NCBI GenBank assembly: GCA_019096065.1 | Contig: JAGUCH010000001.1 | Location: 186,001 to 250,000, forward strand | Direction: 5' to 3' | DNA: 64,000 bases | Origin: Paracyclopina nana | Lineage: Eukaryota > Arthropoda > Copepoda > Cyclopoida > Cyclopettidae | Shown: in pieces, positions 1 through 64,000 of the stretch | Numbering within the stretch: the first letter of the stretch is position 1 | Layout of the letters: each line of letters opens with the position of its first letter | Notes under the pieces: generated by a model | What the model was told of the DNA's origin: nothing | What the model saw: only the letters and a program-made list of their open reading frames with translations | Database searches by the model: none | Made by a program: the position numbers and the translations under genes

Positions 1-3000
1 CATCAGTGAAAATCCCTTGGAAAGGTCCTACAAGCCAGCCATTTTAAGGCACTTACCAGAAGTAGGCAACTCATGGCAGAACTACAATCCGGAAGCCATT
101 TCGCGACTCATCTTACCGAATGGCCTTCGCTTTTGCACCGACAAGGAAATCGACAACCTGAAGCCAAAGTCCCACTCCTTTGTCCTCACCAAGGAGGATG
201 GGGAAAAGTCCTATGGAGTCAGCCTCATTTTCTATGAAGAAGTCAAGGACATCAACATTTGTCATGCCATTCACACGCTCCAAAAGATGTACACAACCGA
301 AGTCGAGGTCATCGGAGGGGCCTCGAGTATTCGCAGGAATTCCCGAATGCAGGACAAGAGGCCACGGTCAGCTCAGAAACCTAGCACCGAAAGGTCAAGG
401 TCACTACCGAGGCATTACCAGCAGTCGAGATTGTCTTCCTCGACAATGGACTTGTCGGATGCTTCGTACGACTACAGGAAATCCGTCCTTTATGTCACCA
501 AGGCCATCGCACTGATCCTTTCGCAGCCATTGGTCTTTGCGGCCGACAAAGTGCTGACCTCCATGCACCGGTATGTGAGCAAGAGCGACTTTGACCTTCA
601 ACTCCTTGAGGGCCTGGTGTTCAATTTGATCTATGATATTCCCTTGCCGAGTCCCGGACGGTCAGTCAAGTTCTGGAGCCTCGGTGAGGTTGTCCTCCTA
701 TCCATGCCAAAGGTACTACTTCAAGTCATGTCTATATTGCTTTTTTATCATCATAGTTGTCTGGATCATGTACAGGTACCAATCGAGCTTCCGCTGTTGG
801 ATTACAACCTGCTGGAGTTTTTCGACATGCTCGGAGTGGAGAATGCTGTCAAATTGATGGTGATAGTACTTCTGGAGCATCAAGTCATGGTCTACTCATC
901 CGACTTGGACAAGTTGATGCTGGTTTGCGAGGCGGTCACCAACTTGATGTACCCCTTCAAATGGCCTCATGTCTATGTGCCAATTTTGCCCCCAAGTCTC
1001 GAAAACTTCCTCGATGCTCCAGTCCCCTACATCATGGGTCTCCTCAGGCCAACGCATGACCTCGAACTGCACAAGCGGGGCACTGTGGGAATCCTGGATG
1101 TTGACCATGGTATGCTGCTACATCATTTGCTTCTCTAAGTTCTACTTTAGTATCTTAAAGGTGAGCTTGAGCTACCTGAGGAGCTGCCCGAGTTCCCCTA
1201 CGAGGCTGAGTTTATTCGTGAAATCGAAGAGGCCATTCTCCACTATGGTGGCCGCGAAGGAGCCAAGATCCTCAAGGAGCATGCGATTGAGCAGCGAGAG
1301 AACCTCGAGTCCTCGCTGAACCAAAACCTTTCTGCCACCCCATCATCGAGGCAGGCCACCGCCAAGAAGTTTGGCTCCAGGGAAGACATCCTGGATGACA
1401 GCCTCGATACCATGGAACAACTCAATCAGATGATCTCAAAGTTTGAGAGCTTAAGTCATGCCAAAAAGGCCAATAATAATAACAACTCGAGTCAAGACCG
1501 GCTGAGGCTGAACAATGCTATTCGCGAGGTGTTTGTCAACCGCTTTGCTCACATGTTTCTGTCCTACGAGCACTTCATCATTGTCCATCACGACCTCAAG
1601 GAAGATGATGACCTCACCCCTGCCGAGTCTGATAGCAACACGCAAAACTTTGACAAGATCAGCTTCTTGTCGGATCAGAACCATGCACACCTCCCCTTCT
1701 TGTCGAGCTTTCTCGAGACCCAAACATTCTCCACCTTCATCGATGAGGCCATCGATAAAGTGTCCTCTGATGTGATCACCGAGGACTCGTTCGACCATAG
1801 GCTCAAAGACATTCGTGACAAGTTTGGAGAGAGCCTGGTGCGAACACCAACCTACACCCCCTGCGAGAACATCAAGGTCACGGATGACCTAGTGGTCTCA
1901 CGACTAACTAGAATTGAGCTAACTGTCACCCCACAAAAGGCATCTGGATCCAACAGCTATGGCCTGTCTGGCATCTTCCCCCTTCTTGAGCCTCACAAGT
2001 TCAAGGCGAAGGCTCACGAGACTGACAAGAAGGCCATGTTTGTGAGGGGCGACCGAACGTCAAAGTCGATAGAGTCTGCAGCGCTTGTCGCCTCAACCAA
2101 CTCCAAGATCCACCTGTTGAATGCCTCCCCAGCCTCCATAGCAGAGACCAATTGGAACTTTGTCAATCAGCTCTTGCGCGAGGCCAAGGGGAAAACCAAG
2201 CGCATTCTCCTTGAGAAGTTGGGCTCAGAGGCTGTCGAATGGGGCCATGGAGACACCATGGTCTTCAACGGTATGAACATAAACTCTATAAACTCTAACC
2301 AAATGTACACTTTGATTTGGATTTACAGGCAGCGAAGAGAACATGCTGGTTGCTTCGATTTGCGACCTCTGCGAAAGAATCTGGTCGCATGGGCTGCAAA
2401 GTCAGCAGCGGAAGTCTGCCCTGTGGCATTACCTCTACAAGTTTGGTCGGATCAATGAGAAGCTTCTCAAGTTTAAAGGCACTCTAGGCGTCCAGGCCTA
2501 CTGCGTTCCCTTGATCAGCTCCAAGCCGTACATTCTGCCCGATCACTCGAGGCCAATTCAAGTCGTGATTGACCCGAAGACGAGGACAGGCTCTTTCGAT
2601 TCTGAGCTGATGGCAGTCATGCACAATGTGGCCACGATGCATGAGATCAAGACCGAGATTGGGTATGCTCGGGCTTGGATCCGGCTCTCGCTTGAGCGCA
2701 AAAAGCTCTCCAATTACCTCCATGTCCTAGTCAATGACAGCAATCTCCTCAAGAATCTCTACAAAAGGTGTATTTGTATCCCTGATGTATCCTCTGGTAT
2801 GTAAGTCAGAAGGGTTTTTTATTTGTAGGTATGCATTTCTGCGGTGTGAAGACGAAAGGGAGCAATGCCTGCACTACTTGCAGACCTTGAACACTGTGGA
2901 TTTCTCATGCTTCACCAACGCCTACAGCAAGTCCAGCATCCTGTACCAGGTGCTCATCTTTCCTAGCCAGAAGAGTGCAGGTGCTGGGGTCACCTCCGCG

Positions 3001-4364
3001 AATGTCTGGCTCCATGTCGTTGGATCTCTGGCTGATACGGCCTTGCTGAGGCTGCCACGAGGGGTCATCCACTTTAGCTTTTGGGCCAAGAACCTGGGCA
3101 TCATCACCAGCCTGAGGCTTGGCCACGACAATGCGGGCAACAATCCCAACTGGCTGGTCGAGCATGTGGTCATCAAGAACGAGTTTACGGGCCAAGCGTA
3201 CAAGTTTGCCTGTGGTCGATGGCTTGGCACCAGCATTGACGATGGATCCACAGAAAGGTACTTAATTCAAGGCTTCTTGATGCTTTCAACATGCTTTTCT
3301 CACATAGGTATATGGTGGGCTACCCCGTGACCAGCGACACATCGATAGCTTCTTTGGTGACCACCTGCGCCACCTCTCCCGACTACACCTGCCCTGTGAC
3401 CCAGCTCAAGTCGACTTCGAATCGCGAAGCGGACGCTGAACTTATGGCTGAGGAAGTTGTGGAACTTCAGACGATGCTTGGCGATGCCATCAACAAGATT
3501 GTCAAGTTCCACCACAAAAGTCTCAACGAGAAGCTCAGCTTCGCTCACCTGATGTGCGGCCAATTCGGTCTGGTCCATGCAATGCTCTACATCTTCTCCT
3601 ATGGCTACAAATCGGCCCGGTTGTTCGGACGGAACCTTTCCGTGTGGGACTTTTTCCTCAAAGTGACCATGGACTTTAACCAGTCCCTGCCCCATCTGTA
3701 CCAGCAGGTGAGACACCGAACCCTCTTGCATCTGTCCCAAGCTTTGTGAATGCTTTTTTAATTGCAGCCAACCAACAACCAAAACTCCCCGCAAGCTTCA
3801 CCAGCACGAAAAGGCTTGTACAACACTCTGGAATCTCCCAAGCGGTCCTTTGGCCAAGGCTTGTCGATGTCGACCCTACTGGAGTCACCGAAGCGGAGCT
3901 TCAACAACATACCCCAGGGAGCCACCTTGTCGAGGTCCAACCAATTCCGGAGGTATGATAATTCTTTTGATCCTAATCAAACACCTACTAATGACAAGTT
4001 GACCAGGATGTACACGAGGCTCATCACCAGAATCGAAACGACTTGTCCACGCCTGGGCAAAGACGACAAGTTCCAGCTCTTCATCTGTCTGGCTGTCCAT
4101 GACCGCTTACTGGGCAGGATTGTCACCGACTTGACCAAAGCTGTGGCAGCCCAGCAGGTATATGCTTGCATTGTTTGTTGTTTGCTTCTCATCTAATTGG
4201 ACTTATGCTAGCTGTTTGAGGAGCATGCTTTTCTTCGCGACCCCAACCTCACCGCTTTCCTGTCTCATATCCTGAAAGCGCTTGAAGACATCAGTGTTCC
4301 CGTGGATCCGGCCATGAAGAAAACACTGGAACAGCACCAGATATTCTCAGCTGCAACTTCATAG
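1..4364 (+). CDS. DENND5: DENND5A/B-type Rab guanine-nucleotide exchange factor, 3' part (8 exons in window)
   Basis: The exons read 2-712, 776-1109, 1161-2270, 2329-2767, 2829-3257, 3308-3707, 3768-4157 and 4212-4364. Every intron is 50-63 bp with GT..AG ends, and the joined frame gives about 1321 residues ending at TAG 4362-4364. The start lies before the window, so roughly the first 100 residues are missing. Domain order matches DENND5 (Rab6-interacting protein 1): the uDENN tail with the RSYKPA segment; cDENN from about residue 160, with HVYVPILPPSLENFLDAPVP; dDENN around 450-530, with REVFVNRF and FDKISFLSDQ; RUN1 from about 680, with CDLCERIWSHGLQ; a PLAT domain around 885-1000, with YKFACGRWLGTSIDDGS; and RUN2 to the C-terminus. 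Family members activate Rab39-type GTPases and bind Rab6 on Golgi and endosomal membranes. That function is known for the family and only inferred here. The order DENN-RUN-PLAT-RUN is specific to DENND5, so the call is firm. The A versus B paralogue is not decidable and probably predates the vertebrate split. Confidence 0.95.
713..775 (+). other. 63-bp frame-preserving intron in DENND5
   Basis: This interval begins GTACTA and ends TACAG, and removing it restores the conserved DENN segment (MPK joined to VPIELPLLDY). It is exactly 21 codons long and has no in-frame stop, so an unspliced transcript would keep the reading frame and add a mostly hydrophobic 21-residue insert. I treat it as an intron because the insert has no counterpart in the family and its composition is unlike the flanking exons. 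Confidence 0.75.
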
Positions 4365-4463
4365 ATCTCTTTTAATGGTGTCAGACTATCATGATTGTTT
4401 GTGTGTCTTTTGGTTCTAGTCGACAAATGTATTTTAAATCTTCAAAGCGTATTTAGGCGTAGC

Positions 4464-4469
4464 AATAAA
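4464..4469 (+). promoter_or_regulatory. poly(A) signal AATAAA of the DENND5 gene
   Basis: A canonical AATAAA lies 100 bp after the DENND5 stop and 41 bp before the stop codon of the convergent FHIP1 gene. It is the only canonical signal on the + strand in the 145-bp gap. Confidence 0.6.
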
Positions 4470-4509
4470 CTACCAACAGGCCAAAAATGATAAGTTAAGA
4501 TAGTGTCTT

Positions 4510-7500
4510 TTAATCTCTAGGTTGAATAATGATGGCACTAGTAGTAGTATGGTCCGCTTTGTCCAAGGCCATGCCAAGGTTGAAAGCGGTCTCTTTCATC
4601 AACACCGATTGCTCTTGAGCGATTGCGGCCAATTCCTGCAGCCATTCCTCAAGAATTATGGCAGCCATTGCATACTTCCCCACCTCGGAATTAGAGTCCA
4701 GCTCAGAACTGTTGGTTGGGGACGATGAAGACGAGGACTTCTTGGTGATTGAGCTTTTGAACATCGAAGAAAAGGCTGCAGTGAACGAGTTCTTCGCACT
4801 CCTCCCAGCCTCATTGCCTATGTCAAGATAGCATTGTACTTAACAATTTAAAGCTTTGGAATGAAATGGAAAGTACCTAGATTGGTAATGGTTGAGATCA
4901 TGGACGCGTTGGAGCCTCGTCTTTTGCTCATCTTCATTCGGTCGTTGAGGAACTTCCTGGTTGCTAACATTGCCTCATCTGACCCAGCCAAAGTGGGCAT
5001 AATGTTGTCCAGTTTCTGCCGAAGGCTTGCGATGGCATTGTACAGTCCTCTCACCGAAGGCTGGAGAACAATGTCGGGATGAAGTAGGACCGCCCTCAGC
5101 AGAGGCTGTGGATACGAGGCCAGTTGGCTGATGACTGAGGTCACCAGCAAGTTCATTGGCAAAGAATTGACAGGCATCAATTCCACCTTCTCAAAGAGGG
5201 CATCTAGGAAAGGCCCTAGGGAGCTTATGGAATGGTCCACATCGCTGTCTTTTATTGCATCTATGAGGTCCACCTGCGAAGAGCTCGTTGACCAACTTGA
5301 TAGACTGTCTTTTTTTGCCTGCAACAAAGGAGAGAACTTCTTGGTCATTTGCAGGAATCATCAATAGCATCTTAACGTACAATGTCTTTTCGATTACGGT
5401 CTGGCTTGTCAAGCGACATCAGGCTCCAGAACTCTTGGTCTTCTTCTTCGGTCAGCGATAAAGGGCCATTATCATACTTATCACATTCAGTATTGTTATT
5501 CGATATGGAGGCCCCTGATGGGTTGAGGCCATCATAGTCATAGAGCCAGCAACGGGTGGCCTCAAACCTGTCGCGAACAGCCTTGCGAGCATCGACTAGA
5601 TAGGGCTGGAAGTCATCCGGAAAGGCTTCGCTGGCAGAGTCGATGATCAGACCATCTTCAGTTGAAGGGCGCCCAAGACCAACCAGGAAGGTGGGTAATT
5701 GTGGTGTGGTTGAGGGACAGTGGCTCTTTCGTGCCTCCTGGCAACAGATGGGAGTCATTTGGAGCAGCTTCTCAGCAGTCCTGCCATGGATGTCAGGATT
5801 CCGGATCAAGGCCCGTTGACTGGGCAGGAATACACTTTGCGGAATCAAGTGTCGAAACACGAGCCAGAGCATCACATCTTCGCAATTGAGGCCGATGAGT
5901 GTTTCAAAGAAGGACAGGGTTACCATAGAGAGCTAGTGAACATAGTTTTAAAAAAGTGAACCCCATCATGCTACTTAGATGTAGTAGTACCTGTCCTTGG
6001 TAGGAAAGGCGGTGAACCATGATGTCGATGATGGGTTGACCAGCGTTGTCATGATTGTCCACAAAGATGAAGCGAAGGAAAACTGCCAGCAGCTTGGGCT
6101 CATTGATTCTTCGCAGGAACAGTTCCACATAAGCTGTCGAGCACACCAGCTCAGACTCCAATGTCTACAAAACAAGTCATGTTTATTAAGTTAACATCAA
6201 TGAGTGTTCAATGTTAGGAATCATTTGTCTCTGCGTCATCAAGGATAAGCGACTAACCGTTCTAATATGAATGCCCTGAGACAAAGTGGTGGTTGGCCTA
6301 TAGATACATTCCTGATTTTTTAAAAGTGAAACTGATTTGAAAGTTCATTTGTTCCATGACTACCTGAGTTAATGCAGGGCCCAACACTGGCACCAAGAAG
6401 CCCATGTAGATGAGGCCAATGAGGTTGTTCTTGATGGCAGGATGCGCAACTTGAATGACAGCATCACAGAAGTCCAGAGTGGACAGGAATAGTTGCACAT
6501 CCGGAGGAAGAACGGTCAAGTCGACATTTGAAAGACGATACCATGTGGGATGGGTGAACATTTGGTGGTGGGTGTCAAGCCGCCTGGGCAACCTTGAATA
6601 AAGACCGCTCAAACCAGTGGCCAAATGCTGCAAAGAAGGAACTTCTTGAAGCCATGACGATGCCTGAGTAGTGAGAAGTGGCTTACATGACAAAAGTCTG
6701 TAGACTTGGCGATGAACTCCCCAATGCCATCGTGCCTCTCCGAAAGGGCCATACACAGAAGTAAGGCGTCGCGGGCTTGGCCCCCGACATGGCCTTCGTG
6801 ATGGAGAAAGCGACACAGAATGTCGAAGATTGCAAACTTCCCATGGGTAAAGAACACTTCCAAGAGGTCCAAGTTGTCTTGCAGCCTCGAGCAAAGTTGG
6901 CTGAGCAGCATGACAAGGCGAGACTTGGACTCTTCGCTGATGACGGCCTCATCCGGTTGGTTCGCGACTTCATTGAGCAGCTCAATGAGAGGCCTTTCGA
7001 GAGTGTAATTGAGTGACTGAAATGCCCAACAAGACCCCAACACCAAATTAACTACATAGTGCACAAGTGTGACAGGATCAAGTCAGTCAGAAAGCGTATC
7101 TTAAAAAGTGTCGGTTTCGAGGGACTCCTACCCTTGGATCGACAACGGATCGTCCGTGGATAGACTACGACAAACCGGCCTTGCATCGACAAAACGTATC
7201 ATCCCTGGATCGACTACTACTACGGACAGTCCCCAGATCCACGAGACAGATCATCCTTGGATCAACTGTCTGAAGACGCAGTCCATGGATAGACCAGGAC
7301 TGAAATGTATTTGGTTAGACAAGAAAAACGAACTGTACTTGGGTCGACAAGACGAACCGTCCTTGGATTGACAATGAGAACATACAGTCCTTGGATAGAA
7401 CAACAGTTTTTGTTGAATTCTAACATTGTACAGTACTTTCTAGCTGTCGATCCAAGTACGATCCGTTTTTCGATGCAGGGACAGTCAGTTGTGTCAGTCT

Positions 7501-8255
7501 ATCCAGTTCGTTCTAGTTGACCCAGGTCCTGTTAAGTCATAGTAGTCGATCCAAGGACTATCCGTTTCTTTGATCCACGGACTGTTTGTCTTCACAGTCG
7601 ATCCAAGGACAATCCGTCTCGTCGATCCAGGGACTATGAGTTCTGCCAGTCTATCCAGGGGCGATCCGTTGCAGTCTATCCAAGGACAGTATGTCCTAGT
7701 CGATCCAAGTACGGCCGCCCTTTTCGAGTCTGGGGCATTTGAGTCACTCTTCCCTGAGGAAAGGCTGATGACTGAGCAGACTGGACAGGCCTTGGGCCAA
7801 GAGGACCTCGTACAGCCTGAGCTGTTCGAGGCGTAACGTGTCCTGCTGTTCGACATTGATGGGCATCCTCGAGGCTGCGAGGACATGCGACAAAATGTTT
7901 TCGGAGAGCAGGATGTCCAGGCAGGGATGGAGGCTCATCGAGCTGGGCTCCGAGCCAAGGCTGTCCAACCTCAAGGCGCCTGCATTGTCATCCAAGGTAG
8001 AGAGCTCCAGAGTGAGGATGGCAGTCAGTTGGTTGAGCAGGTTGATGATTGCCACCACATCATCATTGGTTGGCACGTTGTGCTGCAGCAAATGAGAACA
8101 TGAAAAGATCCACTTGAACTGATGACAAGACTTACGCAGTGGATAATCTCCTTGAGCTGCTGCCAATGTTTCTCAAAGGTTTCAGCCAAGATTTCCTGGC
8201 TGCTGAGGTTGGGGGCGGCCATTTTGCTGGTGCGGCTGCTCCAAAATCGGCTCAT
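4510..8255 (-). CDS. FHIP1: FHIP1 (FAM160A-type FTS-Hook-interacting protein), complete, 8 exons
   Basis: The exons on the - strand read 8255-8136, 8082-7748, 6993-6687, 6627-6364, 6164-5991, 5932-5381, 5318-4877 and 4817-4510. They sum to 2502 nt (833 residues) with consistent phases, and stop at TAA 4512-4510. The start ATG at 8255 gives MSRFWSS, then an ETFEKHWQQLKEI segment typical of the family's N-terminus. Other family signatures are LRLEQLRLYEVLL, LATGLSGLYSRLP, STAYVELFLRRI, TLIGLNCEDVMLWLVFRHLI, ISQLASYPQPLLRAVLL and, near residue 780, AAIILEEWLQELAAIAQE. FHIP proteins join FTS/AKTIP and Hook adaptors in the FHF complex, which couples dynein to Rab5-type endosomes; this is family knowledge. 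The exon 2/3 join uses donor GA|GTGACT and acceptor GAAAG|GCC, chosen because it gives the conserved FLREPLIELL. A nearby CAG acceptor at 7013 would break the frame. The last coding exon carries a serine-rich low-complexity stretch. Confidence 0.93.
7125..7720. repeat. degenerate short repeat inside FHIP1 intron 2
   Basis: Intron 2 (6994-7747) is the only long intron of FHIP1. It is filled by some 20 irregular copies of a motif close to TTGGATCGACAA or its reverse complement TCGATCCAAGGAC, separated by about 20-30 bp. Copies in the left part mostly read CTTGGATCGAC; those in the right part mostly read the complement, so the block is roughly a large imperfect palindrome. It leaves open frames on both strands with repeated peptides, which are not coding. 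Confidence 0.75.
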
Positions 8256-8789
8256 TATTTTTATTTCACTCTGATTTGTTTACATTTTCCATTTTGGCGG
8301 AAGAAAAACTGCAATTTGCGCTGAGAAGAGTTTTTCTTCACGTTGTTTACAAAGTTCAGAAATTCAACGTCAAAATTAATCTGTGTAGCGCCTCATCCCA
8401 AAAAGGATGAGGCTGAGCGAGGTGTTCTCTTTTGGAGTAGCGCGCCCATGAAAAAAGCAAAAAGGGCGACCCGAAAATGAAAAAAATAAACAGCAGCTAA
8501 TTTTGCTGGCATACAGACAATTTTGCCAAAATATGTTAAACTTGGATGATTTCAATGATGTGTACTCTGCATCCTTTTTCGGGTCGGCACTAGAAATGAT
8601 GTTATGACCAAAATGTCAAATTGACATTTTTATCATAACATGTGGTAACGCGCATGTGTCCAGCTCCACAAAAATGGCATAACAGTTAAAAACCCACAAA
8701 ACAGAGCGTCACAGATTTGCCGATTGTCTTCACAGTTATAAGCTCTTATTTCATCAGAGCTTTAATTTTTGGGAACTGCATGATTAGGC
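8256..8789. other. intergenic DNA upstream of FHIP1; probable promoter side
   Basis: No open frame of note. The stretch next to the FHIP1 start probably contains its 5' UTR and promoter, but no core element is convincing. It contains a small hairpin (GCCTCATCC..GGATGAGGC, 8390-8413), one half-copy of the dispersed hairpin family at 8424-8443, and a 39-bp palindrome at 8601-8639. Confidence 0.5.
8601..8639. repeat. 39-bp near-perfect palindrome
   Basis: GTTATGA..AAAATGTCAA is followed at once by its inverse, TTGACATTTTT..TCATAAC, with almost no loop. It could be a fused pair of terminal repeats left by an element, or simply a cruciform-prone site. Confidence 0.7.
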
Positions 8790-9554
8790 AATGTCTCAAT
8801 GAAAATGTCTCATAGGGAAATGTCTCATGGTGAATCGCATCATAGTGAATTGTATCACAGGGAAATGTATCATAGTACTTTGTATCATAGGGAAATGTAT
8901 CATAGTACTTTGTATCATAAGGAAATGTATCATAGCGCTTTGTATCATAAGTAAATGTATCATAGTACTTTGTTTCATAAGGAAATGTATCATAGCACTT
9001 TGTATCATAAGTAAATGTATCATAGTACTTTGTTTCATAAGGAAATGTATCATAGCACTTAGTATCATAAGGAAATGTATCATAGTCCTATGTATCGTAG
9101 GGATATGTATCATGGGGAAATGTATCATAGGGAAATGTATCATAAGGAAATGTATCATAAGGAAATGTAGCATAGCACTTTGTATCATAAGGAAATGTAT
9201 CTTAGCATTTTGTATCAAAGGGAAATGTATCATAGTACTTTGTATCATAGGGAAATGTATCAGAGTACTTTGTATCATAAGCAAATGTATAATAGCACTT
9301 GGTATCATAGGGAAATATGTCAGAGTACTTTGTATCATAAGTAAATGTATCATAGCACTTAGTATCATAAGGAAATGTATCATAGTCCTTTGTATCATAG
9401 GGAAATGTATCATGGGGAAATGTATCATAGGGAAATGTATCATAAGGAAATGTATCATAGCACTTTGTATCATAAGGAAAAGTATCATAGCATTTTGTAT
9501 CATAAGGAAATGTATCATAGCATTTTGTATCATAGGGAAATGTATCATAGCATG
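8790..9554. repeat. 15-bp satellite array (TGTATCATAGGGAAA type)
   Basis: About 50 tandem units of 15 bp. Two main variants alternate, TGTATCATARGGAAA and TGTATCATAGYACTT, with higher-order blocks that recur. Because the period is five codons and the unit lacks stops in some frames, both strands carry long open frames of 5-residue repeats. These are arithmetic artefacts. Confidence 0.95.
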
Positions 9555-10158
9555 CACATTGACCTGAAGAAGGTCCTAACCCAAACTCTTTACAACACCC
9601 AAAAAATATACATTTTCTGAAAGCTTATGTTCTTAGGGCTCATTTGGTAGCAATTTAAAAATCCTGGCCTATGGCTTCCCATAGCATAAAATTTTCAGAA
9701 ACGTCTAGCACCTACAGTTTATTATTTTATGAGATTATTAATAGCAGTGACCCCCTCTTAAAAAAGGAGATCTAACTTTTCTTATTTCATAAGCAAGTCT
9801 GTAAAATGCACCCAAACTGAGATATTTGTTGCCAAACTTTTTAAGCAAAATTAATCAAGGTGGCATTAATCAACTTTTAGTATAGCTATATCTCCGTTTT
9901 TGTTCATCCTAGCCATTTTACTATGAAGTAACTTAAGTTTTATTTTTGTATTTTAGTGGGGGTCATTGAAGCTAACTATCCCCAAAAAGTGAGCCGTTTT
10001 TGAGCAAAACGTTTTTAAAATTATTATGTTATTGGAAGCTATAGGCCAGGATTTTTATTTTATCACCAAATGAACCCTTGGGACATAAGCTTTCAGAAAA
10101 TATATAATTTTTGGGTGTTGTAAGTAGTTTGGGTTAGGTCCTTTGCCAAGTCAATGTG
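9555..10158. mobile_element. 604-bp non-autonomous element with about 140-bp inverted repeats, inserted in the 15-bp satellite
   Basis: The ends are CACATTGAC and GTCAATGTG. Inverted arms of about 140 bp (9555-9695 and 10020-10158) match at roughly 85% by eye and include AGCTTATG and CCTGGCCTAT landmarks. The pentamer AGCAT sits at both outer edges (9549-9553 and 10159-10163), a possible target-site duplication. Satellite units resume directly after it. No transposase frame is present. Confidence 0.8.
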
Positions 10159-10225
10159 AGCATTTTGTATCATAAGGAAATGTATCATAGGGAAATGTAT
10201 CATAGCATTTTGTATCATAGGAATA
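10159..10225. repeat. continuation of the 15-bp satellite
   Basis: About four more units of the same 15-bp repeat follow the right end of the inserted element, ending near TCATAGGAATACATAGG. This shows the array was interrupted rather than ended by the element. Confidence 0.9.
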
Positions 10226-12239
10226 CATAGGGGGCAGGGCCTATATGCCCTGATTTTTTTGCTTAGGACAAGCCCCTAAGTGTGCACTGACATGTTTAAG
10301 ATAATAATAAAAAATTTGCCCTTGACTTCACTTCCGCTTGTCGGTTTTATATTCACTACTGTAAAGACATTTTTTTAAAAAAATCTATTTTTGAATCGCT
10401 CCAGGAGCTCCATTAGCAGACATATGATGAATTTTCTTTTTTGTTATGTCAGTTCTAATCTTTGACTTTCATCCAGAGTTGAAAAATCACAAATCCATCC
10501 ACTGATATGGGAGGAAAATGCCCTCAAAGAAGGGTCCGAAAAAGTGAATTTTGACCATTTTTCAACTAGTTTGTTTACATTTTTCAACTTTTTTTCCCTG
10601 ACACCTAGAGACCCCCCTTGGGCCTAGATAATTAGGGTATAGTTGATTTCTGGCCATACCCACACCTCCAGCTAGGCCATTATTCATTTTTGCCTTAATC
10701 TATGCAGCCGTATGCTTACTGCACTACTTGACCACCCAAGAGTGGTCCAGTGGTCATGAACCTTAATTCTCCAACTTGTCACACCATTTCAAGGGGTTTG
10801 GGCCAAAAAACTGATTTTCAAATCCGAAAGCTTGTATCAGGATTGCTTGTGGCTTACAGTCAGAAGCTGTTAAATCATCACTGAAATCCTCAAACTGCCC
10901 CAAATGATTCATGACAAAGAAGTGAGAATCTGAGAGAGTCAATGTATCTTTTTTTTTCCTTACAGTTTTTGCGTTGATTTATGCCAGTCTCTGCTAAGTA
11001 CACTTTTACTTTTCTCCTGCTCTTTGGTGAGCCTTCTATTTTTCCACTAATGTGCTTTCAATGCCAAAACTCATTACGTCTCAAAAAGAAGCCTTTGCAA
11101 GAGTCCTTAGATGTCGTACATTCGTGTGCACAATCCTGAAGGCTTCTGGAATTTAAATCATGCATTAAACACTGCTTTAGCATTTGAAATGGTTATTTTG
11201 TACGCTTTAGTTCTTGATGGTGAAGCTCCACTGACAGAGTCCATAAGCACCAATTCACTTTGGTACATCTCTTGATACAAGCCAGTTGCAAAAGGCCAAA
11301 TTGCCCAAAATTGCAGAATTGCATCGCTGTCCTTCATGGTTGCACGCTAATGATCAACTGTTTGGAAGGACACTAATGATTATTTATTGATGACCCAAAA
11401 TTAAAATCAATTTGGATGTCTAGAGTCAGCCAACCAAATTTTAAAAAATCCAATTTTTATTGCTGGTAAAAAGTTTAATTTTCTTTAAAAGACCCAGTTT
11501 TGCCCAGAATATTAGCTGATTAAGGTCTGTATTTTTGCCTAAGGAATTCCTAAATGTTTGGTGCCAATCTACATAAAATTGGCATGAGCCATAATGATTA
11601 ACTTTTTTCCTAGATAGCTTTCCCTAACTTTGCCCAACCAAAAAGTCTGCAAAATGGAATGTCTTGATCACAAAAACAAAAAAATATAATATTAATTTAG
11701 ACAATTGATCAAAATTTGCCAACATAACAACGTTAAAGAATGATAATTTATATTTGATGTCATAGCATATAAAAGCTATTTTAACACAAGAGCTATTTAC
11801 AGCATTTTGAACATTAGATACTTTAGGATTTCTTCGGTGTAGTTTTATTTCAAATTTTGTCTGCTTCAATTGACTACTTGAAACTGACCTTGCCTAGTAT
11901 TATTAACTGAAAGGACTTATGGCTGGCCCCTTTTTTTGATTGATTGGCTAAAATAGTACGCTATACTTTGCATGCCTAATTTGCAAAAAAAACTGCTTTT
12001 GCTTTCTATTTTCCTCGTCCCAAAATCTCCATAGAAATAAAAATTCGAGGTCTAATGTTTTTGCTTACTTGACATGATAACATTTTGGATCAATGAGCTC
12101 ACTATATTATGAAATTGCCCAAAACTCACTTGAGAATGTTGGGTGTTGGGCAATGAGCACAATTTTAAGCTGAGCACGCTGAGCACACCTTCTGCGCTAA
12201 GCCGTTACATTCATCTGATAGTTTAAGTGCGATTGTTTG
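10226..12239. other. intergenic AT-rich DNA, no gene seen
   Basis: About 2 kb with frequent stops in all frames and no recognisable coding, RNA or repeat structure beyond homopolymer runs. Confidence 0.6.
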
Positions 12240-12890
12240 ATATTTGATAAGGTGATAGTGAGAGCTCAGTGAAATTTGGTGAGCACAGTGAAATCTCAGT
12301 GAGATTTGGTGAGCACAGTGAAATCTCAGAGGTTATTTGATCGCAAGGAATAATTATGTGTGGATTGTGAGTGCATGAGCAAATGCACTTTTTAAAATGT
12401 GTGGGTAAATTGAGTGTGAGAGCACATCAAAGGGTGTGTGAACACATAGAAGAAATCGAGTTTGAAAAAATCGGGTGTTTAAGCACATTGAGTGTGCGGG
12501 CACATTGAGCATGTGAGCATATTTAGCGTTTGAGCACATGAGTGTGAGATGCACAGTGAGTTTGTGAGTACATTGAGTATGTGAGTACAATGAGTATGTG
12601 AGTACAATGAGTATGTGAGCACAATGAGTATGTGAGCACAATGAGTATGTGAGCACAATGAGTATGTGAGCACAATGAGTATGTGACCACAATGAGTATG
12701 TGACCACAATGAGTATGTGAGCACAATGAGTTTGTGATGAGTTTGTGAGCATGCTGAGTTTGTGAGCATGCTGAGTTTTTGAGCACTATGAGTTTGTGAG
12801 CACAATGAGTTTGTGAGCATGCTGAGTTTGTGAGCATGCTGAGTTTGTGAGCACTATGAGTTTGTGAGCACAATGAGATTGTTAGGACAT
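12240..12890. repeat. 17-bp satellite array (GTGAGCACAATGAGTAT type)
   Basis: The core at about 12540-12890 is tandem 17-bp units with variants GTGAGTACAATGAGTAT, GTGACCACAATGAGTAT and GTGAGCATGCTGAGTTT. A degenerate forerunner with GTGAGCACAGTGAAATCTC units precedes it. Since 17 is not a multiple of three and the unit has no stop on the - strand, all three - strand frames stay open and each spells the same repeated 17-residue peptide. Confidence 0.93.
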
Positions 12891-13699
12891 TGAAAGTATG
12901 AGACACCTAGGAATAATTCAGCACCCAAATTGTGTTGGTATACCTGCAATCTTATGAGATTTGGTGCAATTTCAGCAACCAGTATTCATGGCTTTTTCGT
13001 CGAAAATATGGATGTTTTTGATTAATTAAAGGCAGTGGATGCTTAAAAACCGACTTACTTTCCATTTTCTAGCTGAGGTTAGAATAGCACATCTTCCTTG
13101 TCTTCGCTACGCTCGGTTGGAAAAAAAATTACTCGGCTCTCAATTTTTAAACTTTCTGGCATTTTTCTTGAGGCCAAACTTTTGATTAATCATTTTTTCA
13201 GCGCAACCAAGCAAATTCATCTCACGCAACCTTTCATAGTAAAGCTTCACTTTTTTAATCATTGGTAAAATTTGCTTATTCTCTCTTTTATTTAGTTTGC
13301 ATTTGATCAATTGTTAAAAAAAGAAAGGACCAACTTTTATTCTTACTTACTTTTCAGATTTTGCAGAAAGCAACTAAAATTGCCCAAAAAATACTTATTT
13401 TGGAGGGGAAAATTGAATGACGTTTTTTCAATGCCATTTTACCCCAGAGTGCATGATCACAATTTCAAACCAAGTTGTGTGCGGTGGGGTATCAAAAACA
13501 AGCCAATTTTCTCGTCTCACTCCATGAAAATTGGGCCAAGTTCTCAATTGAAGGCAAAATTGTTGACATTATGCAGTGCCAAAGCCTGGAAAATTGCCTC
13601 AAATTTTCAGTACGTTTTTTCCTTTGGTATAAATCTGCTTCAGTGTAATTAGCTCATTTCCTTTTACTGCCATAATAATTCAAGGAGAAAGTGTCTTCT
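12891..13699. other. intergenic AT-rich DNA, no gene seen
   Basis: One frame of 113 codons (13311-13652, +) is open but has no recognisable motif, a non-ATG-like context and AT-driven composition. I see no supported feature. Confidence 0.5.
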
Positions 13700-14225
13700 T
13701 TTAAAACATTTAAAGTGTGATCCATAAATAACCAGACAACTTAATTACTATGAATTATTAATTTATTTCAACTCTTATAAACCATAAATTATAATAAATA
13801 ATTTAAACTATTATAAATCATAAAGTATCAATAAACAATTTAAACTCTTAGAATTGATAAATTATTTTTAAAACATTTAGAGTGTGATTCATAAATAACC
13901 AAACAAATTAATTACTATGAATTATTAATTTATTTCAACTCTTATAAACCGTAAATTATAATAAATAATTTAAACTATTATAAATCATAAAGTATTAATA
14001 AACAATTTTAAACTCTCAGAATTGATAAATTATTTTTAAAACATTTAAAGTGTGATTCATAAATAACCAGACAGCTTAATTACTATAGATTATTATTAAA
14101 TAATTTAAATTCTTATAGACCATAAATCATAACAAATAATCTAAGTTCTAAGAATTAATTAATTATTAATAAATTACTTAAACTCTTAGAAATGATAAAT
14201 TATTGAAAAATAATTCAAACTATTT
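13700..14225. repeat. about 167-bp AT-rich tandem repeat, three copies
   Basis: Each copy begins AAAACATTTARAGTGTGAT and contains ACCAGACA/ACCAAACA, then TTAATTACTAT and an AATTTAAACT-rich tail. Copies start near 13703, 13869 and 14037. The first two are nearly identical and the third is shortened and diverged. It is almost pure A/T. Confidence 0.85.
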
Positions 14226-14529
14226 TTCGGCCAAGTTTGCTTAATTTAAACAAATGTTTACTAATGGAATTAAAAGTCATTTTTATTCCCTTTTAAAAAT
14301 ACATTTTTTAAGTTAAAATAGTGCAGGTATTTTGTAGTCTTTTGGTTGGTGTGACATTTGAGAAGGTCTAAGCTGTTTATGAGCTTTGAAGGTAGAATAA
14401 CAATATTTGCCACAGTGTGTTTGGTGGGGATTATGATCACCTGCCTGATGGGCAAATATTTGACCACAATGTCATCTGTTTTGTGTGAACTCTATAAAAT
14501 CAAACAAAAATGAACATTTTACATGAGCA

Positions 14530-14601
14530 TCCCACATGGTCTAATGGCTAGGATACCTGGCTTTCACCCAGGAGGCCCGGGTTCAATTCCCGGTGTGGGA
14601 G
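14530..14601 (+). tRNA. tRNA-Glu (anticodon TTC)
   Basis: The acceptor arms TCCCACA (14530-14536) and TGTGGGA (14594-14600) pair fully and are followed by discriminator G at 14601, as usual for tRNA-Glu. The anticodon stem is CCTGG/CCAGG with loop CTTTCAC, so the anticodon is TTC (14563-14565). The B-box GGTTCAATTCC is present in the T arm. The gene stands alone, has no intron and is followed by a T run. Confidence 0.97.
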
Positions 14602-14604
14602 AAC

Positions 14605-14614
14605 TTTTTTTTTT
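14605..14614 (+). terminator. RNA polymerase III terminator of the tRNA gene
   Basis: A run of ten T residues begins four bases after the tRNA discriminator base, the standard Pol III stop signal. Confidence 0.85.
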
Positions 14615-14809
14615 CTTTTTTAATTGACCCGCATTAGGGCTGAATTTGCATTAACCACCGCCAGTTTGGCGAGAAAAGTGAATAAAGGGGCAGCAGGGGG
14701 CTGCACATGCCGCTCTTTTGATGTGTCGATTTCAAAGGGAAAACTACTGTGCATTCTAAAGCCCCTGAATACCAGAGAACCGCCAATTACATTTTTTTCA
14801 TTTACTTAT

Positions 14810-15050
14810 TTTAATTTTTTATTTATCTTTTATTTATCTTTTTTAGGAATTTGTTTTGGGACCTTTTATTGGCTTTAATTTTTTTTATATCTTTTTTCTC
14901 GGAGCTTTTTGGGTGTTTTTAGGATTTTTTTGGTATTTTTTTGGCACCTTTTTTTGGTTTTAATGTTTTTATCTTTTTTCTCGGAGCTTTTAGGGTGTTT
15001 TAAGGGATTTTTTTAGTATTTTTTTTTGGCTTTTTAGCTTTTATTTTTAC
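14810..15050. repeat. T-rich imperfect direct repeat
   Basis: Two or three copies of a block of about 100 bp recur, with the order GGTTTTAAT, ATCTTTTTTCTCGGAGCTTTT, GGGTGTTTT and AGGATTTTTTTGGTATTTTTTTGGC. It is low complexity and non-coding. Confidence 0.7.
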
Positions 15051-15795
15051 AGGGCCTAATTTTTTCAGCTGTGTGAGTTTTGTACATTATGTTCCTCAAA
15101 GACCAAAAAAATAACGATTTTCATAGTTATTTGCAAACAACATTTCAAAGGAGTTGACTTTCAAAATAAAGAATTTAAGATTAAAAATTTTTGAATTTTT
15201 TTTTTAATTAAATGGAAATCTAGTTAATTTCTTACTAAGATTGGAAAATTCAGCAAAAGTTATTATTATTAAAAAGGTATAATGTTATTATTGAAAAAAG
15301 GAAATCGGATATTTATAAAATTGGGTCTATTTCAAGCATGCTAAAGCTTGTTTTTGAGCTAAGCATTCATCTTAGCTAATTTTAAAATCAGTTTGAAGAT
15401 TTTCAAACAAAAACATTTGGTTTCCCGGATTTTCCAAATTTCAGTAGTTGCCCTTCTCTGCGCGTTGAGGTCTGTAGAAATGGGTAACCCAATAATGATG
15501 CCACCCACCTCGAGGTTTTGGCAAATACAAATGCAAATAGGAACGAAAATGGACAATAACAATTGACCCCATAGAAGAAACAACCATGAGCATTGAGGGA
15601 AAGTTTGGTTTCTCACGATTTTCTCCTAAACAGCTCCTTAATTAGAGTCTGACCCCCAAAAAATAAAGAGAGCTTTTATTCACTCATTTTTCAATATAAT
15701 AATTAATTCAAATTAGCATTAATTGTTGAGAGTTGAAAATGTTCTCCTTTTTTGCTTAACCAGATTTTGAAAAATGCAAAATAGTGCTGTTTTTT
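15051..15795. other. intergenic AT-rich DNA, no gene seen
   Basis: No convincing frame, RNA gene or repeat. Confidence 0.5.
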
Positions 15796-16283
15796 GCACA
15801 GTGGAGTATTTCCAAATCACAGTGGATCAAAAAGTCGATTTTACGCGCACGAGAAATTACGTCAAATCGCAGATTTCCGATTTTAGCACCCATTTTCAGT
15901 TTCTAATTTGTATGACTTCTAGGCTATCTAAAGAGCACAAATTAATGTTAATTGAGAGATAAAGATTCAAATTTTGGCAAGGAAGCATGATTTTGGGGTA
16001 AATGTTGATTTTGGAGAATTAAGTCGAACAGCAACTTTTCACAATTTGAGAAAAAATTGAATCGCCCATAACTTTTGATTCCAAACGACTCCAATTGAGT
16101 GACCAAGTCAGGGAAGTCAAGCTAATAGCATGAATTGATAATCCACCAGAATTGGCTGCTCTTACTTGCTCTCCCGGGTGCCAGGATGCAATATTTTTAG
16201 CTTACAGCCAATAAGAAAAGGTGCTACGTTGATTTCGCGACTTTTTTCCGTGCGCGTGAAATCGGCAAATAAACCCACTGTGC
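15796..16283. mobile_element. 488-bp element with GCACAGTGG ends
   Basis: The left end is GCACAGTGGAGTATTT and the right end, read inward, is GCACAGTGGGTTTATTT. A further shared inner block, CGATTT(t/c)ACGCGCACG, lies about 45 bp in on the left and 18 bp in on the right. Outside the ends, TGCTGTTTTTT occurs on both sides (15785-15795 and 16287 on), perhaps a target duplication with three extra bases on the right. No transposase frame is present. CACAGTG-type ends are known in Transib-related transposons, but the expected 5-bp duplication is not visible. Confidence 0.6.
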
Positions 16284-16319
16284 AAATGCTGTTTTTTTGG
16301 TGAATCTTTTTAAAAATTC

Positions 16320-16400
16320 ACAAAAAAATTAAAGTCTTTAAAAAAATTAAAGTCTTTAAAAAATTAAAGTCTTTTAAAAAAATTAGTCTTTTAAAAAAAA
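16320..16400. repeat. ATTAAAGTCTTT(A)n short tandem repeat
   Basis: Four consecutive units of AATTAAAGTCTTTTAAAAA with varying A-run length. Confidence 0.8.
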
Positions 16401-17269
16401 ATTAATTTTAATAAACTGATACAAGTAGTTCATACAATAGTTAAATAAGGCTAACTTATCATAAATTGGACTTTTTAAAAAAAAGTTTTTTCCTAGTTTT
16501 TTTTAAAAAATGTGCCAAAAAACGTGAAAAAAAGCCAATTTTCTGCGGTCAGACTGTTAGAGTAAATTCTGACAAGTTCAACCCTTTTTAATTTTTCACT
16601 AGAGCAGCTGGCTGGCTCAAAATTACCGTCATTATGATTATACTGATCAGGTTCACTTGGGCAGGAAGCAATTTGCACTCGGATCTCAAAAAGTGATTCA
16701 CACTTTTCCCGTCAAAAAAGAGCTAACACAAAACACTCACCCTTACTTCTTTGAAAACTAGGCAAACAATAAGCTGAACTAGTTTATTAATTTCAAATTA
16801 GATTTATTTAAAATAAGTCATGTAATCATTTATCCTCCATTAGAATCATTATTATTATTATTTTAAGTTTTGTCAAAAATATCAATAAAAAATCCCCAAC
16901 TTTTCTAAATGAAAAAGCCCTTAAAAATCAATTATTGACAGCCGACAAAAAAAGCAAATCAAAACAAACAGTTCAACCAAAATTATCAATTTTGCCATTA
17001 AAAAATCCACTTTTTTAAAAAAAATTGTGACGCCCTGAAAAACCAGTCAATTTTTGTCATCTGAGAAAAAGTCCAAAATATCTTTATTCAATAGTACCAA
17101 AAGTTTCAATTTTGCCCAATAAAAAAATTCCAAATTTTCCCACTTGAAAAAATTCCAGAAAAAGTTTTGGCCGCTCAAAAAAACCCTCATTATTTGGATT
17201 TTATCAGTGTGCTTATCTCATTAGAGAAGAGGCTATCCAGTTTTAAATTGTCTTATCAGTCTGCTGCAG
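16401..17269. other. AT-rich DNA upstream of gene A
   Basis: No gene seen. The stretch contains many A/T homopolymer runs and then passes abruptly into the CpG-rich block upstream of gene A. Confidence 0.5.
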
Positions 17270-17565
17270 CAAGAGTTGTTGGCCGCGCTAACCCTTTTAG
17301 CTTTAGCAACAAAAGATTTCTCCCTCTGCGCCCACCGTGGCCGTGCCGTGGTCACTCCTCACCTGTTGCCACAAGACGCGCGCGCACTGGTCTCCGCGCC
17401 GGTCGGCGCGCGCACGCGCGCCTCTCCTCAGGTGAACGCGCGCGCGCGCGCGTGATAAACCAGGTAGAGGCGAACCATGCTTGCGCTCAGACGGCTCAGT
17501 GCTACCAACTTGAGTTCAGTGTTCGGACCTGTTTCAACTTGATAAAGGTGCCAAAGGTGCAAATC
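17270..17565 (+). promoter_or_regulatory. CpG-rich promoter/5'-UTR region of gene A with alternating CG tract
   Basis: Base composition switches from AT-rich to strongly GC- and CpG-rich near 17,280. Alternating C/G runs occur at 17376-17385, 17405-17420 and 17438-17451, the kind of purine-pyrimidine alternation that can form Z-DNA. The block leads straight into the GC-rich first coding exon and probably holds the promoter and 5' UTR. Two TCAGT pentamers (17495, 17516) resemble arthropod initiators, but the start site cannot be fixed. Confidence 0.55.
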
Positions 17566-18432
17566 ATGGCCATGGCCGCCCTGGCCACGCCCCCACACGC
17601 CCACATTGAGCAGCTGCCCGAGGAGGGCGGCGGCGCCCCGAGCATCGTGGCCGAGTGGCTGGCGTTCCTCCAGCTGGGCCATTACGCCGGTTCCTTTCTG
17701 GATAACGGCTACGACGACCTCGAGACGGTCAAGCGGATCGGGCCCGAGGACCTGGACGCGATCGGGGTGGCCTCGGTGCATCACCGGGCCTTCCTCTTGG
17801 ACGCGGTGCGGGTGTTGCGCGAGCAGGGCGCGGCATGGGTCTACTTGCTACTAGGCGCCTCCGCAGAGTCCTCTCAGCCCCCCTACGTTGGGCGCCATGT
17901 AGTAGAATGGGACAACCAGGACCGAGTCTCGGCCAGCTCGGGCATCGCCTCCGCCAACTCGTGGCTGGAGGAGCCCGAGCTCTCGGGGTCCTCCTGCGAC
18001 CACGAGGCCTCAGCCGCAGCTGCCCCGCGGGCCCGTAGGCCCTCGTCTCAGCGGAGGTCCCGGGCCCGGGGCCCGAGCACCACGCCCTCGGCCTCGGCCG
18101 CCACCGAGGTGACCTACTGCCCGAGCAGCTCGGACACGTTGTCGGTGATCACCTCCATCTCGCGGAAAACTGTGACCGTGCCCTGCGAGCCCGCCAGCCC
18201 GAGGGCCCCCCGGGGGGGACCCGATGTCATCCAACGGGCCTCGTTCCCGCAGCAGCAACATCACACCATTGTGAGGGCCCAGCTGCATCAAATCCCGCCC
18301 CATTTGATGCACTTGACCATGAGGCCACCGCCTGTGAACGGGATTAACCCGTTGCATTTGAGGATGCTAGTCAGGGAAAAGCTGCTGGATGAGGGCATTC
18401 GCCTCTCAGCTCATCCCTACACGTCGGCTCAG
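17566..18432 (+). CDS. gene A coding exon 1 (SAM domain and PY-motif segment)
   Basis: It is 867 nt, 289 codons and phase 0, with donor CAG|GTAGGG. GC- and CpG-rich composition contrasts with everything downstream. It carries the SAM domain, a low-complexity linker and the LSAHPYTS segment at its very end. Confidence 0.88.
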
Positions 18433-21400
18433 GTAGGGAACTGAGCTCAGTCTCATCATTGATCTAGGCTCTAGTTAAGCTAGGCTCTTCGGAGGCTCAT
18501 AGCTCAGCAACTACTGAGCATGTTTGAGCCAAACTTGGCAGGATTTGCCAGTTGATCCTCATCATTGCTCATGGTAAAATTCATCCGGATTGAAGGATGT
18601 TTTGTAGAGGCCAGTTTTTCCCATTGTTTAAGTTAAGCAAAGCTGCCTTGCTGCACGTTTTTAATGGCCTCGGATCTCTAACTCAGATGGCAGCACTGAA
18701 GAATCTTGCCAAGTTAGCTTCCAATCGGCTCAGCAATTGCTTATCTATTAGCTTCGAAGAGCCTTAGGTTCAGAGAGCCCTGCTTAGCTTCAAAGAGCCA
18801 TGCTTAGCTTAAAAGAGCCTTGCTTAATTTAAAAGAGCCTTGCTTAATTTCAAAGAGCATTGCTTTAATTCAAAGAGCCTTGCTAAGCTTCAAAGAGCCT
18901 TGCTTAAATTCAAAGAGCCTTGCTTAATTTCAAAGAGCCTTGCTTAAATTCAAAGAGCCTTGCTTAACTTCAAAGAGAATTGCTTAAATTCAAAGAGCCT
19001 TGCTAAGCTTCAAAGAGCCTTGCTTAACTTCAAAGAACTTTGCTAATCTTGAAAGAGCCTTGCTTAACTTCAAAGAACCTTGCTTAATTTCAAAGAGCTT
19101 TGCTTAAATTCAAAGAGCCTTGCTTAACTTCAAAGAGCCTTGCTTAATTTCAAAGAGCATTGGTTAAATTCAAAGAGCCTTGCTTAACTTCAAAGGGCAT
19201 TGCTTAACTAAAATTAGAACGGGCTTTTACTCTTGAATTGGCCCTTTGAGGCTCTAATGAGAGCTTGAAAGCTTTATATTATTAGTAGTGAAAGTGAGCT
19301 ACTGAGCTTTGGAATTGCCCTGAAAGCAACAAATAAGCCTTAACTAGCCAACTTGGATGTTATAGCAACATCTCAGTAGTTTTTTTTGCCCAAATCGTTG
19401 AGACAAGAAACTTTTATCATGGTGTGTGTGTAGTTGTCACTTGAAAAGAGGCAAAGTTAGACGAGCTGGCAAAATTGGTTGGTGAGTGCAACCTGACCTT
19501 TTTCGATCCTTCCTCACGTTCTGCGTGTAATTGAACTCCAGCCCTGAGAAACCGCCTCAAAAAGAGAAGAGTAGGCTGTCATAACTCGTTATACACACCT
19601 CACTTCCCCCTTTTCCATTTTGAATAGTTATATACATATTTTTTTCGCACTTGGATCAAATTTTCTCTCAACAAATATTCCAGCAAGTGAATTGTGGAAA
19701 AGACACTCTGATTGTCTTGCAACTTCTTTCAGTTGTTGAGTGGACATACCTGATCATTAATTCAAAGCAGAAGCTGTTTTTCTTGGGAAACATCGTCCAT
19801 TTTTTTGGGGGCACTTTTTTACAGAGTTCTCAGGGTCTAGAGGATGTCAGCAATTACCTTGGCACATGGCAAAATTGGACGGAAATTCCAAGCGTTTGAT
19901 AGATGGCGCCATTTCCAATATAATGAAGGATGTACTGTAAAGAGCCGCTGGCCATTTCAGCAAAATGGCTCTCACCGATAGTATGGCAAGCATTTTGCAT
20001 GCTGGCCATACTTGCTCCAAGCCTATTAGCAGCCAAATTCTGCCTTCTTTGATCATCATCGTTGCTCTCGATGAAGTGTTAACTACTTAGTGAAGCTCAA
20101 AGGAGGGAAGCAGCTCAATTCTACGCAGATGAAGTTAGCAAATTCGGGATGGAAATTCCAAGCGTTTCATAGATGTCGCCATTTACAATATTAAAAAAGT
20201 GCACTATGCAGATGAAATTAGCAAATTTGGGAATGAAATTTCTGCCATTTCCAACATAATGAAGGATGTACCATAAAGAGCCGCTGGCCATTTCAGCAAA
20301 AAGCTCTCACCGATAGTGTGGCAAGCATTTTGCATGCTGGCCATACTTGCTCCAAGCCTATTAGCAGCCAAATTCTGCCTTCTTTGATCATCATCGTTGC
20401 TCTCGATGAAGTGTTAACTACTTAGTGAAGCTCAAAGGAGGGAAGCAGCTCAATTCTACGCAGATGAAGTTAGCAAATTCGGGATGGAAATTCCAAGCGT
20501 TTCATAGATGTCGCCATTTACAATATTAAAAAAGTGCACTATGCAGATGAAATTAGCAAATTTGGGAATGAAATTTCTGCCATTTTCCAACATAATGAAG
20601 GATGTACCATAAAGAGCCGCTGGCCATTTCAGCAAAAAGCTCTCACCGATAGTGTGGCAAGCATTTTGCATGCTGGCCATACTTGCTCCAAGCCTATTAG
20701 CAGCCAAATTCTGCCTTCTTTGATCATCATCGTTGCTCTCGAGGAAGTGTAAGCTATCTAGTGAAGCTCAAAGGAGGGAAGCAGCACAATTCTACGCGGA
20801 TGGAATTGGCAAATTTGGGATCTAAAGGCTGCAGGAACAAGGGCTGAATTTTGATCAACCGACTGACTACATTGACGTTGTAAAAGACAGCCTTTCTTCT
20901 TTCCTAATGAGCATTAATGGCCTTTCTACAACTGAGCAAAGTCAAAGATAAATCAGAGTGTCTTTTCAACAATCTCTTTGCTTGCTGGTTGATTTTGAAC
21001 TAATCAAAGCGTTAAATGGCTTATCGATGATTTCATCATATGTAGCATTTGCAATTTTGCATCCTTGAGGCTCAAGATTAATTGATACCCTTGGTTTTGT
21101 AAACCTGATTTTTCAGCATCTCTGAGAACTTCCTCCAGGTTTTTTCCCCTACATCATCTTGGTGATTTTTATTTGTTTGTGATGCTTTTTGGTTGTGGTA
21201 GAACATTACATGTTACATGTTTTGTGTGTGGGTGTTCAACTACACAAGAAGTTTACTACATGTTTAACTGTCATCTTTTGGTAAGGTGACAAAACAGGGT
21301 TCAAGGCTTCAAAATTGGAATATGGCATACAGTGCACCAGCTTGTTTTGAATTTTCAAATTCTTTTAGCCTTGGTGAGGAAAAGTCTAGATTTTGGCTTT

Positions 21401-24400
21401 TATTGAAAATTGACAGTTGGAATCTTTTGAATTTTTGAAAGGCAGTTACCAGAGTGTTTATAGACATAATCACCTTGAGCAGGTTTCAATGGCCAAACTC
21501 CTCCCCCTTTTTCAACTCCCAAAGAGGACACTCTTGCAAAAGGTGTCGATTTCATCCTTGAGTGAATCTCAATTACATGGAGGATATCGTAACTTTGACC
21601 CCCCCTGCATAGTTTATGACCCCAAATATTGGCATATAGACAGTAAAATTTACTGGGCCCTAAAAGAATCCCATCATGATTTTTGCAAGCGTGGCTGAAC
21701 CATATACTTTATTTTGTACAATTTTTCCTGTCCAAATCACATTTGCATTCAGTCTGGTTTTGAATAAATCAGTTGATGCCACCTTCATCACATTTGCCAT
21801 CAGCTTTTTGTTCAAAAAATGCCATATGATTTGGTTTGTTCTTTACAATGCCCAATCAGGTTGACAAATTTACAACATCCCTAAGTAAATATCATAATTT
21901 TAAGCGTTGTTTAAATTCATTGAAAGTATTATTTAAGCAATGCCACGAATCAAAACTTTGAAAAAACATTGCTTACCAAACAATATTACTTCACTTTTAG
22001 ACACTTAAAAATTACTTGAGACACACACTTAATGCATTTGACGTCAGCATTTTGATCATTCAATATCGTTATTTAAATATCTTTTTCAAATCATTGAAAG
22101 TATAATTCAACAACTTTCACAACTTAAAAAAGAAGCCATTGTAACTTATATTTAAGGCACTTTATACCGACTTAAGCACTATTGGCTTGCGTACATTTAA
22201 AAAAGTGTATACATTTTTTTTGCCGCAATGTCATTTCCACTCAGTCTGGTTTTGATTAAAACAGTTGCAAACACACTTGATACATATGCCATCAGATTTT
22301 TCACCTAGAAATGCCAGCTGATTCGGTTTGTCCCCCCAAATTTCCCATCTGGCTGCCTTTTTCCCAACATCAACTGTCGATACTCGATAGTACTTGCAAT
22401 AGTAGTTGTGGCCTAGTTTTTCATAGCAATAAGATGACTTTTAATGGCTTTATGCCTTGACGTGTGCTCTTTACACCATACTTCCTGTCATTGCCCAAAG
22501 GCAAACCAACAAAGTTCTTCTTTCTCATGCTTTTTGGCCGTAAATCTTTACAACTAGTTGCTGCTGCCTTTCACCTTCAGCAAATATCTTTATCTATTAT
22601 AAAACCAAATTTGGATACCATATTTCTTGTGGGAAAAAGAGTGGATGTGTTTGACATTTTGGAAATTGCCAAATTTTTGACAGGTTTGAGAGTGCTACAC
22701 AAAATAGCAGCATTGAGCTCCTTCTTCTTCACAAGAACACCAAAAGAAGAAGTTTTCATTGCGTAAGTGCAATTTCCGCGCTTGAATGGACCGCACTGTG
22801 CATTGTACTACTACACAGTTTTGGGGCTGATGTGACAAAAGAAAAACTTTCTATGATATCTTGGCATAAAGCTCTGTGAAAAACTGACTTTAAAAGATTC
22901 CTGTTCAAATCATTTTTTTTTTCCTTTTTCTTTTTTTGAGCCAGTGCTTTTAAAACTTACCCTCTAATGGAAATTGAGATATGAGGACTTAAATCAATAT
23001 CTGGGGTCTAAGGAGGACTTACAGCAAATATTTGTAATCATAATAGGACTTTAAGAAATATATTGTGTCATTTAAAGAGGACTTAAAAATATATTTTGTT
23101 ATATTAAGAGGACTTAAAGAAAAGAAATGTATTTTAAACAATTTGTGGGCTTTTAAGAAAAGTTCTTTAAGTTTGGCTAAAATGTACAATAGGGACTTAA
23201 AAAAAGTTGGCCTAAGCTTAAATTTTTTTGAGTGCTTCAACATTGACTAGAGTTTCAAAAAATAATTTGTGGGCTTCTAAGGAAAGTTAGATGTAAAAAT
23301 TGTGGACCATTTTTATAAGCTAGTTGTGGGCTTTTAAACTTAAAAGCTTAGAACACTAAGTATGGCCTTAAAAAGTAATTTCACTGATGTTGGCTTCACA
23401 AATTAGGCAGATTTTCAAAGCCATGACATCTGGCTTTGGAAGAAATTTGTGGGCTGGAACAAAAAGATGGGAAAAGTTGATTGACATCACCAAACGTTGT
23501 GGTTATGTTTCCTTGGGCTTCTGTTTTGCTTCTTCGTGAGCTGGGATGACTGATTGGCTTAGATCTCACCTTGCTAACTACCCAATGATTATGCCCAAGG
23601 GCAAAAAACTACCAAATTGTTATTGTTGTGGCCACTTGCAGTAATTTTGCATAGAACTGAACAACAATCTCATTGCAAATGATTTTCCTCTCAGAACAAA
23701 ATTAAGGGCAAAAAAGGCAGGCAAGCTGGCTAATGAATATGAAAATTGGCCTGAAAAAAAATAACCATAAATCACACTTCTTCTTGCTTTTACAGGTAAG
23801 CTCCAAAGCTGATTCTCCCCAATTTTGGTTTGGGTAAGAAATCCACTAATCATTTGGTGAGCTCCAAGCCTTGATGGGGCTAATTTACACACACTAAGAG
23901 AATTCTGAGGGCTTTAGGGCAAAAAAGTGCTGATCCATTTCCACACAGTGTCTTCTGCACTATGGGCAAACTTATTTTTCTTTAAAACTCTAACAAAGCT
24001 ATTTGAGCCAGAGCAGCTCTTTTTTGGCTTTTTTTGGAAGTGAAAATGGGCTTTTTGTTTTGGTGAAATGGTCCCCAGTGTGACCTAGTATGGGCAATAC
24101 TGCAGACCTTACTGATTAATGCACCCACCTTCTTCAAACGGTCCATCTAGCCACTAGTCACTTTTTGAGGGGAATATTTTCCTCTGGTAACACCTTTTTC
24201 CTTTTGGTGTTACTCCAAAAAGCTCCACTTTTCATATTTCCTCTTTAATCTTCAACTTAAGCTGTGTTAAGAGCCATTATTAGCTTTTGTTCTGGTAACA
24301 CCTTTTTATTATTGCGTTACCCCAAAAGAGAAGCCTTCACTTTATCCAATACTTTTTGAGTTAAGGCCCATAAATCTGCTTTTGATTCAGGAAAGAGTTT

Positions 24401-27400
24401 TTCTGCTCCTTCTGGTAACACCTTTTTATTATTGCGTTACCCTAAAAGAGAAGCCTTCACTTTATCCATTACTTTTTGAGTTAAGGCCCATATATCTGCT
24501 TTTGATCCAGGAAAGAGTTTTTGCTGCTCCTTTTTTGGAACTGAGGCCCGTTTTGGGTTGGGGTAACATGTGACCAGATCCATTAGTTTTTGTTTGAGGG
24601 GCCAAAAGTATAGGTTTGGAATTTCTATTTGCTCTGGGGAGGCTAATTGACCTCCTCCTCAGTCAGCTCCAAAGTTGCTGAAGATTGTATCTCCTTTGTA
24701 CTTTAAAAGATGTCAGAAAGTGGGGAGAAAAAAACATTTTATTACTTAGGGTTGTTTTGGTTAATAATCCAGGAAAATGAGGGGTCATTTTCAGGGCTGG
24801 CATTCCGGTCAACTTTGGCAGCTCCTCCCACTTTTTCTGCCACATTTTTCCAATAATTATTGTTTTGGGCTGGTGGATCACATCATTATTATAAAAGTTC
24901 AAGGTGAAAAACTTGTTAAAAAAGGAAAGGGGTCAAAGGATTTGGGCAATTATCTGGGATGATCAATCATTTTGGCATTTCCTGCCAAAATTGTGGTCAA
25001 TGGAAACCGACTGTGGCTTCTTTTTTCTCCATGAAGAAAATCACCTCATTATCATGATAATTATTTCCAAGGAAAAAGTGAAATCCTGTTTTTGTAATGA
25101 GTTGGATTTTATTTGAACCTAAAAGTTTGGCAGTGTCTTTCAAAGTTCAAGTTTCAAATTTCAAATTTCAAAGTTAGGCGTGAACTTTTTTATAATGCAC
25201 TAATTTAAGGCTGTTGTTGATTAATTTATGATCCTGGTTTTCACCATTTTAAAACAGGTTTCTTCTTATTGGTCATGCCTATAAATGGATCAAGTGGTTT
25301 AATTTCATTGGGAAGAGTTTCAATTTGAGGCAAAATGTGAACATGGATCAATGTTAACAAATTGTTTGGATTGCTAAATAATGATTGAAATAGCGACAAA
25401 ACTTTCACCTTTTTTTCCAGTATAGACTTGCAAAAGTCAAGATTTGGCAAGTCATTGCAGTTCTCCTGAATGCAAATTGAGCAGTAGTGCTAAACACTCG
25501 ATTAAAAAGAGGGGCGGATTTTTTTTCGCCAAAACCATTGGAGCTTTTTCATTCAGCAACCTTCACTTAATATAAGTGAGTCGCAGTGAGTGCAGTTGCA
25601 CTTGAGCGCAGGCACGCTAACATAAAACCAGTCAAACCAGTGGCAAAAACGACAGATCTTTTAAAAGCTCAATCTCATTCGCTTAATAGCGAATTTGATT
25701 TCTTGACGTACTCTTCTTTGCTACAAATTATTTCAGCCTTTTTTTGGCATTCTTTGACGAACATTATTAGGTTTTACAAGAAACTAGGTGATGTTTAAGC
25801 TCAACTTTGGAGCAAAATTGCCTCAAAAAAGTCGGCTCGTCTTGAAAAAGCTCCAACCTTTAAAGAGCGCATAGGTGAAATGTTCAGCTGTTTCTCGAGT
25901 CCGCCACTCTTTGTACAAGAGTTTTTAAGCATATAAAGAAATCAAGTTTATTCAAGGTGCAAAAAGAGTCTTCTTCTTTTGTGACTTGGCTATGAGAACA
26001 AACTTCCGCCCATCAAGTATGCATAAATAGGTTGAGCAAAAAATGCCAAATTCCTATTGACTCTATTGAGTTTATTCCTGGCAAACGCTGCTCAAAATCT
26101 TGCATATTCTCAACTTTGGCTTCAATTCCAAACATTCAATAACCTAAATAATATCCAAGTTTAAACTTATTTTTTTAAATTTTATTCTTGAATCTAACTA
26201 TCAAAAGAACTTGTTCTTCAACATTTTTAAAGCTTAAAAAATCCATCTAAATTTGTTATTATACTCTATATTTTTTGAGTAGTTAAAGACATTGCTAATT
26301 TTTTTGTCAAATATAAAATTAATTTTTTTTCAGTTCAATTTAGAATTCACTTTTTGGACTTTCAGTTGGTGGTGGAGTTCTGAATTTGGTGAGGGCAAAA
26401 AAGCCTATTTTTGGTCAGATTCCAATCTTGCTGGTAATTTTTCCACTCAATTTCAGAGTCATTTTTCATTCAAGGTTAATTTTCGTTTGGCTTAATGGGC
26501 CTCATCACGAGATGGCCATCATTATTATTACTTGGTATCTATTTTTTTCTTCTCCCTCTGCCATAGCCAAAAGTCATTTTGCAAAAAGTCACGACTTTGG
26601 AATCAACTTTCATTTTCCTCAACTGTTTTTTCAGCTGCTGCCTTATACCCTATTTTATTAGGTAAAATATAACTAATGACAGCAAAAAAGGCAGGTTTTG
26701 ACCTTTGATATCTCAGAGGTCAACTTGGAATTAATTACCTTCTAAAATATTTCCTTATAGTCATCAACATTTTAAAAATGTACAGTAAAATTCAAGTTTT
26801 TTTTTAAAAAAAAAAATGCTTTTTGTGGTTTTTTTTCAAAAATCTTTTTTTTTTTTTTGGTATTGGCTAAAATTGTTTTTTTTTGTCAAATTAGACTTTT
26901 ATTAGCCAATTGTAAGAAATGACTTTAAAATAAGGCTTTTTAATGAATAATGATAAAAAGTAATTTACTTTTAATTAAAAGAGTAACACAAATGCTTTTA
27001 TGAGTATGTTTTCTCCCATTTTTTCCCATTTCAAAACTGCAAGGTATTTGGCAAAAAATTGTTAAAAAATGTTTTTGAATATTTTTAAGGCCAAAACTCA
27101 ATATGTTCATTCTTACCAGCCAATTCTATGAAATAGCTGAAAGCCAAGTTGTTGCATAGTAGGTAGGTTGGTGGTGAAGAAAAAAAAATTAAAAGGTTTT
27201 TTTTGGCAGATTTCAATTTGTTTATTTTTACCAGCCGATTCTATGAAAACTAAGTTGTTGCATGAAAAAAATTGCTATAATTAGTAGGTTGCAGGTGAGC
27301 AAAAAATGCCATAATGAGCATGTTTTTCCCCAATTTTTCCAGCCTGAAAGAGAGAGGAAGTTGGAACTGCATTTCCTGATGGTGCATGCACATGTGCACT

Positions 27401-30400
27401 ACTTGTCTTCTTCTTCTTCTTTGAGAATGTGTGGTATTTGCTTAAACTCAATACACTGGGATTTCTTGAGTAGTAGCATTGCACATCCCCAATTCTGGAG
27501 CATAGCCCTAAAACACCTTTTTGAGGTCAAATCATGTCAGACACTTGATTATCAAACACCCACGTGATGATGGCCACCAAAATCTCATCTTCATCTCAGC
27601 TTTTGGCCTTGATCTCATCATCAATGATGGCAGCAGAGTAGCGCCAGTGGTCCAAAATCTGCACTCACACATTTTAACACAGTTCCTTGCACAGAGTTGA
27701 AGCATTGATAAAGTGGGGAATTCTTCTCTCTTTTGCATGTGCAAATTCTTGAGAGAGCAATTGAGGCAGGAAATGTTGCAGTATTTGCAAGTTTTGGCAT
27801 ATTTTGGGAAGCTGTCACAGCTCATTTCTGCAGAGTGGCGCTACTTGCCTCTTAATTTGAAATGAAGCCATTTTAGGCTCTTAAAAACCATCTTTAGCAT
27901 GTTAAATATTATTTTTATTTTTTTTGTAAAATAGCCTTCTTTCTAGGCCTAAAAAAAGAAGTATTTGTTGTCAATTTGTACCAATTCTGCAAAGTGGCAC
28001 TTCTTGGCCATTTTTGCTCAAGTTTTACCTAAGCAAAATATCATCTTAAAAGATGGATATTTTTTTCAAAAATAGCCTTATTTTGGTTTTGTATGGCTTT
28101 TTTGTGTGTTTTTCCTGTGAACATTTGGTTTGTTTTTCCATTTTCTGTTCCATTTTTGCAAAGTGGCGCTACTTGGCTCTTTTTAACAATTTTGCAGTTT
28201 TTGCTCCTTTTTTTGCCAAAAATGCCCAAGAATCTGTTAAAATGTTAAAAAATTACATTTTCTGTCCTTGATGTCTCATTTTTGGCCCAAATCTGGGAAG
28301 TCACGACATTTTGAAATTGAGATTCTGGTAGCTCGTGCATTATTACAGGGCATCATAACCAAGAAGATCAATTGGTCACGAGCAGACTATTAAGCATTCC
28401 TAGCAGACTATTACTCACATTTTTCTCTCAAGAGGGAAATGAGGCCAAATAAGTTCATTCCAAAAAAAGGGCTCCTGAAGCATCTTTATTTTGTAGTCTT
28501 TGATTTTTGAAAAAGTCTGTCAAATGAAGGTAGTCAGCACAATGACAGAAAGATGATTAATTCTGCTCAATTCGACACGAACCTTGAGGCTCATGCTTTG
28601 ATGTGATCCAAGGCTTAGTCCAATAAATGTTATTTTTCAGCCTGAGCCTTCATGAGCCCAAAGTAAACATTCAACCATACTTTAAATCAGTTTCATAGAT
28701 TTATGACTAAATGTGAACCTCAAAAATAGCAGTTTGAGTTTGAAAAGGAAGTAAACAACATTGCATATAATGTGCTGGTCCCCAATTTTCACACTTGGCT
28801 GAGCTTGTGTCAAATGACCAACTTTTTGGGTGACAATCACCAAATCGTTTGTGTAATGGATCAAAAAAGCGAACCAGCCAAGCGCATTGCATCAATATAT
28901 AAAAAAAAATATTTGACAACTTTGGTTCAGTGGCAAACTTTGCTGTTACAAGTCATCAAGAATGTGTATGAATTTGTCTGGGGTGAAAGAAGAACATCGA
29001 GGCTTCAATTACACACTTGAAGGAGTTGGCTTATAATGGGTACGTACATGCTAAAAATATAGTCACGTGCTCCCCAGCTGAGCATATTTATTCCCTGGCA
29101 GGAATAGGAGGAAACTGGTGTGGTCATTTTTGAGCAGTAGCAGCTGCAGAACCAAAGGTGGTTCTTTGTTGGGAATTCACCTAATGCTGCAGCAGCAGTT
29201 GATTGTTGAACTCAGCCTCAGTATTGATGCCCTCAGGGCTAACATTCATCCAGGTCAACAATTTACTCACAAAAAGAGTCCTTGCCTCAGATACACACAC
29301 ACCAAGTCTGCTGCTTGGTCAGTCAGAGAGGGCGAGAAAATGAGGTCCACTTTGCAATCTATAATAGAGAGAAAATAAAGGGACCACCTAGAGGGCTTGG
29401 TAATCACCCAATCCGCTTTGGGCAAAAATGGGATCAAGTCCAACGACATGACATTGACGCACTTTTTTATGTACAACTCCTTCGCTGGTGTAATTGTTGG
29501 ATCCATGTTATTTTTTCACTCCATGCAAATTTTGATGCATTTTTGGTGTCTTGATCCTCTAAAGTTTGCCACTGAATATAAGTTGTCGCATATTTCCTGT
29601 TACCAACTTTTTTCAAGACGATCAATTTCATGGACCACCACGATGATCACTTTGCTTCCTTACAGCAACAAAGGCTGGTTTAGATGATGGTATTATTTCT
29701 ATAAGGCAATCCCAGGAATCAAGGTGGTGTTTGCCCAGAAGAAACTTTCTAGTGTTTGTGCAAACCTCCTTTGAGTATAGAAATGTTTGCTAGCCAAACC
29801 GTCTTAGGTTTTTGGTGCCCTTTTAGCTCTCAACAGCAAGCTCAAACATGATCAGGTTTCACCAATGTTATGTAACTACGATAAAAAGGCAATTTTTTGT
29901 ACCATGTGTGGTGACTGCGGTGCCTTTGATGAGTTGAATTGACAATGGGACACAACTGAAACAAAGGGCAGCCATCGAAATTACAATCGAAAGGGCCCAT
30001 TTTTTATGTGTAACAACCAGGTTGTTGTTGTTACAATTGGTGGGAAATCTGCTACAAATGCCAGAATTTGGAGGAACTTGGAGCCACTCTTCTGCAACTT
30101 GGACTGAGTGAACATTAAAGATGAATCCCTCAGGCTTATCGAAGCTTGAATTATGCACTTTTTACATACCTTGCTGCTGCTGTGACGAATTTCTGTGCCA
30201 ATTTCTTGGAAGAAAAACAAGCCCATTTTTTGGCCCCAATTTTTGCACACATCAACTGAGGAGCGGTGGTGGCAGTAAAAAACTTTCTCCTTTTATCACA
30301 GCAGGAAGACCTGCGCCTTCTTTCCCTATACAGGAAAGTAATTGGGCTTTAATTAGAATTTGCAAAATTGTGGCACTTCATTTCTCATTGTTGAAAACAA

Positions 30401-33400
30401 ATGGTTTTTGACATGGGCAAATTGATGGTTCTTTTTACCATTTGTCATTTCTGGCTGTCGCTGTCTCATGGCTGCAGCTTTGAGATCTCTGAGGGATTCA
30501 CTTCATTTGTTTACTCATCCCAAGTTGCATGGAAGTGAACTCAAGTCTAGCCAAAATTAAGAGTTTGTTGCCTATTTGTGTACGCTTGTAAAATGAACAA
30601 CCTGGTTGTCGCTTCACCAAAACGATACTTTGCAAGACGTATGTGTTTTCGTAACAGTATTTGAAAGATGTTCAAATTCCCTAGATCATCTCTTTGGTCA
30701 AGTGATTTTTATGACTGCGCCTTCAGTGCATGATAATGGCCTTTCAGGTGATTTTTCACTGAAGATCATGAGATTCTAAGAACTTATCTTGAGTGTCTCA
30801 GTTTTCAGTCTTGGTTTGAGGTAAAATTTCATGGCACCAGACCAGGAATTTGGCATCTCCAGCAAAGAAAAGAAAGATTCCTGCTGGCCTGTTTGGATGT
30901 GTGTTATGAAAAAGTGGTTTTGAGAAAGTAGTTTGACAGTCACACTCCAACCAGTTTTTTCTTCACTACAAGCCTGTAGTGAATTTAATGGTAAGAGTTG
31001 TTTTGAGTGCTTAATAAAAATTTGCTCAGAAAACTTAGATGATGGTTAAACCATTAGAACCTTTTGCAATGTGTTTTGTGTGTGGCTTAGATTGACATTT
31101 GTGATGCCTATCTGGAAGTTTATCTCTGACATTTCATACCACCTTAAGCTCACTTTCTACTCAATGGCAAAACAACATCCTGCCTTTTCATTTAGACCAA
31201 TGTTTCACTGAACTTTTCATGACCCAGCCAAAAGTCACAGTCAGAAAGTTGACTGATTTGTCAATTCTGCATCCGGATGCATTTCAAACTCAAAATCTAA
31301 AATTACATCTACATATCCTTTTAAAAAAAGGGGCTCAATGCTTTTGCATAGATCCTCTTGTTTTTTAGGGAGAAATGTGAAAACTTCTGGCTCACATTTT
31401 TTTTAAGAGTCCTGCTTGATTTATGCTTAAACCTGTAAAGAAACTGGAGCCTGGGTGATTTTTTCCTGGGTACTTTCTGCATACCCAAATTGCCAGCCAT
31501 ATTTCACACAATGCAGGCTAGGCTTGCAACATGTAGGTTTTTTTTTCTACTCTGGCAAAATGACACCTTGGCACTTTTTTGCTGAAAGTGAAAACTGCAA
31601 GAATCTTGTGTACTAAGGTGGTTAAAACTGGGCTAATTATCTAGTCATAATATGCAAATGTGTGAGTGCATTTTGAGTCAGCATAATTGCTGCTGTAAAT
31701 GGGATGAAACAGCACTTTTTAGGGCAAATCTAGACAGGCTGAAGGATTTTTGTTGTGTGCTTGTTTCACCTCCTCCCAGAAAATTATACTCATTTTGGAC
31801 TTTGTCATCTTTTTGATGGCAGTTTAGGGTCAAAAAATTCCTTCACGAAAATGCAGCTGGAATTTGAGGGAGTCAATAACCTGCAGCAATAGGGTCTCCT
31901 TCGAATAGTTATCGCACTTTTAACAGAGTTAGCGCATTTTAAAAATTGTATGTTGTAATTTTCCAAATTGTTGCCTTAGCTAGTTTATTGGTATAAAGTT
32001 CCTTTGAGTTCTGGTGACTTTTTATCAGCTTGTGCCTTATTCAAATCATGCGGAGGACAGACCGAATGTAAGTCAAACCAACGATGAGCTAAGGATGCTA
32101 ATGCTCTGCAGCATGTGAAACCTCGTTTAATTCGATTGGTCGTGAATGGTTTTAGATACGCTTCAAATTCACCACGATGATCACTCTGGGTGTTCAAGTC
32201 ATGACTTCCATGTTTCATGAATATTTACCAAAGATCTTAGCAGCAAGGCCATCTTAGTTTAGAATGAGCAATCAACTTGTGGAGCCATAATTATAAATTG
32301 CCCCAATTGAGTTGCCGCTATCTGCTAACTTGAATTGACCTTCGCAGCTCATCGGATAGACTTACAACTGATCTGTCGATGGGATGAGATGAGCAGACTC
32401 ATGGCTGTTATTTAGTCACCCAAACACAAAGGGCACTCGATGCAATAAACTAGGCCAGGAAACAATTTTGAAAATGCCAATTCTAAAACACGACAACGCT
32501 TAAAGATCCTTAACCGGTTGAGGCTGAGAGCGCTTAAATTCACAAATGGTTAGTTAAGCTCCTCTAGTAGCTGCTATATGCAGCATTATGAATTGGAGAA
32601 ATTTTATTATGGGTAGTGGTAGCCCAGGTAGCAACTGGAAAAGTAGTCAACCGTGTGGAATTGTTTGATTGAACAATGGGCTCTGGTATGTCTACCATGG
32701 TGAAACTCTTTCTCTTCTCAGTTTTATTATGGCAAAACTGAACTGCATCAATTAAACTAACCTTAGTCTTAAAAGTTAGGTTCTTACTTCCATTTTTTTT
32801 TGGTTTATTTTTTGGTGCTGCTCAGACTCTCTATTGGTTCAATGATGAGGGGCTCAGTTTATCTTTATGGCAATCTCAGTTTTGGGTCCAGCAGCTTCAC
32901 CAACCTGGAGCACCTTACCTGTCTACTCACACAACAACAACAGCAGTCCTGACTGAAATCATGATGTTTTTTGAGCCTTTGGGTGACTCAGACTGAGCTA
33001 GCTGCAAAAGTAGTGACATTTCACGCCTGAGCTGATGCCACAGATGGTGCCAGTTTTTTGTTTTGGCCTCACTCACACAATTGATTTTGCAACTGCATTT
33101 GATGTGATGTTCATCTACTGACAAAAACATAGTCTCACTAAAATCCAAAGTCAAGTTTTTTTTTCAGAGGTTTTCCTGATTTTTTTTTTGCCAAATGCCT
33201 TTTGGAAATTCCTCTTTGTCAGTGGCACTTTTCAGCCTAGCTTTTGCAGCTGCTTAAGCTCTGAGTCATTGTCAGTCACATTGTAACAAATTGTCTTTAG
33301 CATTTTTTGGGCTGTGAATATTTTTGTCCTCCCCATCAACTTGAGTTTCCCCTCACTTTGCTTCAGATCCAATCTAGCTCATCTGTTATTGTTTTCCTCC

Positions 33401-36400
33401 AGCAGCAGCAGGATGGGAAATGCAAATCTAAAAGGGACTTTTTTTTCTTTTGGGGAACCTAAACTCTGACCTATACTAGAGTACTTTTTAGCTGCATCAT
33501 CATCCTCTGTATGGCTCAAATACGCGTGAAATGAGCTCAAAATCGATCCCTCACATGTTGACACAGCTCTCAAGATTTGGAAGCCAGATTAGGGGCAGAT
33601 TTAAATGGCGCCATTAGCATGATAATGGTCAGACTCTGGCCAGTTTGAGGGTGTTCTGGTAACTCTGCAAAAGCTAAAGCGCTACCCCAAAAGAGATGCC
33701 CTTAAGCTCATTGCCTTTAGTTGCTCTAAGGTGTTGAAAATCCTGCTTTTTTCCCTTCTTCTTTCAAAGTGCTTTTGTTCATCAATTCAGCTTTAAAACA
33801 GGACTGACCTAGCTAGTGCTCACTGTGGACAAAAAAATGAAGGTTTTGGTACCTTTTTGCCCACTGTGGCCAACAGAGATCCTTTTTAAGCAAGATTTAT
33901 GCTCAGCAGTTTGGACCACAATGGTCCTCACTCTTTGGCATGTCCACAACAACAACAATAACGGATTAAAGTTGATGTAGTATTTTGCCAGCTTCTTTTA
34001 TGAACTCTTTTTTTTATTTAGGGGCGGAGAGCGAGCAGCAAAATATGGGCCACAAAAAGCCTCATATTTTTGACTGCATCTCAAAAAGGCATTAAATAAA
34101 TCTTGGCTCAAATTGCAATTTAAGAAAGGCAAAATTTGCTGCCAGCTCACAATTCCAATTTAAGCAAGTGCTAAGGCGCTTTAAAGCATTTCGCGACAAC
34201 GCTAAAAACCAGCAACGGTCCAAAACTTGATCCATCCAATTTCCACCATCTCCTTTGTTGTTGCTGTGAGAGTTGCAAGTCATCATTCATTGGGGATCTG
34301 AAAACTGCTTGAATCTTATGGCATTTTCCTGCAACTTTTGAAGCCACTTCTTCTTATTCTTCTTTTGAATATCTGTTCTTGTCACGTTTTTCAAGCTTGA
34401 AAAAGCCATTATTCCTTTTGTGGAGGCTAAAATGATGTCAAGATAACATTATTCATCCGCCATTCAATTTGTCTCTTATTTATACATTTTTTTCGCAAAA
34501 GTTTTTCCTTTTTTTGCTCTGTTTTGGGGTCCAAAATCTTGCGTGACTTGGCACAAATTGAGGCTTAATTGCTAGAACTTCCTCTATAAATAGCAGCTAC
34601 TATCTTCAGTTTTGCTATAAAAGTAGGAAAAGTTGCCCCAATTTTTTCTGCCAAAATGAGCTATATAATGTTTGCTGTATGACAATTTGGCAACATTTCG
34701 TGCCATATGATCCTAATTTATGGGCTATGCAAATTAGTCCATGACATCATTTGTTATGCCCCATTCTAAAGGTAACCTAACATAAGAGTCAAGTCAGCCC
34801 AAAAAAAAAGTAGAAATCCGTGAAATGTCCAACTCTAGCTTGACATATTACACACAATTGTGCTCAATGTTTTCCAAGGTATAACAGCAGCTGAAATGGG
34901 GGGCAATTTTTCAGCACCTGGAAAGTCACTGTTTTGCTGTTTCTTATCTTGATTTTTTTCTCCCTTTTCAGGTAAGGTTAATTTACATGAAATAGTGGCC
35001 TTTCTCCCACTGCTGAAAGTAGGGCCTAATCAAGCCTGAATCAAGGCCTTAAGGCTGGCATGGAATCAAAAAGGCAAATTTTCCTCTGTCCTAGAAGTGT
35101 AATCAAGCTTACACAACTTCCAGAGCAGCAGCTCACTGTGGGGGTAGTATCAGTTAAAAGTATTTTTTTGAGTGTCCACAATTGTGAAGAAAGGCATGAG
35201 TATGAAGATTAATGTGAAGAAATGTCGGGGCTAGTTTTAATCCAGCCCCGAGCTTTACCATTTCAAGCAAGTGAATGGAGATGATTCCACTTGCAAGCAA
35301 GCGAAGAAAAGCTCCAGTCAATTTCCACTGCAAAAATATTTGTTTGAAATGGCTCGTGGGTGAAATCAGATGCATTAAAAGGCTTGTCATGGAAAAGCTT
35401 TGGGTTTTGCGAAAACTAACCCTGAGATTGCTAAATATTTCTCAATTTGAAAAATACGTCATTTTGCGTCATTTGGCCTCAGTGTGCCTGATGATTGTTG
35501 AACCGGTTTGCTGCTGAGTTGGCTGCTCTGCAGAAGTAGCAAAAGTTGCAAGAAACTGATGGAGTGAAAGCTGCCCTTAGGTCCCTAAAGGAACGTGGAT
35601 AGAATTTTGACCCCGAATGTGTGCCAGGATGTATTTGGTGACAAATTGGGCATTCCAAGCAATTACAAACTAGGAGCTAGGTATTTCTCCCCTTGTGCTC
35701 TAATTTGAATACTACATCATTAAAATGATCCTGTTAAGAGCTGCCATATCACGTTTTAGAGCTTCTCCAGTGAATTTCAACGAGCACTGCTGCTCCTTTG
35801 CACATCTGCTCTTCTTCTGGCAAATTAAGGCTGTTTAGTGAGATAAATTCTCGGCTTGTCAGTACGACTTTTCTTTTATGAGCTCTTTTAATAGCAATCA
35901 AGATTAGTTGCACATTTCCTTGAAAAGTTCCTACTACGTTTCTTCAAAACATCGCTAATTTACTGGAATGTGTCGTTTCATAATTAAAAAAAACTGTTTA
36001 AGGCTTAGCTTTGCATAAAGATTGCATCATATGAGTATCGATGTTTTTTAACTTTAACAAATGACTTGTTGAAGTTTTAAGAATCCTAGGTTGCCACTAG
36101 GAGCTCCATTTGATCATAATTGCCTTCGATATGGACCCAATTTGGTGCTGATTGGCTGAATTCCACCACTAGGACAGATGTTTTTTATGGCAGTCATGAT
36201 CAGCAGAAGATGCCATGAGTCACAATTTAGTTAGAAAGCTGGAAAATCTTGATGACTTTCACAGAGTCCCATGGGACTGTGTGATATTAAGTACAGGGTA
36301 GCAGCACTGACAGGAACAACTAGGGCCATAAATGAAGTCGGGGTGCTTTTACCCCCTCTTCTAGGTACATGTATACCCTGTCTTTATGGTATGTGACCCC

Positions 36401-39400
36401 CAAGGGAAATAAAGAGCAAGGGAATCCGTTTTAGTCATCCTCGTTTGCACATAGAGAATCATCAACGTTTGGCTCACTCCCAACATGGTTGGGCTCAGTT
36501 CACACTGATCATGGCAATAGACTAGGGACTTCCTGGTTGGAGTTGAGCTCTCTGGTCCATTCACCTTTGACTTCTGGTTGATCAATCAAAAAGTTTCTTT
36601 ATCAATACTGGCTCAATGGAGTACCTAGTGATACTCTAGGATATTCAAAAATCCATTAAGTCATTTGTCGAATACTGAGAACATCGATATAAAATTATAA
36701 AATACGCTTAACATTTAAACAAAAAAAACAAGTATCATATCAGCTATCATCTATCTGTTAGTTTTGCCTAAAAAATAAAATGACGCCAAAGCCACAAGTT
36801 GAAAAATTAGTAATATTGTTTGAATGCAAGTTTGTTTTGGTGGCTCTCATTTTGGAGAGGTTGTGATGACAAAGGAGGGATTGTTTCCACAATCCAGCCT
36901 TAAATTGCTGCAAGCTTGATTAATATGACATGGAGCAGCAGTTAATTGAATAATGGCTTATTTGTAGTACTCTGACAGTTTTAAGAGCTGGGACAATATT
37001 TGGCTAGGGGTCATAAACCGAACCACTAGCTAGCTAGCTAGTTGCCTCTCCCAAAACCTCCATGGAGTGAGAGAGACAAATGGTTTAATTTTGTGCAAAC
37101 TTTCACATTAAATCCTGGTGGTGGTGCTGCTGCTGGAAAAGGGATTAGTTTGCTATTCAGAGCTCAGGACCAACACTCTATTTTTGTTCAGCTATTGCAG
37201 ATGGGTTCTAGATCGCATATCTACTCAGCATCATCCATCAATTCCACATAAAGAAAGATCACCAGAAAAAAACCATTTCTGCATCAGTGGCAGTATGACT
37301 GATCAATTCCTTGGATGGTTTTAAGGTCATATGCTCTATCCCTATAGAGTTGCTGGAAGCTTAAAATGAGTACACATTAAGAGTGAGAATCCCATAGCAG
37401 TGCAGAAGGAGTCTAGTGGCTCCGACAGCTTTTCAAAAATCTTATGGACCATCTTGAGGGGCTACCCCTAGATACTCACTGTACCAAAGGGTTTTGCCCT
37501 CAGACCCCTGGGAGGGGAGATACACGCCTCCAAAGTTTGGAGAAATTCTTATGTAGTAAAACTTTGGACCCCCCTGGTGGCCACATGAGGCAACTTTTAT
37601 TGACCCATTTTTTGTGCATTGTTATACCCCCTAAGGGTCTCTTGGGAAATGGGATAAAAGTTGTCGTCATGCATGCCCACTGTGCTCCAGGGGGCAATAT
37701 GTTATTTTTAGGGGGTAACTTTGGCGCAAAATTGAGGAACCTTCCCGCGGATGAATTTTTTTCATTTTTTTCACAGAGTCAGCCAATGGTTAGTACTTTC
37801 ATATAAAAGAATAAAAAAATGACCCTTTTTTGTTTAGAGCCAGATATTGTCCGTCAAAGTTTTGCTTATTTTAGCCAATATAACTTTGTTTTACAGACTT
37901 CAGATTTATGGCCTAAAAAAGAAATTTTATTATAATTATTATATGTTGTGAACAATACTTATTTTGGTCATTTTTTGTTTTGGCTGCATCTAGGGGTACT
38001 TCCTTAATAAAAGTTTTAGAATTTTTGGAAAAAAATGGTTTAATTTTAAAACCTTAGTTTCTGAGTGATAAAATGAAAATGCATGAACTGGAAATGAAAT
38101 TTTATTATAAATATGGGGTATAAGGAGCAATTTTTATTATTGTCATACCTAGGTGTTCTCGATTTTAGGGGTAGTTATTTCATAAAAACTAATACATTTA
38201 CTGTTAAAGTACCCCCAAAAATGATCCAACACTATCATGACAATGATAAAAGTTGTTGAATGTACCACATATTTATAATAAAATTTCATTTTCAGCTCAA
38301 TATATTTAAGTTCATTTAACAAATATGTAAGTTTAAACAAGACTGATGTATGTTTATTATAAAAGTATCTTGAAAAGTAATCAAACGTTATTTTAGTAAA
38401 AATAAAAGTTGCTTACCACTGCCAATAATTATAATAAAATTTCATTTTCAGAGGTGAAAAATGAATTTTGTAACATACAAACTTAATTCTTGCAACTAGC
38501 ACCAATTTTTCAAAAAATCATATAACTTTTATTTAGGAAGTGCCCCTAGATGCAGCCAAAACAAAAAATGACCAAAATAAGTATTGTTCACAACATATAA
38601 TAATTATAATAAAATTTCTTTTTTAGGCCATAAATCTGAAGTCTGTAAAACAAAGTTATATTGGCTAAAATAAGCAAAACTTTGACGGAAAATATCTGTG
38701 TCTAAACAAAAAAGGGTCATTTTTTTATTCTTTTATATGAAAGTACTAACCATTGGCTGACTCTGTGAAAAAAATGAAAAAAATTCATCCGCGGGAAGGT
38801 TCCTCAATTTTGCGCCAAAGTTACCCCCTAAAAATAACATATTGCCCCCTGGAGCACAGTGGGCATGCATGACGACAACTTTTATCCCATTTCCCAAGAG
38901 ACCCTTAGGGGGTATAACAATGCACAAAAAATGGGTCAATAAAAGTTGCCTCATGTGGCCACCAGGGGGGTCCAAAGTTATACTACATAAGAATTTCTCC
39001 AAACTTTGGAGGCGTGTATCTCCCCTCCCAGGGGTCCAAGGGCAAAACCTTTTGGTACAGTGAGCATCTAGGGGCAGCCCCTCAAGATGGTCCATAAGAT
39101 TTTTGAAAAGCTGTCGGAGCCACTAGACTCCTTCTGCACTGCTATGGGATTCTCACTCTTAAGCGTGTCTTTTCCATCTTAAAAAAATTAATCGAGATTA
39201 TTTTTAAAGGAAATTGTCGACATGTGTTAGGTTAAGCTTTTGGCATTTTTTGCCAAACTTCATTTCACATTTTCAAGAAAATGAAATGATCTTATTTGGC
39301 ATTAAATGCTGATTCACTTCTAGGCGTTAAACATGCTTAAGTGAGTTGTCATTGATTTTAAAGCAACTCAAAGTTATTATGCACGCCCCATTTTTTAAGA

Positions 39401-42400
39401 CTCAATTTGTAGCTATAAGTCCAGCAAAAAATGCATGACCAGCATACATCATTTGGTATTAGAAACGCCCATATATATTTTTTCTATTGATTTGTGAATG
39501 GCTTATCATACATTAAGCAAGTGTAGCCAGATGCGTGAATCAATATAGAGTGAATTGTGGTTTTTTGCCAAACTGGATCATCTCATTTTTCACACAGTGT
39601 GCATTGGCGTTTTTCAAAAAATATCAAAAGTACAATTACACACTGTTTTCCAACTTCCACTTAAAGTAATCGAGATTGTTTTTCACTTAGATATTATTTG
39701 TTAAGCGAAACAACGTCAATTTATACTTAACTGTGTGTTTAGAGCTCAAATGTGCCACAGTGATGCCATGTCGTGTCCTGGTGTGAAAATTAGCCAGTGA
39801 CACAAAAACTAGATGAAGATCAATAGTGGAAATTCGTGTCTGTCAATTGAGTGGAAAACCAGGACAAAAAAGGACCTCAGACAAAAGACCAAATCCAACA
39901 ATGGAAAAACTATTCTTATTAGTATGATTTTCCTAGCAGCAATTTCCGGACTGACTGGAAGCCTTGTGACTGAATAGTTTTCCAGGTCAAACTTTGTTGC
40001 CAGTCAGCCCACAAATGGAAGCACAATCTGAGTTTAAAATTCCATTATTTGTGTTTGTCAGTGATGAGAATCACAGAGCTTAAGCTCAGATTTCAAGCAA
40101 AAGTTTGCTGAATGATGGCTGAAATAATATTATCCATAGATAATAAAATATGTATGTGGGCTGAATTTTGAGAGCTTTTTCCAGGCTGAACATCTCGTTT
40201 AATGCATGAATGCCTGTGAGCTCAAGAGTAATCCAATGTTGATGATAGTATATCCAAAAAGTTGTAGAGTGTCAAAGCTGCCACCAGTCCCTTGGGACTG
40301 GAAAGGCCTGCCTGCTTTTTTCCCAGCCTCTTTCTAGTAGTACTACTACTAGTGTGCTCAAAAGTTTTGGGCTCTAGCACAAAAGTTAAGATTGCCTCAG
40401 TCAAAGTACTACTTTATGTCCCAAGAGCCTCTTTTTTTGATACACTAGCCATCAGTAAATGTCTATGAAAAAGTTGAAGCTATAACTTAAAGGTTGGACA
40501 AGTTTTCTATGTTTACAGAAAATTGACGATGTTTTAAAATTTTATTTACCAATATTAGCAAATTTGCCTCAAAACCCTTGGAAGCATTTTGAGAGAACAT
40601 CAATCTGCTCTGAAGCTTATGCTAATGAAAGATAATTTGGTTTTTTTGTGAGTCTTAACATAGCTCTATCTTTTTTCCTCCCTTGCAAAAACAAAATCCC
40701 ATTTTAGATGAATCTCAGTCCAGCCAAGTACTGCAACCAGAATAGTCATAAATCTCAGTCAGCTTTTATACCCAGGAGGATTTTCTCTGCTCAGTTTTTT
40801 TTTGTCGATGATCTTGATAGGTTTCAACTGTTTTAGCTCAAGAATGACAATAATTCACTGCACAGGCCTCTCATACACAAAGTATATTTTATTTCTGTCA
40901 ACTCATGTTTATGATCAAGATTACATTTTTTTCTGTACCTGTGTACTCAAAAAAAAATGATAATCCTTGAAACCGCTTTTTTCTGTCCAGCAACTGACCA
41001 TTTAGGGACCAACTATGGAACCTATTCAAGCAATTTTAGACAGGAAATGGTTCTCTCTCCCCCCTCAAAACTGCACTGGCTTTTGCAGATGTGTGTGGGG
41101 CCACCTTGGGGTAAACTTGCATTTTAAAAGATTTGTGCACTGAGGTGAACAGAGATGCAGCAGAAAAATATTCATGGAAAGCAAACAGGAAGTTGTTGTG
41201 TCAAGCCTGTTTATCTGGAAAAAAGCCATAAATTAGAGACATGAAAAAAATTAAATTGCTTTTCATTGGCCTGACCTTTGGAGCAGATTGATTTAAGTCA
41301 ACTCTGCTTCTCAGGGTTTCCTGGCAAATTAGCAAAAATTGTTTCACAACTCAATAACAAAAAAGTTAGCGCTCCTTCATTATAAGTTAAGTAATGTTGC
41401 ATTTGAGTAATTCTTATGCTTAATTTCTTAACTTTCTTAACTTGCATAATTTTAAGGCTTCTTTAGGTCCTTAAGTGCTGGTTGACATTGGCAATTAGCA
41501 GATTGGCTCACACTGCTTCACTTAGGTCCATTATATAGGGTGCATTTTTTGTGTGTCCAGTTACTAAAAGATGCTTTTAGCTTATCTTTTTTGTTCACCC
41601 ATTTGAAAGGAGACCACCCAGAATCCTAATAATGAACTGCTGCAGCAGTAACAAGTCAGGGGCAGTTTCCCAGAATATTCTCCTATTTTATGTTCCAGGG
41701 AGGGGCTTCTTTTTATTATTAATTGCTCTCATCCTTCACTAATAGAAGCTATGATAAAATCTCAACTTTTATGCACACACCAGAGGATGAAAGCCATTTT
41801 CCTACATGTCTTGATTTATGGAGCAGCTTGATTAGAATCTCCTATTTGGGGCTCATCCTCTGTTTGGTATCTTGATATGAGCCTTATAATGCTGGAAATG
41901 TTGCTTCAGGGTCACCCTGTATTATGACAAATCCCCAAAGTAGCATTAGTCACTCAGGGGAAAAATAGATGAATAAAAGTAGATGATGAAGACTTTCTCT
42001 CTTTTGCATCTTAAATCCTGTTACTGCAAAATGGGATCCAAACCACCAGGGCACTTGCTACTATATTACATACCCTTGGCTATAATTACTGTTGGTAGAT
42101 CATGTAACTGAAGGACTGCCCTCACCGCTCTCTTTGAGCTAAGCGTTGTTTTGAAAGTTGTCGATAGAGTGTCCTATACCCTGACTCATGAACTGCTTGC
42201 AAGCAGAAAAGTTGGCCTGAGAAAACTTGCCTCCACCCTTGATTGACCCTTGATGACAGGGACAAAAAAAGAAGTCATGAGGCTTGCTTCGCTTCTTCTC
42301 AGCGACTGCTGAGAACATGCGAAGAGTTTCGATGAGCATGGCTTGAAAGTGAGAACACATTGGTCCCATGGGACCTTTATAAATGTGAGATGTTGGTGGT

Positions 42401-45400
42401 GGTCCGGGCTTATCATCAAGTGCATGTGTGCACCTAATTCAGATATATACCACAGAGGAAAAAGACTTGCCAAGGACGAGCCAAATGCTAATAAAACATT
42501 CATACCTTTTCTTTTCCCAACATGAAAGGCTTTTCTACAGTCTTCCTCTAGGCCTTAGCAGAAGATCTCCTTGGCTTCCTTTCGCAATGCTGAAATCCCA
42601 CTTAATCCTGTATAATCATGGCATTCATCGAGAAGTGAAAAAACAAAGCGCTTTATTTTTTTTGAAACTGCATCCAAGAGTTGATCTAGGATACTTGACA
42701 GAATTCTCAAGGCAACTTCTCTGCTTGCACGCACTTTTACTCCATGGGTATAGCTATCTCTTTCGACATTTCCAAAAGCGATAATTAGCTTTTGAAAAGG
42801 CGTTGAGTGAGAAGAGGAAAATATGCGTTGTTTGTCTTACCTCCTCCCACTTAACTTGACTTAACTTATGAGAGGGAGTATATGATGAAAAAACAAAGTG
42901 TGAAGAAGAATGTCCTCTGAAGGGGGATGAGGAAATGACAATAATAATGGTCATCTGTTGTTGCCCAACTTCCCCCTATGGTGGTAGCAGTACATGGCAC
43001 TTTTTGATCACCATTGCACAATGTGCTTTTGATGTCAAAGCCACCTTAGGACAATAATAGTAATAATGCCTTTGCGGCAATGTGCCAGCAGCACTAATGT
43101 AATTTCTTCTCCCTCTCTGACGTCGCCAAACCCAACTCTGCATCTACTTCTTACATTATATTAGGATGCCATTTGTGTCTGCTCAAAATACCTAAGCTGC
43201 ACTTGCAGCAAAAAAGTTGTCGCAACCCCACTTAATGGGTGACAATTTTTAATTCAGGCATGAAACATGTACTTTAACTCTTAAGACTATAATTGTGCAA
43301 TGGTGATCAAAAAGTGCCATAAACAGCAACTACCATTTTGGGAAGTTGAACAACAACAGATGACCATTATAATTGTCATTTCCTCATTCCCCTTTAGATG
43401 ACATTCTTGATCACACTTTGTTTTTCGTCATATTCTCCCTCTCGTAATTTAAGTCCAGTTAAGTGGGAGGAGGTAAGGAAAACAACATATATTGACTTTG
43501 GGAACGATTCTCTGTGATTGACGCTAATATTCATGAATTGACATGAGTAGCATGCAGTTGACGCACAAACTGCTCAAGCTATGCTACTAAAACATGGAAG
43601 AGCATGTCTGGGTCACTTCTTTTTCAGTTGATTCCTATAGGGAAGTGATCTTGAGATGGGGATCCATGATGGAAAATCATTGATGTTGCAGTTTGTCCTA
43701 TTCATGCTTCATCGACACCTTGATTATTCATTATTAGTCGATGTGTGCTACATTGCGCTTGTCATTTTTTCTCTTTAGCTTTATCATGAGGAAACAAAAG
43801 ATCTTGATACTGTGAAAAACTGCCATAATGAGAAAAATCCATTAGCAGCCTGTCACCAATTCCATGCTGGCCAATTTTGGTCATTGGGTTGTCATTAGGT
43901 CTTGATTGAGATAACAATCTGAAAAATGCTGTGTGGGCTAACAGCTTTTTTCCTTTCCTTTTTCAGCAGTCTGGAGATGGCTATTTGGTGGGCCTTGCCA
44001 CCAGATACTCCACTGAGCTAAGGACAAATTATGGTGACGTTTTACAGCAATTGGAGGACTTGAGGCTTGCAGAATGGTCAGATCACGCCCCTCCACCACC
44101 TTTGGCGCCCGGATCAGCCTCCGAGGTCACGAGGTCAAGTTATGTCAATTACCCCTCTGGCCACGACAACAATGAGCCTATTTATGTACCTGGCTCCTAC
44201 CTCGTAAGCCTTCATAAATTACTATTAGAAAAGGCCGCCTTTTTAATTGTGGGCCACATTACTAGGGTGAACAAGTTTTTCGCTAACCAGCAATGTAACT
44301 TTGGCAAACTTTGATTTATCCGGAGGAAAAGTCAGACTGGTACAATGTCGCTTGCGCTCAATTCCCTTTTTTAACTTTTCAGCCTTCAAGTTGCCTTGGT
44401 GATCGGGACGGTGACCAGATTTATGACTACGCTTCCAAATATAGGGCACAGATGCGACACCAACAGGCCAAAATGCTTATGACACCACAGGGGTAAGGCA
44501 AAGCGATGAATTAAAAATGTGCTCCTTTCCCATCATATAGCTTTTCCCACCTTCATATTGGAATGGTACTGCGGAACAGCCCATTGATAAAAGTTTTATT
44601 ACGTCTGTTCAATGGAGGCTCTTGGAAAGGAGGGATCGTTAGCAGAACTTGTTAGCTGCAAGATGTGAAAGTTCAGCTTTTAGTGGGCCCCGCTCATCTG
44701 ACGCCATTTCCAATCACTATGGCAACGCAAAGGCTGAAAAGTGGGAAAAGGGAATTGGGCACAAATGAAATTGTGCCAGAGTGACTTTCCAAATGTATAA
44801 ATCAAGATTTTCTTCGGTTGCTATGCTTGCAAGTGTAAAACTTGCTCTCCCTAGTTTTTTGAGAAATGGAAAGGGCCGCGGATAAATAAAGTTAAGCCCT
44901 ATTGCTAGTCTCAAGGGTGTTGTATCGATCTAAAAACTGCAATACAAAGAGCGGCGGACTCAAGAAGCAGCTGAACATTTCATCTATGCGCTCTTTACAG
45001 GTTGGAGCTTTTTTGAGACGAGATGACTTTTTTAGGCAATTTCGCTCCAAAGTTGAGCTTAAACATCACCTAGTTTCTTGTAAAAACTAATAATGTTTGT
45101 TAAAGAATGCCCAAAATAGGCTGAAAAAATTTGTAGCAAAGTAGTGTACGTCAAGAAATCAAATTCCATATTAAGCGAATGAGATTGAGCTTATAAACGA
45201 TCTGTCGTTTTTGCCACTGGTTTGACTGGTTTTATATTAGCGGGTTTGCGCTTAAGTACAACTGCACTCACTGCGACTCACTTATATTAAGTGAAGGTTG
45301 CTGAATGAAAAAGCTCCAATGTTTTTTTGCGAAAAATTTCCGCCCCTCTTTTCTTACATAGAAGATGTTTAGTTTCATCCTTTTGCAGGTGGATTCAGAT

Positions 45401-45650
45401 GGCCAAGCGAATTTTATCGAGCAAAAATCATCACAATCAACAGCCTCAGAAATCGATATATGGAGGCCACCACCGCCAACGTGTGGCCCCAATGGCCTCT
45501 CGGAGTCGAAGTGAGGCCAATTTAGCCCCACCAGATGGCAGCCACCCATCGATTGAACACTATGGCAGTGGGAACAGCAACCATTTAACCATGTCAAAAA
45601 CCAAAGTCTGGTACCGCTGCAGCCAGAGTGACTTTCACCAGGAGGCCTGA
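17566..45650 (+). CDS. gene A: SAMD5/SASH1-family SAM-domain protein, 4 coding exons
   Basis: The exons are 17566-18432, 43967-44203, 44383-44492 and 45389-45650, with phases 0, 0 and 2, giving 491 residues. The first ATG in frame is 17566; the open frame before it contains no ATG. Residues 26-86 form a SAM domain ([20 protein letters not shown], then DLDAIGV and [10 protein letters not shown]) that closely resembles SAMD5. The end of exon 1 has [19 protein letters not shown], the segment shared by SAMD5 and SASH1 (KLxxEGIxLxxxPYS). Exon 2 continues with [16 protein letters not shown] and [10 protein letters not shown], matching SASH1's region before its second SAM domain. The middle of exon 1 is a proline/serine/arginine-rich linker. 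No SH3 domain or second SAM is seen. Family members are adaptor-like signalling scaffolds; the specific role here is unknown. A paralogue, gene B, faces it from the opposite strand. Confidence 0.88.
18774..19207. repeat. 20-bp tandem array (TGCTTAACTTCAAAGAGCCT) in gene A intron 1
   Basis: About 22 head-to-tail units of exactly 20 bp. Variants at unit positions 7-9 are AACTT, AATTT, AAATT and AAGCTT. The array begins about 340 bp after exon 1 and decays at both ends. Confidence 0.95.
19208..19872. other. gene A intron 1, no feature seen
   Basis: No coding exon or repeat recognised; short frames here have no family signature. Confidence 0.5.
19873..20822. repeat. triplicated 270/335-bp tandem repeat in gene A intron 1
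   Basis: The landmark GGAAATTCCAAGCGTTT begins copies at 19881, 20151 and 20486. Copies 2 and 3 are 335 bp and almost identical; copy 1 is 270 bp because it lacks a 65-bp internal segment. That segment is itself a diverged duplicate of the GCAGATGAAGTTAGCAAATT part of the unit, so the array has nested duplication. Short open frames within it are repeated by copying, not selection. Confidence 0.92.
20823..21714. other. gene A intron 1, no feature seen
   Basis: No exon, RNA gene or repeat could be supported. Confidence 0.5.
21715..22365. repeat. diverged direct repeat pair of about 145 bp
   Basis: The 21722-21860 segment (CAGTCTGGTTTTGAATAAA.. TTGCCATCAG.. TTTGGTTTGTTC) recurs at 22225-22365 (CAGTCTGGTTTTGATTAAA.. 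ATGCCATCAG.. TTCGGTTTGTCC) at roughly 75% identity by eye. It is probably an old duplication or two copies of one element. Confidence 0.6.
22366..22969. other. gene A intron 1, no feature seen
   Basis: One 100-codon + frame (22464-22766) is open but carries no recognisable motif or splice context. Confidence 0.45.
22970..23350. repeat. degenerate GAGGACTTAAA repeat
   Basis: Seven or more irregular copies of (A/G)GGACTTAAA spaced 40-55 bp, in a T-rich background that includes TATATTTTGT. The spacing drifts, as in an old minisatellite. Confidence 0.65.
23351..24182. other. gene A intron 1, no feature seen
   Basis: AT-rich intron sequence with GTGGGCTTTTAA-like dispersed words and no supportable gene. 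Confidence 0.45.
24183..24530. repeat. 120-bp tandem duplication carrying the GGTAAC..GTTACCCC hairpin
   Basis: Copies at 24291 and 24411 are 120 bp apart and nearly identical. Each begins TCTGGTAACACC, and pairs with GCGTTACCCCAAAAGAGAAG about 20 bp later. A diverged hairpin of the same type stands at 24183-24222 (GGTAACACC..GGTGTTAC). Confidence 0.85.
24531..25505. other. gene A intron 1, no feature seen
   Basis: No supportable gene, RNA or repeat. Confidence 0.45.
25506..25912 (+). mobile_element. 407-bp MITE-like element, copy 1
   Basis: The ends are AAAGAGGGGCGGA and, inward from the right, AAAGAGTGGCGGA, a 13-bp terminal inverted repeat with one mismatch. The body includes AATATAAGTGAGTCGCAGTG and CCAGTCAAACCAGTGGC. 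A second full-length copy lies at 44946-45352 in the opposite orientation with the same length, so the boundaries are supported twice. No transposase frame is present. Confidence 0.88.
25913..27825. other. gene A intron 1, AT-rich, no feature seen
   Basis: Long T and A runs around 26,800-27,200; no exon or repeat family recognised. Confidence 0.45.
27826..28185. repeat. GCAAAGTGGCGCTACTTGG dispersed repeat, three copies
   Basis: Copies of CTGCARAGTGGCRCTACTTGSC occur near 27829, 27988 and 28156, at spacings of about 160 bp. A weaker inverted relative is near 27633 (GTAGCGCCAGTGG). The intervening DNA is similar in composition but hard to align. Confidence 0.55.
28186..37376. other. gene A intron 1, long stretch without supported genes
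   Basis: About 9 kb of intron. Many frames of 60-100 codons occur on both strands, but none shows a family motif or matching splice sites. One copy of the dispersed hairpin family is at 33654-33698 (TTCTGGTAACTCTG..GCGCTACCCCAAAAGAGA). Confidence 0.5.
37377..39162. mobile_element. 1.79-kb fold-back element with about 640-bp inverted arms, bounded by TTAA
   Basis: The left arm (37377 to about 38015) and right arm (about 38525 to 39162) are inverted copies at roughly 95% identity by eye, separated by about 500 bp that also contains smaller inverted pieces with ATAATAAAATTTCATTTTC. The outer edges read TTAA-GAGTGAGAATCCCATAGCAG on each side. TTAA may be a target duplication as in piggyBac-type insertions, though the end sequence is not the usual CCC. 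Each arm contains the same 120-codon open frame, preserved because the arms are near-identical; it has no known domain. Confidence 0.9.
39163..42820. other. gene A intron 1, no supported gene
   Basis: Mostly featureless AT-rich intron. Between about 42,100 and 42,800 the composition is less AT-rich and frames are open on both strands (76-118 codons), but no motif or splice logic identifies an exon. Confidence 0.45.
42821..43490. repeat. 670-bp inverted-repeat element with about 195-bp arms
   Basis: The left arm (42821-43030) contains TTACCTCCTCCCACTTAA, GATGAGGAAATGACAATAAT, GGTCATCTGTTGTTG and GCACTTTTTGATCACCATTG. The right arm (43290-43490) carries their inverses in reverse order, at roughly 85% identity by eye. 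The spacer is about 260 bp. It resembles a long-arm fold-back MITE; no target duplication was identified. Confidence 0.8.
43964..43969 (+). other. tandem NAGNAG splice acceptor (CAGCAG) of gene A exon 2
   Basis: Two consecutive CAG acceptors follow a pyrimidine tract. Use of the first adds one glutamine; use of the second begins the exon at SGDGY, which is how the gene B exon (AGDGY) begins. Both keep phase 0. Confidence 0.65.
43967..44203 (+). CDS. gene A coding exon 2 ([13 protein letters not shown] module)
   Basis: The acceptor follows TTTTTCAG with donor CTC|GTAAGC, phase 0 at both ends. It aligns along its length with exon 57568-57359 of gene B, including GDGYL-GLA-R-S-EL, DVL-QLED and the later YANYP/YVNYP. 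It has a PPPPL run and ends [11 protein letters not shown]. Confidence 0.88.
44383..44492 (+). CDS. gene A coding exon 3
   Basis: The 110-nt exon runs from acceptor TTTTCAG to donor GG|GTAAGG and encodes [20 protein letters not shown] and a glutamine-rich tail. It aligns with gene B exon 56098-55968 (SSSCLSDKDEDDIYDFAAKY). Confidence 0.85.
44946..45352 (-). mobile_element. 407-bp MITE-like element, copy 2, in gene A intron 3
   Basis: It is the reverse complement of the element at 25506-25912, of identical length, with ends AAAGAGCGGCGGA and CCGCCCCTCTTTT. It makes up nearly half of the 896-bp intron 3 and ends 36 bp before the exon 4 acceptor. Confidence 0.88.
45389..45650 (+). CDS. gene A terminal coding exon 4
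   Basis: Acceptor TTTTGCAG leads into GTGGATTCAG; the split Gly codon continues [11 protein letters not shown], matching gene B's WCKLAKKAM. It is a basic, serine- and histidine-rich C-terminus that stops at TGA 45648-45650. Similarity to gene B fades after the first ten residues. Confidence 0.8.
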
Positions 45651-46035
45651 AAAAGCTCTCTTCTTCACATCCCTGATATTCATCCTTTCTTTAAAATAGC
45701 TTAGAAACAAATATACACATGATATTTGGTGACTTTCATATCTTTTTTGGCTCTTTACTCAAATGGCCTTCTTGGATATGGTTCAGTTCTGGAACTTTTA
45801 TTAGCAGCAGCAGCAGCAGCAGTCATAAAGTCCATATTTTTCTGCTCTGCTATCTAAATTGCTTTTTTAAGCACACATCCATTTTTTTGTATGTGTGGAA
45901 AAAGTTTGGGAAATGGCTGCTGCTCTGAAAGGAGTTATGACAGGCTTTCACCAGTACAGTGGTCACGTTTTCCAGACAAGTCTAATCCTGTCTAAATTCA
46001 ATTCTGGTCAATCTAGCAGCCAGTGCTATAATAAA
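45651..46035 (+). promoter_or_regulatory. probable gene A 3' UTR with (CAG)6 and poly(A) signal
   Basis: A run of six CAG triplets stands at 45805-45822. The first canonical AATAAA after the stop is at 46030-46035, which would give a 3' UTR of about 400 nt. The extent is inferred. Confidence 0.4.
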
Positions 46036-48254
46036 AGTGTGGTAAGGGTTTTGAGCAAGCTTTTACTCTCAGTCTGATTGCATTTGCTTTAAAAGTAAGC
46101 TAGGGGGAAATTCCCCTCTTTGATTTGGCAGAAGAATCTAGAAGGAATTCTAAATTGGACTCAACCTTTATCTCACACAGGAGTGTCAAGGAGAAATAAT
46201 TATTCCAATAATCTATGGTGGGATCAGGCCAAAAAAAAAAAAAATCAGAATCTATTTTAGGCCAAGCTAAAGTAGCTTCTTGACCTCTCTGGTCAAAATA
46301 GGGCTGGACATGCAATCAACTGCACACTTGACCATCTGGAGAAGAAATATTCACTGGATAATTATTATTTTTTTTGGGTAAAAGCCACTTGGATTTTTTC
46401 CACACTTGGTTATCAATGTTGATTGTTGTTGCAAAGGGAGTTTGTTGAAACAGAAACTTTCCTCATGGGAATTTAAGCGATAAAAATCTTGAAAACTTGT
46501 TAACGCAATCAAAGCTTATCCGTCCAAAACCCTAATTTAAACATACTTTTAAAAACCTCGAAGGCCATTTCATGTTAAATCTGACAACTATTTAAAGTTG
46601 TCAAGTTTATTAAAGATAAGCGCTAAAACAACGCTTTAGTTATTGATGGCAACGCTGTAAGTCAAGTTTAAGTCGTCAACTCATTTGGACAATATTTGTT
46701 AATTTCCCAGCCAACAATTTGTAAGGCTGAAAAGCCAAGCTGGCTAAATATTTCAAAAGGCCATAGGTATTTGTAAGCAAAGTGACCTCATTCATCTCCG
46801 AGCCTATTGGGAATTTGCTTTTGTTCCCTGGCAAAAAGGAGAAAAGGCCTTCAAGGCCAAACGTTAGGACAACTGACAAAGGTTGAAAACGCCAATTTAA
46901 AGAAGAATGCTTTGGGTGGGGGAAATAAACGAGCAATTTCCCCAGCATGTATTGCAATCAATAGTACTGATTTGAATCATCTGTATTCTGGAAGGAAGTG
47001 TGAATAACAAGCTCAGATGAGTCATTCTTCTTTTGGTGTGAGCCAAAAATTGCCATTTAGAAAGCTCACGTTTATTGCAGAGACATCTGAAGAAAGCTTT
47101 TGCTGATGTGACGACTCCAATACTCCACCACACTGGGACAGAGGAGGGGGAAAAAGTCACCAAAAGATGCTGCCAAAGCTTTATTGTTCCCTAACTAAGC
47201 CAACCAAGTAATTTCTTTTTAAGCTCGAATGAGTATGAAAGCTGAAGCTGTCGCAGTAGGATGGCAAAATTGCATGATTTGCTCAAATTGGCATTAGCAT
47301 TTTACAAAGTGTTTGCTTGGCAATTTCTTGAAATTGTCTTTTCAAGTTGACGACTTATTTAAGTTTTTATTCTGTACGCAAAGCCGACCTTATTTTCATA
47401 CTTCGTTTTTTTAAAAAAAAGTAACTGTTACATATCATAAAAGATATCAAGCAGTTTTCCAGCCGTTAAATTAAGTTTTATTATAATGTGCGTTAAATGA
47501 AAATGTCGATAAGTCATTAAGCGATCACAAGTTTTGAAGGTTTTTATCGCTCTCTATTCCCATGGTGAGTTTTCTCTTTACAACAAAGTCCCTTTATTAC
47601 AATGTGCAACAGAGAAATCGAATGCTGACTAAAATGAAAATGGCTTTCTAAACCGGCTGCATAATGGCTTTTTTCCTGCTGCCTTCAGAACCTGAAAAAT
47701 GGCAATTTAATCACACATGTCAAAGCAGATACATGATAGCAATCAATTGCCTCATTTAGTCAGAATGGAAAATGGAGCCAATTTGAAAAGTGGTACACTA
47801 AAGTAGACTTGTGACAGTCACAAAAAGTCCCCTTCATAATATATTACAGCCCTGTTCTGACCCCTTTCTGCCATTTCCCTAGATGAAGTGGTTGCCATTT
47901 GATATACCACGCTGTGGTTTCTATACCCTTAACCCCCTTTATATACCTTAAGAGGTATTGAACCCATTTGAAGCCCCCAAACCATGCTGGCAATGTTATT
48001 TAAGAATATTATACCTTTTTTAAGGAATTTACCCCAGGGTTAATCGGTTACATTCAGAAAAGCATGCCATGATGACATTCACATGCAAATATTAGAATAC
48101 ATATAACCACAAAAAAGACTTGCCAAAATACTGCCATTCTGTTTGATCACTACATGGAATGGTCAAATACAAAAGACTTTTTGACATCTTTGCGCTTTCA
48201 GAAAAAAAGCTAATCCTTATTTGAAGTTTTGGCAATATAACTATTTTTAGGTAA
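46036..48254. other. spacer between convergent genes A and B, no gene seen
   Basis: No supportable exon, RNA gene or repeat beyond short homopolymers. Confidence 0.5.
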
Positions 48255-48800
48255 ATTAGAATGCCTCAAAATCTTTGAGGCCTACAATTTTGATGCCTCA
48301 TATTTTTATGCTCCTTAAAATGCCTCAAATTAGGTTACATCAAAAATGCCTCAAGTTATGATACCTCAAATTATGATGCCTCAAATTATGATGCCTCAAA
48401 TTACGATGCCTCTAATTATGATGCCTCAAATTATGATGCCTCAAATTACGATGCCTCAAATTATGATGCCTTAAATTATGATGACTCAAATTATGATGCC
48501 TCAAATTATGATGCCTCAAATTATGATGCCTCAAATTATGATGCCTCAATCTATGAAGCCTGTAATAATGATGCCTCAGATTATTATGCTCCTTTAAATG
48601 CCTCAAATCAGGATGCTCCAAATTGTGATGCCTCAAATTGTAATGCCTCAATTTCTTATGCCTATAATTTTGAAGCCTCAGATTATTATGCTCCTATAAA
48701 TGACTCAAATTGCCTTTAGTTACCATGCTTTTTAATTATTATGCATCATATAATGAATGTTTTTGTGATGCCTCAAATTAAGATGCATCAAAGTAAGATG
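48255..48800. repeat. 15-bp tandem array (ATGATGCCTCAAATT)
   Basis: The core at 48352-48545 has about 13 regular 15-bp units; the flanks are irregular with ATGCCTCAAA, ATGCTCC and ATGCATCA variants. On the - strand it keeps a frame open with a repeated RHHNL peptide, an effect of the five-codon period. Confidence 0.92.
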
Positions 48801-49544
48801 CCTTTATGCCTCAAATGTATATACATCAAAAAAGCCCATTGAGGCATGTACTGGTGATGTCCTCAAGTAACATCTTCCATATTTTGCATGGATTATGTAA
48901 ATTGAGCCTTTTTGGCTACATCTGCATGCCTTTTTTTATCAGTGAAAAAAATGTGGATTTTTCCATATTCATTACTAGTACATGTGTGTATGTACTATAT
49001 GATTATGCATACACTATAAGTTTATAGGGGAAAAGTTTCCTTGCAGGGGATAATCTCATTTGCTTTCGCCTATCTACAGCATTAGCAAAATATGCCTTAA
49101 ATTCCAGCAGACTCTGTTGAAAATCACCAGGAAGTTTGTACAAGATAGTTCACCACCCCTAAATTCCCCAAATTCCTTGAGGCAATTCCATTTAATGTTC
49201 ATTAATGCCATTTGCTGCTGTTGTTATTCCAAGGGTCTAGACTCTCCATCAATGGAATGCCTTGCTTAGCTTCTTTAAGTGAAGTGCCAGACATAATTGA
49301 GATTGCTAGCAGACCAAAAGCTATATACTGTAACCTTGTAGCAGTAGTTGAAGCCGAAAGCAATTTAGAAGCCAAAGAAAGCATCATCCAAGTTTTAATT
49401 ACAGCAAGATTGAAAGTTTCAAGTTCAGCAGCCACTGATGTTGTTTGTTGTGGTGAAATACTACAGGTTGGCAAACAAAAGCCAAAGTAAAGTAATCAAC
49501 TACTACCAACCTTTCGAAAAATGAAAAGACTCAAGCGTGTTTTC
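48801..49544. other. spacer, open frames on both strands but no recognisable gene
   Basis: From about 49,200 to 49,490 both strands are open for about 90 codons. Neither product resembles a known family. It may be the remnant of an element together with the inverted pair that follows. Confidence 0.3.
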
Positions 49545-50113
49545 TTTTACCAAAACTAGTTGTTTGATTTGCCCTCTGAAGATCGATGATCTTCGCAAGG
49601 ACTGCAGAGTGCCAATTGGTAGAGATTTCTTTCTCATCCTTGTAAGCGAAACTAGTTCAATAAGGTCAGTTTTTGCAAATGACGTTAAAATAGTAGGTAT
49701 TATGACAAAAATTGCGAAAAAGCTGTGCAAATTTGCAGATAGCACAGATGGCCAGCTCATGTGGAGAGATCTGTTGCGTAATGCTGGAATCTTGATGATC
49801 ATCGAATAAATGTATTGGAAAATTGCTCCACTACCATCCCAATCTCCCCCTTCTTTCTCTCCGTGCTCTTGATCTTCTTCCTCGTTGTTCCGGGTGCAAA
49901 CCGGAAATTAGGCTATAACCGGTTATTCAAATCACTTGATTATGCCGCAGAACGCCCAAATGCAATTTTGACGCCATTTGCTAAAACTGAACATATTGAA
50001 CTAGTTTCTTTTCAAAGTGTTAAAAAGCAATCTTCACCAATTGGCACTCAGTAGTCTGACCAAAGATCATCGAACTTTCAATAGCAAATCAAGCGACAAG
50101 TTTTGGTACTTTC
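49545..50113. repeat. inverted repeat pair of about 145 bp
   Basis: 49545-49687 and 49970-50113 are inverted copies at roughly 75% identity by eye, sharing CCAATTGGCACTC, TTGAACTAGTTTC and AGCAAATCAAGCGACAAG-like words. Translated in the corresponding strands, both arms read FAKT..IELVS and PIGT, so one coding-like sequence was inverted and copied. A degenerate transposon is possible. Confidence 0.55.
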
Positions 50114-50551
50114 TTACATAGATGAAAGTACGCTAAATTGTAGAATGAGTTACTCAGATGTCTGGTCTGAAGGGAAAATTTTGGTTAGAAAGCAACATTG
50201 TGCATAGTAGGGGAAAGGGACACGTGCGGCCACTCAATTTATGCTCGACTCAATGACTGACTGTGTCAAATTCTGTCACTCCTAAATGACTTTGAACAGC
50301 CAGAAAATTGGGCTTTCTCTGCTGGCAAAAAATCCACCTAGGATTCTAATCAAAAGAATAGTATAAAGTTTCTTTTGCTGCTGCTGCTACAACACTCCAA
50401 AGTTGGCCTAATTACTCTTTCTTTTTTCCCTTGGCCGCAATCATCTAAGCAACTTTTTAATTAAATTCCTCTAATTTGATTTTTTGGCAAGAAACTCACA
50501 CTCCTTTAATTTGCCACTTGAGCTAGCATCATTTGCCTGGTTTTCGTTTTA
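50114..50551. other. spacer, no feature seen
   Basis: No supportable feature; a short run of GCTGCTGCTGC occurs near 50,379. Confidence 0.45.
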
Positions 50552-51180
50552 GTGGGACATTTCAAATGGGACATAAGTGGTACTTTTCTTCCGGGTACTT
50601 ATCTAATGGGACAATGTGCTGACTTTCAAATGGGACATTCTGGTACAGAGCTTAACATTTTACCATTTTTTTGGAACAGAGTTTTTAGTATCAAGACCTT
50701 GTTGGGACCAGCATTTTTGGTACAATGCCATACACTTTTGTGTTGGGTCAAGAAATAGCCAAAAAATGGTAATGGTAAAAATGGAAATTGCTTTCTAATG
50801 CATTAATGGGACATACCTTAGTGGGACATTTTTTGAAACTTGGTACTTTATTTGAAACTTGGAAATCACCAAATGAATTTTAATGTCTGTCACTTGAACT
50901 TAATTTTGTAATGGGACATATCTTAGTGGGACATCATTTGAAACTATTTTTTAATGGGACATGAACTTATAACAGGGACATTATTTGAAACTTGGTACAT
51001 TATTCGAAACTTTACCACTTAGAAATCGCCAAAAAAAAATATAATGTCTGTCACTATGAGCACAATTTTGTAATGGGACATGGAACTTTTTAGAAATTAC
51101 TTTTTGATGGGACATTATTTGAATCACTCGCACATGAACTTAATTTTGCAATGGGACATAACTTATACTGGGACATTTTG
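50552..51180. repeat. AATGGGACAT irregular repeat
   Basis: About fifteen copies of (A/G)TGGGACAT on the + strand, several in the compound word AATGGGACATA..TTAGTGGGACATT..TTTGAAACTTGGTAC. Spacing runs from 15 to 110 bp, so it is a decayed or compound minisatellite. Confidence 0.75.
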
Positions 51181-51684
51181 GTGCAACTTGAGTGATAAGA
51201 CACTAAATGGTGTTTTGGAAGCAATTGCAGATGACTGGAGCTTTCTTCCCTCCATTGCATTATTGTGGTGGAAGACTGCATTTAGTATGAAAGCTGGTTG
51301 GGGGTGTCCTAATGAACCGCAAGCTCAAGTTTTTGTTCACAAGCAAGTCCGGACTTAATAACCGCTGACATGGAAACGAAATTACCTTTTCTGGCCCCAG
51401 TTCACATATAGCACCAATTTTGGTTGTGTGTGCCACTAGAAATAATATGGGAAAAAAAGCCTCGAAAGTCATGTGAGAAAAAGTGGGCTAATACTTGCTT
51501 TCTGCTCTCTGCATGCCAATACCAATTGACAGAAAGGGCACGAAATTCGAAAAAGTCCGTTTCCCCGGAATTTCCCTGCTGGCAAAATTGGAACAGCTGA
51601 GGTCTTTTCATTATTTGAAAAGTGTACATGGCTTTTTTAGCCAATAATAGGCCAAAAAAGCTTACATTTAGGGCTTATCAGGCT

Positions 51685-51830
51685 GATTTCACTATTTTTG
51701 GCAATAATTGACTATTTTTGGCAATATTTGACTATTTTTGGCAATAATTGGCTATAATTGGCTATTTTTGAAATAATTGGCCATTTTTGGCATTAATTGG
51801 CAAATTTTTGTAATAATTGGCTATTTACAT
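51685..51830. repeat. GGCTATTTTTGGCAATAATT tandem repeat
   Basis: Six or seven imperfect units of 20-23 bp based on GACTATTTTTGGCAATAATT. Confidence 0.85.
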
Positions 51831-51917
51831 ATTTTCATTTTTTTTCAGTGTAAAGTTGGCTATTTCGAAATTTGGCTAGTTCACTCCAGCATTATTTTGT
51901 AATCATGATAACTAATG

Positions 51918-52125
51918 TCTGGTAACGCTGATTTATTGAAGGCGCTACCCCAAAAGAGAAGAGAGTCAGTCAGAATAACAAACTGTATCTATTACTCATT
52001 AATGGCCTAATATTCGTGACTAATAGCCAGCGTCTGGTAGCGCTGATTTATAGAAGGCGCTACCCCAAAAGAGAAGGAGCGACAAGGCGCAGAGTCAGTT
52101 AGAATAACAAACTGTATTTTGTATC
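51918..52125. repeat. 115-bp direct duplication carrying the TCTGGTARCGC hairpin, next to gene B 3' end
   Basis: TCTGGTAACGCTGATTTATTG at 51918 and TCTGGTAGCGCTGATTTATAG at 52033 each pair with GGCGCTACCCCAAAAGAGAAG and then share AGTCAG(t)TAGAATAACAAACTG. The first copy holds TTTATT (51932-51937), which read on the - strand is AATAAA and could be gene B's poly(A) signal. Confidence 0.8.
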
Positions 52126-52250
52126 AGCTCTACGGAACACAGAGAGAATTAGAATGTGTATGGATTTTGTCGTCCGAGAATAAGCAGATAGTCGTTGAGA
52201 AGACATCACAGCATCGTTACGGCGGCGGCGGCGCGCCCGTTAACTTTCCG

Positions 52251-52650
52251 TTACACCGCCGCCTCTTGCGCGGCCTTTAACGCGTCCCTCACGTCAGAGT
52301 AGACCACGCGCGTTCGGTACATCTGCACCCGCGGGCTAGAACAGCCCGCGGTTTTCTGCTTGACCAGGGGCGTGGCCGGCGGCTGCTGATTGCCAAATTG
52401 GAGGCCGTTATTGTATAACGGCCTCCGATTAACGGTCATGACCGAGGGCCGCATGCCAATCTCCTCGAAGCTGGGCAGCGAGCCCGGATGGCTGTCCTTT
52501 AAAGGCCCACCTGGCCTTAATCTCGTCCTGGTGCTGAACCCTTGATGACTTGGCACCGGACTGCTAAAGGCCGAAGAGGAATTGTACAAAGGCTGAGCTT
52601 GGCCTTCCGGCCTTCGTAATGTCATGGCCTTTTTCGCAAGCTTGCACCAC
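52251..52650 (-). CDS. gene B terminal coding exon
   Basis: Acceptor TCTTTCAG|GTGG, phase 2, 400 nt to the stop. It contains PSFEEIGMRPSVMTVNRRPL and MYRTRVVYSDVRDALKAAQE. The exon and the 50 bp beyond it are locally GC-rich, with (CGG)n just after the stop on the - strand. Confidence 0.83.
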
Positions 52651-55600
52651 CTGAAAGAGAAATTGGAGATATTTCTAGATTTTATTTTGTTTTTTGGGAC
52701 TTATTTTTTGGGTGCCGTCACTAAGGCCTAAAATGAGGTGGCCCAACCAGAAATTTTCGCAATTTTTGACTTACTTTTGGGTCACTTTTGTTGTTGCTCA
52801 AAGTATCCACAATTTGTCAAATTTGTGTCAAATACCCGTGACGAAATAGCACCTTTTTGTTGAACTCAGTTTAGTCAGCGATCAAAGTGGAGTCTCACAA
52901 AACCAGCATAAAAATTACACTTAAAACATCAACAAAATTGTACTCAAAAACCTAACAAATCAGTCATTATGTTACACCTACATATGTACTGATTGAGTCA
53001 TAAAAACTGGGTAAGCGCTATGGCCAATTTGGCCTCAACCAGAAATTTTTGAATTTTGAAGAACTTCTGTGCGACTTTTTGGTAACACAGAAATCCCCCA
53101 ATTTTGGCATTATCCATTAGGAAAAAGGTGCTAGGAATGAGAGTATCATTCAAAAATATTTAGATATTTGGCCAATAGATGGCTGACTTTGCAAGTCTAT
53201 CTCACATCAGACAAGATGTGCTTTTGTCCTTTTAGATGGGACTTGTGAGAGAGATATTATTTTTATCATACTTACTTCTCTAACTTACTGGCTTCTTGAT
53301 TTGTTTTAAATATTTCATATTTCCATAATAATATTGAAAATAAAATTATTTTTACTTCAATACTAATTTAGTTTGGACCAAAAGCTATTAGCAATATTTT
53401 TGAAACTCTCAATGCTTTGCAAAGTTGTAATTATAATTACTTTTAAATAAAATAGGTTTGATAGCAGAGCCATCTCTTAATAATTTGCTAAGCTAGAATT
53501 ATAAATTCTTGAATTTTTCCTAAAGGTTAAGCAGGGCTTTTGTGACTTACATAAGAGTGACTCAAAGTGGGTAATTTGAGGCTGAAATCCATGACGAAAA
53601 GCATTTTTTGTGGAACTCAACTTCCAATTGAAAAAAAGTGTTGTGTTCAATTTGTGTGACTCAGAATTGGCTCAACCTTGAGTGACACAAGAGTATGCTT
53701 AATTTGTGTGACACAAACATCAAAAAGCTCTGTTTTCAACGAAATTGTGTTCAGTTTGTGGAACATAAATGTTAAACATGTTTGTGTCAAACAAACTTGT
53801 GTAAGGTTAGGTATAACTAAACTTCAACATATCTGTGGAATAAACAATATCTGCTGAGTTCAACAAAATTGTGCTCAATTTGTGATACACAAAAAACAAA
53901 CAAATCGGACACATGAAAATTGTGGCCGTTTTGGTTCGAAGTTCTCGAATGAAATTTCTGGTTGGGGGGTTTTAGGATCTAAAATATTGGTGGATTTTAA
54001 GATCTAGCAAAGTGGATTTTAAAGCCTACACTTTTCTGGATCTGGGTACAAAGATCTAAGTTGAAAAAATAGCTTGAGTCTTATGTGGGTTTTAAGATCT
54101 AAAGAAAAAGGTTTTAAGATCTAACAGCCACAAAAATAGAAAGCTACAAGGAATTGCGAGTTTTCTTTTGTAAGTCACTTTTCATTTTAAACTAACTGTA
54201 CAGAACTAAAAGATCTGAATAACAGTCAACTTGATTTAAAAAGCTAAGTATAAAGAGGTGATGTTTTTCAATGTAGATCTTAAAACCCAGATGGTTAGAT
54301 CTTAACATCCAACTATTAGGCTTTAGCATCCAAACCTTTAGATCTTAATACCCAGAGCAAAAAAAGTGTAGGCTTTAAAATCCACCATGATTATAGATCC
54401 TAAAAACTACCCCTATTTTAGGCCTTAGTGACTTCTCCCTATTTTTTAAAGAGTGGCCGAGTTTGGCCTCTTTAGGGGGGATTTGTAAGAAATGGCCAAA
54501 AATTGTCAGAAATGGCCAAAAATTGTCAGAAATGGCCAAAAATTGTCAGAAATGGCCAAAAATTGTCAGAAATGGCCAAAAATTGTCAGAAATGGCCAAA
54601 AATTGTCAGAAATGGCCAAATCATGATTCACTATAACATATGAGTGATGGGCCACATGGTTTTTACAAAAAAGGCCTAAAATGTTCAGAAATGGCCAAAT
54701 TCAATGAACTCTTCTATGCCTACAGATTTAGTCAAAAATAATTAATACAATTGGATATTCCTAAATTACCATGAACAGCCACCTTTGAAAAATAACAATA
54801 TTTTCAGGACAGAATAAGAAAAAAGGCCGAATTTGGAATATTTTCTATTTTGAAGCAAGAAATAAAGACCAACGGGCTTAGATGCAAAGAAGGCTGAAAA
54901 ATGAAAGTGGGCCAAATAAGCCTTGCAATATTTTACAAGCTTGCTAAACTGGCCAGAATAAGCTAAATAGTGGCAGTAAAGCATTCTTTTATTAGCAGGA
55001 CTCTAAAAAAGAAGACCACGTTTTGTGGGTGTGTATGGCAGCCTTTTTTATGGGATCTGTGTAGGGATTAAGATTTACGAGTGTGGAAGCTGTTGCGAAA
55101 AAGCTGGAAAAAGGCCACTTTTCTGCTACACAATTATGATTGGCCTTCATTTTTCTCCTTTCTCCTACTTCTTTTATGTAGGAATCCAATTCAAGTCCCA
55201 TTTTTTCAAGTTCAATCAAAAAGAGGAGGAAATTCAATTTTGTATTTGCTCTCTAAAAAATTGCCTTTCCTTTCTTCAAATTGCATTGAGACAAAGAGCC
55301 ATTAATGGTAGAACAAGTTTATTTCAAGGGTGGTTGCTAAGCAGAAAGGAAAGGGTTGCAAACAAGGGGATCTCTTTTGGATAGCGCCTTCAATGAAACA
55401 GAGTTGCCAGAATTGATCTTTGGGAGGCCATATAAAATGGCTCCATGTGATGAACTCTGAATGGCTCGGTCTAGACAGACATGAAATAAACTTCCCTCCC
55501 CATTACAATAGTTTTTTCTGCCCTTTTGGTCAATAGGATCAAGTGTTTTTGTTGGGCTTTAGCTCAATTGAGTGAGATCTAGCATTGTACTATTTTTTGT

Positions 55601-57568
55601 GCTTTGCTACTTTGAGTGGCTTTTTTGGCGCATTTTTCAAGGTATTTACTCAAATTGCAATCACATAATGTCTGATTCCTCTATTTAAAGGATTTTCAAT
55701 GAGTTTCAGCCATTTTTTGAGACTCTAAAATTTTTTTCTTATTAGAGAAGAATTGTTTGATTTCAATTCCAAAAAGTGCAGTTTAAATTGTAAAACTTTT
55801 TCTGATTCTGGTAGCCCTGATTTTCAATAGGCGTTATCCAAAGAGAACACAAGTAAACCAAGCCATCTCTTTTGAGGTAGCGCCCACTCTTGAATTTTAA
55901 AAAGGAAGACAAATGGACCCCTTTCATGGCTTGGAATTGGCTATTTGTTTGGCTTAAAAGTGCTTACCCTTGGTTGGTAGAGGAATTGAAGATTTTGGAG
56001 GGCTTGTTTCCTCCTCTGAGCAGCTTTCCAACTCCCTCATATTTGGCCGCAAAGTCGTAAATGTCATCCTCGTCCTTATCGCTCAAACAACTGGAAGACT
56101 GAACAAGAAATAACTTTCCTCAGTGAACTCAAATGCAATAATAACTTCCGAGCACAATGGTGCACTACCACTGCAAACTTTTGAAAATAGGGGAAAAGTT
56201 CTTCTTATTCATCTTGCAGGTCATTCAACATTTAAATTTATGGCATTAACTTAACCAGGTGAGCTTTCAAAAATTATTTTTTGCAATGTTATACTAGCAT
56301 AAGTGGCTTTTTTTAAAAGCACGCTAATCTGAGACCCATTATGCGACAACTTTCCCCAAAGAGTTGACTTGAAGAGAGTTAATGTGGCCAGAAAAATATC
56401 TGGTGCTTAACAAAGTGGTTGAATATGACAATTCGTCTTTATTAAAAGAAAAGCGCTTAAAAACTTATTTATAATTAAGGTATAACTCTGATCGACTTGG
56501 GCTAAATATTCAATTGTTTAAAACACGTTAAACGATAAGATTGAGCGCTGTGTTTAAATTAACATAGTTGCTCAATTCGTAGCAAGTTTTGACATTCAAG
56601 AGGAAATTTTGCCAACATTTCAATTGGACGAATGTTGATTCATGAAACTGAGCTTCCACTGAAGAGCAGCTGTGAAAAACCGTGATGAATTATGTTATTT
56701 TGCTGAGCAACGAAATATCGAATTACACTTCAACATCTAGCAGGTTTTTTTGCGTAAAAAAGTCACGTAAAAAGGGGACTTGATCCGTTATTCTGCCTTG
56801 CTTTTTCTTGTTCCTAATCTTTCCTCCCCTTCCACTACTACTTCATATTCATACAGAAAATCTGGATCAAGATTTGCACCCCAAATCTTTGCGCCCCAAA
56901 TTCCATGTAAATTATGAGTATTCTTTTTGGACATGCAAAACATGTACAGTCAATATAGTTTTTAAAATATAATTCAACTTGGTTTAACACACTTGCTCTT
57001 CAGTGGAATTATCCAGATACAAATCACCATTCATTTCCTTGATAAGCTGAGCAGATTTCCTTTCGAATGGCAAAACTTGCTTCCAATTAGAAGTTAATGT
57101 TTGTTTAACAATTGTGCATGGTTGACGTATAAAATGCCGTAAAAACACTGGCTTCATTAATTGCAGGCCCTGCCCAATGTTTTATGGACTTTTAAGTATG
57201 CCAAGCTGAAATACGCTAACAAAGTTAATGTATCGCATGATTTTTTATGATTGTAAAACATCAGCAATTTTTCCTGCCACATCAAATAGGGTCAAGTCGA
57301 CTCTTTGGCTCAAGTTGGCTTTGGATGGATCTCAGATTTGTTGAGTTGGAAGACTTACAGCATAAATTCCTGGCATGAAGTTCTTGTCAGTTTCAGGATA
57401 GTTTGCGTAGTTGTGACTTTCACTCAGCCTCCTGCTGGTTGTCATCATCCAATTTGAGGCCATGGAAGCTGACCTCATGTCCTCTAATTGGTGGAGGACG
57501 TCATCCTCATCAACATGGAGCTCAGCTGAAAACCTGGCAGCCAATCCAGCCAGGTAGCCATCACCAGC
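52251..57568 (-). CDS. gene B: second SAMD5/SASH1-family gene, last three coding exons
   Basis: The - strand exons 57568-57359, 56098-55968 and 52650-52251 join with phases 0, 0 and 2, identical to gene A. They encode AGDGYLAGLAARFSAELHVD..DVLHQLEDMR, then SSSCLSDKDEDDIYDFAAKY, then WCKLAKKAM and a long C-terminus ending DALKAAQEAAV at TAA 52253-52251. The exon with the SAM domain is not in the window; by analogy with gene A's 25.5-kb first intron it lies beyond 64,000. Compared with A, exon 2 is shorter (70 against 79 codons), exon 3 longer (131 against 110 nt) and the C-terminus unrelated after about ten residues, apart from being basic and serine/proline-rich. Exon 4 is GC-rich. Function is unknown beyond family-level scaffold or adaptor. 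Loss of the SAM exon (pseudogene) cannot be excluded, but the frames and splice sites are intact. Confidence 0.85.
52717..54432. mobile_element. 1.7-kb element with perfect 18-bp terminal inverted repeats in gene B intron 3
   Basis: GTCACTAAGGCCTAAAAT at 52717-52734 is repeated exactly inverted at 54415-54432. The interior holds nested inverted repeats: CCAACCAGAAATTT at 52744 is inverted at 53951, and an arm near 53966-54060 (TTTTAGGATCTAAAAT.. AAAGCCTACACTTTT) is inverted at 54310-54410. Degenerate GTGTGACACAAA and TTTTAAGATCTAA words fill the middle. No transposase frame is seen and no target duplication is evident. Confidence 0.8.
54489..54620. repeat. 20-bp perfect tandem repeat (AGAAATGGCCAAAAATTGTC)
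   Basis: Six units with almost no variation plus a partial seventh, with a separate single copy near 54,689. The uniformity suggests recent amplification. Confidence 0.95.
55368..55886. repeat. three copies of the dispersed CTACCCCAAAAGAGA hairpin family
   Basis: A - strand copy lies at 55368-55414 (TCTCTTTTGGATAGCGCC..GTTGCCAGAA), a + strand copy at 55806-55848 (TTCTGGTAGCCCTG..GGCGTTATCCAAAGAGAA) and a - strand half-copy at 55864-55884 (TCTCTTTTGAGGTAGCGCC). All lie in gene B intron 3. Confidence 0.7.
55968..56098 (-). CDS. gene B exon equivalent to gene A exon 3
   Basis: Acceptor TTGTTCAG|TCT and donor GG|GTAAGC, 131 nt. SSSCLSDKDEDDIYDFAAKY matches gene A; a KLLRGGNKPSKIFNSST tail is specific to B. 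Confidence 0.85.
57359..57568 (-). CDS. gene B exon equivalent to gene A exon 2
   Basis: Acceptor TTTTCAG|GCT and donor GCT|GTAAGT, 70 codons, phase 0. Shares GDGYL-GLA-R-S-EL and QLED with gene A. Confidence 0.87.
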
Positions 57569-58003
57569 CTGAAAAGGAAAAAAAAAATAGAAATGATTAC
57601 CATCTATCAACTTCCACCATTTCAAGAGCATCCAGGCATGGCAAAATTTTGTGACATTCATAGCTGTAATTAGGGGGACCCTTTTTATGTGGCCAACAAC
57701 CCTTTTTCCATTCTTAATGAGCTTGGCAAATGAGCATGAAAATTGGCTGGTTTCATAAGAAATGCTGATTTGTTAATTACAATCAGTATGTTAATATAGG
57801 CTGAAACCAGCAAAAAGTCATTTCTTAAGGAACTTATCATTCCATCATAAATTCAAAATGGATCATTCCTCAAGTCACTTCATTATATAAAATACTATGA
57901 ATTATCGCTATATACAAGGTTGGTATTAGCGTTCTTTTAACTAAATGAAGCGGTTGTAAAAAAATTAACTAGCTTCTTGTGTAAATCATGCGTCACTCCA
58001 GAT
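57569..58003. other. gene B upstream intron, no feature seen
   Basis: AT-rich sequence with no exon or repeat recognised. Confidence 0.45.
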
Positions 58004-58603
58004 CCTTTGGATCTCATGGAAGTGTGACTTGTGCATTTTTCAAACCATGCTCTCAGCTTGAAAGTACGTCAAATCCTTTTCTATGTCTTCGCATGAGGAG
58101 AATGGCCCAGAAGGGCTACTGCATAACATATACTATGTGTCCCTCTACAGTTGCAGAAGAAACATTCCATTTATTTTTTTGTGCAGAGCAGAAATTGCTG
58201 AATCAGTCAAGGCTGATCCTCCCTTAGGAAGTTGAGTGGTGTGGTAACTTTTTGAGCAAACAAGCTTCCTATTGATGTACATAGCAGCAGTAGATCTGCT
58301 TAAAAAATAGCACTGCCAGCATATTTTCTTCACTCAAAGAATGTAAAGGTATATGTACTATACTGGTGAAAGCAGTTTTCCAAGGCAAGTTTCCCACTTG
58401 GTTGGTGCATCATACTACTGCACAGTGGGGGCAAAAGGAGAAAGCCAAGTTCCCACAGGTCCTGGACAACATCATCATATTCATAGAAACAAAAAAGATG
58501 GGCTATATTGCATCCTTTTGTTCAGCAACGCATATGCTGACGCTGGGAAAAGCCATCATTTCTTTGGGACATCGACAAGTCACACTCCCATGAGATCCAA
58601 AGG
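58004..58603. mobile_element. 600-bp element with 29-bp terminal inverted repeats
   Basis: The left end begins CCTTTGGATCTCATGGAAGT and continues GTGACTTGT. The right end, read inward, is the same with one mismatch in 29 (GGGAGT for GGAAGT). The interior has overlapping + frames of 75-102 codons without a recognisable transposase motif. No target duplication could be confirmed. Confidence 0.75.
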
Positions 58604-60655
58604 CCTCATGTTGACCAATGCTTTCTCTTTTACTCTAGTTTATTTTCTACCAACCGTTTAAGTTACTTTGAAAGCCGTTATGCTTACATTGCGCTACATT
58701 TTGAAGAAAAACATCAATGCTTAACTTAAGTTTGAATTATAAGTATTTTAGTGTTTTAAGCGCTTAGATAAGACTCCTTCAGGGGTGATTTTAAATGGGA
58801 TTCAGCCTACATTTTCAGCTCAGACTTGCTTAATTAATCTGCCTTTTTTTGAGCCAGACAGCAGCAGTTCTTAAGCATGTGTGTAGTCTCTGGCTCAGAA
58901 TTTCGAATTTCTCAGGGGCTTTTTTATGCTCAGCCTCTGGAGACAGCTACAGTTGGAAACTCCATTTTCCCTTTTTTCCTTTCACGCCTTTCTCGAAGCT
59001 CCAAGGGGACTTGAGATAAGGGAAACAGGAAGAAAATCCTCAAGAAGGAGCAGCAGAAATGGAAATGATGATGCTCTCCACCACCACAAGAAGTGGAAAG
59101 CCAAATCATGGTCATATCAAGATTTCCAGATAAAATTGCTCAGCCAACATTTTGGCAATGAAGAAGCAGGGAAATTTCCATAGGCAAAAGTTTGCTCACC
59201 ACCACCATTGAAGGGTGCCAAGGCGAAAGTCAATTGTCTATCCATCTCAATTATGCAGTGAAGGGGAATGGTGAACTTATGCTACTATACATGGGAATTG
59301 GTGGAAAAAGTTTCCTTTGTCCTGATTTGTCACATGTCTTCAGAGAGTCCCAAGGGAAAAGTTTCTTGTCAATCAGTGAGAATCCTCCTTGGTTCCAGCT
59401 GACAAGGTTGAACTATTGGCATTTGTCGAGTTTGTTTTGCTGACACTGAGAACAAACAAAGCATTTGTTGAATAGGCCAAAAAATGTCGAGCGCTCTCCA
59501 ACCCTGATTTTTCAATCGATAAGTCTTGAATAATGTTTTTGCTTTATTGAAGGAACATAGAAAAGAAAGCATTAAACACTGGAATTTGTAACTAGTACAT
59601 TGAAAGTTAATTAGTGAGTATCGCATCTCTGGTTTTAAAGTTTTCAATATTTGTTTCGCCTTGGTTGTTTTACCCTTTAGAGCTGAGCCATTTACTTGAA
59701 AGGCTTTTAATCACAATCAGTGGACGATTGAAACAAATCCTTTTCGCAGAAAAAGTTTGTCGAAAAGGAAGAGAAGCAATCTAGGAAAATTGATGGCTCC
59801 TGATCTTTTGTGAAAGGTTTTCAGGGCTTTCAGGGAATCAAGAATATGGATGGGATCGAGCAAGAAAAGCCAACTTCACACTATGCTACATTGCCAAAAA
59901 AAAAAAAGATACATTCACAAAAGTGTAGATTGCATCCAGTTGTTCCAGATAGCCAAAACTAGATTAAGTAGGAGTGCTGTGAAACAAAGTGAATTTCCAT
60001 TGAGTGACAAGTTAAGCCTCATAATCACATGGAAATCCAATTATGAGTATTAGCTCGGCTCTAGCAATTTTGCAATTTGCTTCAAATTGTCCATGCCAGC
60101 CTTTTCAGCAAATGGATTTAGCTTAAAAGTCAAAACAATCAATGCGAAACAAATATTCAAAATTAAGCATGACACTTTTTTCCACGCTAACTCATACATT
60201 AAAAAACACACCTACAATAATAAGAAGCAATGAAAAAATGAGCTTTAGGTTCAAATTTCATTAAAGTTATTATAAGCATGGCTAAATTAAAAATCCAGTG
60301 AAATGAAGGATGGGCAACATTTGTGATTTTTTGGCTGGCTTAGCAAATGGTTTGTTGTGGGCTGAGTTCATCAAAACAAACTGGTGAAAAAAGCTTTTAG
60401 TTGGGATTGAGCTGAGAAGGGTGTGTTAGCCATGACATCTAAATGGTAAAACTGATCCCTATCAGTTCTTTAAATCCATTTTGCCCTGTGCTCTTTCCAT
60501 CTTGCGTCAGAGAGAGTGAAATAATCATATTATTTTGTGATGAAGATCAGCAGCCTCCATATCAGTTTGTCTGATCTGGAACTGTCATATGGCCAACTTC
60601 TACTGATGCCGCAATGTGTTGTTTTTCATTACATCACCATGTGATACACTAATAC
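58604..60655. other. gene B upstream intron, no supported feature
   Basis: Several frames of 60-90 codons, none with a family signature; no tandem array. Confidence 0.45.
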
Positions 60656-61150
60656 TGAGCATCGATCCACAAATATACATAATGTATCATGAATTTGCCT
60701 ACAAAGCTGACTTAGCTGTGATCCATCAATGTTGGCATTGAGACTAATTAAAATATCTGGCCTCTTATCATTGTTGTGTGCTTTTTTCTGGCTTGGCGAG
60801 AAAATGCTACTTATTTTATTATTAAAGCACCGATCATCTACCATCTTAGCTTCAAAGCTGATTTATTAGACTTAACATTTTTGAATAATAGACAACAACA
60901 GTTTTAAGTTAATATAGTTGATTTTATTTATATGTTTTTTTTAGTAACGCAAAGATTCACAAGTATTGATGAGTCGGTTGGAAATGACAAAATAACTAGC
61001 ATTTTCTCCAAGCCACAAAAAAGCAGGCAGAAATGAAAAGAGGCCAGATAATTTAATTAGACTAAATACCAACATGGATGGCCAACAGCAAAGTCAGCTT
61101 CGTTGGCAAATTCATGATACATTCTGTATATTAGTGGATCGATACTCAGA
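60656..61150. repeat. inverted repeat with about 180-bp arms
   Basis: 60656-60835 and 60965-61150 are inverted copies at about 80-85% identity by eye, sharing CTGAGYATCGATCCAC, ATGTATCATGAATTTGCC and ATCTGGCCTCTT. The spacer is about 130 bp. In the matching strands both arms read SIDPxIYxMYHEFA, so the duplicated sequence looks coding-like but is unidentified. Confidence 0.75.
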
Positions 61151-64000
61151 ATTTGTGTGCTACATATCACGTCAAATTCTTGAACTTGGTTCAAAACATC
61201 GCTAAAAAACAAAATAGGCAAAGACTCTCTTCTTGAGGAGAGGGAGGACATCAACCCTTTCATTTTCAGCAAAAGTGCAAAAACACTGATCCAGGATTAA
61301 CCCACTCACCTCATTTGATTAAATTGGCAATTGGCTCAAATTGGAGCCAAATCCCTACAATTAACCATTTTGTGTGTGCTGTAGCCATTGATAAACAGAT
61401 GATGGAACCTTGATTGAATTAGGATGTGGACTGCAGATGTTCTCCACTTGAGCTGGGCGTTTTCCCCCATTACAAATCATGCATAGTGTTCAAATCATCA
61501 TTTATTACACCACAGCACTCTACTGGACACTGATAAGGGGTAAGCAACTCACTTGGCAGAGTGCAATGTTTGATTTGCTTGTGATTTGAAAAATTGGCTC
61601 ATTTTGGCTTTTTTGGGAGGACATCTGCTGGTGTGTTCATTAGCCAGATAGCCAGGAGTTGAATTGGAAGTAAAGGCTGTGGCCAGATTGACAGGCGATA
61701 GCCCAAATTGCATTAACGAGCTGAACAAATTTCACTCTACTTCACAAAAGTGTATTTTTTTATGTGGACTACTCATGAGAAACAAACAAGGCTGAAAAAA
61801 TAGTCCCTATTATTTTTTCTTATTTGGAATGTAGCTTTAAAATATTTTTTTAAAGTACTTAAAACCTTCAAAGATCAAATTTAACTTTTTTGCATTCCAT
61901 AAAAAATCAATTCACATGAAATAATTCATTGCAAAGATAATTTGCCTAAAAATAGCTAAAATATTTATAATTAATTTCTTATTCATTGCAACTCTTAATT
62001 TTTTGTCAAAGTGTTTTTTTTTTTTTTTATTTTTCCTAGTTCAGATGAATGAGCCCTCCAATAATTATTCGAATGAGTTGGCTTAGAGCCATGGTATCTT
62101 ATCAGGTTTTTTTAAGCAGTATTAAAAAAGCGGCATATTCACGCCTGAAAAGGTAAAACTGATGATATCAGGGCAAGCGGCTAAAAATTTGGATTTACTT
62201 CTTCGTTTGTTGGCATATCTGAAATGCCGATAAAAAAGCCACAGAGCTAATTAATAAGTGGCGTTTTTTACACCTTTATCTCCCTAGGTCCATAAAACAA
62301 TCTGGTTGCTCGCCAGCTGCGTCATAAAGTAAACAAAAACCAAATTAACTCAATTTTGCATCAAACCATAAATCAATTCAAAATCAAGTGGTGAACCTAA
62401 AAAATTCAAGTTTAGTTTATTAATGTAAAATTCAATTTCTCAGCTTTTTTATTGGGTAATTTCATATTATTGAAGTACGTTATTTCTCAGCTTTCGAGCA
62501 GCCAGATTGTTAATTTGACCTAGGAGCAAAAATATGTGAAAGAAGCCACTTATAACATTAGTTCAATGGCTTCTTTGTCGTCAATCAGGAAAAGTCAACA
62601 AACTCAGTCGCTCACCCAATTTTGTCATCACCTTTTAAATGTCAACAAGAAGCCCAAAAATACTAGTGGAGATCTCGTATCTCAAAATCGATCCATCATT
62701 GCAGAGTTTTCCATAAACAAGGCAGCAGCTGTTCAGTAAATAAAGGGTGAGTCAGAAAAAGAGTTGACACATGAATTCAACGCCTAGCTACCAAATCTGC
62801 ACAGTGGGCAGACAGCCCCGCAAAAAAACCTCACAGCTTGCAAAAAAACTGAAAAAAATATCTGCTGACATGTGTAATGAAAAAAAAAACCAGCAGATTT
62901 TTTTTTGGCATTTACAGCTGCTTTCTGCTTGTTTGGGGCAAATTAGCAGTGTGGCAATTTGACAAGATTTGTGAATGCTCCTATTATTATTATTCAGGGA
63001 AGTGATGGGTGAATTGATCAAGTGTTGACAGCTCCATCCGGAATCACGCACCTACTTTCCATCTATACTAAAGAATAATAAAGGGTGATGCAAAAAAATA
63101 GTAAAAATGGATCTAGAATTAATTCTGATAACCTAGATGCTCTTTTTTGCACATTATAATGCATAAATTAATCAGTTTTCCATTAGTTTTTAGCATTTTT
63201 AATCATTTTTAAACCAAAAATGAAATAATTACTAAAAATAATTTTTGCTCAATTTTGGTTTGGTTTTCTTAAAAAAGTTACAATTTTGGTCAGTCTGACT
63301 CTTTACTGAAAAGTAATAAAAAGACATGTCTTTGAAAATATAATGAGTAATTTTGGTGGGAAATCTCAGCAGCAGTTGCCTGCAGGTGGTTAATACAGTT
63401 GGTGGGGTCATGGGACTAAAAGTAAGGCTTGTTGTAATATAACTGACAGTAATCCTTAAGCTTGGCACGTGCACCAAATGACGTGCTGTTACTTGTCCAA
63501 AGGAGAAGAAAACAGCCAAAACTGGATGGATGGCAGCTGATTTATACCATGCATACCAAATAGTATACCACACTTTATACCATCAAAAACCAACATATGT
63601 TTGAACTTTACTGAGACTCAGGACATTTGCAGAAAAAAATAAATCCCTGCTAATTGATGGCTTTTCTTGATGTTACTTGAAGAAGCAACTCACACATTAA
63701 TGGTGGCCATCTTTTTTATGCTGCCATAAAAAGCAGTTACAAAATTGACTTATAACTGCTGAACTCTCTAGCAGTTATTTATGCATTTTTATGCCTAGTG
63801 AAACTTGACCTATGACATACTAACTTTTCTTCGTTATTCCTAAATTTGAAAAAAAAACTAATATGAATTAATTTGGAGCAAGTGAAGACTCTTCAACTCC
63901 AAGCCATAAAAAGACAACTTGATTGTAACCTTGTCGATTTATAATCTTTATAAACTTATGCTTCAAAACGTTAAGAGTATGTACATTTAAAAGGGTGTTT
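61151..64000. other. probable gene B upstream intron, no supported feature
   Basis: AT-rich with frequent homopolymers. No GC-rich SAM-domain exon like gene A's is present up to the window end. Confidence 0.45.

Follow-up and report, generated by a model that had tools for sequence, protein, structure and literature searches.

Gene content and structure of the locus

The window, the whole stretch of Paracyclopina nana DNA that was analysed, covers C1:186001-250000 (64,000 nt), and the genome searched amounted to 92 Mb in 10 contigs (labelled C1, C2 and so on where a position requires it). In this genome the cuticle family Chitin_bind_4 has 80 matches, as suits an arthropod. Positions without a contig label are counted from the first letter of the window and continue beyond its end. 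Two gene models of four exons each were predicted, gene A at 17566-45650 (+; 490 aa) and gene B at 71858-52251 (-; 491 aa), the latter with exon 1 beyond the window end. The features of the locus are as follows:

17566..18432, +, gene A exon 1 (ATG to donor, phase 0; from splice sites)
17635-17820, +, gene A SAM domain (residues 24-85; Pfam SAM_1, E 2.9e-13; also a SAM_1 match in the genome scan)
18474-19213, +, dispersed repeat with a 20-bp tandem array (22 copies), just inside gene A intron 1; related copy upstream of gene B
43970..44203, +, gene A exon 2 (phase 0 at both ends; conserved GDGYL.GLA.R.S.EL...DVL.QLED.R)
44383..44492, +, gene A exon 3 (phase 0 to 2; SSCL.D.D.D.IYD.A.KY)
45389..45650, +, gene A exon 4 (TGA stop; tail diverged)
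45651..52250, no strand, spacer between the stop codons of A and B (6.6 kb, rich in repeats)
52251..52650, -, gene B exon 4 (TAA stop; tail diverged)
55968..56098, -, gene B exon 3 (phase 0 to 2)
57359..57568, -, gene B exon 2 (phase 0 at both ends)
71601-71780, -, gene B SAM domain (SAM_1 genome scan; 7.6 kb beyond the window end)
71858-71124, -, gene B exon 1 (ATG and SAM domain; outside the window)

The introns measure 25,537, 179 and 896 bp in gene A and 13,555, 1,260 and 3,317 bp in gene B. They occupy aligned positions with phases 0, 0 and 2 in each gene, and all six are bounded by GT-AG. The pair is flanked on the left by a DENN/PLAT gene and by one that is RAI16-like and carries DUF5917; to the right are frames that by eye resemble cuticle repeats, transporters and a serine protease; no larger duplicated block was visible from these flanking genes.

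The dispersed repeat at 18474-19213 has 93 matches genome-wide, its larger array-bearing copies being at C1:258715 (upstream of B), C1:179225-180523 and C3:11497565. Intron 1 of gene A also holds a fold-back element (37377-39162) composed of two 698-nt arms, 95% complementary and 390 nt apart. At least 51 matches to this element were listed genome-wide, many at 95-99% identity, which indicates recent activity. The same intron contains a tandem array at 19908-20821 (336-bp unit, 2.7 copies, 96% matches), and an inverted repeat pair joins 25505-25927 in intron 1 to 44931-45352 in intron 3 (arms of 325 and 103 nt, 91% and 87%). In the spacer, the unit at 49200-50060 has an internal inverted repeat with 144-nt arms (78%), and no further copy of this unit was found in the genome.

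Comparison of genes A and B

In order to compare the genes exon by exon, each exon was set against 1000 shuffles. Exon 1 (108/237 aligned positions identical), exon 1 with the SAM domain removed (51/144), exon 2 (30/70) and exon 3 (17/37) each scored above 1000/1000 shuffles. In exon 4 the similarity (25/86 identical) was not above chance, 110 of 1000 shuffles being equally high. The SAM domains proper are identical at 40 of 59 positions. With A as query, the genome gave 12 matches (E up to 10), namely its own exons, the B exons and weak matches to the SAM part (best E 0.0127); with B there were 10 matches, likewise its own exons, the A exons and weak SAM-part matches (best E 0.0067). Neither query brought up a third copy among the best candidates, the ones that were scored.

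The two genes are almost certainly paralogues, and their common origin is read from exon 1 outside the SAM domain, from exons 2 and 3 and from the introns, not from a tree of SAM domains. The original prediction had proposed paralogous, convergent neighbours with the same exon order and intron phases and with diverged C-termini, and each of these points is borne out: the four exons of each gene correspond, exons 1-3 beat every shuffle, the tails do not, and A (+) and B (-) face each other across 6.6 kb between stop codons. The protein alignment that it had suggested as a check gave a blastp E of 1e-66 with 36% identity over 467 positions. The SAM exon for B that it had set beforehand as a test, on the minus strand beyond position 64,000, was found at 71858-71124.

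Origin of the pair

Two neighbouring copies with no third copy found are most simply read as a local duplication, and it is quite likely that the pair arose in this way and not by a later meeting of the two genes. The orientation and age of the duplication are not readable from this locus, since dS between A and B (NG86) is saturated and undefined in 3/3 segments and the noncoding DNA common to both is a dispersed repeat. A blastn comparison of 9001-46600 against 51001-80000 gave 20 rows, one coding (SAM, inverted), 17 in the repeat block 18474-19213 and two short, and within these two stretches no inverted flanks or introns common to A and B were found beyond the exons. The pair may simply be too old for inverted flanks to have been retained.

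An inverted segmental duplication carrying its flanks was considered and rejected, the sole long common noncoding block (18474-19213 at A, 72715-73481 at B) being the dispersed repeat. Because this repeat is on the plus strand at both places, it was not carried along in an inverted copy.

There is an appreciable chance, if clearly below even, that the pair began as a direct tandem duplication and that one copy was inverted later. Nothing at the locus fixes the original orientation, and the many repeats, fold-back elements included, could assist inversions; against this history, two events are required in place of one, and no breakpoint of an inversion was observed. From this locus an original inversion and a tandem duplication with subsequent inversion are indistinguishable. 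Thus, of the inverted local duplication first proposed, the local part stands on two neighbours in opposite orientation and the lack of a third copy, and the part that had it inverted from the outset is not upheld, given saturated dS and the missing inverted flanks.

Relationship to SAMD5-type and SASH-type genes

In Pfam searches (E up to 1), A and B each matched SAM_1 and SAM_2 on a single stretch and nothing more; SH3, kinase, phosphatase and ankyrin domains were absent from both at that threshold. Against PDB sequences, A matched the SAMD5 SAM (5zrz_B) at the top of 26 sequences (E 3.1e-17). For B (22 sequences) a SHIP2-EphA2 fusion came first by summed score (58.1 bits), and SAMD5 was second by sum (53.9 bits) with the best single domain among the matches listed (53.8 bits). 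When the SAMD5 SAM was used as the genome query (10 matches), A scored 68.7 bits, B 58.2 and the next match 26.8. SAMD5 (5ZRZ chain B) is thus the closest SAM to A and B in both directions, and the SAM domains of the pair are very probably SAMD5-type and not SASH1-type, as judged from these searches.

A separate SASH-type SAM lies about 4 Mb away at C1:4276099-4276293 (-), nearest SASH1, SASH3 and SAMSN1, and the frame immediately upstream of it matches SH3_2 (23.7 bits, cut-off 21.8; gene unspliced here). SASH1, SASH3 and SAMSN1 (the SLy family) have an SH3 domain followed by a SAM domain related to those of A and B, which lack SH3. A SASH1 identity for A and B is ruled out by the absent SH3 together with this separate gene that has both SH3 and SAM. 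The combined SAMD5/SASH1-type label of the original prediction therefore survives in its SAMD5 half only. The SPIDER region (PF12485) had no Pfam match in A or B, and a genome search for it was empty, as were its controls.

The SAM domains of SHIP2 and Caskin, which pair with Eph or with themselves, are of the same class as those of A and B, but among the matches listed their single-domain scores were below SAMD5 for both genes, and A and B have no phosphatase or ankyrin match. The likeness to SAMD5 was compared over the SAM domain only; A and B are about 490 aa long with conserved segments in exons 2-3, and vertebrate SAMD5 is much shorter (173 aa). In vertebrate SASH1, the segment before the second SAM presumably resembles the stretch of A and B that runs from the end of exon 1 through exon 2. 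A previously unreported helical bundle is placed in this region of SASH1, at 1092-1170, by one study (PMC10252437). Searching PDB with the exon 1 end/exon 2 segment of A gave no related structure (best E 1.2, unrelated), and the corresponding A/B motif was not found around the SASH-type gene in C1:4262001-4284000 (best E 0.49).

A tree was built from 34 SAM domains of this genome and 11 from PDB (45 rows, 74 columns). A, B, SAMD5, SHIP2, one further row from this genome and four SASH rows made up a starred set of nine (96/88), in which the four SASH rows, including the SAM at C1:4276099-4276293, formed a clade with support 100/100. Four constraints were then compared:

A with B: cost 0.16 log units, p-AU 0.497
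A with B and SAMD5: cost 3.31 log units, p-AU 0.22
A with SAMD5: cost 6.97 log units, p-AU 0.137
B with SHIP2: cost 3.98 log units, p-AU 0.335

None of the four was rejected, and on the SAM domain alone the tree does not resolve A and B as sisters. In this tree the path from A to B (0.61) is shorter than that from A to SAMD5 (0.88), and the B branch (0.34) is longer than the A branch (0.12), which accounts for the lower SAMD5 score of B.

It is unlikely, though far from negligible, that the split between A and B dates from early animal evolution, so that only A would be the direct counterpart of SAMD5 and B a second old SAMD5/SHIP2-like lineage that remained adjacent. Such a history fits the SAMD5 SAM being closer to A than to B, the tree rejecting neither A with SAMD5 nor B with SHIP2, and the saturated dS. 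The shorter path between A and B argues against it, as do the segments that the two genes have in common outside the SAM domain (the rest of exon 1, exons 2 and 3) and the three common intron positions. That one copy is a decaying pseudogene is highly improbable: the longer SAM branch of B and an exon 4 diverged past recognition could be taken that way, but the frames are open over 490 (A) and 491 (B) codons with canonical splice sites, the B SAM is above the Pfam cut-off (30.4 vs 23 bits) and its mid-loop residues are kept. A resemblance merely of the kind seen between any two SAM domains, with the remainder due to chance, can be dismissed, because although a SAM_1 scan of the genome gave 33 places (both A and B SAM exons included), the aligned introns and the shuffles of exons 2, 3 and SAM-free exon 1 refute it.

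CpG content of the two copies

The paralogues differ in the CpG content of their 5' coding parts. The observed/expected ratio is 0.85 in exon 1 of A (83 vs 98.0 expected) and 0.07 in exon 1 of B (4 vs 59.1 expected), where TpG is raised to 1.61. Codon choice follows the same pattern, with CGN making up 15/22 Arg codons in exon 1 of A and 0/15 in that of B (Fisher p 2.1e-5), and NCG making up 31/100 and 0/64, respectively, of the Ala, Pro, Thr and Ser codons (Fisher p 4.3e-8). In B the fall sets in close to the start codon, with 18 CpG in the 250-bp bin at 71750 and none in that at 71250. CpG is also low in exon 2 of B (2 vs 12.6 expected), little lowered in exon 3 (4 vs 7.1) and normal in exon 4 (33 vs 34.4). 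Because the surrounding DNA is CpG-poor as well (median 0.33 in 1-kb bins over a 94-kb stretch), the depletion is not special to B, just strong at its GC content; eight 2-kb pieces elsewhere ranged from 0.23 to 0.74.

Three genes with DNA_methylase matches were found on C2:

C2:4446103-4447674, strand not given, DNA_methylase gene (above the Pfam cut-off)
C2:8153186-8154577, strand not given, DNA_methylase gene (above the Pfam cut-off)
C2:16349121-16350602, strand not given, DNA_methylase gene (above the Pfam cut-off)

BAH domains are present in one of these, and from their motifs, by eye, we take two to be DNMT1-like and one DNMT2-like.

The contrast between the first exons looks like the trace of germline methylation over the 5' coding part of B. 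According to a study of Nasonia vitripennis, methylation there lies in 5' coding exons and starts after the start codon, and bisulfite sequencing revealed paralogue pairs with unlike methylation in which the unmethylated copies evolve faster (PMC3794928). Those pairs are like A and B in that one copy is CpG-poor in its 5' coding part and the other is not (PMC3794928). They differ in that CpG depletion alone was read here and that here it is B, the CpG-poor one, whose SAM branch is longer, the reverse of the Nasonia trend. A regulatory split of the copies tied to methylation is a tentative reading of these base counts, less likely than not.

Putative docking on an Eph receptor

A single Eph ligand-binding domain was matched in the genome (C4:6891503-6892036). 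An Eph SAM, nearest EphA7, follows 2.3 kb downstream on the same strand (locus C4:6891503-6894541), and the frames of this receptor are CpG-rich (0.84-0.94). In PMC5993539, the mid-loop of the SAMD5 SAM is described as the surface that docks on the end helix of the SAM domains of EphA5-8 and EphB1-4, and SHIP2 docks Eph via the same mid-loop. In SAMD5, changing Tyr27 to Phe abolishes EphA5 binding, and Asp40 is located at the Eph interface (PMC5993539). On the Eph side, a Gly is required at the start of helix 5, a Pro just before it weakens SAMD5 binding, and SHIP2 binding requires an Arg in the Eph SAM (PMC5993539).

The mid-loop Tyr and Asp of SAMD5 are kept in both copies, as Tyr49/Asp62 in A and Tyr50/Asp63 in B, and both contain GYDDLE. 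The local Eph SAM reads VGHQKK, with Val in place of Pro, the Gly present, and Lys at the site where, according to that source, SHIP2 binding needs Arg. Together, these residues make docking of A and B on the local receptor plausible. The Tyr27-plus-acidic pattern is not unique to the pair: a Tyr27 accompanied by acidic residues at positions 29, 31 and 40 is found in 3/34 SAM rows of this genome (A, B and the SASH-type SAM), and Tyr27 with Asp40 in 4/34 (A, B and two Caskin-like SAMs). On these residues, we would put Eph docking by at least one copy at about an even chance.

Structures of exons 1 and 2 of A were modelled from single sequences. The exon 1 model had a mean pLDDT of 43.5, better over the SAM helices at 25-87 (blocks 65-82), and the exon 2 model a mean of 68.5 with one helix at residues 2-37. 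Such single-sequence models are too weak for fold searches. Exon 3 encodes an acidic, Tyr-bearing motif.

Each copy would be a soluble cytosolic scaffold or adaptor with an N-terminal SAM domain, whose acidic mid-loop may bind the end helix of the Eph receptor SAM. The helical segment of exon 2, the acidic Tyr segment of exon 3 and the diverged tail of exon 4 could then recruit other partners. The copies would have diverged in tail and in regulation, the 5' coding part of B being CpG-depleted (methylated-type) and A being CpG-rich. Overall, it is likely that A and B, now convergent, are old paralogues that a local duplication made from a single SAMD5-type adaptor gene, with SAM domains that would dock Eph and with diverged tails and regulation.

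Implications

Among the papers listed by a literature search, none dealt with SAMD5 duplicates in arthropods. In origin the pair appears to be an ordinary gene duplication, with a hint of differing control of the copies. More speculatively, in an arthropod with a single Eph receptor SAMD5 may have doubled and the copies divided their roles by way of germline DNA methylation, B being methylated over its 5' coding exons and constitutive and A being unmethylated, CpG-rich and developmentally regulated, so that one receptor would be served by two adaptors with unlike tails; we regard this scenario as improbable as a whole. Genes A and B are a clean case of old convergent paralogues in which exon structure was kept and the tails and CpG content parted. 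Should both proteins bind the one Eph receptor, A and B would be a simple natural test of how two adaptors are used by one receptor, and would also test gene-body methylation loss or gain against duplicate specialisation outside Hymenoptera.
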